From Anastrepha obliqua (Eukaryota; Arthropoda; Insecta; Diptera; Tephritidae), in contig NC_072894.1 of the NCBI RefSeq assembly GCF_027943255.1, positions 55,183,601 to 55,247,600 of the forward strand: DNA of 64,000 nt, written 5' to 3'. Position numbers and translations under genes: made by a program. The notes below the pieces were generated by a model that made no database searches, was not told the origin of the DNA, and was given only the letters and a program-made list of their open reading frames with translations. This document shows, one piece after another, positions 1 to 64,000 of the stretch (its first letter is position 1; each line of letters begins with the position of its first letter).

Positions 1-1677
1 TAGGCCTCCAGCGTCCATTGAGTTACCAGTGCTATATATTTGGAGTCGAATTATTATAATATCATAGAAGGGAAATTCAACTATTTTTGTGCGTTATTTT
101 CGTACGTTTTTATAACAGCAAGAAGAACAAAGTTAAAAGTAACCAATTTCTTTTTCTATCAGCTGCATATATGTATATATATTTTCTCTTAATGTTACTA
201 TCAAGGAGTGAGTAAAAGTATTTAGAACCACTTTCTGTAAATTTGGTTTTTTGAAACTTGAAGGGCTTTTAAAAATTTAATGCGAACATGTTTTTGTATT
301 TATAATTTCAGCCGAATAATGAGGAAATGAAAAACTGAATATGCACCATTACTAACATATGTAAAATCTATACTTTCACGCCCACATACAATAAATAACT
401 TTTACTATCGCAATCGCGGATGAGCGTTTTTTTTTTTGGATACATACATATGCGCGTAAAAAACCAAAGCTAATGTGCCATTTTGTACGTATCTATGTAT
501 GTATGTCAAATAGAACAAATAGTACAATTAACTTTTAACTGTTTATCTGTGTCAAAATTTATATCCAATGCATACCTTTATAGGAAACTCAGTATATAAG
601 TTATAGGGTATAACATATATACATATGTATACACTTAAATAAATATTTAGTAGGCATCCACGGTGGGGAGAATACAGGAGCTGGCGACATTTGCGAACCG
701 CTATCGCGGTCTCAGTGAAACTGATTTGCTAACGTAATAATTGAGTTTTGGTTTTAATTTTATTGTTGTATTATTTTTTATTTTTATTATTATTAATGAG
801 CGAATTTATTCCACTACGCGGTTCTCTTTATTGTTTGTTCAATTGTTACATCAAAGCTAGAACTGTTCTCACGGATGGCGTAATTATTCTTGGGAGCCAT
901 CTATACTTTTGTGCTTCCGTACAAGTATCTGCTCAAAAATTAACAGTAAGCATCCCTCTTGATTGATTGCGCGCTCTATCGTTCCTGAGAAAGGAACTGG
1001 TATGTATCAAAGCGTATGGGTGTCTGCGATTTGTCTTTATAAATACGAAACTTCACGTAGCCCCACAAAAGATAGTCGAGTTACAGGAAATTACACGCAT
1101 ACCTACATGGAATACGAACTTTCTTAGAGTCGAAAAGTATAGTATTTATTTTAGATTTTTAACTACTTCTCTGCCAGATAAAGCACCTCCTTCTTGGAGG
1201 CGTTAAGGTTTTTAGCACATTTTGTTTTGCCACTTTCTAGCTTCATATTATATTAATAATAACACGGGAAACAGTGTTCCGGTTAACACTTTGATCTTCT
1301 AGCGATTGTTACAAACCCCATGTTATACAATCCGTGGTAATCCATATATAAGTACATACACCAAACTCTTTTTTCACACGGAAGATTCGTCACTGAGAAA
1401 AGTGTAAAAAAAAATCTTGTAAAAAATTCATGCCACAAAAGTCTAGTTCACAAGTGTCAAATATAGTTGATGTACGACGCCATTTGCAAAGATTATATAA
1501 ATCTTGGGTGATAAATTTTGCCCCACGTTGCACTTAACACTACTGGAAAATGTAAAAATACCATCATTGTTCAAAAATTATGCTCCTAAAATATAAAATA
1601 GTATCGGCCAAAACATGAAATTTCTGCAATTTCGCTTCGTGTTTTCACACCAACGATAACGAACTGTTAGCAACATA
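1..1677. other. Left arm, outer block, no gene seen
   Basis: AT-rich sequence paired with 58,635-61,098 of the right arm. The short open frames at 748-966 and 967-1,206 have no recognisable domain. The right arm carries an extra LINE remnant (58,974-59,803) opposite about position 1,345. Nothing else is supported here. Confidence 0.7.
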
Positions 1678-2164
1678 AAGAGTTTCCCAATAACAGGTGT
1701 TACTTTGAATAGCCCGCTATTTCGGTGGATGTCACTTATGAAGCTGTCATTTCTTGATATTTGACAAGTAGAAACAACCCATTGAAATTATTAAAATTCA
1801 CTATGCAAATTAAGAAAATTTGGCATAGACGGTTCGTAAAATTCGAACATTTTTGGGTCATCGTGAAGCACCTTGTCGGACCGCAATACAGAAATTGGTG
1901 AAAAAATTCGAGCTGTCGGGACAAGTTAGTGAGGTGAAGAATAACACCTGTGTACTTGAGCGATGAAGTACAACCGAAAATATTGCAGTTGTAGCTGAAA
2001 GTGTTGAAGAAAATCCAGGTTTGTCCATTCCTCGTCGTTCATTAGAATTAGGCATTCCACAAACGTCATTACAGCGTATTTTGCATAAAGATTTGGGTCT
2101 TAAGGCTTATAAAGTCCAGTTAACACACGAACTCAAACATAACATCTCTTATTGGAAAACCCTT
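1678..2164 (+). mobile_element. Tc1/mariner remnant, internally deleted (left-arm copy)
   Basis: Flanked by TA on both sides. The termini AAGAGTTTCCCAATAACAGG and (reverse complement) AAGGGTTTTCCAATAAGAGG are imperfect inverted repeats. Between them is the N-terminal part of a transposase on the plus strand, seen as the helix-turn-helix-like stretch LGIPQTSLQRILHKDLG around 2,046-2,096. Compared with the right-arm copy (57,684-58,634) about 460 bp of catalytic domain is missing and the reading frame runs straight into the 3' terminus. Both copies sit at the same mirrored position, so the element was inserted before the inverted duplication and the left copy lost its interior later. Confidence 0.85.
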
Positions 2165-3259
2165 TATAATGCTTTCGCTTCTAAGAAAAAAATCGGAAGT
2201 TAAATCTAAAAAATTTTACAATATCGTGGCATTAGGTTGAAATTAATGGATTTATTTAAAAAAACCCACGCTTATGATTTCTGAAACACTAAGTGTAGAA
2301 ACTCTTAGACTCGTTTACTCGTTTTTAAACATAAAGATACTCCTTGGCTTTCAAACACTTCCTCTCAATAATACCTTGAGCGAGCCTAGACGACAATGTT
2401 ATACTAAATTTGAAAAAAATGCATATATTTTAAAGAGATGACTTCGAAGGAGATTTTGAGCAAGTCCAAATGGAATAAAATCTTTGGTAAAAAATAATAA
2501 TAATAAAATAATTTGCAATATGAAGTCCGATGAAAAGCGAAAAACAAATCTCAAATCTATCGAATTGTGCCAAAAAGATGCATGCAATTAAAGTAGCCTG
2601 AAGCCCGATATCTTTAAACAAAAGAATTTTCGAAAAATTTGCTGAAAACAAGCGACGAGTCGGAATGAAATTCTTTTCATATCTTTGTTTAATCCCTTCT
2701 GATTTTGATTTAGTTTTTTTTTTCATTAAAAAAAAACATTTAATTTTTTGCTTATTATTAATTCTTTCTAGAACAGTAAGAGAATTTTATACTATCTTCG
2801 AACGTTTTTAACCGGTACCATACCGATACTAGTACTATGAAGTATTTCATGCGTCCTAACCACTAAGCTCGACACCCGTTATTGTTCAAATACGGTCCAT
2901 AAAAATTTGCACTAACTGAGTAACCCGATACTAACATTAATAAATTAGCCAAGTTCGCCCTATATTCCGCCTCTCGCCATATTTGTGACATGTTCTCTCA
3001 AGAGCCGGAACATCTTAAGAAAATGACATTATTATTTAAAATTTTATAGCATTACCTGCATTAGTCGCTACTATAGGCCATTTTATTATACATATTATAT
3101 AATAAATAATTATTAATATACAAAGAATTAAATATGTCACATTTTGCAATGCCTACACACATACACGTTACAAGCCACCACAGTTATTTTCTCTTAAAAT
3201 TATTTTCTCAATAATAAAAAAAACGCTACTAAATTACCAATATTCTCTTTTTTCACTTG

Positions 3260-3463
3260 CTAATCTAAATCTTTTTCAGTATCAGCTATTCTCCGGTCGT
3301 ACTTAAGCAAAAACATTTTACACGACATAACTATCAAACTCATTTTTAGCTCATCTTGCATATGTTTAGCAGAAATAAATTCTCTACTGCACCAAATAAC
3401 AGCGGGAACTAAGAGGGGCTTGTGAAAGAAATCGACAAGTTTCAATTTTCGCTTTAAGAACAA
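3260..3463 (-). CDS. Small ORF kept open in both arms (left copy), unknown
   Basis: A 67-codon frame ending in TEKDLD and a stop, matched by the right-arm frame at 55,642-55,884. About 240 aligned bases show five substitutions, and those in the frame all change the amino acid (F/L, P/Q, S/I, Y/F). The frame has therefore stayed open without visible selection on the protein. In the right arm the homologous segment is preceded by an intron-acceptor-like TTTTTCATAG; here it reads TTTTTCCTTG and lacks the AG. It could be the last exon of a decayed gene or a chance frame in young duplicated DNA. No domain is recognised. Confidence 0.25.
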   Translation of the reverse strand: MFLKRKLKLVDFFHKPLLVPAVIWCSREFISAKHMQDELKMSLIVMSCKMFLLKYDRRIADTEKDLD

Positions 3464-4195
3464 ATAAACACATTCATATAAATATCAAGGAAAAACCAAC
3501 AAACAAAAAATTAGATTTATTTTCAGTCAGGTAGTATATTCGTACCTATCAAACTTAACTTAAATGTTATCTATATACTAGCATATTTAGTTAAAATACC
3601 TACCTTACTCACGTACAAACTTACATACATACATATATCAAAATGAGGTTGACGTTGTGTTAAACACAAAGTAAGCAAATAAAAGTTTACATATTTCCGA
3701 AATTTAAGGTGAAATACAAATACCCTGTATGCAAATGCAATCATTTTAAAAACTGAAATTAGAAATTAATACCCACATTTAATGTACTAGAAAAAAGGGA
3801 ATCTAATTCAATTTAAATCTTTGTATTTACTTATACATACTAACATTTACACGCATTACAAACTACAAACCATTAGCAAATTTTCAGCAAAATATATTAA
3901 TGTATTTACATATTTAATATGTTGATGTTCACAAAGGAATCTCGATGTTTTATTAAACAAGTATTGTAGGTGAATTGGGGCAAAAAGCCCAAAAGTATAC
4001 ATGCATTCATACACACATATAATACATCCAAATACATCCAGTAGGTGAATTAGTAGGTGTACGTAGTGTTTAGCTCAGTACAAAATAGTGAAAGTGACTA
4101 AAGTAAAGCCAATTATTAATATATTTTTTGTAACTTTCAAAAAGTTTAGTAGACTTGTCGTGGTAGCTTCGTTCTGTCAATATTACATGCATAAA

Positions 4196-4408
4196 TCAAT
4201 ACCCAGAATTGTCGATTCGCCCATAAATATCTTTGTGTGACTTTTCTACCAAAAATATACCTATGCGGTTTCCCCTTAATTTACTGATTGAATTGGTTTT
4301 TCTATTAATCTTTTTTGCGAATTTTCGAAGAGAAATCACTCGGGAGAGAATCTTTTCTGTTTCAGACGCTCTCGGTTGCCGCCGAAAACAATGGAGTCTC
4401 TGAGGCAA
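4196..4408 (-). CDS. Small basic ORF kept open in both arms (left copy), unknown
   Basis: A 70-codon frame rich in Arg and Lys (includes SLRKFAKKINRKTNSISKLR). The right-arm equivalent is 54,738-54,950 and keeps the same length and stop, with a few replacements near each end. No signal peptide or known domain is visible. Preservation in both arms is weak support only, because the arms differ by just a few percent. Confidence 0.25.
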   Translation of the reverse strand: MPQRLHCFRRQPRASETEKILSRVISLRKFAKKINRKTNSISKLRGNRIGIFLVEKSHKDIYGRIDNSGY

Positions 4409-5257
4409 AAGTAGAGGAAATTTGCCAAATCACAGGGCAGCTTGAACTCTAATGATGGTCGTGACATCCCCCTTATTCAGAGGGTAAACAGCTCGAGTTC
4501 ACTTTCGATTTGCACTTAATTGTGAATTGGCGTAGTATTTTATTACTTGAATTTAAACAAATTAAGTTCCAAGCAAATCGAGAAAGTCAAGAAATGGACT
4601 GCTCATTTTAATTTTGGATTGCCCATCTCTCTCAACCTCTTTTCACTGCACTAGCATTACTATGTTCCCTACATGTACATATATAAAGAACCTTATAAAT
4701 TGAGAGACTACTACTGATACTGGACAGACATAGATTGCACCTTATTTAGGCTTTTATTTTTCAAATATTTTTCTATTGGTTCTTCTAAAACCACCAGAAT
4801 GTTTAAATTTTCAAGTCTTTTTTTCTTCACAGTTTTCTATTTATAGTACCTTATAACATATATTTTTTATATATTTGACCATAAATCAATGAAACAGTAC
4901 TAATTTTTCTGGAACTAAAAATGTGTTTTAGAAAATACACAAAAAAACCGAAAGAACACAGAAATAGCCCGTAAAAACTTAAATGTAGAATTTATTGAAA
5001 TAAATATTTTGTTCCCCACACCTAATCTATATTCGCTTGGTAGCCAAAGCATTTATTAGTTTCTCCAGTAACACTATGCGATAGCTTAGCCAACTGTGTG
5101 GTCAAGAAATATTCGTGAACTAACCTTTTTTTACATACATACCTCCTGCAACTCTCTTATTTACATAGTATCACTTCTTCCTTGTTCGAAGCACACATAC
5201 CGTTTTGTCATGATCAACGACCTAGGCAGAGTTGAGTAGTACAAAAAAACTTAAAAT

Positions 5258-5700
5258 AACATAATACAACGTTGCATAACATTACTATACTTAGCACAAC
5301 ATACCAAACTTAAGCAGTTAAGCGAGTAATTTATTTTCAACAATGTCTTATGCATATGCAGGTCAAGCAAGAAATTAATAGATATAAGAAAATCAAAAGA
5401 TAGCAAAGTGTTGCTAAGCCAACATTTTTGAATGGCTAAATTCCAAATTTAATACAATTAGTATGGCACGCATACATCTTTAAAGGCTAAAAACTTGTTG
5501 CTCAAGGCCAAGCTTGGGAATTCCAACTACTCATTAAAATGGACGAAATTACACGTTTACATGATATTGCTTTAAGGTTTTACTAAAATTTCACGTTTGA
5601 CATAACAAGCATAACAGCACACAACACAACATAGCACGGCATAACATAACATAACATAAAAGAATGCAGCATATTATAACACATAGCATAGCATAACAAA
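5258..5700. repeat. Degenerate TAACA-type pentanucleotide tracts
   Basis: Runs such as CATAACATAACATAACATAA near 5,640-5,660, with scattered variants (CATAGCATAGCATAAC) and an earlier diffuse patch near 5,258-5,320. The mirrored tract in the right arm lies about 53,170-53,300 and has a different register and length, as expected for slippage after duplication. Confidence 0.6.
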
Positions 5701-6058
5701 CATCGCGTAGAAAGGCGTAAAATAGGTCAGCTCATATGAATTTACTGTAATCTTAATAGGTCTCACTATACAACATGTGTATTATTATATCTGAGAGATC
5801 ATAAAGTTATCTTATGGTTCCATGTTAACCCAGTCCCATAGGGATAACTGTCGAAATTCTTTTGAAAGTCTAGATCCTCTCGTATCTGCCTGCCAGTCTC
5901 CCTTAAGCCCTTAAAAATGATGTTTCCTAGGCCTTTCATTACAACTTAGAGGTGAAAAAAATTTTATTATACTGCTGTTAGGGCCTCAAGTACTTTTGCA
6001 TCTGATTCACATCTACTCAATGAAGTGCAAAGTTTTATTTCAGACACATATGCATTAG

Positions 6059-6190
6059 GGCGGGTCAATTTGTTCTTAAGAAATATAAGCGGCTTTGTTT
6101 CGGCGATTGAAGTATTTTACTGGGAATACTGAACAAAAACGTACCTGGAAGCATAGCTCTAAAATGTATTTCGACACTTCTTAATTCTGA
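6059..6190 (+). mobile_element. Solo terminus related to the foldback-like element
   Basis: Starts AGGGCGGGTCAATTT and later reads GCATAGCTCTAAAATG. This resembles the first 130 bases of the 14,006-16,612 element (AGGGCGGGTCGATTT, then CCATACCTCTAAAACG). It is also present at the mirrored place in the right arm (about 52,690-52,825), so it predates the duplication. It is probably an old relic of the same transposon superfamily, and no partner terminus is seen nearby. Confidence 0.4.
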
Positions 6191-6211
6191 GTTATTAATC
6201 CTTAATAATTA

Positions 6212-8232
6212 CACTGTGTGACAAAACAAAAAAATTACATATACTTTTATGGAGACCTAGCACAACTTATGGCTATAGAAAAACTAAACAAAATGGTATA
6301 GGAGAAATTTCCAATACACCCCCAAAATCTCATTTTATGGCCATAAAACCGTTTTTCAGTAGGTTGATGTGAAGAATCACTCCAGCTTCGCCAATTTCCA
6401 TCCGATTTCGAATCTGTTTTTTTAGTTCGAAAGAACAAAAACAAGCCTTTTTGACAGTGTGTTGACAATTTTTCTGAAATGACAACTGACGAGACTGTAG
6501 ACGGAAGTATTAGGCATTTTTTTATTTTTTCTCTATTTGTTCAACTTTGACATAATTTTTACGATATTATCCGTTATTGAGGATTTTTTTTTAGTACATT
6601 ACTTTTATAGTAAATTTAATTTTGCGTCGAATGAGTTATATTTGACTGTAATTGAATTAAAATTAAAAGAGTTGAGAGTTGAGAGAGAGTTGTGTGAGTT
6701 TTAAGATTTTATTTTTGTTTTTTACTAATTTGGTATGTAGGCATCGAAGCATGAAAATGATAACAAGTGTCATTATAAACACATAATATTTATTAGAGTA
6801 TTGTGCAGTGCAGCATTGTACGGTATGGTACGGTGCGGTACGGTGGAGTACACAACGGAACTGGTTCCAAACTTAAAAATGCATTGGGAACGGCCCTTTG
6901 GAGTTTAGTATGGTACGGTACATTTGTCATTCTCTTCATCAGTTTTGAATACTTCTCTGTAAGAAATTCGATCATCATCATTCATCTGAAGTCGTCATCA
7001 ACTAAATTCCATTGTTTAAATCGAGAAGCGAGCGTTTCAGATTGTCTTCCCGATAGAAGTAAATCACGAGAAAGATCCTGAAAATCTGAATTTGATACAA
7101 TGTGTCGTTCTGAAGACTTAGAACCAGACGGAAAGTACTCTTCATCATCAGGTTTATTGTTATCAGTTTGATCATCATCAGCAATGAATTGAACTTCCTA
7201 CAGTTCCTGCAGTTGAGTCAATCATATCGTCCAAGACTACGGGGTTCTTAACAGTTGCGACATCAGCATACTTTATGTGCTTTCGAGCTTTATAATGATG
7301 ACCGTTTACGTCCGTTTTATAAAAATAACAATCATCTGGTTTATGATAAGACTGATGATGCCACATCATCGGAGAATATTGAGAAATTCGACTTTTCTGG
7401 CAACGTTTTGATTTATATCTCTTGAATTTCTATGAAACAAACAATACAACTTTGACGTTTTAATAAAGTTAAATTATAACAACAAACTTATTTTGTTAAT
7501 CAATGTACAGTGTGAACTTTGGTACACTTGGGAGCTTTTCCATATTTCCATTGAAAAAAAAATGTGCTATAATATGTCAGATATTTTCGTAAGTTCTAAC
7601 CAGTTCTGTTGTATGCAGTACAGTGTACTCTTATGTATACATATATACTCCAATAAATATTACGTATCTATAATAACGCATCAAAACACGTCCTTATTCC
7701 CATTTAGCGTAAGTTATACCTACATACCAAATTAGAAAAAAAAATAAAATCTTAAAACTCACACAACTCTCTCTCAACTCTCAACTCTTTTAATTTTAAT
7801 TCAATTACAGTCAAATATAACTCATTCGACGCAAAATTAAATTTACTATAACAGTAGTGTACTAAAAAAAATCCTCAATAACGGATAATATCGTAAAAAT
7901 TATGTCAAAGTTGAAAAAATAGAGAAAAAATAAAAAAATTCCAAATACTTCCGTCTACAGTCTCGTCAGTTGTCATTTCAGAAAAATTGTCAACACACTG
8001 TCAAAAAGGCTTGTTTTTGTTCTTACGAACAAAAAAAACAAATTCGAAATCGGATAGAAATTGGCGAAGTTAGGAGTGATTCTTCACATCAACCTACTGA
8101 AAAACGGTTTTATGGCCATAAAATGAGATTTTGGGGATGTATTGGAAATTTCTCCTATACCATTTTTCTTAGTTTTACTATACCTACAAATTGTACTAGG
8201 TCTCCATAAAAGTATAAAATCATCGTACAGTG
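6212..8232. mobile_element. Long-TIR DNA transposon with CACTG ends and TTA duplication
   Basis: Inverted repeats of about 510 bp (6,212-6,742 against 7,718-8,232) flank about 1 kb of internal DNA. The ends are CACTGTGTGAC and CGTACAGTG. The three bases TTA occur at 6,209-6,211 and again at 8,233-8,235. The right arm has the uninterrupted site with a single TAA (complement of TTA) at 52,671-52,673, which fixes the boundaries and shows insertion after the palindrome formed. A 3-bp duplication with CACTG ends points towards PIF/Harbinger- or CACTA-like mechanisms, but no transposase is recognised. The interior contains a short GGTAC-type pentamer array near 6,815-6,855 and only short open frames. 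It is probably non-autonomous. Confidence 0.85.
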
Positions 8233-9136
8233 TTATTTTTATTTTGTTGCAGTTTTTTTGGGAGAAAATCTACGTTTATGGTTTTTGGGTACAAGAAATT
8301 CAGTTTTTATGTCTATTTTGATTTCCGGTAGGGAGCGTAACATTGCAAAGTTTAGTTACTTTTACTACTTTTAATGGAAAACATCGATTTTCCCTACACT
8401 CAAATATAAAAAAAAAAACAAATTATTTATTGCAATTATTTTATTCCAAATATAAAAAATACATAAAACCTAAAAGTATTTGATGATAAAAAAGCAATAA
8501 AATTTTCCAAAAAAATTGGTTCATTATATTTTTAACTGTGTGACACAAACATCTTTTAAATCTCAGGTCTTGTCAAATAGAAAAGCTGCATGCTCCGAAT
8601 TTGAATTAGCCCTCAAAATCTCGATTCAGTGCAGAAAATCCAATTTTTCATAAATTCAAGAATACATTTGTCAGTAACTTTGTATTTATTTACTCGGTAA
8701 AAAAGTTTTATACATGCCACTCATTTATAATTTGTGAATATTTTTTCACTTAAAATACTTCTTTTCGACAAGCGTTAGCAAGTGGCGAATAGATGACGCA
8801 ACTGGTATAAATTAACATATATTGGCAACGCAGGAATTACATGTGTTTGTAAGATGTGAGTTATACCAGTCTAATGAGGTACATTACTCACTAGCAGCGA
8901 ATCTTACTCGATAACTTTGTTGTTGCTTTCGCAAGCAAATTTTTCGTTAAGTTAATCGAGCATGGAGTGTGCGGAAATGGCGAATAGAAGAGGCCTTATT
9001 TTAAATTACTGGTTTGTATACCAGTGTGTATAAATTATTATATGCGAAAAAACTACTTTCAATTTTATTTCCAGCGAGTTAAATCCTCAGAGGGTATTTT
9101 ACTATTTTATTTTGTCATAAAATATGTTTCATTTAC
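8233..9136. other. Left-arm sequence, no gene seen
   Basis: Mirrors about 51,770-52,670. No coding frame with recognisable content, only A/T-rich intergenic-like sequence. Confidence 0.6.
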
Positions 9137-9775
9137 TGTCAGCGTCAAAATAAAGTGTACAACAGATATTGTTAAGTTTTGACTATTTGTTTATTTATTT
9201 TATAATTTCAATTATTTGTTTATAAAAATATGGTTCGTACTAAAATAAAACCCATATACATACCTGTAAGGTTTCGAACTTAACATAAAATTTATAAAAA
9301 TTCTGCAAATGTTCAGCAAAATTTCACAATTTTTACTAGAAATTTATAGAAAAATTTCAGGTACGCAGTTTTGTAGATTATTGAATTTTGGTATACTATA
9401 TATACTATTGCGTTGATTTTTTGACAATTTTTTCTGCTGACGGTATAGGATGTTTTTTCTATATAAGAAAATTGTGTCGAATAGAGAAAATGCGCAAGAC
9501 TACTTCCTAAAAATATTGTCAAAAATCAATGTAATTTTGAATGTACTTAAAACTTGCACTTCATTATACCAAAATTGAATGATCTATAAAACTAAATAGA
9601 TAACCGAAATTTTTCTTAAAATTCGAAGTAAAAAGTCTAAAAATCTGATGAAAATTTGCCGAATTTTTACAAGTTTTATAAGAAGTTCGAAACTTTAGCT
9701 TATATGGCTTTTGTTGTAGTTGAACAATACTTAAAAAAAATAATAGAAAAATTTATTTAGGTTGAACAACCAAAT
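9137..9775. mobile_element. Tc1-like non-autonomous element, one end lost (left copy)
   Basis: Begins with GTCAGCGTCAAAATAAAG near 9,139, the terminal repeat that the right-arm copy (51,086-51,770) carries at both ends. Here the second terminus and about 190 bp of adjacent arm DNA are missing, so the left arm has a deletion ending near 9,765. The interior (9,300-9,560) has partly palindromic sequence and a short frame without known domains. Confidence 0.6.
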
Positions 9776-11853
9776 AAGGAGGCTTAAAACTCAATTTAGA
9801 GCTATGACTTCTTGGACTTTTCCATTCAAAATTGCCCGTAGAATATTGCAGTGGCCGCAACAAAGTAGAGAAAACATTTGACCAGCTCTAATGCGCATAA
9901 ACTTATTTATTAAGCATATTTACATGTCTATCCCTTCACTGATTATATAAAGCAAAAAACATAGTCATTGGATTGTTAACAGTAAAAATAAATGTATGTG
10001 TAGGTGTATACAAACATTTATTTAAGAACTCAAGTAGTATCAAAAAGAAGGAAATTCAAACTATAGTTGAAAAATTGTTTGTTACAAGAAATACGTTGTT
10101 GAACGGAAGTTCAAGGCATCATCAACAGTATCAGCGCCAAAAACACCACAACTACTACTACTGAGCTAAAAGCGTTAATTCCTGAAGGCAGGGCAGGTCT
10201 CACCCATATATGTAGTTAGTTAATATTATATATATAATATACATACATATATGTGTAGGTAAATATTTCCTAGTTTTATGTATGACTGTATGACATGTGC
10301 CGTTTCTGGTATTTACAAAAAAAAAAACTCAAAAAATATGATAATAGTAAAAAAACTAATTAAATGTACTTACTTAAAAACTAAGAAGATTAAACCCCCT
10401 CCCCTCCTCCACAAAAAAAAACACAAAATTACTTTATGCATCCGAAACTTTCAAGTTGAACATTACAAACACACAAAACTAAAAAATGTTGTAAAATTTA
10501 ACATAATATTTTAAAAAGCACCAAACAGAAAGGTTTGATTAATAATGTTGAAATAGAGAAATTTTATTGCTGTTAAAGATTGCAAAGATAAAGTAAAAAC
10601 AAATAAAAAGTTGTAAAGATTATTAAGAATGCATTGTGGGCACCTCAAAGTGCGATCGAACCATAAAATTATAATATATGTACTATTTTAACAAATATTA
10701 TATGAAATGTATTCACTTACATATACTCTGTCTATTTAACAGCACTAATAAATGCCCAAAAAAGTAACAATAAAAACCATCGTTAGCTATAAAATTTATA
10801 TGTGGCAACTGTCAACTTAACCTAACAAAGCAAAAGCGAAATTTCACCAAAACAATACTATTTCTGGATAAAAAATTTGACTAAAAATATATATACTTAT
10901 AATTACGTCAAGGTACATTTATAAAGTCAAGAAGTTACGTCAATATATGTATATCTATTTGTACATTTTGTGTATCTAAGAAACAATCAGTAATTTGCAT
11001 GTAGAAGAAATCGAGAAGCCGTGTGGGTGCGTGCCTATCATTAGTTTAATGCGGAAATAACTGGCTGGTGTAAGTTTTAATCAAATCGTATTAAGATTCT
11101 GGAATATTATTTAAATATTAAATTTGAAATTCAAAAGCATCTGCCTACTTGTGAGGGTATTTGTAGCTGTGGGAAGTTTCTGTATTAAACTGACGATATT
11201 CACACTTGATAAATTTTGATATATACATATATACTTGCATACATTAATACTTTTATACTTCGTAACATAGAAAGAGATTCTTACAAATCCATTTATACTC
11301 TAGTATATTCTTTTACAGGGTTACCCCATTTTTGTGTATGCAATCAAATCTCATGGGTGGGCTTACAGCTAAATACTAAATGTAAGTTCATACCACCGAT
11401 CATAACAATACTCTAGGAAAATCAGATAATCAAAAAAAGAATATATATATATATATGGATATACATTTCTACATACATATATGCTTACACACACATGTAC
11501 ATTTTTTAGGACTTATTTATATCTAGACCTTCCGAGAAATTCTTTAATGGCCGTTTGGATGCATTTGATTAAGTTTTTACTTTAAGTCCAGCGTTTCTTT
11601 TTTTCGAACTTTATAAGAAAACTTACGAACACTTATACCTGTAAGAAAAATGAAGTGCACAATTTTTAGTTCATGACGTTTGTGTATGAAATAAAATATA
11701 TGTTACATACTTACCATAACACCCCTGGCAACACAGGTTGGGCATATCAAAATATTCCATTACTTTTTGTCATAGTTCAGCCCATATATCACTTCAAACG
11801 CCTATGGTCTCGCTCTTCAGCTCTGTAATCATTTCAGGCTTATTGGTACAGAC
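9776..11853. other. Left-arm sequence, includes empty piggyBac site
   Basis: Mirrors about 46,953-50,895. TTAA at 11,118-11,121 is the uninterrupted target that carries a piggyBac element in the right arm (47,700-49,516). Near 11,730-11,850 lies the end of a mariner transposase remnant on the minus strand (best read in the right arm at 46,953-47,090). The remainder has TATA-rich simple sequence (10,225-10,250; 11,440-11,470) and no gene. Confidence 0.65.
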
Positions 11854-12399
11854 CAGGTACAGCCAACCTGTGGCTCGTGAGCCACATGCGACTCTTAGAA
11901 GGATTATCTGTGGCTCTCGATAAATGCACCCGAGTTCCCTTTTCATTTTCAAGGTGAGTTTTCCATTTCTAATATGATTATGGCCTAAAAAGCATCTGGA
12001 GAATTAGAATTAATAGAGATACAACAAGATCAAGCTTTGCAATTAAAATAAATGTAAGTCGACGTCGATTACTGAATTTTGGAAATTTGTACCAGAACCG
12101 AAGTATCCTGAATTATAAAAGGCTGTTGGTCGCATTGGTCGAATAAAAACTGATCGATATTAACTAGCCAGCATCTCAAAGAATTACTAAGAAATGCTGT
12201 CATCAATTATTGACCAAATTTTAAGGACGTATTAAGAGAAGTGAAATTAATGTAATTTTAGTTTTTAATATTTAAATTCAGTTCCTGTAAAAAAAGAATT
12301 TTAATACCATTTTTTGCATATCTTTTAAATACGTATTTAAATGCGGTTCGAAAAAAATTTGAGATTTTGAAAAATGGCTCGGACTATCAAGGAGCTTGG
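11854..12399 (+). mobile_element. hAT element remnant with C-terminal transposase fragment (left copy)
   Basis: One end reads CAGGTACAGCCAACCTGTGG and the other, on the opposite strand, CCAAGCTCCTTGATAG. Plus-strand translation between about 12,060 and 12,240 gives TEFWKFVPEPKYPEL and then LTSQHLKELLRNAVINY. These match the conserved C-terminal hAT dimerisation region (WKFVPE...L and LT..HL..LLR). The conserved block that normally lies between them has been deleted, and stops interrupt the frame. The element sits inside a mariner remnant and is shared by both arms, so it predates the duplication. Confidence 0.75.
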
Positions 12400-12424
12400 A
12401 CGCCCTTTGTTTTGAGACCATACT

Positions 12425-12640
12425 CGTACTTTTCACTTTTAGTCGCAGAAAGTGTCAAATCGCAAAATCTCAGCGGCCATTTGACCTTCTTGTGAGATAA
12501 TTCGTACACGGGATTTCGTTCGTAATTGTTTCATGATCCGTGTGCCAAGTGGCACCGTCCTGTTGAATCCACATATTGTCCAAGCCCATCTAATTCAGAC
12601 CATAAAAGATTTGTTATCATGTCATATTAACGTTCGCCGC
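12425..12640 (-). pseudogene. Mariner transposase fragment, catalytic region (left copy)
   Basis: Minus-strand translation gives an NMWIQQDGATCHT-like segment, the surroundings of the second catalytic aspartate of Tc1/mariner transposases. It is followed by degraded text corresponding to the third-aspartate region. The right-arm copy (46,165-46,372) is easier to read. The hAT at 11,854-12,399 splits it from its C-terminal part. Confidence 0.7.
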
Positions 12641-13725
12641 TCACCACAACAGCGCTACCTGCAACATTTTCGAGAAAGTCAACGTAGTCAGCCCAAAACC
12701 CCACTAAACAGTGAATGCATTGACTTAGATTAGATTGTATTTGTGGGGGATCGGATAGGTCCAAGCACTCAGTCAGGAGGACTATTGTACTACACCCGGA
12801 TAGATTACAGTGGAAGGAGTAGAGAGACACAATAGATATTAAATGAATGGTAGCACTGAAAAATTGGTTTGCGATCGCGTAAGGCACCCGATTGTCCGAC
12901 GGTACAGTTTGCTGCTGCGACAACTGGTGGCATATCTGGCAGTGGTCAGTGTTTTCTTCGTTTCTTCCGTTTAGCTTGAGGCTGTACGCCGCCTTCAGAG
13001 CTTCCTTTCGAATTTGAATATCTAGAGTATGCAAGCTCAGGATGGCATTAATGACTTCGCCAGATGTCTTCATAGCACCTGAGATACCAAGGCGTAGGGG
13101 TTTTACTTGGGAATTAACCATAGTAGCTTTCAACCAAACTACATAGGCGTATGAAATAATGGTCCTAGTTAAGGGTGAAGTACAACCAGTGTACTATCAT
13201 CAGTATTAGACCCCATGTCTTGCCAAAGGTTCTCATACCCTGTCAGAAGACTTTTAGTACTCGAGAGACCTTCTACTCGACGTGCGTCTTCCAGGTCATC
13301 TTGCTATGTAGGATTACCCCTAAGTTTTTGACCTCAGAAGACAGTTGCAGTATTACTCCTTTCAATGTGGGTGCTCCTTTCGATGTGGATAGGCCAGTAA
13401 GTCTTCCATATTACGTTTCCAAGTGAAAAGTACCAAGGTAATTTTATAGGATTCTTCGAAAGGAAATGCACTTCGCGCCAATGCTAAATCTTGTTTAGAG
13501 CTACTTGCATTTTATTGCATATATAGTGACCACCCTGATTAGTACGCACACATCACCCGCATAAGCATGGATGTGTCCAATTATAGTGAATCATGAATAG
13601 TTTTTTCTTGAATATGTGCAATAATCAGCACCCTAAATTTCATATACCAATTGGATCACTTTTGCGCGTTATTCAACTGAGTATTGCTACATGACTAAGT
13701 TTACCAAAGTCAGTATTGTCAATTA
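12641..13725 (-). pseudogene. LINE reverse transcriptase C-terminal remnant (left copy)
   Basis: On the minus strand the region around 13,560 reads HAYAGDVCVLI, the reverse transcriptase active-site loop with the first Asp of YADD replaced by Gly. Thumb-like text follows (LSSEVKNLGVILHSKMTWKT near 13,340), then RLGISGAMKTSGEVINAIL and RKEALKAAYSLKLNGRN in the open frame 12,627-13,133. Stops and frame shifts interrupt the middle. The order and motifs are those of ORF2 of a non-LTR retrotransposon. The right arm has a more deleted version (45,565-46,165) that shares the Gly replacement, so the copy was dead or dying before duplication. Confidence 0.75.
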
Positions 13726-14005
13726 AAAGGGCATTATTTCACCTCTCATCCAGTTGAAGATCATTTTAATATAGTAAACGTAGTCGTAAATATTCCACTG
13801 AAAAAACTGCACAACCTAAAATTTATTCGAAAATTCTATGAAAATAATTCTTTCCCAACGAAAGATGTATTAGAAATTGTACCGTTATTTCTTAGCTGTA
13901 CTTCAAAAAATATTTAGTTATAAATTAAATAAGCTTGTGGCAGTTCGTGTGAAAAAACTCGAGCTTGGATGGAAATGTCTTCTACAAAGAAACAAAGTGC
14001 ATACT
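13726..14005. other. Unassigned left-arm sequence
   Basis: Not clearly alignable with the right arm (45,440-45,560). No gene or known repeat seen. Confidence 0.5.
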
Positions 14006-16612
14006 AGGGCGGGTCGATTTAAAAATCGCTCATTGCTCTGTGAAAATCGTGTTCCAGGGATCAAAATAAGAAACTTTGCCGAAGGAACCATACCTCTAAA
14101 ACGAATTCTGATGTCCACCAATTTCAAAAAATCACCATTAGTCCAGTCAAAAGAGACAAAAAAAATAGCCAACTAAGTAATTTTAGGAGTATGCGAGTTT
14201 ATGGTTTTATTATGTAAAACCCATCACTGTGAACTTAAATTTGAGTTTTCGGGGTCGGGGGTTGTGTCCCGCGGCCGCCATCTTGGAAATAAGGGTGCAA
14301 CTGGTTTTTTGCGTTTATCTCGTGAATTCCGAAAGTTACGAACATTTTGTACAATACTTTTTTATAGATAATAATATTATCTACAACTTTCATTCAAAAC
14401 TTTTTATTGTAAAATTAATCATAAAGAAGTTATAAACAAAATTACGCGAAAAATTAAGGGATGAATTTTTTTCAAGCGTAATAACTTTTTTTTATTGATT
14501 TTATGGAAAATATACATCAGAGCTTTTTTATAGAGCATTCTTTTGTGAACATTTTTGTCTATAAGTTTTTTTCGCTATCTTCATTTAATCTTATGATTTT
14601 GAGCTGCTAAGCGGAGCAACCAATACATAAGCGAAGCCTATAAGCGTATACGAATATCATATACATTGCATTTATCTACTTGGATTTTGCATATAGGAAA
14701 TGTCCGCTGGCATGAAAAAAGGGAAGCATTCTTTGAATTGTGTCTAGATGTAAAGACCAATGTCCGGACCGTTAAGCTTCAATAAAATTTTTCATCAACG
14801 TCACCATTTTTAAGTATTGGATCCAAAGTTTTGCTGTTGGGCCTTTGGTTTCGAGCGCGTCCAGGGCACCTTCAAATTTATCAGCAACACTTCTCAAAGT
14901 CTCAGACTCAGCGGATTGTTCTATCAATATTACAAATTATATCTTCCATGATGTCTCTGTCGTTATCACTGAAATCAATGGTATCCATTATTTTCTTAGC
15001 CAATGAAAGGTATGCTAAGCTGTGGCCTCTTACAGCTCTTGCATATGCGTGACCTGACATGATATTTTGAACACAGTTCTCCGCATAGATGAATTTCAAA
15101 GCGTTTTCAAGCCCACTGCCAGACATAATATATCCTATGGAGCCAAGAAATGACATAAGTAAATGAAAACCTCCTAATCGCAAAACAACTTTAGATAAAT
15201 CAGTATTTGTATCAGCAGAAGCTACGATGTCACGAGCTTTCCAATACAAAGGTTGGTCAAATATTACGATACAGGTACTCTGATTAGTTGTTTTACATTT
15301 ATCTATGGCACAAAGAAGGGCTGTTAAAATTGTATCATAGGAAGTTGGTGGAGCATTGATAAATGGAAGATATAGAATACGACTTTTTCATAGCTTTTAC
15401 CAGCAGTAGCTTCAATCATAAAACCATTCCAGCCGCCAACACCTAGAGTACCAGACCATTTGCATATAGCCATATAAAATCACAAGGCGTTGGGACTATT
15501 TTATCTGTCAATGTTTGTATTTCTTCAATATCGGCTATTTTGATTAAAGATAATCCAGATAAGTTTGGTTTATGATGTGATTTAATTTGTATTGCGCCAA
15601 TATTACCTTTCACTGAGGCTGATACTGTCTTTTTTAAGCGCTGCAGACTCTACCTCTTAGGTGGTGCGGAAAGGAGTATCAATAATTTATATAAAATATA
15701 AATATAATTGCGTACAAAATTAACAATACAATAATAACAATAATAACATCACTAAGAAAAGTAATATAGATAAATGCAATGTATATGATATTCGTATACG
15801 CTTATAGGCTTCGCTTATGTATTGGTTGCTCCGCTTAGCAGCTCAAAATCATAAGATTAAATGAAGATAGCGAAAAAAACTTATAGACAAAAATGTTCAC
15901 AAAAGAATGCTCTATAAAAAAGCTCTGATGTATATTTTCCATAAAATCAATAAAAAAAAGTTATTACGCTTGAAAAAAATTCATCCCTTAATTTTTCGCG
16001 TAATTTTGTTTATAACTTCTTTATGATTAATTTTACAATAAAAAGTTTTGAATGAAAGTTGTAGATAATATTATTATCTATAAAAAAGTATTGTACAAAA
16101 TGTTCGTAACTTTCGGAATTCACGAAATAAACGCAAAAAACCAGTTGCACCCTTATATCCAAGATGGCGGCCGCGGGACACAACTCCCGACCCAGAAAAC
16201 TCAAACTTAAGTTCACAGTGATGGGCTTTACATAATAAAGCCATAAACTCGCATACTCCTAAAATTACTAAGTTAAATCTTCTTTTGACTGGACTACATT
16301 TTTGGCCTTTACATGAAAAAATCAGCTAAATGGCTATGTTTCTTCTTTATTTTTATTTATTTATTTATAATAATATTTATTATTTATTTATAATAATATC
16401 TATTTTTTCTCTTAAGAAATTTATTTAGTCAGAACATATGTAAATGAAAAAATTAATTTAAGTGAGTTATAGAAAAGAAACTAAAAAGTTCGACCCAAAT
16501 TGGGGGACATCAGAATTCGTTTTAGAGGTATGGTTCCCTCGGCAAAGTTTCTTATTTTGATCCCTAGAATACGATTTTCACAGAGCAATGAGCGATTTTT
16601 TTGTGGGTTGAT
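14006..16612. mobile_element. Foldback-like DNA transposon with 0.67-0.85 kb inverted repeats
   Basis: Inverted repeats 14,006-14,679 and 15,767-16,612 match closely; for example the strings around GCTGCTAAGCGGAGCAACC occur at both inner ends in opposite orientation. The right repeat has about 200 extra T-rich bases (16,320-16,500). The unique centre of about 1.1 kb holds a damaged protein gene on the minus strand. The right arm lacks this element (compare 45,440-45,560), so it arrived after the duplication or was deleted there. Long TIRs around a short gene recall foldback or Mutator-like elements. The superfamily is not established, and flanking duplications could not be read because the surrounding arm DNA is diverged. 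Confidence 0.8.
14908..15450 (-). pseudogene. Conserved uncharacterised protein inside foldback-like element
   Basis: The frame 14,908-15,249 (113 residues) reads YWKARDIVASADTN, then VVLRLGGFHLLMSFLGSIGY and SGHAYARAVRGHSLAYLSLA. Upstream, in shifted frames, FINAPPTSYDTILTALLCAI and STCIVIFDQPLYWKA are readable. I recall this GGFH..MSFLG family from many invertebrate predicted proteins, but with no assigned function. Its place between long inverted repeats suggests a transposon-borne gene. Frame breaks near 15,380-15,450 and the missing N-terminus make it a pseudogene. It could be part of a transposase or captured cargo. Confidence 0.6.
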
Positions 16613-17329
16613 CAAGTAAAGTTGATCGTAAATTAGTCAATAAAAAAAGTAAAAGCAGTCAGTACTTGTTAAATATATGTACAAATATAGACTATGCGCG
16701 CCCTTTCCCAGTATTTCTTCAAGTGTATCTTCCTTCCTAGGAGTTAACCCAAGGTTGTAGACAATAAATGGGCCCCAAAATATTGCTGCAAGCTTCCAAA
16801 CATTGAATCACCTGCTAGAGTAAACGGTATTACCAAGACCAAAACCCAAGAAATGTTTAGACGATGAACCTATCATAAGCGAGCTTATATCTAGAAAATC
16901 GGATTTAGCTGATTATGCCGATGTGTACAGCAAAAAATGCCAACCTGTTTTAAGAATTTCATTAGATGTGGCCATAAGAGTGACAAAATAATATTTTTGC
17001 CCGTACAAACGTCTAGTTTATGTGTGTCATATGGGACAGAAGCGTGAAATAAAATCCAGAAGAGTAAATATTATGTTTCAACCACACCTTTAAGAGATTG
17101 AATAAATGTTTACATTTCACTAATAATAGTAATAATTAATAAATGTTTATATTTCAATATTGTTTAAATTTAATTTAAAAAGTATGTACCCCTAGCGGCA
17201 TTTTGATGCATCTTCGTCAACTCATTCTGTGGTATTTTGTTACTACGACGGGCTTTGCGCCTCTACGTACGTCTTTATTAACTTATTTTCATTGATATTT
17301 TTTTATTATTTTTTCTTTCCTTGTTCACT
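16613..17329. other. Left-arm sequence, short shared block
   Basis: 16,690-16,886 mirrors 45,331-45,440. The rest (16,890-17,330) has no mirrored partner and no recognisable gene. Confidence 0.5.
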
Positions 17330-17690
17330 CCTCTCGGGAGCATAGGGCCTCGACAAGACTCATTATTGCATTGGTTTTGTTAATCTATTTTTATTTCTCT
17401 GTGTAGGTGATTAGTCTGCCGCTACCAGTCCTAAGTAGTGGGAATGCCCACCGGTCGTTGCTTACGCCTTCTTACTGCTAGGAGCGCCATCTGTGTTTCA
17501 CATTTTTCTGGAAGAAGGATCGCACAGATGGTTGAGGCGCCACTGATGCAATGCCATTGATTTTGATTGTTTTAGCAGTCACAATGCAAATAATGCGCTG
17601 ACTATTGTGAGGGAGTAAGGATGGAAAGGATAAGTTTCTGGGGTTGAGGAATGCATTTTTTTTTGTTTTTTTTTTTAGAAACAGGGAAAG
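17330..17690 (-). mobile_element. SINE body fragment, head missing
   Basis: Direct-repeat relative of 21,165-21,662: both contain CTGCCGCTACCAGTCCTAA, CTTCTTACTGCTA(A/G)GAGCGC and GAAGGATCGCACAGATGGTT. This copy lacks about 55 bp in the middle and ends before the tRNA-like head. Orientation is inferred from the fuller copy. Confidence 0.65.
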
Positions 17691-17699
17691 TAGGTCAAT

Positions 17700-19627
17700 T
17701 TGGAAAAGTGCGAGGACCGTGCTTTTTTATTACTGTTACTTTCTTTTTACTTCATTAACAAAACGAATTTTTTTTAAATAATGTAATCATTTATTAATTA
17801 GTTCTTCTTCTTATTTATTAGTTAGCAAACATACAAAGGGCCAAACTATGCATTTAAGTCATATCGCTGGCAAAAATGTATCCAATTTGTCGTTTTTTTC
17901 TTATTAGTCTGAAGCCTTTTTGTTTGACCGCTATAAAAAAATGTACTTTACAAAATTTCTTTCGCGCTAGAAACGCACATATTTTTATGTACATACAACC
18001 ATATATTAATTACATACAAACTCGTATGTATTAAAAATGTATAAGGGGAAGGCAAAAGCTCAAACACGACTGAATTTGAATTAATTAAGTTAACTTATTT
18101 GCATATGTAACGCGTACATAAATAAATAAATTGTATTATTAATTTTAGTAATCAAAAATGAGTTGCTACAGTCAAGGGCAATTGCCAAATTTTGTAAGCA
18201 GTTTATTATTTTTACAAACTACTTTAGTGTAATTATTATATTATAATATTATATATAGTGCATACATACATACAAATATGCATAAACAGATATGAAATGT
18301 GTTGTAACACTTCGCATTAGTATGTTTTAGATATTCTTATATGGTAAATGTGCTCTAGCGAAGAACTTGTCCAAGAAAAAGTTCCTTAGGCCAAAAATAA
18401 CTTAAAGCAAACTACACAAAGCACACCGCAAAGTACTTTACCTTACTTAAATTAGCTACAACTTGGTTATTGCAGTCTATTACAACAAAGCCAAACTGCT
18501 TTATAAAACTAAAAACTATTTACAGAACTATGTTAACACTTATGTAACACATACATATGTACTTCTAGTCGTAAAATATGTAGCTTAATTACTAATAAAA
18601 TTTACACTAAAAACTGTACCTTCTCAATTAGCTAAAAAATTGAACCCGTCGAAAAAGAAAGAATTTTGAACTCACATAAACTTTGACGTTTTTCTAATTG
18701 TCAAATAAAATCCACATTCACGTGTACATGCAAAATAAAACATAAAATATGTTATCTGTCACTTTTACAACATTCCATAAAACGTTTAAGCTTTTTTTAA
18801 GTAAACTACATACAACAAACAATTTCATTTAAAGATTGAATGAATCGTCTTGAGGCGTAAATTTAAACACGTGCAAGTGATAAGTAAATCGGCGTGGGTT
18901 ATTGTAACAAAGAATAAGAGGAATTAATTAACATACAAATTACTACATTCATATAAACAAATTTGTGTCAACTCTTTTAAAGTACGGAATAATATTTGAG
19001 TGTTTAATAAATGTGGACAAATATTTAAAGTGGTGCGTTTTAATTCTATCAACATATTAATTTTTTTTTTTATTTGCAATGGTATTATAATCTTTACGAA
19101 CAAGATCAACAATTGAAAAAATATAAAATACGGATTAATATAGCCCTATTTTATTTTGAATATGCAGAGCATGCCCACCCTGCATTATTGAGAAAATTTC
19201 TGTTCATTCGATGCTACTTTTTTCCTTTTCCCTGCAACACGGCAGCTCTTTGTAGTTTTGTAATCGATTGTTCAAGAGCATTGTCGCACAATCGCCAACA
19301 TTCGTATTGGCTTTTCCAACAAGAATCTAAAAAGAAAGTTTGTATATATAGATGGGTGTGACTTCAAATGATGTATTAGGCAAAGTACACACGCTCCAAC
19401 CATTATGTCAACATGGGCATATTGGATAAACGCTTGTATCATATAAGTATGATTGTACAACGGTTGCATGAAAATTAAAATGTTTTAAATAATTTTTGGT
19501 GGGCGGAATAGCGGTTGCACAATGAGTTGGAACGTGTATAAGCAGATTGTACAACCCACTTTAGATTTTACATTTTTCTTTTTAGTTATTTCCACAGAAA
19601 AACAAATTTAAAAAAAATATTAGTCCA
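17700..19627. other. Left-arm sequence with empty MITE site
   Basis: Mirrors 42,535-44,465 and 40,510-40,895. TA at 18,434-18,435 is the unoccupied target of the right-arm MITE (43,474-43,827). Short open frames (for example 19,074-19,361) have no known domain. No host gene seen. Confidence 0.6.
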
Positions 19628-20902
19628 ATAACCGCGTACCCGGATACCCTTTTCCATCTTAGAGATAGTACAATACAAACACTGCTTGATAACAATTTTT
19701 TTCTGCTCAGATCCTCGTTATTTGGTCAATTCTACATCGATCTATGCTTTTAACTTTTTTTTATGAAAATAGCATTTGATTTCTGGGGGTCAATAACCAG
19801 GGTACCCGGGTACACACTTGATTCCAGTGTATTGTTCGTGCTGTAATTGTAATAAAATCAATATTGAAAGTGTAAAATTGGAGAAAGGGTATCTAGAATT
19901 ACTACATACAAATAATTATTATTGATAAAAAAACTTTATGAAAAATATTTATTGAACATTAAAACATTCAAGACATTTACAAATAGATTTTGAATGCTCG
20001 TCACAAACAGGCTTATTATAATACATTCTGAGCATGATTTTCCTGTTTTCCTTCTCTTTCTAAATTCACGTTTATAACATATGTATGTAGCACGACCCTA
20101 CAACAATTTTTCGTCCGGAATTATCTAGTGCTTGTGGTTGATGTTGACTGGTCGATGCAACAGTCGGAGGTGCCACATGTTGTCCAATGACACTTTCAAT
20201 TGCATTTCTCTGTAGGCGTCAAATCTTTTCACACATACTGTTTTTTTTTCAGAATTTGCTTCATTATACTTCTGGTACTCCATGTTTGCTTTCCTGTTAG
20301 TGTGTCGTATAATGATATCAACCATTTCATTCGTGACAATCAATTTGAAAGTGGCCAAATACGCCAGTGGCCAGTAACGCGGCCAAATACGCTGGCCTCT
20401 CTACAGCAGTCAACCTAATAATGAAATACATAACAGATCATTTTTTTTACTTTCATCAAGGTCGTAAATTTATACCGAAATACTAATTTTATATAAGTTT
20501 ACCTTGCGAATTCTTGCTCAGATGGTTCTTCCATTTTCTTCTCAATTCGGTTTTTTTTAATCACACTGAAATCGTCTACACTTCTCAACTACTCAGCGAA
20601 TACTAAATGAAATAGACGCCAAAGACGTGGTCACATCACAACCCAGGTACCTTATGACGTCAGTTCTTGACGTCATAGGGTTCGGGTAGTCGCACATCTG
20701 CCTACCATTTGTAGGGGAGCGTGCGACTACCTGAAAAAAAGAATAGACCTGGGAAAATGCAAAGAAAAAATATCTAAAAAATACTGTACTTGTTCAAACA
20801 GCTACAGATCTTTCAATTATACATATATTAACAATAAAAAAAAACCGTGAGTACCACTAAATACGCATTTATATAAGGTGGATACCCGGGTACCCCGGTT
20901 AT
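19628..20902 (-). mobile_element. piggyBac-like element, internally deleted
   Basis: Ends are inverted: ATAACCGCGTACCCGG at the left, and the complement of GTACCCCGGTTAT at the right, with a subterminal copy ATAACCAGGGTACCCGGG near 19,793. The interior keeps only both ends of a transposase gene on the minus strand. The right arm lacks it. A clean TTAA duplication is not visible, so the exact borders and the family call rest on the protein fragments. Confidence 0.6.
19965..20358 (-). pseudogene. piggyBac-like transposase, N- and C-terminal fragments joined
   Basis: The frame 20,125-20,358 contains KLIVTNEMVDIIIRHTNRKA, which resembles the start of the piggyBac transposase core (a phrase ending in ETNRYA in relatives). 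Close downstream, another frame reads KPVCDEHSKSICKCLECFN just before a stop, resembling the Cys-rich C-terminal zinc-binding tail. The DDE catalytic domain between them is absent, so the product cannot be a transposase. The family assignment is by motif reading only. Confidence 0.5.
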
Positions 20903-21164
20903 AGAACAATGTCGAAAAAGTTGGTTATAGACAAAGGTGTTAAATAGAGAAATTAAAGAAAAAAATTAAAAAGAGAAATTTAAAAAAATATATATTTATA
21001 TTATATAAAAATCTTAAAAAAGAAATTTATATTAACAAAATATGTATATAATTTTTTTTTTAATTTCAAAAAGTAGAAAAAAATTTTTAAAAATTAAAAA
21101 AAAAAAACATTTTTTAATATAAAAGAATTAAAAAAATTGAAAAAAAATGTTAAGTATTAAAAAG
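20903..21164. other. A-rich low-complexity DNA
   Basis: Homopolymer-rich A/T sequence between two left-arm-only insertions, matching nothing coding. Confidence 0.6.
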
Positions 21165-21662
21165 AAAAGACAGAGGCCCTCTACAAGACTGAGTCTTGCC
21201 TTAGTTTCGTTAATCTATTTTGATTTCTGACAGAGTAGGTGATTAGCCTGCCGCTACCAGTCCTAAATAGTAGGAATGGCCACCTGTCGTGGCTTGGGAG
21301 CAACGCCTTCTTACTGCTAAGAGCGCCATCTGTGTTTCACTTTTTTCTGGCAGAAGGATCGCACAGATGGTTGAGGACTTCCCCAAATTTGGTGTGTCTG
21401 TGCTATTATCGCGGTTGCCCGCTTCCTCCTGCTGGCGCCACTGATGCATTGTGTAACTGTGTGTTTTTTTTATTTTAGCAGCCACAATGCAAATATGTAA
21501 TGCGCTGACCATTGTGCGGGAGTAAGGATGGGACGGATAAGTTTTTGGGGTTGAAGAATTCGATGTTTTTTTTAGGAAGAGGAAAAGTAGATAAGTAAAT
21601 TTGGATCGAACCCACAACCTCTGGGATGACAGGCTAGTGCACTTAGACTACTGAGACCACCT
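21165..21662 (-). mobile_element. tRNA-derived SINE
   Basis: Read on the minus strand from 21,662, the head begins GGTGGTCTCAGTAGTCTAAG and contains GTGGGTTCGATCC. These resemble the A box and B box of a polymerase III promoter derived from a tRNA. The body of about 430 bp is repeated at 17,330-17,690. Open frames crossing it are not genes. No right-arm copy exists at the mirrored place. Confidence 0.65.
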
Positions 21663-21679
21663 CAAAACAAAACAAATTA

Positions 21680-22000
21680 TTTTTTTTTTTATTAAACAAA
21701 ATTTTTAAATATAATATATAAAATAAGAATAAAATTAAAATTAAAAATTAAATAAACAACACAACCGTATTATTATTGAACATTTCACTTGATTTATGCA
21801 TTTTGCGAAATGTTCAACACCACGAATATGAGAATAATAAAGTTGGACAACGCGTCACTTCAGCATCACACAAAAATAAATCTATGATAATCCGCACATA
21901 ATTTCATCACATTTCCACCGACTTATGGTCATGCCAGTCTACTATTGCGACAAACTCAGTACACCTGAGAGCAGAGGACTGATTACATCATCCCGACGGT
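21680..22000. other. Left-arm sequence, no gene
   Basis: Mirrors about 39,960-40,330, AT-rich with no gene. Confidence 0.55.
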
Positions 22001-22980
22001 AATATTTAATAAGCATTTTAGCACTCTCTTGCCATCTCAGGAGGAATGGAATAAGGGATTCTCACTACACAACTTCGGCACTACAGTCTATACAGATGGC
22101 TCTAAACCGGATTGTGGTGTTGGAGCAGGTATATATTTTCATAGACGACTCAAAATTGAAATATCAGTCCGTCTTCCTAATGCTTGCAGTGTTTTCCAGG
22201 TGGAAGTACTGGCAATTGTGGAAGTTTGTAGGTTACTAATCGCAGATTTATCTTTTAAAGGCAATATCGCAATTCTTTCGGATGCCAAACTTATGCAACA
22301 GAGTAGGAATAGCCTTACCACATTAAGTGTAAATCATAACGTTAGCTTAATCTGGGTTCCAGGACAACGGACCATCGAAAGTAACGAAAAAGCAGATGAA
22401 CTGGGAGTAGAGGTATCTGCCATGAATAAAATTTTTGGAGAATCGATATTCACACCACTGGGTGCAATCAAGAACGCAATTTCCTCAAAGTACTTTCGAA
22501 TTGCGGATTGTAGATGAAGAGACTAAACAATACGCAAAATTAGCAGCAGGGTTGGGCATTTTGCACTACCACTAAATTGCACTACCACTATTTTTTTAGT
22601 GGTAGTAAAACAAGGGTTTCATTATCACTAAATACGCTTATTGCACTAATTATTTAGTGCACTATGCCCAACCCTGATTAGCAGGCAACGTTAAGGCCCA
22701 TCTACCCTTTCAAACAAACGCCAACATCGATAAACATGAAAAGAGGGGACGCCTGGAGACTCACGGCAGTCCTAACTGGCTTTTCGTCTATTTCGATTTC
22801 CCATTTCCTCTGTGAACTCCCTGCCTTATGGAAGGAGAGAATGTCAACGCTGCGAAAACTACTATTCGAGAGGTAACGAACAGCTGTCTCGCTTAGACGT
22901 CAACAACCTAAGGTTCTTAAACCGCACGACTGAATATAGTCATGCTGTAAATTGTCATTAAACAAGTTGGTAGCGAGGAT
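22000..22980 (+). pseudogene. LINE remnant with RNase H domain and C-terminal zinc region
   Basis: The open frame 22,029-22,517 (162 residues) is an RNase H-like domain. TVYTDGSKPDCGVGAGIYF carries the first catalytic Asp, VFQVEVLAIVE the Glu, AILSDAKLM the second Asp, and NEKADELG the last acidic residue. WVPGQRTIESNEKADE matches the usual WVPGH..I.GNE.AD, with His changed to Gln. After the embedded MITE, about 22,750-22,880 reads HFLCELPALWKER, like the tail of LINE ORF2. RNase H domains of this type occur in I-like non-LTR elements. The right-arm copy (39,150-39,960, minus strand) is more deleted, so the insertion predates the palindrome. Confidence 0.8.
22547..22676. mobile_element. hAT-type MITE with perfect 8-bp target duplication
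   Basis: 130 bp bounded by CAGGGTTGGGCA and TGCCCAACCCTG and flanked on both sides by ATTAGCAG (22,539-22,546 and 22,677-22,684). The interior is made of repeated GCACTA(A/C)CACTA words. It lies inside the LINE remnant. A truncated mirror copy is at about 39,305-39,350. Confidence 0.9.
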
Positions 22981-23044
22981 GTGACAACAAAATGGTACGG
23001 AAGCGCTAGTTGTATTCTGGATGAATCACCACTTTAACCAACCA

Positions 23045-23105
23045 ACCATCTACCGACAGTCGGTTCTACGTTGTCAGAACGATCCGGATTTATATACGGC
23101 TAACT
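23045..23105 (-). repeat. Short dispersed repeat (left copy)
   Basis: Contains GTCGGTTCTACGTTGTCAGA and GATCCGGATTTATATACGG. The same family is at 38,716-38,856 and, in opposite orientation, 40,555-40,697. It is probably a SINE or a LINE 3' end. Confidence 0.6.
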
Positions 23106-23322
23106 ACTGTCACTTTAATAGCAAAGATTTATGGGAGCAAAGGTAAAGTTGTTGTAGCAGTTCATGAAGCCTTGCCGGTATGGTGTAATCACTGGCCGTC
23201 ATCTCATCTAACGGTAGGCTCATAAAATTTCGCCTAAAAATCATTTCAAAAACTATTTGGATAGGAAGGAGATGCTTAGAACAGGTCGTAGCAGTGCAGC
23301 AAAAACAACAAGAGCAATGCAT
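23106..23322 (-). pseudogene. Fragment of LINE ORF2 C-terminus
   Basis: The minus-strand frame includes FMSLPLDEMTASDYTIP and then HELLQQL encoded by a CAACAA-like tail. It resembles the LDELDEDD terminus and CAA-rich end of the LINE at 23,953-27,619, so it is an old 3' scrap of a related element. The right-arm partner reads MNLPLEELDNDDYQKP near 39,150-39,200. Confidence 0.5.
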
Positions 23323-23615
23323 TTCGCGTTTGTTTTTGATGCGACACGCTTAAACCCTTGGGTTTATTTAACGTCTGAGACGCGTCATGCACTTGTTTGC
23401 CCTAGGAGCGGATGACGTTTTTTATTTTGATTAATTTATTTTTGTGTTGCAATTCTAATTACCTGCAGTCACTACATACATATGTCACTAATATTTTAGA
23501 AATAAATGAATTCTTACGTAAAATGTACTACTCCAAGCAACAAAATTTTTTTCTCGGTTCCACATGCAAATATTTTCTGAAAAAAATCTGTACTCAAGGG
23601 GTTAAATTAAAAAAA

Positions 23616-23775
23616 AAATTGCGTCGATCTGCCTTTGAAATAAACAGAATAGCCGAAGCGACAACACACAAAAAGGTTTCAGGACACTTTAGTTGCTGTA
23701 GAGAGCATTTGAAAAAAAAAAAAACACAGAAGCACGCAAACACGACGGCTGTACTTTTTGCAGCTGCAATATTTG
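23616..23775 (+). pseudogene. Exon-like ORF with consensus splice donor (left copy), unknown
   Basis: Reads RRSAFEINRIAEATTHKKV and then SGHFSCCREHLKKKKTQKH, open through 23,775, where ATTTG is followed by GTAAGT. The mirrored frame at 38,014-38,199 (minus strand) keeps the same donor and differs in a few residues plus the Lys run length. This looks like an exon of a gene or older transposon. No protein family recognised. Confidence 0.4.
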
Positions 23776-23952
23776 GTAAGTTTGGTAGTTAGTAATATAA
23801 GTTGCACAGCAAGTGGGAGTGACTGATATTAGAAATACTTATGTCAAACGGCACTCTATTTTGACTAGGATTAACTGGCAGACCAGAATGAGGCTATGGT
23901 AAAAGTCTAAATATGCTCTAATCTGCCCACAATATGTAGCTGTGTTTGTGGT

Positions 23953-26900
23953 TGTTGTTGTAGCAGTATCTTCGCCCTGTCAGTGTAGTGTAATCACCGG
24001 TCGTCTTCGTCTAGCTCATCTAACTGTAGGCGGGGTGCCTTCACGTGCCGGACATATGTTTAGTATGTCGGGGTCGATTCTCGATAAGTAGGAGTTTAAC
24101 CTGCTACAGTATCCAGAACGTAATTGTGCCAAGGTTACGCGGGACTCTCGGGGAAGCTGGAGCTCTTCGTCTGCAATAGGTGGTGGTTAGACTCCAATAA
24201 CGGCATTCGGGGGTCGGGAGCTTAAGAAGGTGGTAAGGGTCTCCCGATGAATGTCGTTTATGGCCTGTCTGTACACTGTCTGATCCTGGAGTGGTCTGTC
24301 CGTTTTGTCCAGGATCTCGTCCACGTAGTTGAGGAAGTGCCTCCTGATGTGCCTGGGAGGTGGCTCAAACTCAAGCAGGTGTCTGCATGGGTGAGGCCTA
24401 CGGTGACACCCTAGCAGAAACTGATTGCTGAGCAGTTCGTTATGCTCCTTCACAGGAAGCATGTGATCCTCGTCATGCAGGTGTTGTATTGAGGACATCA
24501 GGAGACATCCTGTCGCGGTCCTAATAGCAGTATTTTGGCAGGTCTGGAGCTTCGTTCACTGCGTATCATTGGTTCCGGGCGACCAGACAGGCGCAGCATA
24601 ATTAAGAACCGGTCTTCCTATTGCTTTGAAAGTCGACAGCAACATTTCTTTGTCTTTGCCCCAAGTGCTGCCGGCAAGCGACTTGAGGACCTTGTTGTGA
24701 TTCTGTACTCTCGTTGCAATAGCGGTTGTGTGCGCTGAGAAGGAGAGCAAGCTGTCAAAGGTGACTCCCAATATTCTGGGGTTGTTTACAGTCGGTATTG
24801 GGGTATCATCGACGTGTACCTGAAGTTGCAGCTTGACCTACTTTTAGGTTTTAGGTTTCTCGCAGTGAAGAAGCGAGAAAGGCGGGCGAGGTGGTCGTTT
24901 ACTTTTGTGCATAGGCCATCAATGTCATTGCCCGACGCCATTATCGTGCAGTCGTCGGCGTATGAGACCAGTGAGACTCCCTCTGGTGGCTGGGGGAGTT
25001 TCGAAATGTAGAAATTAAAAATCAAGGGTGAAAGGACACCACCCTGCGGTACTCCCTGCTTTATTTTTCTCTGTTTTGACGTTTGGTCTCGAAATATCAT
25101 CGACGAGTGACGACCACTCAGGTAGTTCGCGGTCCACCTTTTCAGCCCTGGCGGGAGTGTCGACTGTAAAATGTCATCTAGTAGCGTGGCGTGGCTGACT
25201 GTATCGAAAGCCTATTGTAAATCCAACGCTACTAGGACAGTCCTCTCGCAGGGGCGGCTTTGGTTTAGTCCGCGGTTTACCTGGGTGTTTATGACAGTGA
25301 GTGCCGTGGTGGTGCTGCGCACTCTTCGGAAACCATGCTGGTGTGAGGCTGGAGTCAGGTGTTCTGTAAGGAGTGGGAGTAGAAGGGCTTCAAGCGTCTT
25401 CACTACTGGGGAAAGGAGAGTTATCGGACGATAGGACTCCCCTTGGTTGGCGGGTTTCCCAGGCTTCAGTAGTGGGACCACTCTCTCTAATTTCCACTTA
25501 TCAGAAAAGATGAGAGTGGCCATAGACAGGTTGAAGACCTTGGTGAGAAATTCTACTCCTAGTGGACACAGCTTTTTCAGCATCAGCATGTTTAGTCCGT
25601 CAGGGCCAATGGCTTTAGATGGTTTCATATGTTTGATGGCCCCCTGAACCTCGTCGCTGGAGAAAGCAAGCGGTGCACTGTTGTATGTCAGTTTGTGCAA
25701 CCATCTGGTGGCACAACGTTTGGATCAGTCGACCGGAGCATGCAATATAAACTGCCGGCTAAAGTAGCTCGCGCATCTCTTCGGATCCGACGAAGTACGA
25801 CCGTTAAAGGTGATATCCACCTTGTCGTTGTGCTTCGTCGGGTTCGACAGGGACCTTACGGTGGACCAGAGCTTGCTCACACTAGAGGTGAAGTTGCAGG
25901 ACTTCAGATGCTCTACCCATTTGGTCCGCTTGTGTTGGGTTACCAGTTGCCGGATCTCCGAATTGAGGTCCTTTATTCGAGGATCCCCGGGATCGGCCTG
26001 GCGTAGGCGATCACGCTAGTTCGCCAGAACAGCTGCTTCAGCTGGGAAATTGGGGCGCATGTCCCGGATCCGTCCAGCGGGTATGAAGCGAGCCGCGGCG
26101 GCTGTGATCACCTTGCGGAATGCGCGGTGATTTTTTTAAGGTTGATATATGGCCGGTGATCCGCGGAAACAAGTCGGCAGGTTTCTCGATCGAGATGATA
26201 ATGGGCAAGTGGTCTGATGCAAGCGATAGCATAGGTCGCCAGGTTATGGTATTTATTAGAACTGCGCCAGCAATTGTGATGTCAGGCGACCTGCTGCAAT
26301 TGCCCACTACCCTATTGGGGGCGTCGTCGTTTACAGTGCTGAATGTCGAATCGTCTATCTGCTCTACCAATAGCTGTCCCCAACGATCATTTGGCAGGCT
26401 TGAATGCCAAAGATCGTGATGCGCGTTAAAGTCACCTACTACCAATCGGTTTTTTCCCCTGATGAGCGCACCAATATCGGGGAGATATCCTGTCGTGCAG
26501 CAAGTGACAGGGGGTGTATAGATATTATAAATTTTGTGCTCGGCATCGCCTGACCGGACAGCTATACCTTGACATTCTAAGGTGCTGTCCCCGCGGCCGA
26601 TGCCTTCATCGATGAGACGATACTGCACTGAATGGTGGACTATGAACGCTAGGCCACCACCGTTGTCTCGCTCGCGGTCCTTTCTATGCCTTTCTAGCCG
26701 TCCCTGGTAATCAGGGGGGAGCTAGCGTGCAGTTTTGTCTTCTGGATCGCAGCTGTCTTGATACCATACCGGCTCATGAAGTCGACTATTTCGTCAATCT
26801 TGCTCGTGAGTCCGTTGCAGTTCAGTTGCAATAGCCTGAAGCGGGAGTATGGTCGTAACTCGGGGGGTGAGGGATGCGTGATGTTGTCTACGTTGGCACT

Positions 26901-27619
26901 GCTGTGCGTTCCGCAAAATTGTTTGTGGCCTTTGTGGCGGCCGGCCCACTGGGGGCGGTTGCGGGTGCAGAGCTCTGCAGCAGGGGGCAACGAAGTCGCG
27001 TGTCCACTCACGGGTGGTGTGCAGGCCGGAGCACTCCCGAAAATGGCACCAGCCACTGCAGGAATTGCATTGGACAGTTGTCCAGTTCCGAGGAACTACG
27101 GTCCGACACACTGAGCAGATTGTGCGGGGGACCAAGAGCTGCTGGTTTGTCCCCGCACTGGGGTAGGAGCAGGAGGGTTGTGGGTCAGAGACGGAGTTGT
27201 GTTGCTCGTGGGGGCTCCTTACCGTTGAGGTGTTGTTGATGGCGGCAGTGAAACGTGCCGGCACTGAGGGCAGTGTCGCCGTTGAGGCAGGGGCCCCCTG
27301 TGAGCGGGAGCAACACGTGGCCACATACCTTGTGTACCACTCCCTGTGAGTCTTAAGGCCTGAGCAGGTCTTAAGATGTCACCACCCGTTGCACTTATTA
27401 CACCTAACCGAGGTGGAGTTCGGGTGGAGCCGTTTGTGGCAAATGCAGCAGTAAAATACCTCTGGTTGGGTTCGACGCCAGCCCGGAAGAGAAGTATTTG
27501 GAGCAAACTTGCTGCAATGAGTTGCTCCTGTGACGAAAGATTGGGAGTGGGACACGGTACACTAGACAGGGCTAGTTTACTGGGGCGGCAGCCCTTGGTC
27601 GGAATGTTTGTGCTTGTTT
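23953..27619 (-). mobile_element. Near-full-length jockey-type LINE
   Basis: 3.67 kb flanked by GTTTGTGGT at 23,944-23,952 and again at 27,620-27,628. The right arm has the uninterrupted site (near 37,760), so this is a left-arm insertion after duplication. Read on the minus strand it has zinc-finger, endonuclease and reverse transcriptase regions, and a short 3' end rich in CAACAA. GC content is visibly higher than in the surrounding arm, a feature of the element itself. The 5' end is probably truncated, because the first zinc finger starts almost at once. Confidence 0.9.
23994..27619 (-). pseudogene. LINE polyprotein: PHD-like fingers, endonuclease, reverse transcriptase
   Basis: Order on the minus strand. 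A first PHD-like finger (CCICHKRLHPN, then CNKCNGW-stop-HLKTCSGL) lies around 27,360-27,470. A second (CSVCRTVVPRNW, CNSCSGWCHFRECSGL) lies around 27,040-27,140. An apurinic-type endonuclease starts with LLQLNCNGLTSKIDE near 26,830 and carries GDFNAHHDLW and SDHLPIIIS. The usual catalytic Glu of IQETKL is Lys here (AIQKTKL). Reverse transcriptase motifs include GPDGLNMLMLKKL, QGVPQGGVLSPLIF and SYADDCTIMAS (24,930-25,050), then PVLNYAAPVWSPG. The C-terminus LDELDEDD ends at the stop at 23,994. Stops (for example before AFDTV near 25,212) and frame shifts make it dead. Confidence 0.88.
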
Positions 27620-27628
27620 GTTTGTGGT

Positions 27629-28016
27629 GCATTATTGCGGCTTTGATAAAGGTTAAGTAGAACTTTTGTGGCTATACAAGGTTTACCGATCTGTTTGACA
27701 ACCAAAATGGAAAATTTATTTTAATTAATAAAACCCAAAGAATCTCTATAGAATTTGTTCATCCACTTTACAAAACCAATGTGCTCAAATTTGGAAAATT
27801 CATAAATTGTAGACCCGACACTCCATTAATTTTCATTTAAAAATTGCAGCAAACTCTCTTACTCTTTGGAAACTCCGACTTCACTTACATACCTCAAATT
27901 CATTGGCCAAAAATTCCGCACTTTTCTCATTTAATTTAGCTGGAGGCAATCCAAATAATGAATTTCCTATGAATTTGTAGACGGATCTGCAAATAAGAAA
28001 ATATTTCCATGTTATA
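27629..28016. repeat. Strongly diverged left-arm block next to the Helitron
   Basis: Mirrors 37,345-37,765 but with many substitutions and indels, including about 35 extra bases in the right arm near 37,530-37,570. This contrasts sharply with the nearly identical tract on the other side of the Helitron. It contains one exon of the central unknown gene (27,893-27,986). Confidence 0.8.
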
Positions 28017-28276
28017 TCTATATATATAAAAAGAAGTTACATTTCCTTGGTAATCTTATAACTCAAGAACCGCCGAACCGATTAACACAAAAATTTCTTT
28101 TCTATCTTTGAGGAGGTGGTTTGTGTGAAGTTTGATTGAAATCGGTGCAGCCGTTCCTGACATTTTATGTGAGTAATGGTTTCCTCTCATACGAAATGCC
28201 TGTAATATACTGTTTTTTGAAATAATTTTCAATATTTCGCTATTACATTTAATTAGTAATATATTGTACTGAAAGA

Positions 28277-31200
28277 ATGCCACGTACAAGACGAGCAAAC
28301 ATTGGCAGACGCTCACTTCAATCAAATGCTACAGCATTAAATCGAAGATCACAAAGTGAAGAAGATCGTGTTCGACGAAATGAAGTGGAAACACAACGAT
28401 ACAAACGGAGAAATCAGTTGGTTAATAGTGAAGCACCAAGAAACCGTCGTGGGCGTACGTCCGTTTTTGATATACATCAAATGGAACGTGCGGCTTTCAA
28501 TTACGATGCCACCATTGATTACAGCATGCATGCATACATTGGCCAAATGAATGTAGAATGTATACATTGCAAAGCAATTAAATTCAGAAACGAAACGCCT
28601 GGTATGTGCTGTGCTGGTGGGAAAGTCAAATTGCCGGTGCTAGAACTTCCGCCAGAACCTTTGCATTCATTGGTTTTTGGCAATTCACCAACATCGAAGC
28701 ATTTCATCTTAAACATTAAAAAATACAATTCATGCTTTCAAATGACATCTTTTGGAGCTACAAATATTATAAGAGATGGATTTATGCCGACGTTTAAGGT
28801 TATTACTTCGTTTGATGTGTTCGATGTTTTTAAATATTCAGATCCGTTTTCTACATATATTTCTCGAACTTTACAGATTCAAGGTCAAATATACCATAGA
28901 GCTGGGTCTTTACTACCATACCCAGATGGTGACCATCAATTTTTGCAAATATATTTTATTGGTGATGAGAATCGTGAATTAGATCAGCGCTGTGCAATTT
29001 CGACGAATACGAGAAGATCAATCGTGAATGAATTGCAAACAATGTTCCGTCAACACAATGAATTGGTGAAATTGTTCAAAGTGGCACTCGATCTGATGCC
29101 CACCGATTGCCACAAAATCATAATAAAAGCCGATAAAACACCAATTGGGGAGCACACCAGACGATTCAATGTACCAACGATTGATGAAGTAGCCATTGTT
29201 GTGGTTGGTGAACAGTTTCGGCCACGAGATATTGTTTTGTATTGTAGAAATGAGCAATTACAACGTATTTCAGAACTCCATCGCTGTTATGATGCATTGC
29301 AATACCCCATTTTGTTTTGGAGAGGGGACGATGGCTATCATATCAACATACCAATGATAAATCCAACAACTGGTACATACACATTTTATTTTTGTTTAAA
29401 TATGATTTTTAAACAATTTTCATACGCTAATTAATTTTTGCATTACAGGTCAAAAATCAACGAAAGCCGTCAGTGCGATGAATTTTTATTCGTATCGATT
29501 GATGATTCGCCCTCAAGAAAACAATTTTATTTTGCGATGCAATCAACTTTCGCATCAATATATCGTCGATATGTACGCCAAAATTGAAAGTGAGAGATTC
29601 AATTTCATCCGTCACAATCAAGCCCGATTGAGATCAGAGGAATACATACATTTGCGTGACGCAATAATCAATGATACAAATGTGAATGATATCGGCCGTT
29701 TAACAATTTTACCATCATCATATGTTGGTAGCCCACGTCATATGCATGAATATACGCAAGATGCGATGACATATGTACGAAATTATGGGCGACCGGATCT
29801 ATTCATCACATTTACATGCAATCCGAAGTGGGTCGATGTGTCTGATTGTTTATTTGATGGTCAGGTGCCAAAAGATCGGCATGACATAACGGCCCGTGTA
29901 TTTCAACAAAAATTGAAAAAATTAATGGATCTGATTGTCAAACTCCGTGTATTTGGAGAAGTGCGGTGCTTTATGTATACCATAGAGTGGCAAAAAAGGG
30001 GCTTACCTCACGCACATATCTTGATTTGGTTGGTACACAAAATAACACCTGATATGATTGATACTGTCATATCGGCCGAAATTCCAGATCAAACCATCGA
30101 CCCAGGATTACTCGAAGTTGTCACGAAAAATTTGATTCACGGTCCCTGTGGTGATATTAATCGAAATTCTCCCTGTATGATTGATGGCAAATGTTCGAAA
30201 CGTTTTCCAAAACAAATGATTGCTGAAACAATTACAGGAGATGATGGATATCCACAGTATCGTCGACGATCAACTGAAGACAACGGTAAATCAACTGTAA
30301 TTAAACTTCAAAATCAAGATGTTGAAATCGATAACCGGTGGATAGTTCCGTACTCACCGATACTGTCAAAAATGTTCAACGCTCACATAAATGTAGAATA
30401 TTGCAATTCTGTAAAATCAATCAAATATATTTGCAAGTATGTGAATAAGGGCAGCGATATGGCTGTTTTTGGAGTGGCTCCTGAAAATAGTCATGATGAA
30501 ATTTTACAGTATCAAATGGGGCGCTATATTAGTACGAATGAAGCTGTATGGCGTATTTTATCGTTTCCAATTCATGACAGACATCCGGTTGTTGTACATT
30601 TGGCAGTTCATCTTGAAAACGGCCAACGTGTTTACTTCACTGCTGCAAATGCCGCACAAAGAGCAGTAGAACCACGAGCAACTACACTGACAGCTTTTTT
30701 CCAGTTATGTGAAACGGATGAATTTGCCAGGACTTTGCTATATTCGGAAGTGCCACACTATTTCACATGGAATGCATCAACAAAAAAATTTCAACGTCGC
30801 AAACAAGGCACATCTGTTGATGGTTATCCAGGTATTTTTCGAACAGATGCTTTGGGACGCATTTATACAGTTAGTCCAGCTAATATTGAATGTTTTTACT
30901 TGCGACTTTTGTTGGTGAACGTACATGGACCGCAATCATTCCAATATTTACGAACTATCAATGGTCAAATGTGCGCCACATACCGTGAAGCATGTCACCA
31001 ATTGCATTTGCTGGAAGATGATACGCATTGGGATTCTACGCTTCGTGATGCATCAATTTCATCTCCACCAAATCAAATTCGTATGTTATTTGCGATCATA
31101 ATATCAACATGTTTTCCATCAAATCCACTGGAATTGTGGAATAAATACAAAGATTTCATGGCTGAAGACATTTTGATTCGACTTCAACATCCTGCATTGC

Positions 31201-32765
31201 TGCTGACATTGGAAATGTATAATGAAGCCTTGATAATGCTCGAAGATTTGTGCCTTACTATTGCAAATAAAGCATTAGGGCAATTAGGATTGACTCAACC
31301 AAATCGTCCAATGCATGATTTATTTGAACGAGAATTGCAACGCGAACAGCAATTCGATCGTGATGAATTGCGTGCGTTCGTACAAACGTATACTCCACAA
31401 TTAAATGATCAACAAAAAGATGCATATGACAAAGTGATGCAAGCTGTCAATGACAACACTGGTGGATTGTATTTTTTGGATGCACCTGGCGGCACTGGAA
31501 AAACATTTTTGATATCATTGATATTGGCAACGGTTCGGTCGGAACGAAAAGTCGCATTGGCACTTGCTTCTTCCGGTATTGCAGCTACATTACTTGATGG
31601 CGGCCACACAGCACATTCCGCCTTGAAATTGCCATTGAACATGCAAGCAATTGAAACACCAACATGCAATATTTCAAGGAGTTCTGGAATGGCTAAAGTC
31701 TTGCAACAAACATCGATTATTTTATGGGACGAATGTCCAATGGCCCATAAAAAATCTTTGGAAGCCTTAAGTCGAACATTGCAAGATTTGAGACAGAGTC
31801 AACAGCTGTTTGGCGGTGCATTAATATTATTATCTGGTGATTTTCGTCAAACGTTGCCTGTTATTCCGAGATCAACACCAGCTGATGAAATTAATGCATG
31901 TTTGAAAAGTTCATTTTTGTGGGCACACGTACAAAGGCTTTCGTTGACGACCAACATGCGTGTACGTCTTCAAAATGATTCATCAGCACGTGAGTTTTCA
32001 AAGCAATTGCTGAAGATTGGCGATGGAAAAATTGCAAGTGATCAAAATGGGTTTATCATGTTACCGAATAATTTTTGCATAATTGTATCATCAAAACAAG
32101 AACTCATTGATCGCGTTTTCCCAAATATTGTTCAAAATTATAATAACCATGATTGGTTACGAGAACGTGCAATTTTAGCACCAAAAAATATCAATGTCAA
32201 CGAAATCAATTTCCACATCCAGGAAAAATTGCCAGGTGATTCGGTAACATATAAATCCATTGATACTGCTATGAATAATGAAGACGCAGTCAATTATCCG
32301 GTCGAATTTTTAAATTCTTTGGAACCACCAGGCATGCCACCGCATAATTTGAATTTGAAAGTTGGTTCATCGATTATACTTCTCCGAAATCTTAATGCAC
32401 CGAAACTTTGTAATGGGACGAGACTTTCAGTGAAGATTTTGATGCCAAATTTAATTCAAGCAACAATTCTCACTGGCAAAGCAAAAGGTGAAATTGTACC
32501 AATACCACGCATCCCATTAATACCAACGGACATGCCATTCGAATTTAAACGTCTTCAATTTCCTGTTCGGCTATCTTTTGCTATGACCGTAAACAAAGCC
32601 CAAGGGCAAACGCTCCAGGTGTGTGGAGTTAATTTAGAGGAAACTTGCTTTTCCCACGGCCAACTATACGTTGCATGTTCGAGAGTTGGAGCGCCACAAA
32701 ATTTGTTTATTTATGCACCACAAAATAAAACAAAAAATGTTGTGTATACAATTGTACTAAATTAA
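28277..32765 (+). CDS. Helitron Rep-helicase transposase (two exons)
   Basis: Exon 1 is 28,277-29,372 and exon 2 is 29,449-32,765. Together they give 1,470 residues in one frame ending in TAA. The protein nicks and replicates DNA by a rolling-circle mechanism. The N-terminus has a Cys-rich motif (CIHCKAIKFRN then GMCC, about residues 96-112). The Rep domain shows FITFTCNPKW (about 484), the HUH motif PHAHILIW (His 553 and 555), and the paired tyrosines of YICKY (692 and 696). The Pif1-type helicase shows DAPGGTGKTFL (about 1,043), ILWDECPMA, LLSGDFRQTLPV, TVNKAQGQTL and LYVACSRVG. All expected catalytic residues are present and no stop is seen, so activity is plausible. The start is the first ATG in the frame. 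Confidence 0.93.
29373..29448 (+). other. 76-bp intron in the Helitron transposase gene
   Basis: The donor is G/GTACAT after codon ACT and the acceptor is TTGCATTACAG. An insect-like branch site, CTAAT, lies about 20 bases upstream of the acceptor (29,427-29,431). Removal joins PTTG to QKSTKAVSAMNF in frame, whereas reading through ends at a stop at 29,434. Inferred from sequence, without transcript evidence. Confidence 0.85.
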
Positions 32766-32849
32766 ACGTTGCTTTTCTTTATCAGAAATAAAAATAAAAA
32801 TTATTTCATTTTATTTTGTACGTTATTGTGTTCACAAATCAAATCTTTT

Positions 32850-32963
32850 TAGCAATCAATTTTTTATCGAATTGCAAGTCATTTTGGACGAAAATATAAT
32901 AAAAAATTGAATGCTCCAGGAGGAACTGGAAAAACATTTTTAACTTTATTTATTTTAGCATAA
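32850..32963 (+). pseudogene. Extra Pif1 helicase Walker A scrap after the transposase
   Basis: 85-200 bases after the Helitron stop, another frame reads ASHFGRKYNKKLNAPGG and continues TGKTFLTLFILA before a stop. The core NAPGGTGKTFL matches the DAPGGTGKTFL of the helicase upstream. The DNA differs enough (GGAGGAACTGGAAAA against GGCGGCACTGGAAAA) to suggest a fragment from another Helitron lineage rather than a recent tandem copy. Confidence 0.65.
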
Positions 32964-33224
32964 TTTATTTAGCGTAAAAAATTGCAATGGATATTAAAGA
33001 ATCAAAGTTTAATTACAAGTTTTTATCGGCTCTTTCACCTTACCTGTATATAGGTGACCACCAAAATCAAATTTTAAAAAAGTACAGAGAAGGCTATTGT
33101 GACTAATTTAACTGTTTAAACATTTTACAAGTTCTATAAAGAAAACTTAATATGAAAAATTTTTTGCGATATAAAAAAAAAACATTTTATGTATGGTGGT
33201 GCGAAGCCCACTGGGTAATGCTAG

Positions 33225-34164
33225 TAATATATATACATATATTTCCAAAACGTTGCCTTAAGTCCACACCCTCTAGCTCTTCCTCTTTGTTCGCTATTGC
33301 ATTGATAACTAAGCCAGGTTCATATGAGCATAACTCTGGCAAATTCCATTTTTTAAATTGCTATGTTGTTAAAACTCAGTGATCCGCACTCCTCATGTAC
33401 ATTAGTTTCAGCCATCTCGATACGCTGATTCATATAGTCTACAATTTATGCGAACTGCGATTTAAATGAATAGGTACCGAGAAAATTATACTTCATATTT
33501 TCCCGAGTATACTGTTTGTTAAATTTCGAAGCAGTAATCACTTCATCAACGCTTCTAGGGCTACAACCATTTTCTTCTAAATGGCTCAAAACCTTCTTTT
33601 TCATGTAACCATACACTTGAATTTTTCCCCCAAATACGCATATTTTTGCTTCTTGGGGATCCGGTGCCTGCGCTAGGGCATTGCTAAAATAATAGAAACA
33701 TTTGAAACTGAATATTTGAGAGGATTTTAGTACCTCTCATGATTGGTTGCAGGTTTCGTTAATGATGTTTCTATTTTGTCAAGCTGTTTTTCTGTTTCCA
33801 CAAGAAGGTTCCTCTGGCCTGGCTAGTTCCTCCTCTAAGATACATTTCTCGTCAGGCCGCTGACTCCTGCAACCATAAAAGAACAATAATAATCAACAAA
33901 GAAAATTATTTCTCAAAACACTTACTTATCTCCTTCAATAACTTCCTCCATATTACCAATTTGTATACTTTTTACACTTGCACACAACGCCGCAGCCAGC
34001 TGTTTCAACGCAATGAACAGAAATGAACATTAATGCTGCCATATCGTACATATTTTCTAAATAAGGTAGTATTAAAATTAAAATAAATTATTTAATATAT
34101 TATATATAAGAAAACAGAATTCGTAAAATCAATTATATATGTTAACTTAAAAAATTATTAAAAT
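33225..34164. repeat. Near-identical inner arm tract (left)
   Basis: Paired base for base with 36,413-37,344. The coordinate sum is constant at 70,577 from 34,164 down to about 33,265, meaning no indels. I find about one difference inside (near 34,150) and a few at about 33,260 and in the TA repeat at its outer edge. This is far above the identity of the next arm block. Confidence 0.88.
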
Positions 34165-34299
34165 CTAATTAACAAATTATTTAAAAGTTAGACCGTAAGT
34201 TAGTTTAAGTTGGCAAAAAAGGCCAAAAAGCAAGTAATATGCTTATATCTATTCAATTCTAATTTCGAAATTTAGAATCAAATATATTAGAAACAGCTG

Positions 34300-34521
34300 T
34301 TGTGCAAAAAAATAAAATTTTTATTTCCAGATTTAAAAAAACTAAATGAGAAACATTGCAATATTGCGGAGTACAGTATTTGTAGTTTCTATTTAAAGGA
34401 AGAACCGCCTGCAAAAAAACTTCTGGAAGATAAAGTCGTATTGATGAATATAAAAGGAATGTGTAGTGTTTTCTTAATAGTGTTTAACCGTGTTTTATTA
34501 AAATATTACACCTACTCATAG
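34300..34521 (+). pseudogene. Exon-like ORF in the spacer, unknown
   Basis: Preceded by the acceptor-like TTTTTATTTCCAG at about 34,330. The frame reads LKKLNEKHCNIAEYSICSF and then YLKEEPPAKKLLEDKVVLM. It may be a piece of the gene whose two copies diverge from the spacer, or of a lost transposon. No domain recognised. Confidence 0.3.
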
Positions 34522-34574
34522 CGGCATTTAGTTCCAGTGAGCCAATTGCATTATTTTTATGGTTTGTTAGTCAC

Positions 34575-34830
34575 AATGAATGTAGTTTTCAGGGCATTGG
34601 TCACAGAAGTGGACAGACTACCACTCGGAAGTGCGCAGGTTCGAATCTTCGCGCATGAATTATATAAAAAGCAAGCCAAGGCAAACCTCCAAGTGTATTT
34701 TTACCATTAAAAAGCCCCTCATAAAAAACAATTTGCCGTTCGGAGTCGGCTTAAAAAAGTATGTCCCTCCACTTGTGAAACAACATCAAGACGCATACCA
34801 AATACTCACAAATAAACACAAATTATATAT
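34575..34830 (+). mobile_element. tRNA-derived SINE
   Basis: B box GGTTCGAATCT at 34,638-34,648, then AAACCTCCAAG, CCGTTCGGAGTCGGCTTAAA (34,737-34,756) and CAACATCAAGACGCATACC. The same family occurs at 39,413-39,631 (minus) and 63,868-64,000 (plus). I recall related sequences as common in tephritid genomes, but that is memory and not shown here. It directly precedes the truncated LINE. Confidence 0.75.
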
Positions 34831-34835
34831 GTGTT

Positions 34836-36071
34836 ATGAAGTTCAAGCCTACAACGAAAACTGACTCGGATGGCCTTTCGGACATTTTGCTGAAGAACTG
34901 CTTGTGTCTCGCTGAGCCTCTTACAATTATATTTAATAAATCGTTGTCCTCCGGTATCTTTGTTGACGACTGGAAATTTACTTCCGTTACGCCTATATTT
35001 AAGAGTGGAAATAAAAACGATGTTAGCAATTACAGGCCGGTTTCGAAGCTTTCGTCTGTCTCAAAACTTTTTGAGATAACACTGAATGAAAAGTTATATT
35101 TTGCTGTCAAAGGCCTAATAGCTACCAACCAGCATAGTTTCGTTGCAAGTTGCTCCACTGTCACTAATTTGTCTATTTTCAATGATTACTGCATTTCAGC
35201 CTTCCAGAACAGATCTCATGTTGATACAATTTATACAGACTTCTCTAAAGCGTTTGACAAAGTATCGCACCGAATTCTCTTGTCGAAGCTTGCATCATTG
35301 GGTATACATTCCACGTTTTTGTCGTGGATCAAATCATATTTGTCCAACAGGCACTGCGTTGTAGCCGTTGATAATACGACATCCCGTGCATTTATTGCGT
35401 CCTCTGGTCTCCCACAGGGAAGTATTCTAGGACCCCTTCTCTTTATACTCTTTATTAACGATATTGGTTCTTGCTTTTCTTTTGCTGAGCACTTGTTGTA
35501 TACTGATGATCTTAAAATATTTGCGGTGATTAACAGTGTTAGGGACTCTGAAAAATTGCAAACCGACTTGCAGAATGTCCGGAACTGGTGCTATTTAAAC
35601 CGTTTGTCACTAAATATAAGCAAATGCTTTCACGTAAAATATGCTAAATCAAACAATACTTTGGATACTTCGTATAGTATTGCTGGCTTACCTTTGCAAT
35701 CCGTTGAGGATATTAAAGACTTAGGCGTTATTTTCGACTCTAAGCTGAATTTCACCAACCATGTTAACCACGTCATAAGACAATCATATGCGATTCTAGC
35801 ATCCATACGCCGAAATTGTTCTGCATTTACCAACCCACACACTCTCAAAACATTGTATTGTGCTTTTGGTAGATCGAGATCAAAGTATGCCGCTGTTATT
35901 TGGAGACCGTACCAAATAGGTCTGTCTAATCGGATTGAGAGAGTTCAGAAAGTCTTTCTTCGTTTTGCGCTCCGATCTTTAAACTTTTCTGAACCTATAC
36001 CATCGCACCTCTCTCGATGTTTATTGATTGACTTAAAACCACTTGATAGCAGACGATCTATTCTATCGTGA
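34836..36071 (+). pseudogene. LINE reverse transcriptase fragment with YTDD active site, 411 residues open
   Basis: Open for 411 residues but lacking endonuclease and N-terminus. Motifs in order: DWKFTSVTPIFKSGNK (about 47-62), NYRPVSKLSSVSKLFE, DFSKAFDKVSHRIL (about 139), SSGLPQGSILGPLLF (about 190), then LLYTDDLKIF (about 222), where the common YADD is YTDD. After that come LSLNISKCFHVKY, DLGVIFDSKLNF and the thumb. The two catalytic Asp residues are kept. The first ATG is incidental, because the fragment was cut by truncation. The remnant at 63,150-63,530 also reads LLYTDDLK, so both belong to one family. Confidence 0.88.
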
Positions 36072-36412
36072 TTATATATTATTCGTATCATTTCTGAATA
36101 TATTGATTGTCCTTCCCTTTTAAGTAAAATTCAATTTAATATACCCAATATGAAGCTCCGACAGTACGAAACCTTATAATTAGCTTCTCGAGAACCAACT
36201 ATGGGGTGTGCCTAAGGCGTGTGCAGATTTAAATATGGTTTTCAATTTTTCTGGTGCTGATTTTACATGGCCGTAAGGCATCTTAGCCAATCATCTTAAA
36301 TCGTTCTTTTCTTAGTAACTACTAAACTATTGTACATTAGCTTAATATAGGCTGTAAGAATGTATCCATTCAAAGACAATAAATAAATAAATAAAATAAA
36401 TAAATAAATTTC
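34836..36412 (+). mobile_element. 5'-truncated LINE at the palindrome axis
   Basis: Begins abruptly inside the reverse transcriptase coding region, continues through a 3' UTR (36,072-36,378) and ends in a tail of TAAATAAATAAAATAAATAA (36,379-36,411). These are standard marks of incomplete target-primed reverse transcription on the plus strand. It lies wholly in the spacer, so its age relative to the palindrome cannot be read from an empty site. Confidence 0.85.
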
Positions 36413-37344
36413 ATTTTAATAATTTTCTAAGTTAACATATATAATTGATTTTACGAATTCTGTTTTCTTATATATAATATATTAAATAATTTATTTTAAT
36501 TTTAATACTACCTTATTTAGAAAATATGTACGATATGGCAGCATTAATGTTCATTTCTGTTCATTGCGTTGAAACAGCTGGCTGCGGCGTTGTGTGCAAG
36601 TGTAAAAAGTATACAAATTGGTAATATGGAGGAAGTTATTGAAGGAGATAAGTAAGTGTTTTGAGAAATAATTTTCTTTGTTGATTATTATTGTTCTTTT
36701 ATGGTTGCAGGAGTCAGCGGCCTGACGAGAAATGTATCTTAGAGGAGGAACTAGCCAGGCCAGAGGAACCTTCTTGTGGAAACAGAAAAACAGCTTGACA
36801 AAATAGAAACATCATTAACGAAACCTGCAACCAATCATGAGAGGTACTAAAATCCTCTCAAATATTCAGTTTCAAATGTTTCTATTATTTTAGCAATGCC
36901 CTAGCGCAGGCACCGGATCCCCAAGAAGCAAAAATATGCGTATTTGGGGGAAAAATTCAAGTGTATGGTTACATGAAAAAGAAGGTTTTGAGCCATTTAG
37001 AAGAAAATGGTTGTAGCCCTAGAAGCGTTGATGAAGTGATTACTGCTTCGAAATTTAACAAACAGTATACTCGGGAAAATATGAAGTATAATTTTCTCGG
37101 TACCTATTCATTTAAATCGCAGTTCGCATAAATTGTAGACTATATGAATCAGCGTATCGAGATGGCTGAAACTAATGTACATGAGGAGTGCGGATCACTG
37201 AGTTTTAACAACATAGCAATTTAAAAAATGGAATTTGCCAGAGTTATGCTCATATGAACCTGGCTTAGTTATCAATGCAATAGCGAACAAAGAGGAAGAG
37301 CTAGAGGGTGTGGACAAAAAGGCAACGTTTTGGAAATATATGTA
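36413..37344. repeat. Near-identical inner arm tract (right)
   Basis: Partner of 33,225-34,164. It carries the first exons of the unknown gene on the plus strand. Its outer end is the TA repeat that marks the empty Helitron site. Confidence 0.88.
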
Positions 37345-37483
37345 TATATATATATATTATATAACATGGAAATATTTTCTTATTTGCAGATCCGTCTACA
37401 AATTCATAGGAAATGCATTATTTGGATTGCTTCCAGCTAAATTAAATGAGAAAAGTGCGTAATTTTTCCCCAATGAATTTGAG
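36626..37483 (+). pseudogene. Central multi-exon gene of unknown function, right copy
   Basis: Exon 1, 36,626-36,651, reads MEEVIEGDK with donor GTAAGT. Exon 2, 36,711-36,843, lies after TTGCAG. Exon 3, 36,894-37,131, reads EAKICVFGGKIQVYGYMKKK and then SPRSVDEVITASKFNKQYT. A 94-bp exon, 37,390-37,483, has donor GTATGTAAG. Codons join in phase across introns 1 and 2. Exon 2 starts in a frame that hits TGA after GNRKTA, while its second half is open only in another frame (VETEKQLDKIETSLTKPATN). This is a frame disruption also present in the left copy. The 94-bp exon has a stop here but not in the left copy. The nature of the protein is unknown; it is rich in charged residues. Confidence 0.5.
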
Positions 37484-38013
37484 GTATGTAAGTGAAGTCG
37501 GAGTTTCCATAGAGTAAGAGAGTTTGCTGGATCAGAGGAATTATTATAACCTTTTTTTAAGTTTCATTTTTAAATTAAAGTTAATGGATTGCCGAGTCTA
37601 CAATTTATGAATTATAGCTTATATTCTCCAAATTTGAACAAATTGGTTTTGTAAAGTGGATGGGCCAAATTCCAGAGATATTCTTTGGGTTTTATCAATT
37701 CAATCAATTTTTCCACACAAGTTCGAGTTAACTTAACTTTTATCAGAGCCGCAATAATGCACCACAAACACAGCTACATATTGTAGGCAGATTAGAGCAT
37801 ATTTAGACTTTTACTATAGGTTCATTCTGGTCAGCCAGTTAATCTTAGTCAAAATAGAGTGCCGCTTGACATAAATATTTCTAATATCAAAAAATGTGAA
37901 AGTATTGAATTCAAATTCGAAATTTACTTAATAAATAAAAAAATATAATATAAGAAATATCTGTTTGATTTTATTGCTATGGATCACTCCTACTTGATGT
38001 GCAACTTATATTA
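37345..38013. other. Right-arm block holding empty Helitron and LINE sites
   Basis: TA-rich 37,336-37,370 is the intact target of the Helitron, and 37,755-37,770 the intact target of the left-arm LINE. The remainder mirrors 23,776-23,952 and 27,629-28,016 with marked divergence. Confidence 0.8.
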
Positions 38014-38199
38014 CTAACTACCAAACTTACCAAATATTGCAGCTGCCAAAAGTACAGCCGTCGTGTCTGCGTGCTTCTGTGTTTTTTTTTTTTTTTTTTT
38101 TTTTTCAAAATGCTCTCTACAGCGACTAAAGTGTCCTGAAACTTTTTTGTGTGTTGTCGCTTCGGCTATTCTGTTTATTTCAAAGGCAGATCGACGCAA
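38014..38199 (-). pseudogene. Exon-like ORF with splice donor (right copy), unknown
   Basis: Mirror of 23,616-23,775: RRSAFEINRIAEATTHKKV then GHFSRCREHFEKKKKKKK, ending at a GTAAG donor. The Lys run is expanded by a T-homopolymer of about 24 bases on the plus strand (38,083-38,105). Confidence 0.4.
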
Positions 38200-38715
38200 T
38201 TGTTTTTTAATTTAACCCCTTGAGTACAGATTTTTTTTTCAGAAAATATTTGCATGTGGAACGGATATAATTTTTTGTTGCTTGGAGTAGTAGATTTTCC
38301 GTAAGAATTCATTTATTTCTAAAATATTAATGACATATGTAGTGACTTCAAGTAATTAGAATTGCAACACAAAAATAAATTAATCAAAATAAAAAACGTC
38401 ATCCGCTCCTTTGGCAAATAAGTGCATGAAGTGTCTCAGACGTTAAATATACCCAAGGGTTTAAGCGTGTCGCACATCTAATCACAGCAAGATAAAATCT
38501 TAATGCTATTGTTAATTTTTCAGCAGCATTTTAAACCCTCTTATTCCGTGGTCAGTTAGACGATCACCGAGAAATAAACAATTTTTCGAATTATAATTTA
38601 TACATATCCACAATTTTTGTTGTGAATTTTAATGACTTATATGTATATTTCTGGAGTGAAATAGAACTGATTTTAAAAAATTATTATAACTTTTTTATAA
38701 GCGCCATCGAACTGT
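38200..38715. other. Right-arm sequence, no gene seen
   Basis: 38,200-38,475 mirrors about 23,330-23,615. The rest is AT-rich and without recognisable coding content. Confidence 0.5.
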
Positions 38716-38856
38716 GAGACCTTCTACGTTCCCACGTAGTCGGTTCTACGTTACCGTAACGACCCGGATTTATATCCGGCCAAGGACTGCCCCCTTCCAG
38801 CAGCATTTTCCGTACATGCATCGGAAATGTCTCTGCTGCTACAACAACAACAACCT
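38716..38856 (-). repeat. Short dispersed repeat ending in GTT/CAA units
   Basis: Reads (complement) GTTGTTGTTGTTGTAGCAGC ... GGAAATGCTGCTGGAAG ... GGATATAAATCCGGGTCGTT. Related to 40,555-40,697. The fuller of the two arms' copies at this mirrored position (left copy 23,045-23,105). Confidence 0.6.
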
Positions 38857-39149
38857 GTTTAAACAAAGCATTTAAAAAACTTCGAACATAAAATAACCTC
38901 CATCTACGGCCCATTGCACAGGTAAAAGCAATAGCTGTTTTGATTTTTTCTATTTATTCGATTTCTAAATTGCCAAATTTGGTTTCAATTACTCTAAACT
39001 GTCAATCTTTGTTTATAGATTTTTATATTCTAGGGACCAAAGGCAAACGCGAAATGCATTGGTCTTGTTGTTTTTGTGCTACTGCTACGACCTGTTCAAG
39101 GTACCTCCTTTTTATCCAAATAGTTTTTAAAGAGATTTTTAGGCAGTAT

Positions 39150-39960
39150 TTTATGAACCTACCGTTAGAAGAGTTAGACAATGACGACTACCAAAAGCCA
39201 GTTAAGACTGCCGTGAGTCTCCAGGCGTCCCGTCTTTTCATGTTGATCAATGTTGGCGTTTGTTTGAGATTGTAGATGAGCCATAACGTTGCCTGCTGAT
39301 CAGGGTTGGGCACGGTGCACTAAATAATTAGTGCAATAAGCGAATTTAGTAATTTGAAGATCTACAATCCGCGATTCGAAGGTATATATATATTAGCGTC
39401 TTGATGTTGTTCCTAGAGTTTCAAACCGACTCCGAACGGCAGATATTTGTTATGAGGAGCTTTTTCATGTCAGAAATACATTCGGAGGTTTGCCATTGTC
39501 TGCCGAGGGGCGACCGCTATTAAAAAAAACGTGTTCTTTGTTTTTGGTGTTTCACTGAGATGCAAGCCTACGTTCTCTCTGAATTCCGAATGGTAGTCAC
39601 GCACCAACCCATTCGGCTACGACGGCCACGATTCGAAGGTACTTTGATCAGTGGTACAGTGGTGTGAATAGCGATTCTCCAAAAATGTTATTTATGACAG
39701 ATCCCCTCCTGCCAGTACATCTGCTTCTTCGTTACCTTCAACGTTACCAAGACGCTCAGATTTTTCAATTTTGAGTCTATGAAAATATATACCTGCTCCA
39801 ATACCACAATCCTCTTTGGAGTGCCATAAAACTACTATGCTGCTCTAGTGCCGAAGTTGTTTAGTGAGAATCCCTTACTCCTTTCCTCCTGAGATGGCAA
39901 GAGAGTGGTAAAATGCCTATTAAATGTTACCGTCGGGATGATATAATCAGCCCTCTCCGA
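39150..39960 (-). pseudogene. Deleted right-arm copy of the RNase H LINE remnant
   Basis: Mirrors 22,000-23,230 with internal deletions. It keeps the start (39,870-39,900, complement of CCATCTCAGGAGGA) and parts around 39,640-39,800, and has a SINE inserted at 39,413-39,631. The truncated MITE lies at 39,305-39,350. No open RNase H frame remains. Confidence 0.65.
39413..39631 (-). mobile_element. tRNA-derived SINE (minus strand)
   Basis: The complement starts GGCCGTCGTAGCCGAATGGG, an A-box-like TAGCCGAATGG. The B box is degenerate (GGCTTGCATCTC), and it ends with GCCGTTCGGAGTCGGTTTGA. It is absent from the left arm, so inserted after duplication. Confidence 0.75.
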
Positions 39961-40554
39961 CGTTTACTGAGTTTCTCGCAATAGTAGAGATAGTGGAAAT
40001 GTGCAGAAATTGTGTGCTGATTATCCTCAATTTATTTTTGTAGGACAAATGAAGTGGGAAATTCTTAATATTATATATTGATGGTTTTTCTCACGCTCCT
40101 CATCGCTTTATTATTTTATTGAATTTAAAACACATATTATAGTATAGAGTATACACGCTCCAGCCGGGGCGGTTGTTTAGTATACCATAAATGTTTCAAC
40201 ATGATAAACAACGCGTTGTCCAACTTTATTATTATTATATGCGTGGTGTAGAACTTGTCGCAAAATGCAGGATTCAAGTGAAATTTGTTCAATAATAATA
40301 ATCGAATTGTTTATTTTATTCTTATTTTATATATTATTCTTATTTTATATATTAAAAAAAAAATTAATTAAAAAAATGAATTAATCAATTTTTTTTTAAT
40401 TTAATTTTTTTTATTTTTTAAATTCTTTTATTTAAACATTTTTTTTAATTTTTTATTTTTTTTTTAAATTTTATTTTATTTTTTTAATTTTTTTTATTTT
40501 TTAACTTTTTTTCTGTGGAAAGAACTAAAAAGAAAAATGTAAAATCTAAAGTTG
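39961..40554. other. Right-arm sequence and AT-rich tract
   Basis: Mirrors 21,680-22,000. 40,325-40,505 is nearly pure A/T low-complexity DNA. No gene. Confidence 0.6.
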
Positions 40555-40697
40555 GTTGTTGTTGTTGTTGTAACAGCATAAACATTACCCATACTTACAT
40601 ACGGGGAATGCTGCTGGAGTGACAGTCCTTGACTGGATATAAATCTGGGTCGTTTCCACCGACTGTCGTGGAAACGAATCATTAATTAGATTTTTAA
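40555..40697 (+). mobile_element. Short retroposed repeat with target duplication
   Basis: Starts TGTTGTTGTTGTTGTAACAG, contains GGGGAATGCTGCTGGAGTGA and GGATATAAATCTGGGTCGTT. Flanked by AATCTAAAGTTGGT and AATCTAAATTTGGT. The left arm has one copy of that flank (near 19,570), so this is a right-arm insertion. Confidence 0.65.
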
Positions 40698-41411
40698 TCT
40701 AAATTTGGTTGTACAATCTGCTTATACACGTTCCAACTCATAGTGCAACCGCTAACTACGCCCACCAAAAATTAAAAACAATTTTAATTTTCACGCAACC
40801 GTTGTACAACCATACTTATATGATACAAGCGTGTATCCAATATGCCCATGTTGACACAACGGTTGGAGCGTGCATACTTTGCCTAATACATCATTACTCA
40901 ACTTTCAGCGCCAGCATTGAGTCTAATAAAATTTTACCTTAGCGATCGTGCGTAAGCTGTATGTGCCAGTCACAGCTTATCCAGCTATTTGCCCATAACT
41001 AAAGGTGTGCCCCAAGGTTCTATTCTTGGCCCGTCAAAAATCTTCCAAACGTACTAAAACATTGTAATATTCATGTTTATGCTAATGATGTTCAATTGAA
41101 ACTGAATAATACTAAACTTTGTTCTATAGTGCAATAAACAAAGTCTATGGTATGCTACGATTATTATAGACTATTCAGAACTTTATCCCCGTGAAAATTC
41201 GATTGTTTTTTTTGTCCTTGCGGTCCGTTTTTGCAACCTCCTACCACTGAAAATCAAAAGAATCAGAAGCACACTGCGCTTTAGAAGTGAACTGATATAT
41301 AATATTATATTACTTTGTTACCAATAGTTGCTAATATGTATGTATATCTTTCTTTTTATCTTTTTTCTTCTCTTGTATTTCTATACCTTCACAACTTCAA
41401 CATTCTTTATA

Positions 41412-42337
41412 AAGGGTGGTTAAGTTTCAAGCGCCGGTGTTGATTTTGAATAAAATAGAATTTTTTTAGGAAATTATTGTCATTTCTCTTTATTATAATA
41501 ATATTGGTATGGCTCAATTACGTATGGAACAAAATATCGGCCAAATGGCCGCCGCGGACTCGGCGGCACATCTCCATCCGATGGTCCAAATTTTCTATGA
41601 CCCTGAGGCATAATTGGGGTTCTATGCCATTAATTTGCCAAATTATCTCATCCTTTAGCTCTTGAATTGTTGCTGGCTTATCGACATACACCTTTTCTTT
41701 CACATAACCCCAAAGAAAGAAGTCCAACGGTGTCAAATCACATGATCTTGGCGGCCAATTGACATCGCCGCGACGTGAGATTATTCGGCCATCAAATTTT
41801 TCGCGCAAAAGAGCCATTGTATCGTTAGCTGTGTGACAAGTGGCACCCTTCTGTTGAAACCACATATCGTCCACATCCATATCTTCCGATTCGGCCCATA
41901 AAAAGTTCGTTATCATCTCACGATAGCGAACACTATTCATAGTAACTGCCTAACCCACCTCAATTTGGAAAAAATACGGCCCATAAACCGCACCAAACAG
42001 TCACTCTTTGTGGGTGCATTGGTTTTTCGGCAATCACTCTTGGATTATCATTCGCCCAAATGCCGCAATTCTGCTTATTGACGAATCCACTGAGGTGAAA
42101 ATGTGCCTCATCACTGAAGATGACTTTCTTCACGAAGTGCGCGATATGAACTTCGATTTGAACGCCCGTTTCCATAATAAGCCTGAATAACTTTAACGCA
42201 TTGCTCGATTGTGTATCTTTCCATGGTTCAATTTAAGCTAGTCTGAAATTGAAAAATGTCAAATGAAATGCAGAAAAAAACTTGACATTTAGGTGTGGTT
42301 CACATTCAACATAGGCCCTTGAAATTTAACCACCCTT
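41412..42337 (-). mobile_element. Tc1/mariner element inserted in the LINE
   Basis: 926 bp with ends AAGGGTGGTTAAGTTTCAAG and (complement) AAGGGTGGTTAAATTTCAAG, each flanked by TA. It encodes a damaged transposase on the minus strand. Shorter than the usual 1.2-1.3 kb, consistent with loss of the N-terminal part. Confidence 0.9.
41518..42230 (-). pseudogene. Mariner transposase, partial and broken
   Basis: Two frames. 41,960-42,175 reads VIFSDEAHFHLSGFVNKQNC, with the first catalytic Asp present. 41,518-41,940 reads MWFQQKGATCHTA, where the second Asp of QQDGATCHT is Lys, then NWPPRSCDLTPLDFFLWGYV with the third Asp. A frame break lies around 41,940-41,960 and the DNA-binding N-terminus is mostly gone. 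It is inactive by the Asp to Lys change alone. The sequence is related to, but distinct from, the 57,684-58,634 element. Confidence 0.85.
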
Positions 42338-42510
42338 TATTTTATATCCTACTGACTCTACCAACCCACTGCTAAATCCATATAAATTACCTTTATGTGT
42401 ACTTACGCTATGTTATTATTAAGAATAGTAATCATAAGTTCAAGCACTGTTAAATTACTTTTGGTTGTGTGCTTGATAAGAAAATAAAATAAAATAAATA
42501 AATAAAAATA

Positions 42511-43473
42511 AGTTACACTCATCTAATATATATACCTACAAACTTTCTTTTTAGATTCTTGTTGGAGAAGCCAATACGAATGTTGGCGATTGTGCGACAA
42601 TGCTCCTGAACAATCGATTACAAAACTACAAAGAGCTGCCGTGTTGCAGGGAAAAGGAAAAAAGTAGCATCGACCCTTTTTGCCTAGAGAATGAACAGAA
42701 ATTTTCTCAATAATGAAGGGCGGGCATGCTCTGCATATTCCAAATAAAATAAGCCTATATTAATCCGTATTTTATATAATATTTTTTCAATTGTTGATCT
42801 TGTTCGTAAAGATTATAATACCATTGCAAATAAAAAAAAATTAATATGTTGATAGAATTAAAACGCACCACTTTAAATATTTGTCCACATTTATTACACA
42901 CTCAAATATTATTCCGTACTTTAAAAGAGTTGACACAAATTTGTTTATATGAATGTAGTAATTTGTATGTTAATTAATTCCTCTTATTCTTTGTTACAAT
43001 AACCCACGCCGATTTCCTTATCACTTGCACGTGTTTAAATTTACGCCTCAAAACGATTCATTCAATCTTTAAATGAAATTGCTTGTTGTATGTAGTTTAC
43101 TTAAAAAAAGCTTAAACGTTTTATGGAATGTTGTAAAAGTGACAGATAACATATTTTATGTTTTATTTTGCATGTACACGTGAATGTGGATTTTATTTGA
43201 CAATTAGAAAAACGTCAAAGTTTATGTGAGTTCAAAATTCTTTCTTTTTCGACGGGTTCAATTTTTTAGCTAATTGAGAAGGTACAGTTTTTAGTGTAAA
43301 TTTTATTAGTAATTAAGCTATATTACATATTTTACGACTAGAAGTACATATGTATGTGTTACATAAGTGTTAACATAGTTCTGTAAATAGTTTTTAGTTT
43401 TATAAAGCAGTTTGGCTTTGTTGTAATAGACTGCAATAACCAAGTTGTAGCTAATTTAGAGTAAGGTAAAGTA
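42511..43473. other. Right-arm sequence, no gene
   Basis: Mirrors 18,436-19,340 closely. Nothing coding recognised. Confidence 0.6.
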
Positions 43474-43827
43474 CAGGGTTGGCCATATTAAACTGACCCA
43501 TGTGATTATTAAAAAAATATGGAAAAAGAAACATTTTTTTGTGTTTCATTGTGAAAAACATTTAATTTAGTTCAAGGAGATCCGTTTACATCACTTTTTG
43601 AATATGGGCAAGTGGTCGCCCTTAGCTCGTATAGCGTAATGTGCCCGTTTTTCGGCGTTTTCCATAGTTTTGGCCAGCGTCTCGGCCGATATGGCGGCTA
43701 TTTCCCGTCGGATATTGGCCTTAAGTGCGCCTAGTGTCTTTGGCTTGTTGACGTAAACCTTAGATTTCAAATTACAGTAAAAAGTTATAGGGTTACTCAA
43801 TGGGTCAGTTTAATATGGCCAACCCTG
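43474..43827 (-). mobile_element. Mariner-derived MITE with long perfect inverted ends
   Basis: 354 bp starting CAGGGTTGGCCATATTAAAC and ending in its exact complement. At least 28 bp match, and the element is flanked by TA. The left arm shows the single TA empty site at 18,434-18,435. The interior keeps a transposase C-terminal scrap. Confidence 0.95.
43591..43800 (-). pseudogene. Mariner transposase C-terminal scrap
   Basis: Reads KVYVNKPKTLGALKANIRRE and then ENAEKRAHYAIRAKGDHLP. This is the extreme C-terminal part of Tc1/mariner transposases, downstream of the catalytic residues. The first codons are read out of the terminal repeat. Confidence 0.8.
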
Positions 43828-44516
43828 TACTTTGCGGTGTGCTTTGTGTAGTTTGCTTTAAGTTATTTTTGGCCTAAGGAACTTTTTCTTGGACAAGTTC
43901 TTCGCTAGAGCACATTTACCATATAAGAATATCTAAAACATACTAATGCGAAGTGTTACAACACATTTCATATCTGTTTATGCATATTTGTATGTATGTA
44001 TGCACTATATATAATATTATAATATAATAATTACACTAAAGTAGTTTGTAAAAATAATAAACTGCTTACAAAATTTGGCAATTGCCCTTGACTGTAGCAA
44101 CTCATTTTTGATTACTAAAATTAATAATACAATTTATTTATTTATGTACGCGTTACATATGCAAATAAGTTAACTTAATTAATTCAAATTCAGTCGTGTT
44201 TGAGCTTTTGCTTTCCCCTTTTTACATTTTTAATACATACGAGTATGTATGCAATTAATATATGGTTGTATGTATATAAAAATATGTGCGTTTTTAATGC
44301 GAAAGAAATTTTGTAAAGTACATTTTTTATAGCAGTCAAACAAAAAGGCTTCAGACTAAAATAAACGACAAATTGGATGCATTTTTGCCAGCGATAGGAC
44401 TTAAATGCATAATTTTTCCTCTGTATGTTTGCTAACTAATAAATACTTGTAAGAAGAAGAACCAATAAATAAATTAATATATTATTTAAAAACCTTTTAC
44501 GGCCTGAATTAGATGA
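43828..44516. other. Right-arm sequence, no gene
   Basis: Mirrors 17,800-18,433. TATAATAT-rich near 44,005-44,030. Confidence 0.6.
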
Positions 44517-44760
44517 CATGGGCTTGGACAATACGATTTCACTATTGGTCTACTCTTTCTCTGGCTACGTGAAAAATATGGTCTATACCAGGGTGGCCAA
44601 GCTCCTTGATAGTCCGAGCCATTTTTAAAAATTTGAAATCTTTCGCGAGTCGCAATTAAATAAGTATTTAAAAGATATGCATAAAATGGTATTATACATT
44701 TTTTACAGAAACTGAATTGAAATATTAAAAATTAAAATTACATTTATTTCACTATTCATA
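44517..44760 (+). mobile_element. Second copy of the mariner/hAT junction
   Basis: 44,517-44,588 reads LLVYSFSGYVKNMVY, a mariner third-Asp-region relic. It is followed at 44,589 by the hAT end CAGGGTGGCCAAGCTCCTTG and about 170 bp of the hAT. The same junction in damaged form is at 46,165-46,510 on the same strand. GTCTATAC before the hAT end matches GTCTGTAC after the other hAT end at 46,953-46,960, which supports an 8-bp hAT duplication in the original insertion. Confidence 0.7.
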
Positions 44761-44848
44761 TTATTTAAAAAAAAATGCGTTTTGCTATTGAAGTAAAAAG
44801 GAAATAATAATAAAAAATATCAATGAAAATAAATTAATAAAGACATAC

Positions 44849-45140
44849 AGGGTTTGATTGAAAAGTAATGAGCCCTCCCTCGCGGAGCGTCTGCCAAGCG
44901 ATCAACCGAATCGGCTGGTGGGGGAAAATGATCGTTGGACCTTCCCCTTCCATTAGAAACCGGCCGAAGTCAACATCGCTCCGCGCGTAAAAGCTGTTTT
45001 AAAAGTGTGTTAGGATCTTGCAGGGGCGAAAATGCAGCGATCGTTTTACAAAGAAGTGCTCCTTCGGCTGAAAAATATTTTATAAGGTTGAAAAAGCGCA
45101 CCAACTTTCAATCTCTTAAAGGTGTGGTTGAAACATAATA
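44849..45140 (+). mobile_element. Mariner-like 5' end fragment
   Basis: ACAGGGTTTGATTGAAAAGT followed by AATGAGCC is typical of a mariner terminal repeat as I recall it. About 250 bp of GC-richer sequence with a short frame follows, and no other terminus is visible. No left-arm counterpart. Confidence 0.45.
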
Positions 45141-45564
45141 TTTTATTATTTTGGATTTCATTTCACGCTTTTGTCCCATATGACACACATACACCAGACG
45201 CTTCTACTGGCAAAAATATTATTTTGTCTCTCTTATGGCCACTTCTAATGAAATTCTTAACACAGGATGGCATTTTCTGCTTTACACATCGGCATAATCA
45301 GCTAAATCCGATTTTGTAGATATACGCTCGCTTATGGTACGTTCATCTTCTACAACTTTCTTGGGTTTTGGACTTGGTAATACCGTTTACTCTAGCAGAT
45401 GATGCAATGTATGGAAGCTTGCAGCAATATTTTAGTGTTTTATAACTGTGTATAATTTAGACCACCTTATACAATATATGTAAATAAATAGGCTAATTTA
45501 AGGGTGTGGCAAATCATTCACAGCAATTATTTGTGATATGTAAATTTTATTTAATTTTTTCAGG
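45141..45564. other. Right-arm sequence, partly shared
   Basis: 45,331-45,440 mirrors 16,690-16,886. No gene seen. This is where the left arm carries the foldback-like element. Confidence 0.55.
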
Positions 45565-46165
45565 CAATCGGTAATACTGACTTTGGTAAACTTAGTCATT
45601 TAGCGATACTCAGTTGAATAACGCGCAAAAGTGATCCAAATGTAAATGAAAATTTAGGGTGCTGATAATTACACAAAACACTTCCAAGCTCATGCGGGTG
45701 ATGTGTGCGTACTAATCAGGGTGGTCACTAGAAGCTATATACAATAAAATGCAAGTAGCTCTAAACAAGATTTAGCATTGGCACAAATTGCATTGTTTTT
45801 CGGTGAATCCTATAAAATGTACCTTGGTACTTTTCGAGTATTAAAAGCTTTCTGACAGGCTAAGATAATCTTTGCCAAGACATGGGGTCTAAGACCGGTC
45901 TAAGAACACTGGTTGTACATCACCGCCGGAAAATCGGGTGCCTTACGCGACCGCAAACCAATTTTTCAGTCTTACCATTCATTTAATATCTATTGTGTCT
46001 CTCTACTCCTACCACTGTAATCTATCCGGGTGTAGTACAATAGTCCTCCTGACTGAGTGCTTGGACCTATCCGATCCCCCACAAATACAATCTAATCTAA
46101 GTCAATGCATTCACTGTTTAGTGGGGTTTTGGGCTGACTACGTTGACTTTCTCGAAAATGTTGCA
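45565..46165 (+). pseudogene. LINE reverse transcriptase remnant (right copy)
   Basis: Mirror of 12,641-13,725, shortened by about 480 bp. QAHAGDVCVLI near 45,690 shows the same Asp to Gly replacement in the active-site loop as the left copy. The end of the frame 45,938-46,384 is out of its original frame in the last third, where it runs into the mariner remnant. Confidence 0.7.
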
Positions 46166-46371
46166 GGTAGAAGGGCTTGGACAATATGTGGATTCAACAG
46201 GACGGTGCCACTTGCCACACGGATCATGAAACAATTACGAACGAAATCCCGTGTACGAATTATCTCACGAAATAAGAAGGTCAAATGGCCGCTAAGATTT
46301 TGCGATTTGACACTATTGGTCTACTCTCTGCGACTAAAAGTGAAAAGTAGTGTCTATAAAAAAAGGAGCTT
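46166..46371 (+). pseudogene. Mariner transposase catalytic fragment (right copy)
   Basis: LDNMWIQQDGATCHT holds the second catalytic Asp. After a frame shift RIISRNKKVKWPLRFCDLTL corresponds to the third-Asp region. A hAT element separates this from the C-terminal remnant at 46,953-47,090. Confidence 0.8.
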
Positions 46372-46952
46372 CCAAGCTCCTTAATAGTTCGAGCCTTTTT
46401 TTTAAATTTCAAATTTTTCGCGAGCCGCAATTATATTTATATTTAAAAGATATGCAAAAAATGGTATTAAAAAATTTTTTTGCGGAAACTGAATTTAAAT
46501 TTTATATATATATATTGATACGTCCTTAAAATTTGGTGAATAATTGGTGACATCACTTCTTAGTAATTCTTTGAGATGCTGGCTAGTTAATATCGATCAG
46601 TTTTTTTTTCAACCAATGCGACCAATTCATTATAATTCAGGATACTTCGATTCTGGTACAAACTTCCAAAATTCAGTAATCGACGTCGACTTATATTTTA
46701 ATTGCAAAACTTGATTTTCTTGTATCTCTATTAATTCTAATTCTCCCGATGCTTTTTAGGCCATAATTATATTAGAAATGGAAAACTCACCTTGAATTAT
46801 GTTAATTTCAAATGGATTCAGAAAAAAAAATCAAGAGACGTAACGAATTCGTAACAAAAATGAAAGGAGAACTCGGGTGCATTTATCGAGAGCCACAGAT
46901 AATCCTTCTAAGAGTCGCATGTGGCTCACGAGCCACAGGTTGGCTGTACCTG
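46372..46952 (-). mobile_element. hAT element remnant (right copy)
   Basis: Mirror of 11,854-12,399. Ends CCAAGCTCCTTAATAG and GGTTGGCTGTACCTG. Carries the C-terminal hAT transposase fragment on the minus strand (about 46,530-46,710). The 8 bases GTCTGTAC follow at 46,953-46,960. Confidence 0.75.
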
Positions 46953-47090
46953 GTCTGTACCAATAAGCCTGAAATGATTACAGAGCTGAAGAGCGAGACC
47001 ATAGGCGTTTGAAGTGATACATGGGCTGAACTATGACAAAAAGTAATGGAAAGTTTTGATATGCCCAACCTGTGTTGCCAGGGGTGTTAT
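46953..47090 (+). pseudogene. Mariner transposase C-terminal remnant
   Basis: Reads NKPEMITELKSETIGV, a stop, then LWQKVMESFDMPN. This continues the mariner interrupted by the hAT and matches the NKP.TI.ELK pattern of relatives in this window. The mirrored copy is at 11,720-11,853. Confidence 0.65.
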
Positions 47091-47699
47091 GGTAAGTATG
47101 TAACATATATTTTATTTCATACATAAACGTCATGAACTCAAAATTGTGTACATACTTCATTTTTCTTATAAGTGATAGTAAGTTCTCTTATAAAGTTCGA
47201 GAAAAAGAAACGCTGGAGTTAAAAAAAAACTTAATCAAATGCATCCAAACAGCCATTAAAGAATTTCTCGGAAGGTGTAAATATAAATGAGTTCTAAAAA
47301 ATGTACATGTGTGTGTAAGCATATATGTATGTACATATGTAATATATGTATCCATATATATATATATATATATTCTTTTTTTTTGATTATCTGATTTTCC
47401 TAGAGTATTGTTATGATCGGTGGTGTGAACTTACATTTAGTATGTAGCCGTAAGCCCACCCATGAGATTTGATTGCATACGCAAAAATGGGGTAACCCTG
47501 TAAAAGAATATACTAGAGTATAAATGGATTTGTAAGAATCTCTTTCTATGTTACGAAGTATAAATGTATTAATGTATGTAAGTATATATGTATATATTAA
47601 AATTTATCAAGTGTGAATATCGTCAGCTTAATGCAGAAACTTCCCACAGCTACAAATACTCTCACACGTAGGCAGATGGTTTTTTAATTTCAAATTTAA
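47091..47699. other. Right-arm sequence, no gene
   Basis: Mirrors 11,122-11,720. TATATA repeats at 47,354-47,372. It ends at the TTAA target of the piggyBac (47,696-47,699). Confidence 0.65.
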
Positions 47700-49516
47700 C
47701 CCTTTCGATCCGAAAAGCCGCTGAGGTAAAGCGAACTTGTTTCACGTGTTCAATCGTTACAATAGGGAAAATAAAAGCATTCCATCAATTCAGGATATGA
47801 ATCGGGTAAAAAGGGAGGGGGTGGGACATATAATATATGTCCCGTCAGTGATTTTGAATTGGACTTATATGTCCCGATTAGTATTTTATGATCCGGTACC
47901 TCATATATAAAAAGTGCAATTGGTTTTATATGAAACTAATTTTATTTGGAATTCAATTAATTGTTTCGGTAAAGAATATAATAGAAAGTAATACAAAAGC
48001 AATATATTTAACATAAAAAAGTTTGGTCTTTATTTATGGTACGGAGCGAAGCAATCTTTGCAGAGAGGAATCTGACATTCTTCGCAAATCGTTTTAGTTC
48101 TCCTCTCTTTTTTTGTGATCTGCACAGCCTGTGCAACGTCTTCGATTGGGAATTGGAATGGGTAGGTGACCTGCGGCTAGCTTCCTTTATCTTCCTGACG
48201 TGCCACTGCGTTGAACAGCTGCTCTTTCCTTCCCTTCAGCAATCACGTGTTCCGTCAGCTCTACCATAAAGTCTATAAGTGGTTTTTGTTTCCGTGAAAG
48301 TAGCGAACTGATTACCACAATTTCCTACTGACATCATTAACAATCGGTAAAAAACTTTTTTCCACCATTTATTAGACTTCCGATCCAACTCATATTGCCC
48401 TGCAATTTGATCAGCTCAGTCAACTCCTCCCATTATCTGTCTGTAAAATTTTATCATCTACGACAGTCCACGTTAACCTTTTGACCATTTTTTAATTTCT
48501 TTTCTGTTATGGAGATTTCAGATGGGTGACAATTGCTTACAACTACTACTTTCTTGGTATCTTGCCATTTAGGATACATTATACCAGTGTTGCTTTCTTG
48601 GAAAACGCATTGACCTCTGTTTAGCTTTGTGCTGATGACTGGCAATTTTTTGTGATTCGACATAATAGTTCCTAACGCTGCGTAATTAATAGTCTCTAGA
48701 AGATTGACACTTGTGAAGAACCGATCGAAACACAGAGTCACATCCGTTTCTCGAATTGTTGCAGCTTACTGATTTACCACGCGGTCGCCTAGAGTTCCTT
48801 CGACATTTCCATCTTCTCTCCCACAATATGTAGATATTAAAATCGTAAGTATAGCCAGTAAGAGCATCACATCTGAGCCACATTTTGATACCACGTTTAG
48901 TGCGCTTCAATGGTAAGTATTGTTTCATAGAGAAGCGTCCCTTGAATTTCGTCATGCTTTCATCGATACTTTGGTAAGCACTTTCGTTCCGTGCACTTAC
49001 AAATCGAGACTTTAGGCACTCAACCATATTTTCCAAAGCAAAGTACATTTTCGATGATAGTAACTGAAATCTATCCCGCGTTATAGCCGATTTTACTGCA
49101 TCGTTTCCCATAGAATTATGTTTTGACCAATAGTGTCTTACAGATGGCAAATGGTTATATGACATAATTATCATGCAAGCAATAACGATTTTAATTTCTG
49201 AAATATCTGTTAGCTTTATATTTTTGTACGCTGGTTTTGAGTTTCGCATTATCTTAATACGTTCGTTCGTGCACTGGGTAATACGCATAAAAAGGCTTTC
49301 AGGGGAAAACTTTCATAAATATATTGGAAGGACTATCAGTCCTCTCAAAGCTATGAACAATATCGGGATAAATATCAAATAACGAAAAGAAATACCGCTA
49401 AAAATACCATAAACTAGGAAATGGGATAAGCTAAACCCATTTTAGTCTCTTAATTTCCAGGCTAGGCATCCTCGTACATATACCGGGACACATAGGTCCC
49501 GTTCGGATCGAAAGGG
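47700..49516 (-). mobile_element. piggyBac element
   Basis: 1,817 bp with 15-bp inverted ends CCCTTTCGATCCGAA and TTCGGATCGAAAGGG. TTAA lies on both sides (47,696-47,699; 49,517-49,520), and the left arm has a single TTAA (11,118-11,121). All the classic piggyBac signatures are present. It is right-arm-specific, so it inserted after the palindrome arose. Confidence 0.95.
48036..49420 (-). pseudogene. piggyBac transposase, frameshifted
   Basis: 49,288 to 48,686 contains AYQSIDESMTKFKGRFSMKQ with the first catalytic Asp, then RGIKMWLRCDALTGYTYDFN. 48,741-48,454 continues in another frame with CFDRFFTSVNLLE, where the second Asp lies in FD.FFTS, and NHKKLPVISTKLNRGQCVF. Near 48,040-48,130 a Cys-rich tail is readable (RCTGCADHKK and CEECQIPLCKDCFAPYHK). 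Upstream of 49,288, a stop interrupts an N-terminal stretch. Several frame changes make it inactive, but all domains remain. Confidence 0.9.
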
Positions 49517-49520
49517 TTAA

Positions 49521-51085
49521 TATTTAAATAATATTCCAGAATGTTAATCGGATGTATATTAATTAAAATTTACACCAGCCAGTTATTTCCGCATTAAACT
49601 AACGATAGGCACGCACCCACACGGTTTCTCGATTTCTTCTACACGCAAATTACTGATTGTCTCTTAGATACACAAAATGTACAAATAGATATACATATAT
49701 TGACGTAACTTCTTGACTTTATAAATGTACCTTGACGTAATTATAAGTATATATATATTTTAGTTAAATTTTTTATCCAGAAATAGTATTGTTTTGGTGA
49801 AATTTCGCTTTTGCTTTGTTAGCTTAAGTTGACAGTTGCCACATATAAATTTTATAGCTAACGATGGTTTTTATTGTTACTTTTTTGGACATTTTTTAGT
49901 GCTGTTAAATTGACAGAGTATATGTAAATGAATACATTTCATATAATATTTGTTAAAATAGTACATATATTATAATTTTATGGTTCGATCGCACTTTGAG
50001 GTGCCCACAATGCATTCTTAATAATCTTTACAACTTTCCATTTTTTTATTTTACTTTACCTTTGCAATCTCTAACAGCAATAAAATTTCTCTATTTCAAC
50101 ATTATTAATCAAACCTTTCTGTTTGGTTGCTTTTAAAAATATTGTTAAATTTTACAACATTTTTTAGTGTTGTGTGTTTGTAATGTTCAACTTGAAAGTT
50201 TCGTATGCATAAAGTAATTTTGTTTCTTTTGTTTTTGGGAGGGTTTTTTAATCTTCTTATTTTTTAAGTAAGTACATTTAATTAGTTTTTTTGCTATCAT
50301 AATATTTTTTGTTTGTTTTTGTAAATACCAGAAATTTCACATGTCATACAGTCATACATAAAACTAGGAAATATTAACCTACATATATATGTATGTATAT
50401 TATATTAACTAACTACATATAAGGGTGGGACCTGCCCTGCCTTCAGGAATTAACGCTTTTAGCTCAGTAGTAGTAGTTGTGGTATTTTTGGCGCTAATGC
50501 TGTTGATGATGCCTTGAACTTTCGTTCAACAACGTATTTTTTGTAATAAATGGGGTGTACATCTATTTTTCAACTATATTTTGAATTTCCTTCTTTTTGA
50601 TACTACTTTAGTTCTTAAATAAATGCTTGTATACACCTGCACATACATCTATTTTGACTGTTAACAATCCAATGACTATGCTTTTTGCTTTATATAATCA
50701 GTGAAGAGATAGGCATGTACCATAAACATGCGTATTAAATAAGTTTATGCACATTAGAACTGGTAAAATGTTTCCTCTACTTTGTTTCGACCACTGAAAT
50801 ACTCTACGGGCAATTCTGAATGAAAAAGTCCAAGAAGTCGTAGCTCTAAAATGGGTTTTAAGCCTCCTTATTTGATTATTCAACCTCAATAAACTTTGTT
50901 TTTTAGAAAATGTTTGAGTTATTTCTGGAGTTTAAGTTGAACGTTGGTTTAACAGACTCATAGCAGAATTTAATAAAAAATATTTTTGTGGTGCGTGCTA
51001 ATTTGTTACATGTCACTATTATGATTATTTTTTGCAAAGTAAAACCAGTACTCTATAGTTTTTCCGTTTTTTTTTTTTCAGAATA
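49521..51085. other. Right-arm sequence, no gene
   Basis: Mirrors 9,776-11,117. 50,895-51,085 has no left-arm partner because of a left-arm deletion. Nothing coding recognised. Confidence 0.6.
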
Positions 51086-51770
51086 TAGTCAGCGTCAAAA
51101 TAAAGTGTACACCACATGTTGTTAAGATTTGACTATTTATTTATTTATTTTCAAATTCATATTAGTTTTTTTTAAGTACAGTTCAACTACAACAAAAGTT
51201 ATATAAACTAAAACTTCGAACTTTGTACAAAACTTGTAAAAATTCGGCAAATTTTCATCAGAATTTCAGACTTTTCACTTATAATTAAAATTAAGAAAAA
51301 TTTTGGTTATCTAGTTTTATAGATCATTCAATTTTGGTGTAATAAAATGCAAGTTTTAAGTACATTCAAAATTACTTTGATTTTTGACAATTTTTTTAGG
51401 AAGCGGTCTTGCGCATTTTCTCTATTCGACACAATTTTCTTATAAGGAAAAAACATCCTATACCGTCAGCAGAAAAAATTGTCAAAAATCAACGCAATAG
51501 TATATATAGTATACCAAATTTCAATAATCTACAAAACTGCGTACTTGAAATTGTTCTATAAATTCCTAGTAAAAATTGTGAAATTTTGCTGAACATTTGC
51601 AGAATTTTTATAAATTTTGTGTTAAGTTCGAAACCTTAGTTTACAGGTATATGGGTTTTATTTTAGTACGAACAATATTTTTATAAACAAATAATTGAAA
51701 TTATAAAATAAATAAACAAATAGTCAAAACTTAACAATACATGGTGTACACTTTATTTTGAAGCTGACGG
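51086..51770. mobile_element. Tc1-like non-autonomous element (right copy, both ends kept)
   Basis: Inverted ends GTCAGCGTCAAAATAAAG and (complement) GTCAGCTTCAAAATAAAG, extending with mismatches for about 70 bp (both continue to TTGACTATTT). The interior has two mutually inverted halves and no transposase. Confidence 0.75.
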
Positions 51771-54737
51771 TAAATGAAACATTTTTTATGACAAAATAAA
51801 ATAGTAAAATACCCTCTGAGGATTTAACTCGCTGGAAATAAAATTGAAAGTAGTTTTTTGGCATATATTCTTTATATACACTGGTAAACAAAATAGTAAT
51901 TTGAAATAAGGCCTCTTCTATTCGCCATTTCCGCACACTCCATGCTCGATTAACTTAACGACAAAATTTGCATTCGAAAGCAACAACAAAGTTATCGAGT
52001 AAGATTCGCCGCTAGCGAGTAATGTTGTAGCTCATTAGACTGGTATAACTCACATCTTACAACCACATGTAACTCCTGCGATGCCAATATATGTTAATTT
52101 ATACCAGTTGCGTAATCTATTCGCCACTTGCTAACGCTTGGCGAAAAGAAGTATTTTAAGTGAAAAAATATTCATAAATTATAAATGAGTGGCATATATA
52201 AAACTTTTTACCGAGTAAATAAATACAAAGTTACTGACAAATGTATTCTTGAATTTATGAAAAATTGGATTTTCGGCACAGAATCGAGATTTTGAGGGCT
52301 AATTCAAATTCGGAGCATGCAGCTTTTCTATTTGACAAGACCTGAGATTTAAAAGATGTTTGTGTCACACAGTTAAAAATATAATGAACCAATTTTTTTG
52401 GAAAATTTTATTACTTTTTTATCATCAAATACTTTTAGGTTTTATATATTTTTTATATTTGAAATAAAATAATTGCAATAAATAATTTGTTTTTTTTTTA
52501 TATTTGAGTGTAGGGAAAATCGATGTTTTCCATTAAAAGTAGTAAAAGTAACTAAACTTTGCAATGTTACGCTCCCTACCGGAAATCAAAATAGACATAA
52601 AAACTGAATTTCTTGTACCCAAAAACCATAAACGTAGATTTTCTCCTAAAAAACTGCAACATAATAAAAATAATTATTAAGGATTATTAACTCAGAATTA
52701 AGAAGTGTCGAAATACATTTTAGAGCAATGCTTCCAGGTATGTTTTTGTTCAGTATTCCCAGTAAAATACTTCAATCGCCGAAACAAAGCCGCTTATATT
52801 TCTTAAGAACAAATTGACCCGCCGTAATGCATATGTGTCTGAAATAAAACTTTGCACTTCATTGAGTAGATGTGAATGAGATGCAACAGTACTTGATGCC
52901 CTAACAGCAGTATAAGAAAATTTTATTCACCTCTAAATTGTAATGAAAGGCCTAGGAAACATCATTTTTAAGGGCTTAAAGGAGACTGGCAGGTAGATAC
53001 GAGAGGATCTAGACTTTCAAAAGAATTTCGACAGTTATCCCTTTGGGACTGGATTTACATGAAATCATAGGATAACTCTACGATCTCTCAGATATAATAA
53101 TACATATGTCGTATAGTGAGACCTATTAAGATTATAGTAAATTCATATGAGCTGACCTATGTTACGTCTTGCTACGCGATGTTTGTTATGCTATGCTAAG
53201 TAAAGTTATGTTATATTATGATATGTTGTGTTATAATATGCTGTATTCTTTTATGTTCTGTTATGTTATGTTCTGTTATGTTGTGTTGTATGCTGTTACG
53301 CTTGTTATGTCAAACGTGAAATTTTAGTAAAACCTTAAAGCAATATCATGTAAACGTGTAATTTCGTCCATTTTAATGAGTAGTTGGAGTTCCCAAGCTT
53401 GGCCTTGAGCAATAAGTTTTTAGCCTTTAAAGATGTATGCGCGCCATACTAATTGTATTAAATTTGGAATTTAGCCATTCAAAAATGTTGGCTTAGAAAC
53501 ATTTCAATTGCTTTCTTTTGATTTTCTTGCTTTCAATTGCTTTCTTTAATTTTTTGCTTGACCTGTATATGCATAAGACATTTTTGAAAGTAAATTACTC
53601 GCTTAACTGCTTATGTTTGGTATGTTGTGCTAAGTATAGTAATGTTATGCAACGTTGTATTATGTTATTTTAAGTTTTTTTCTACTACTCAACTTTGTCT
53701 AGGTCATTGATCATGACAAAACAGTATGTGTGCTTCGAACAAGGAAGAAGTGATGTTAGGTAGATAAGAGTGTTGCAGGAGGTATTTATATGAAAAAAAG
53801 GTTAGTCCACGAATATTTCTTGACCAAATAGTTGGCTAAACTATGGGCTAAGCTATCGCGTAGTGTTTTGGAAAAGCTAATAAATGCTTTGGCTACCAAG
53901 CGAATATAGATTAGGTGTGGGGAATTCTACATTTAAGTTTTTACGTGATATTTCTGTGTTCTTTTGGGTTTTTTGTGTATTTTCTAAAATACATTTTTAG
54001 TTCCAGAAAAATAAGTACTTTTTCATTGATTTATGGTCAAATATATAAAAAATATATGTTATAAGGTACTATAAATAGAAAACTGTGAAGAAAAAAAACT
54101 TGAAAATTTAAACATTCTGGTGTTTTTAGAAGAACCAATAGAAAAATATTTGAAAAATAACAGCCTAAGTAAGGTGCAATCTACGTCTGCCCAGTATTAG
54201 TAGTAGTCTCTCAATTTATAAGGTACTTTATTTATGTACATGTAGGAGACATAGTAATGCTAGTGCAGTGAAAAGAGGTTGAGAGAGATGGGCAATCCAA
54301 AATTAAAATGAGCAATCCATTCAAGTAATAAAATACCGCCAATTCACAATTACGTGCAAATAGACAGTCATGTGCAAATTATGAAGACAAATACTCTTCT
54401 ACATACTTTACATTTAGTTGTTGTATTGTCATGGTAATTTATAAACGCCATGATGCCAGTTTATTTGCACTTAATTGAGAACTGCGCTATTATTTAGAAT
54501 AACTAAAACATGTAACACTTCATTGTCAGCGCAGACGGAGAGCTACAAGCCTATTAACAGAGTAGGAGATGGTGTTTTACCGTAAATCTCACCCTTATAT
54601 TTTTCGAAATATACCTTGGAGTCAACCCGTAATGGGATCGAAAGTGAACACGAGTTGTTTACCCTCTGAATAAGGGGGATGTCACCACCATCGTTAGAGT
54701 TCAAGCTGTCCTGTGATTTGGCAAATTTCCTCTACTT
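51771..54737. other. Right-arm sequence, includes empty site and pentamer tract
   Basis: Mirrors 4,410-6,211 and 8,233-9,136. TAA at 52,671-52,673 is the empty target of the left-arm long-TIR element. 53,170-53,300 holds the TGTTA-type degenerate pentamer tract. No gene seen. 54,360-54,600 has extra sequence relative to the left arm. Confidence 0.6.
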
Positions 54738-54950
54738 TTGCTTCAGAGATTCCATTGTTTTCGGCGGCAGCCGAGAGCATCTGAAACAGAAAAGATTCTC
54801 TCCCGGGTGATTTCTCTTCGAAAATTCGCAAAAAAGATTAATAGAAAAACCAATTCAATCAGTAAATTAAGGGGAAACCGCATAGGTATATTTTTGGTAG
54901 AAAAGTCACACAAAGGTATTTATGGGCGAATCTACAATTCTGGATATTGA
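54738..54950 (+). CDS. Small basic ORF kept open in both arms (right copy), unknown
   Basis: 70 codons, same length as 4,196-4,408, sharing CFRRQPRASETEKILSRVIS. Unknown family. Weak evidence of being a gene. Confidence 0.25.
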   Translation: MLQRFHCFRRQPRASETEKILSRVISLRKFAKKINRKTNSISKLRGNRIGIFLVEKSHKGIYGRIYNSGY

Positions 54951-55641
54951 TTTATGCATGTAATATTGATAGAACGAAGTTACCACGACAAGTCTACTAA
55001 ACTTTTTGAAAATTACAAAAAATATTGATAAAAGGCTTTACTTTCGTGACTTCCATTATTTTGTACTGAGCTAAACACTACGTACACCTACTAATTCACC
55101 TACTGGATGTATTTGGATGTATTATATGTGTGTATGTGTGCATGTATACTTTTGGGCTTTTTGCCCCAATTCACCTACAATACTTGTTTAATAAAACATC
55201 GAGATTCCTTTGTGAACATCAACATATTAAATATGTAAATACATTAATATATTTTGCTGAAAATTTGCTAATGGTTTGTAGTTTGTAATTCGTGTAAATG
55301 TTAGTATGTATAAGTAAATACAAAGATTTAAATTGAATTAGATTCCCTTTTTTCTAGTACATTAAATGTAGGTATTAATTTCTAATTTCAGTTTTTAAAA
55401 TGATTGCATTTGCATACAGGGTATTTGTAATTCACCTTAAATTTCGGAAATATGTAAACTTTTATTTGCTTACTTTGTGTTTAACACAACGTCAACCTCA
55501 TTTTGATATATGTATGTATGTAAGTTTGTACGTGAGTAAGGTAGGTATTTTAACTAAATATGCTAGTATATAGATAACATTTAAGTTAAGTTTGATAGGT
55601 ACGAATATACTACCTGACTGAAAATAAATCTAATTTTTTGT
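54951..55641. other. Right-arm sequence, no gene
   Basis: Mirrors 3,480-4,195, AT-rich, no gene. Confidence 0.6.
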
Positions 55642-55884
55642 TTGTTGGTTTTTCATAGATATTTATATGAATGTGTTTATTTGTTCTTAAAGCGAAAATT
55701 GAAACTTGTCGATTTATTTCACAAGCCCCTCTTAGTTCAAGCTGTTATTTGGTGCAGTAGAGAATTTATTTCTGCTAAACATATGCAAGATGAGCTAAAA
55801 ATGATTTTGATAGTTATGTCGTGTAAAATGTTTTTGCTTAAGTTCGACCGGAGAATAGCTGATACTGAAAAAGATTTAGATTAG
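55642..55884 (+). CDS. Small ORF kept open in both arms (right copy), unknown
   Basis: Ends FDRRIADTEKDLD and a stop. An acceptor-like TTTTTCATAG precedes the shared part at 55,659. If real, it would be a terminal exon. The left copy lacks the AG. Confidence 0.25.
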   Translation: MLVFHRYLYECVYLFLKRKLKLVDLFHKPLLVQAVIWCSREFISAKHMQDELKMILIVMSCKMFLLKFDRRIADTEKDLD

Positions 55885-56526
55885 CAAGTGAAAAAAGAGA
55901 ATATTGGTAATTTAGTAGCGTTTTTTTTATTATTGAGAAAATAATTTTAAGAGAAAATAACAGTGGTGGCTTGTAACGTGTATTTGTGTAGGAATTGCAA
56001 AATGTGACATATTTAATTCTTTGTGTATTAATAATTATTTGTTATGTAATATGTACTATAAAATGGCCTATAGTAGCGAGTAATGCAGGTAATGCTATAC
56101 AATTTTAAATAATAATGTCATTTTCTTAAGATGTTCCGGCTCTTGAGAGAACATGTCACGAATGTGGCGAGAGGTGGAATATAGGGCGAACTTGGACAAT
56201 TTATCAGTGTTAGTATCGGGTTACTCAGTTAGTGCAAATTTGTATAGACCGTATTTGAACAATAACGGGCGTCGAGCTTAGTGGTTAGGACACATGAAAT
56301 ACTTCATAGTACTAGTATCGGTATGGTAGCTGTTCAAAACTTTGGAAGATAGTATAAAATTCTCTATAAATTGTTCTAGAAAGAATTAATAATAATGAAA
56401 AAAAAACTAAATCGAAATCAGAAGGGATTAAACAAAGATATGAAAAGAATTTCATTCCGACTCGTCGCTTGTTTTCAGCAAATTTTTCGAAAATTCTTTC
56501 CACCGTGAGAATTTGCGGCTCTATAA

Positions 56527-56851
56527 CAGAGGTCGGCAAGTGTTGTTACGAGTGGGGGTGAGCACAGAGTAAGCGCTCTGCCCAGTGAAAAGTAAAAAGA
56601 GTAAGCCAGGGCGTCAAAAACCAAATGCGCCAAAAAAGGAAAAGTAAATACTAAATTAAATTAAATACTAAGTAATTTAAATTAATTAAAATTTATACTT
56701 TTGGGGCTTTTTCAATCATTTTATTCACATATCCAAATATGTGTGTCTACTGTAGAGTAAGAATTAGGTTTAGAATAATGACTGATTTGAAGAGCGAAAG
56801 TATACGGGTGTTGAGTGTACGAGCAGCACGCGCAACCTTTAACGACCCCTG
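56527..56851. mobile_element. Small hAT element, CAGAGGTCGGCAA family
   Basis: Starts CAGAGGTCGGCAAGTG and ends CGACCCCTG. Flanked by CTCTATAA (56,519-56,526) and CTCTATAG (56,852-56,859), an 8-bp duplication with one mismatch. Same terminal motif as 62,570-63,096. No transposase. Confidence 0.8.
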
Positions 56852-56859
56852 CTCTATAG

Positions 56860-57683
56860 GTATACAGATGCGCTGCCCCATTGATCTGCTCTTGTGCATC
56901 GTACTTCTTAAATACACACTTTCTCTCTCTCTTTTTCTCTCACTAGATTACGACCAAATATTTTTTTGTGTGTTAAATTTCATTTTAGAGTCGTCCAAAG
57001 AAATTGCTCTACAAAAAGTGACCTAAAACAATCCTCTTCTCACAATGGTACTAGTAAAATACTCGTAGAGTTATTTGTTTTACCTCGAAAATGTTAAGTC
57101 AAAAAGGCGTTTGGTTGTTAACTGTTATTTGTTTTATTTAAAAGGGTACATGGGCGTTCTTTATAATTACTAAAAAAATGCGATCTGGTACAGAGTGATT
57201 TAAGGTACAATAAGTAATTTCAGGTTGTTTAAAGATATCGGGCTTTAGGCTACTTTAATCGCATGAATCTTTTTGGCACAATTCGATAGCTTTGAGATTT
57301 GTTTTTCGCTTTTCATCGGACTTCATATTGCAAATTATTTTATTATTATTATTTTTTACCAAAGATTTAATTCCATTTGGACTTGCTCAAAATCTCCTTC
57401 GAAGTCATATCTTTAAAATATATGCATTTTTTTTCAAATTTAGTATAACATTATCGTCTAGGCTCGCTGAAGGTATTATTGAGAGGAAGTGTTTGAAAGC
57501 CAAGGAGTAGCTTTATGTTTAAAGACGAGTAAACGAGTATAAGAGTTTCTACATTTAGTGTTTCAGAAATCATAAGCGTGGGTTTTTTTTAAATAAATCG
57601 ATTAATTTCAACCTAATGCCACGATATTGTATAATTTTTTAGATTTAACTTCCGAATTTTTTCTTAGAAGCGAAAGCATTATA
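56860..57683. other. Right-arm sequence, partly without left partner
   Basis: 56,860-57,228 is absent from the left arm (probable left deletion) and includes a CT-rich stretch (56,925-56,945). 57,229-57,683 mirrors 2,165-2,620. No gene. Confidence 0.55.
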
Positions 57684-58634
57684 AAGGGTTTTCCAATAAG
57701 AGGTGTTATTCCCGTAAAATATCAATGGTTTCGTTGCTTGTATGGCACTTTGCGTTATCTTGTTGAAAGTAAACGTTATCCAGATCAATACCATCCGATT
57801 CCGGCCATAAAAAATCGTTAATCATCTCTCGATAGCGCAATCCATTCACGGTAACTATTGCTTCAGCCTCATTTTCGAAAAAGTAAGGTCCAATGACTCC
57901 GTCGGACCATAAACCGCACCAAGCAGTCACACGTTGAGGACAGAGAGGCTTTTCAACAATAACTCTTGGATTTTCTGAGCCCCAGATCCGACAATTTTGC
58001 TTGTTAACGAAGCCACCGAGGTGGAAATGGGCCTCATTAGTCAAGATGATGTTTCGATGGAATTCCGGATCATTTTCATGCATTTTAACGACCCAATCAG
58101 CAAAGACACGACGTTGTTGATGATCAGCCGGCTTGAGTTCTTGTGTTAACTGGACTTTATAAGCCTTAAGACCCAAATCTTTATGCAAAATACGGTGTAA
58201 TGACGTTAGTGGAATGCCTAATTCCGAAGAACGACGAGGAATGCCCAAAACTGGATTTTCTTCAACACTTTCGGCTACAACAGCAATATTTCCGATTTTC
58301 GACTGTTCTTGAGCGACGTGCACGGGTTTTATTTTTCACATCACTAAATTGTCCCAACAGTTCGAATTTTTTTTACCAATTTCTGTATTGCGGTCCGACA
58401 AGGAGCTTCACGATGACCCAAAAATGTTCGAGCTTTACGAACCGTCTCTGCCGAATTTTCACCATTTTTATAGTAAATTTTAATAATTCCAATGCGTTGT
58501 TTAAACATGTATCGTTTCATTTTTATTAATGGCGTAGTTTCTACTTGTCAAATATCAAAAAATGACAGCTTCAAAAGTGACATCTACCGAAATAGAGGGC
58601 TATTCAAAGTAACACCTGTTATTGGGAAACTCTT
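57684..58634 (-). mobile_element. Tc1/mariner element (right copy, fuller)
   Basis: 951 bp with TA on both sides (57,682-57,683; 58,635-58,636). Ends AAGGGTTTTCCAATAAGAGG and (complement) AAGAGTTTCCCAATAACAGG. Same mirrored position as 1,678-2,164, so inserted before the duplication. Confidence 0.92.
57706..58530 (-). pseudogene. Mariner transposase, frameshifted and C-terminally deleted
   Basis: The N-terminal part reads MKRYMFKQRIGIIKIYYKNG in one frame from about 58,520. A run of eight A (complement, near 58,370) shifts the frame, and a 205-residue frame then covers the second helix-turn-helix and the catalytic core. NEAHFHLGGFVNKQNC has Asn where the first catalytic Asp is expected, and VYFQQDNAKCHTS keeps the second Asp. 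The frame ends at ETIDILRE and joins the terminal repeat directly, so the third-Asp region is missing. Inactive on three counts. Confidence 0.9.
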
Positions 58635-58973
58635 TATGTTGCTAACCATTCGTTATCGTTGGTGTAAAAACACGAAGTGAAATTGTATAAATTTCATGTT
58701 TTGGCCGATACTAATATATTTTATATTTTAGGAGCATAATTTTTGACTAATGGAGGTAAATTTACATGTTCCAGTCGGGTTAAGTACAGCGTGGTGCAAA
58801 ACTTATCACCCAGGATTTTTAATCTTTGCAAATAGCGCCGTACATCAACTATATTTGACACTTGTGAACTAGACTTTTGTGGCATGTATTATATTTTTTA
58901 CAAGATATGTTTGCACACTTTTCTCAGTAACGTATCTTCCGTGTGAAAAAAGAGTTTGGTGTATGTACTTATA
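58635..58973. other. Right-arm sequence, no gene
   Basis: Mirrors 1,345-1,677. Confidence 0.6.
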
Positions 58974-59803
58974 CATGGTGAACGATATGAAGTGTTACCA
59001 ACTTCACACTGCTTGCATCTGTAAAACAGCTCATGACATCAACGTCAAAATTCTCAGGAATAAGTTTCGTGATTCATATAAGTATTTGTATAAAATTACA
59101 TTCATATTTTTGAGGTTAACATAAAAAGTAATTCGGAGAATTTTTACCAATATATTAAATCGATGAAAAAGGCTTCTCTAAGACGTTACTGCTTCCTCTG
59201 TTAGTGATACAGCGAACTTATTTGCTGATTTCTTCGCATCTAATTTCGTATCTTATGAAGATCTTGATGAAGAACATTTGGCAGCCATTCGCCAAAACTT
59301 CGTGAGGATATTTTTTTCTACTGTTAACTTCAGTTCACTTGTTCTCTCAGATGATGATGTTATTGAGGGATGGTTGAAGATTATGAACTCTTCTCAAGCT
59401 GATGCCGATGGTATTTCTGTAATATTGCTTGTGGCTCTATGTTGCAATCTTTGCAAGTAAATTTTAATATTTAAATCCTTAGCTGGAGGAATATTTATCG
59501 ATGAATTGGAAGCTAACATCAGTCACTCCAATTTAGAAAAGGGCACATATAGCGATAATGCCAATTGTAGTTGTAAGATCTACGTTATCGAAGTTTGTCG
59601 TATTTTCAGTTTTTTCTGAAGATTGCTATTGCAGACTTTCAGAGTGGTTTCCAAATTGACTCGATATACACAAACTTCTCTAAAGCATTCGATAAAATCT
59701 CCAATACCATTTTAGCAACTAAATTGACATGCCTTGGTTTTCACTTGACTTTCCTTTGACTAGATTCGTCCTTATTTAATAAAGAGGAGTAGCATAGTAG
59801 TTA
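58974..59803 (+). pseudogene. LINE ORF2 remnant, right arm only
   Basis: Reads LRNKFRDSYKYLYK, TANLFADFFASNFVSYEDLD, SQADADGISVILL (degraded from the DGI.....LK motif), then FQSGFQIDSIYTNFSKAFDK near 59,640-59,700. That is the finger and palm entry of a jockey-like reverse transcriptase, with the motif A Asp changed to Asn (TNFSKAFD). Many stops. The left arm is uninterrupted near 1,345. Confidence 0.75.
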
Positions 59804-61098
59804 TAAATATATGGATTACACGGATTGTATAAAATGGGGTTTGTAACAATCGCTAGATCAAAATGTTAACCGGAATACTGTGTCCCGTATTATTATTAAT
59901 ATGAAGCTAGAAAGTGGCAAAAAAAATCTGCTAAGAACCTTAACGCCTCCAAGAAGATGATTGTGCTTTATCCGGTAGAAAAGTAGTTAAAAATCTAAAA
60001 TACTAAAATACGATTCAAAGTTCGTTTTCTATGTACATATGTAGGTATGCGTGCAACTTCCTGCCGCTCGACTATCTTCTGTGGGGCTACGTGAAGTTCC
60101 GTATTTATAAAAACAAATCACAGCCACCCATACGATTTGATTCATACCAGTTACTTTCTCAGGAACGATAGAGCGCGCAATCAACCAAGAGGTATGCTTA
60201 CTGTTAATTTTTGAGCAGATACTTGTACGAAAGCACAAAAGTTATAGATGGCTCCCAAGAATAATTGCACCATCCGTGAGAACAGTTCTAGCTTTGATGT
60301 AACAATTGAACAAACAATAAAGAGAGTAAATTCGCTCATTAATAATAATAAAAATAAAAATTAATACAACAATAAAATTAAAATTAAAATGCAATTATTA
60401 CGTTAGCAAATCAGTTTCACTGAGAGCACGATAGCGGTTCGCTAATGTCGCCAGCTCCTGTACTCTCACCACCGTGGATGCTTCCTATTTATTTAATTGT
60501 ATACGTATGTATGTATGCTATAAACTCAAACTTATATACTGAGTTTCCTATAAAAGTATGCATTGGACACAGATAAACAGTTAAAAGTTAATTAAAATTT
60601 GTACTATTTGTTCTATTTGACATACATACATAGATACGTACAAAATAGCACATTAGCTTTGGTTTTTTTTCGCGCATATGTACATAGGTATGTATCCGAA
60701 AAAACGCTGATCCGCGATTGCGATAGTAAAAGATATTTATTGTATGTGGACGTGAAAGTATAGATTTTACATATGTTAGTAATGCTGCATATTATTATAA
60801 ATACAAAAACATGTTCGGATTAAATTTTTAAAAGCCCTTCAAGTTTCAAAAAACTAAATTTTCAGATAGTGGTTCTTAATACTTTTATTCACTCCTTGAT
60901 AGTAATATTAAGAGAAAACATATATACATATATGCAGCTGATAAAAAAATAAATTGTTTACTTTCAACGTTGTTCTTCTTGCTGTTATAAAAACGTACGA
61001 AAATAACGCACAAAAATAGTTGAATTTTCCTTCTATGATAATAATTCGACTACAAATATATAACACTGGTAACAAAATGGACGCTAGAGGCCTAAGTA
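59804..61098. other. Outer right-arm block
   Basis: Mirrors 1-1,345 at about 95% identity by eye. No gene recognised. 61,098 is only the limit of what the window can show, because its partner is base 1. Confidence 0.8.
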
Positions 61099-62561
61099 AG
61101 ATGTTTTTACAGATCACGCCCACACAAAATTTTTCCTGGATAACAAAAGAGGTGATTTTTGTCACATGGCATAACAGATACGTAAAAAACGTTCACTTTA
61201 TCCGCAATTATTTCATAAGTGTACATAAGACTGCGCTTAATGCTTCGTGCAAACAAGCTTTAAGCGCAGTTACATATGCGCGTAAAAAACACAGCTATTA
61301 TTTATTTACTCTAACATGAATTACTACAAAAGACAAAATACATACATAAATACATACACTATGGCAGAGCACATGTGTGCTATTTGGATGGAGGGGAAGA
61401 GGCCTATTAGTACGTTGGGTAATGTTAAGAGTCATGCAAAATGGAAGTGAGCAACTACACCAAAAGAGTTTTATATAAATTTAGAAGTACATATAAATAC
61501 GTATACATATTTACACTTTATATATAGAAATGCATGACTTATGCCTTTATTTTAGGAGAAAATATCCTCAAATTCATAAGAGGAATCAAAAAACTTTACT
61601 GAGGTACATCGAGGCAACAGCTTTTACCTGATAGCTGTCATATACGTATGCATGTATGTTGATTTTTTTGAATTTTGACTATTTTTAATTTATTATGTGT
61701 TTTAACATATTGCAATTTTCTCAAAATAATTCACATAATATTATAAATTAAGTTTTTATTAGAATTATATTTAATTTTTATTATGAATTATAGCATCAAA
61801 ATAAATTTGGTTGATAAAAGGTCCTAAGTTAGTATTCAAACCTCTGGGCTACTCTGTGTATTGTACTCGTATGCTTTATTTAGGAAGTGATGTTTAAAGC
61901 AATACACCTTAGTATTTAGTAGGTAAAAACTCGTCGTTAGCGAATTGTTCAGTGTTTATGGGAAAACCCCATCGTGAACGTCAAATAAGATATGGAGAAT
62001 TCAAGTGTAGTTTCCAATTCAGACATGGCTGATAAAATCAATCAAATAGTAATAAACTAATGGACGACCAACAGTTCGTAAGATTACTAAGGATATGCGC
62101 ATCTCATGCAGGCGCCTTACTTCTCAGGCGACAAAAAGTACATTGTATAATAATTTCAGAACGCGCTTGGTAATATCCAAATAATGACTTTCCACAAGAC
62201 TTGCATCCACCAAAATAGCAGAAGCAGTAAACTTTTCGAAACATGACAAAGTCTTTTTATTATATACACTGCAAGGGTTAGTTCCTTGTTGGAGAACTTT
62301 CGCACTTCAATGATCGAGGGGATTCTTTGCTTATGTTGTGTATGTATTTACGAGTATAATTGGCGCCTGCATGTTTGGTTGGTATATTTGGTGAAGCTTC
62401 TCTTCCTATTTGTGGTGTGCGTCTTGATGTTTTTCAACAAAATGGAAGTCCCTGCAGTTTTATATTGCCTCCGAACTGCAGATGGTTTTCTAAGGGGAGA
62501 TTTTTCATAGCAGAAGTATTATAAGATGACGGCCAGGTGTCATGAGATTTCACATACGTGA
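61099..62561. other. Sequence beyond the visible palindrome
   Basis: No mirrored partner inside the window. Short frames only (61,020-61,319; 62,286-62,510). No family recognised. Confidence 0.5.
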
Positions 62562-62569
62562 CTTTAAAG

Positions 62570-63096
62570 CAAAGGTCGGCAAAACTGACTTTGCAAGTGG
62601 CTTGGTCAGCACAGATATCAAAGTCCCTATGAGTCATAGGATTATCAAAGGGGTTATCAAAGAGATCAATGCACTTCTAAATTTCCTTAATGTCTTCAAA
62701 TCAATTCTCAAAGTCAAAGAAAATAGTTTCCAGTAGTTTCTTTTTCTTCTCAGTAAACAAATTATCCCTTCGCAAACCCTGAATATTATCAAAGTCTCTA
62801 TGAGAAATATTATAATGCCTACTGGAATTATACTCAGGTGTCTCTTTAATAGATCTGTGGTACAAAGGCACTACATATCACCAAACGCATTTGGAATCAT
62901 ACAATTTTTTCCAATCATTTTTTTTTTTATCTATATATCCAACTATGTTTACTGTGGCATAAGAAATGTTTCTTTGGTATCAGTACAACGACTGATTTTA
63001 AGAACGTTAGAATACGTGTGTTGAGTGCAAGACGAATTTCTCTATCATTCTTGTGTTGAGTGTACTGCTCGCACGAGCAAGCTTTTCCGACCTCTG
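62570..63096. mobile_element. hAT element, CA(A/G)AGGTCGGCAA family
   Basis: 527 bp beginning CAAAGGTCGGCAA and ending TTTTCCGACCTCTG, with perfect 8-bp duplications CTTTAAAG at 62,562-62,569 and 63,097-63,104. Related in its ends to 56,527-56,851. No transposase frame. Confidence 0.9.
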
Positions 63097-63149
63097 CTTT
63101 AAAGCACTTTTCTAGGTTTAAAGAAAGCGGAGAATTTACGCATTATAGT

Positions 63150-63530
63150 TGAAAGCTATCAATGTCCTTTTGAATTTTAAGTGCATCATCATCGGTTTCG
63201 TAATTTTCAAAAATAGTTTTAGGTCGTCGGTATAGAGCAAATATTTTGCGAAGCTAAAGCAGCTACTTATATCATTTATTAACAAAACAAAACAGCAGCG
63301 GATCAAGTATGCTCCGTTGGGGAACCCCAGAGGAGACGAAGAGAGGTTCAGAAAAAATGTAGCCGATGCGTGCTAGCTTATAAATTAATAAAGAATGTGA
63401 AACTTTGTAGAAAGTTTTTGAGAAATCAGTCTAGATGCTATCAACCTGAAACCCAGCTGAAGGGACTTAATACTCGATCAATACTACCTAATGCGAAAGC
63501 GATCTTGTAAGCGTATTGGCCAAAATATTT
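63150..63530 (-). pseudogene. LINE reverse transcriptase remnant with YTDD
   Basis: Minus strand: SSGVPQRSILDPLLF (about 63,300-63,345), then in a shifted frame SCFSFAKYLLYTDDLKLF (about 63,210-63,260). It is the same family as the axis LINE (SCFSFAEHLLYTDDLKIF). Stops and shifts make it dead. Confidence 0.8.
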
Positions 63531-63867
63531 TCACAAAACTTGCCACATTGTGTGCAGAGATAAATTAAGATAAGTCCAAAGAGTCAGGGAAAGAGAATGC
63601 AGGCTAGTGTTGCGCAGTTGGCAATCTTCCACAACCCCGGTCTACATTCAATCCAGTAGATTTCTAAAGCTGTGGAGCTCGGCTAAATGGGTACCCGCTT
63701 TTGTAAAGCGTAAAGAATCTGGAAAAGCGAGCTTAATTGGATTAAAATCTCTAATTATTAATTAATCTGTTAATTATACTTTGCTTTATTTTACTAAAAG
63801 CTGCAGACATTTACTTGCCTTAAGGAATGTCCGTTTCTTCGTTTACCAATCCATTTATTTAGCTCTA
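63531..63867. other. Unassigned sequence
   Basis: No gene or clear repeat seen. Confidence 0.5.
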
Positions 63868-64000
63868 ACGCTCGGCCGCGGTATCCGCGGAGTGTGTAGG
63901 TTCGAATCTACCTGCATGAACATCAAATAATAGAAACCTCCAAGAGTATTCCAGCCATCAAAAAGATCCTCCTCAAAAAGCCGTTCGGAGTCGACTTAAA
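63868..64000 (+). mobile_element. tRNA-derived SINE, cut by window end
   Basis: B box GGTTCGAATCT at 63,899-63,909, then GAAACCTCCAAGAGTATT and GCCGTTCGGAGTCGACTTAA. Same family as 34,575-34,830. Confidence 0.75.

What the first reader, a model, noticed from the sequence alone, without database searches (positions are those of the whole stretch)
1..61098. A 61-kb interrupted palindrome made of diverged arms
Nearly the whole window is one inverted duplication with a 2.25-kb spacer. Arm differences of a few percent and many arm-specific, boundary-perfect transposon insertions make a simple hairpin-read artefact unlikely. Palindromes of this size are known from sex chromosomes and amplified loci. 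This one is built almost entirely of transposon-rich DNA, with one unknown gene at the centre. A diverged-haplotype misjoin remains possible.
Basis: seen in the sequence. Interest (0 to 1): 0.9.

Follow-up and report, generated by a model that had tools for sequence, protein, structure and literature searches.

The report
Giant inverted duplication of a fly gene
In a fruit-fly chromosome, a gene for a membrane-traffic protein and the DNA behind it exist as two mirror-image copies, and the window is the middle of that mirror; it is one piece of a larger set of repeated copies that appear to have swapped sequence with each other.

Summary
The palindrome is real in the assembly and far larger than reported. 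The window is C3:55183601-55247600 of an 836-Mb genome. A SCYL2 protein named for Anastrepha obliqua sits on a contig of exactly C3's length, so the species is very probably A. obliqua. The inverted arms run on to at least 224 kb, and by search hits about 256 kb. They are two SCYL2 copies converging tail to tail. The right copy has all exons; the left shows only residues 351-897 and a premature stop. The "unknown gene" at the centre is a truncated non-LTR retrotransposon. Arms differ by 7.8% substitutions and by arm-specific transposons. Two substitution-free tracts (888 and 771 columns; 95% shuffle maximum 138) indicate recent arm-to-arm gene conversion. A third copy 15.3 Mb away shows the innermost tract is not merely slow-evolving; it resembles the right arm outward but neither arm inward. 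The SCYL2 exon-1 region has 9 genomic copies, 4 in tandem on C7. Best reading: one mirror pair in an ampliconic low-copy-repeat cluster. No reads were available.

The parts
1..34170 (+). Left arm (L) inside the window; continues left of the window to at least window coordinate -105393
   Evidence: inverted chain
36407..61094 (-). Right arm (R), the part matched within the window; continues to at least 118829 (window coordinates)
34171..36406 (.). Spacer between the arms; 34171-34777 is collinear with the third copy T (C3:39.90 Mb, where a 2-kb element interrupts it), so it continues the arm on the left-arm side
34831..36409 (+). 5'-truncated non-LTR retrotransposon (RVT_1 ORF 34836-36071, AATA tail 36378-36409), abutting the inner end of the right arm; no target-site duplication seen
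33262..34149 (.). 888-bp identical tract, left-arm side (right-arm partner about 36428-37315): gene-conversion tract
18052..18818 (.). Second substitution-free tract (771 alignment columns, 767 left-arm bases, two small indels); partner about 44211-43083 in the right arm, interrupted there by a later 352-bp insertion
43475..43826 (.). 352-bp element with inverted ends, TSD GTAC, right arm only (L and T have the empty site)
47700..49516 (-). piggyBac-type element (DDE_Tnp_1_7 ORF 48686-49288), exact TTAA duplication; absent from L, present at the same site in T: a shared derived marker of R and T
46960..47260 (.). Where the three-copy relationship switches (R about 47,058; L about 11,654-11,746): outward T is close to R; inward T is about as far from R as L is, or further
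6212..8232 (.). 2.0-kb element with about 500-bp inverted repeats near its ends (CACTG...CAGTG), TSD TTA, left arm only
23953..27618 (-). Non-LTR retrotransposon (endonuclease ORF; RT ORF below Pfam's cut-off), 10-bp TSD TGTTTGTGGT, left arm only
28029..33226 (+). Helitron (Helitron_like_N plus PIF1 helicase ORF 29478-32765), left arm only, in a TA run

Best explanation
This is the central part of a very large, old, tail-to-tail inverted segmental duplication of the SCYL2 gene region on chromosome C3 of (very probably) Anastrepha obliqua. Shown: the right copy carries all SCYL2 exons on the minus strand (window coordinates 156905 to 84879); the left arm carries the inverted 3' part (residues 351-897) with a premature stop; the window is the transposon-rich DNA downstream of both 3' ends, meeting at a spacer of about 0.66 kb plus a retrotransposon. 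Shown: the arms took separate transposon insertions. Strongly inferred: arm-to-arm gene conversion has rehomogenised at least two tracts near the centre, while the outer right arm has exchanged with, or was copied to, a third copy 15.3 Mb away. Inferred: the mirror arose by inverted duplication (fold-back or template-switch repair) within a locus that became ampliconic, since a 3' exon of it occurs at six places on C3, two of which look like another inverted pair, and its exon-1 region at four tandem places on C7. Probably only complete copies are functional, and the palindrome itself is a by-product with no function of its own.
For: Collinear inverted chain far above controls. Extension to at least 224 kb and search hits further out. 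SCYL2 exons in both arms by tblastn; the protein is named SCY1-like protein 2 of Anastrepha obliqua, on a contig of 145,582,729 bases = C3. Nine exon segments, 504 codons, L against R: dS 0.086, dN 0.033, ratio 0.38; in the seven segments inside the chain 50 of 1254 bases differ against 3489 of 44,010 in the rest. TSD-proven arm-specific insertions. Two substitution-free tracts of 888 and 771 columns against a 95% shuffle maximum of 138 (2000 shuffles). In the innermost block L-R is 5/944 while L-T is 76/938 and R-T 77/938, so a low mutation rate does not explain it. Switch of the L/T pattern at R 47,058: max chi-square 161, largest of 2000 permutations 20.5. Copies: exon-1 region 9 places; exon 691-775, 6 places, all on C3.
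Against: No long reads, depth or Hi-C could be checked, so assembly error is not excluded, above all for the T copy, whose outer part matches R at 99-100%, close enough to be an uncollapsed haplotype. Divergence is heterogeneous, and part could reflect regional rates. The inner part, where T is far from both arms except in one stretch of 2.3% (R 44704-43827), needs more than one exchange event. Three of 10 inspected junctions show no target duplication. The left arm was read only to -119999, so the loss of its 5' exons rests partly on the absence of a nearby exon-1 hit.
Confidence: 0.75

Rival explanations
1. Assembly artefact: two diverged haplotypes or two paralogous contigs joined in inverted orientation by the assembler.
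For: No reads were available here; T and R are 99-100% identical over about 9 kb, which an uncollapsed haplotype would also give.
Against: Arms differ by 7.8% substitutions, about as much as L differs from T, a copy 15.3 Mb away; the identical stretch around the spacer is only 0.9 kb, short for long reads to cross; no N runs in the 264 kb.
Confidence: 0.13
2. The L-T relationship is a chromosomal inversion: a crossover between the inverted copies L (+) and T (-), 15.3 Mb apart, swapped their outer arms, so that today's outer T is the old left arm of the palindrome.
For: The pattern switches at one point (R 47,058); outer T shares the piggyBac insertion with R; outer L branch 0.042 and inner T branch 0.031-0.073 (outside the 771-column tract) are both long.
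Against: Inner L is not close to R outside the converted tracts (L branch 0.033-0.038; next to the switch L is even longer than T, 0.038 against 0.031); T-R identity keeps changing outward (97% to about 100%), which one crossover does not give; a 90-odd-bp deletion in T lies at the switch.
Confidence: 0.2
3. No gene conversion: one inverted duplication with uneven substitution rates or constraint.
For: SCYL2 exons do evolve more slowly than the rest.
Against: The innermost tract is 0.5% between arms but 8% from T in the same columns; neither the 888- nor the 771-column tract lies in the SCYL2 exons; open frames over all blocks show no third-position excess (329/346/334).
Confidence: 0.07

Closest known systems
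Low-copy repeats at the Anopheles gambiae 2Rj inversion breakpoints (PMC1952172, abstract read)
   Same: Dipteran low-copy repeat made of degraded transposons, with inverted arms and a spacer, at more than one place in the genome.
   Different: There 14.6 kb with 5.3-kb arms and no coding capacity; here over 200 kb, carrying SCYL2 exons, with diverged arms; no inversion is shown here.
Housefly M-V palindrome with two Mdmd copies (PMC11252125, passages read)
   Same: Fly palindrome with a spacer of about 3 kb and a gene copy in each arm.
   Different: M-V arms are highly identical and it has TIRs and a 9-bp direct repeat like a transposition; here the arms are diverged, and the outer ends were not reached, so such ends could not be sought.
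Sex-chromosome ampliconic palindromes of mammals (PMC3723533, PMC8981503: abstract openings in a search listing)
   Same: Large inverted repeat, short spacer, multicopy gene, gene conversion between arms.
   Different: Those arms exceed 99% identity; here only about 1.7 kb is near-identical and most of the rest is 3-12% diverged by 2-kb bin; sex linkage not established.
Recurrent X/Y gene co-amplification in Drosophila (PMC6690552, abstract opening in a search listing)
   Same: A gene amplified on more than one chromosome.
   Different: Whether C3 and C7 are X and Y is unknown.

Membership tests
Inverted segmental duplication / low-copy repeat | Non-satellite, non-transposon unit over 1 kb, in few copies, collinear across several element types | tested here: met
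   Chain over at least 224 kb; exon 691-775 in 6 places, exon-1 region in 9
Inverted segmental duplication / low-copy repeat | Identity of about 90% or more | tested here: inconclusive
   L-R substitutions 7.8%, but 68-99% by block with gaps; R-T about 97-100% outward of R 47 kb where compared, lower inward
Ampliconic sex-chromosome palindrome | Arm-to-arm identity above 99% over the arms | tested here: not met
   Only two long tracts, 888 and 771 columns, are near-identical
Ampliconic sex-chromosome palindrome | Multicopy gene in the arms | tested here: met
   SCYL2 exons in both arms and elsewhere
Ampliconic sex-chromosome palindrome | Lies on a sex chromosome | tested here: inconclusive
   Ribosomal_S3Ae family hit on C3, recalled Muller-F gene; one marker; second marker search not answered
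Ampliconic sex-chromosome palindrome | Testis-biased expression | not testable with these tools
   no expression data
Foldback transposon | Discrete element with terminal repeats and target duplication, many dispersed copies | tested here: inconclusive
   Outer ends not reached, so termini untested; few copies of the innermost arm (L, R, T only); arms hold exons of a host gene, which speaks against it
Inversion-breakpoint repeat (2Rj type) | Same repeat at both breakpoints of an inversion | not testable with these tools
   Inverted copies L and T 15.3 Mb apart exist, but no second karyotype or relative is held

The most novel reading that the evidence does not exclude
SCYL2, a conserved vesicle-traffic pseudokinase gene, has been co-amplified on the X (C3, bearing a Muller-F marker) and on a second, possibly Y-derived scaffold (C7, four tandem units of about 195 kb with the exon-1 region). 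The C3 palindromes would be the X side of a sex-chromosome arms race, and ectopic exchange between their inverted copies would drive inversions.
Probability: 0.12. Interest if true: 0.85.

Novelty: new member of a known kind. Interest (0 to 1): 0.58.

Why it matters
It gives a natural experiment: three copies of one unit, two as a mirror and one 15 Mb away, in which gene conversion can be measured against distance from the palindrome centre. Near-identity is confined to short tracts near the centre while the outer arms drift apart, unlike mammalian sex-chromosome palindromes. It also shows an amplification of SCYL2 in a pest fruit fly that my eight paper searches did not list, with a second copy (T, known from two exon hits and its flanks) almost identical to the complete right copy, and inverted repeats placed so that recombination between them could invert 15 Mb.

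Tried and rejected
Chance alignment of dispersed transposons: rejected by controls. A giant transposon: disfavoured because the arms hold exons of a host gene, though the outer ends were not reached; the edges I inspected proved not to be the last matches. A selected gene at the centre: the ORF is a retrotransposon RT. The scan of open frames over all aligned blocks found no third-position excess; constraint shows only when the SCYL2 exons are taken alone. My automatic TSD finder returned only short, mostly homopolymer matches and was dropped for inspection of 10 junctions. The first dN/dS run had a frame slip in one exon and is replaced; the exon-against-rest count (66 of 1512) included two exons outside the chain and is replaced. 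One search was swamped by a 1.3-kb element and told nothing about T. One search did not list the query's own place, so its tally is a lower bound. Searches use the chain; its outermost block was dropped. The three-way count keeps 14,084 columns where all three pairwise alignments agree. The polyQ ORF gave no Pfam match above cut-off and no credible PDB match; its identity came from the next exon. Motifs used, the Muller-F place of RpS3A and the type of some transposons are recalled.
Full report
WHAT WAS CHECKED. The window aligned to its own reverse complement gives one collinear chain of 31 blocks joining 1-34170 to 61094-36407, 16,716 columns, mean identity 90.9%, with spacer 34171-36406. 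In the surrounding 264 kb the true chain scores 58,947; controls from the same DNA reach at most 3,781 (inverted, true matches removed) and 5,476 (direct).

WHERE IT IS. The window is C3:55183601-55247600 of an 836-Mb, 204-contig genome. Below, coordinates are window coordinates; add 55,183,600 for C3. The best-matching SCYL2 protein is named for Anastrepha obliqua and lies on a contig of 145,582,729 bases, the length of C3, so the species is very probably A. obliqua. I could not read its genome paper (not held).

EXTENT. With 100 kb on each side the chain runs on to -77274/111297, with one further block at -96218/114654, then, past transposon insertions, to -101531/116054 and -105393/118829: 224 kb in DNA read here. 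Nothing collinear in L -119999 to -105394 matches R 118830-164000 (one 119-base 71% match there is the only one), but a genome search places R 121940-123964 on C3:55,051,766-55,054,653 in inverted orientation at 78-88%, so the mirror probably spans about 256 kb.

WHAT IT CARRIES. tblastn of the 897-residue SCY1-like protein 2 (rows under 28 bits not shown) finds every part of it on the right, minus strand, from 156905 to 84879; row identities are 58-100%, the low ones because matches run past exon ends. The left arm has residues 351-897 on the plus strand (-101038 to -36448), shows no match for the short exon 776-800, and has a premature stop near the C terminus. No exon-1 hit lies between C3:54.69 and 55.34 Mb (9 of 9 candidates scored). 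The two copies converge tail to tail and the window is the transposon-rich DNA downstream of both. Nine exon segments, 504 codons: dS 0.086, dN 0.033, ratio 0.38, as expected if one copy is constrained and the other largely free. In the seven segments inside the chain 50 of 1254 bases differ, against 3489 of 44,010 in the rest.

ARM DIFFERENCES. The chain without its outermost block has 3539 substitutions in 45,264 columns, 7.8%. One search lists 45 clean one-sided gaps of 100 bases or more (22 left, 23 right). Of 10 junctions inspected, four show an exact target duplication and an empty site opposite: a piggyBac in R (TTAA), a 352-bp element in R (GTAC), a CACTG-type element in L (TTA), a non-LTR element in L (10 bp). 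A Helitron in L sits in a TA run. R 58979-59806 has an imperfect duplication; R 40896-42509, 56500-57224 and 57710-58132 show none and may be losses in L; the tenth was not compared. The four proven cases argue against a read artefact.

GENE CONVERSION. Substitutions are strongly clumped (chi-square 637, 61 degrees of freedom, 62 blocks). Two substitution-free tracts, 888 and 771 columns (the second with two small indels), compare with a 95% shuffle maximum of 138 (2000 shuffles); divergence rises outward (Spearman 0.30 without the innermost kilobase). A third copy, T, at C3:39.90 Mb is the yardstick: innermost block L-R 5/944, L-T 76/938, R-T 77/938. So the centre is not slow; it was recently rehomogenised. 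The second tract is broken by the 352-bp insertion found only in R, so that insertion is younger than the conversion.

MOSAIC WITH THE DISTANT COPY. Over 14,084 three-way columns T is close to R outward of R 47 kb (branch lengths L 0.042, R 0.009, T 0.0095). Inward it is not: outside the two tracts the branches are L 0.033-0.038, R 0.015-0.027, T 0.031-0.046, and in the tracts T alone is long (0.018 and 0.073). The switch at R 47,058 has max chi-square 161 against a permutation maximum of 20.5. One inner stretch, R 44704-43827, is again close to T (2.3%). T carries the piggyBac of R at the same TTAA site, while L is empty. Further out T matches R at 97%, then 99%, then about 100%, beyond the palindrome as read (R 61-114 kb was not compared apart from one exon, 100%). 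Exchange between R and T, more than once, is the simplest reading; a crossover between L and T that inverted 15.3 Mb is a specific alternative; a haplotypic duplication is not excluded for the near-identical outer part.

THE CLUSTER. Exon-1 region: C3 at 55.340, 40.025 (99%), 54.688 (98%), 53.869 (90%), 53.232 (86%) and four places on C7 (90%) spaced 188-202 kb. Exon 691-775: six places, all C3, no stops inside: T and R 100%, L 93%, P2a 53.448 Mb 91%, L2 54.989 Mb 89%, P2b 53.592 Mb 82%. P2a and P2b with their exon-1 hits form what looks like another tail-to-tail pair of about 638 kb; that is read from coordinates only.

THE CENTRE. The spacer up to 34777 is collinear with T. From 34831 to 36409 it is a 5'-truncated non-LTR element with 39 other places listed (40 of 4521 candidates scored), ending at the inner edge of the right arm, with no target duplication seen. 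It either patched the junction or replaced some of the right arm's end; undecided.

MECHANISM. Most likely a fold-back or template-switch repair event copied the SCYL2 3' half and its downstream DNA in inverted orientation (inferred); the arms then diverged (shown), with short conversions near the centre and exchange with T outward (strongly inferred). No function need be assigned to the mirror itself.

KNOWN RELATIVES. The nearest described case found is the transposon-patchwork inverted repeat at the 2Rj breakpoints of Anopheles gambiae (PMC1952172, abstract). The housefly M-V palindrome (PMC11252125, passages) and mammalian sex-chromosome palindromes (search listing only) share architecture but not the high divergence. 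None of the listings of my eight paper searches named a SCYL2 palindrome; none of the 8 papers shown contained the word SCYL2. That is not proof of absence.

SEX LINKAGE. The Ribosomal_S3Ae family (PF01015, RpS3A) maps to C3 at 70.97 Mb. From memory this gene is on Muller F in Drosophila, the element homologous to the ancestral X according to PMC13231274 (passages). One marker cannot decide; a second did not complete.

Some counts were corrected (exon comparison, branch lengths inward of the switch, junctions without duplications, outer ends not reached). None required a change of the stated odds.

Noticed in passing
C7:2,416,960-3,006,073 of the own genome: Four copies of the SCYL2 exon-1 region in the same orientation, 188-202 kb apart, a tandem array without a hit for exon 691-775.
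   Followed up: partly
C3:53,231,721-53,869,816: What looks like a second tail-to-tail SCYL2 pair (exon-1 region and exon 691-775 mirrored), about 638 kb, known from coordinates only.
   Followed up: partly
C3:39,954,669-40,026,793: T copy of SCYL2 nearly identical to the right copy in the two exons searched (exon 691-775 100%, exon-1 region 99%): true recent duplicate or uncollapsed haplotype.
   Followed up: partly
window 34671-34800: Short interspersed repeat of about 130 bp at the spacer, with 36 other places listed at 80-90% on C1-C6 and C14 (capped); T's homology to the spacer ends inside it.
   Followed up: no
window coordinates 134310-135576 (L026): A 1.3-kb element with about 30-bp inverted ends (mariner-like by recall), 38 copies listed at 92-94% on C1-C5 (capped).
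   Followed up: no
window 14171-16274: Element with 508-bp inverted ends 98.4% identical, in a left-arm stretch without counterpart in the right arm.
   Followed up: no
C3:70,971,773-70,972,788: RpS3A (PF01015) lies on C3; recalled as a Muller-F gene, so C3 may carry ancestral X material.
   Followed up: partly
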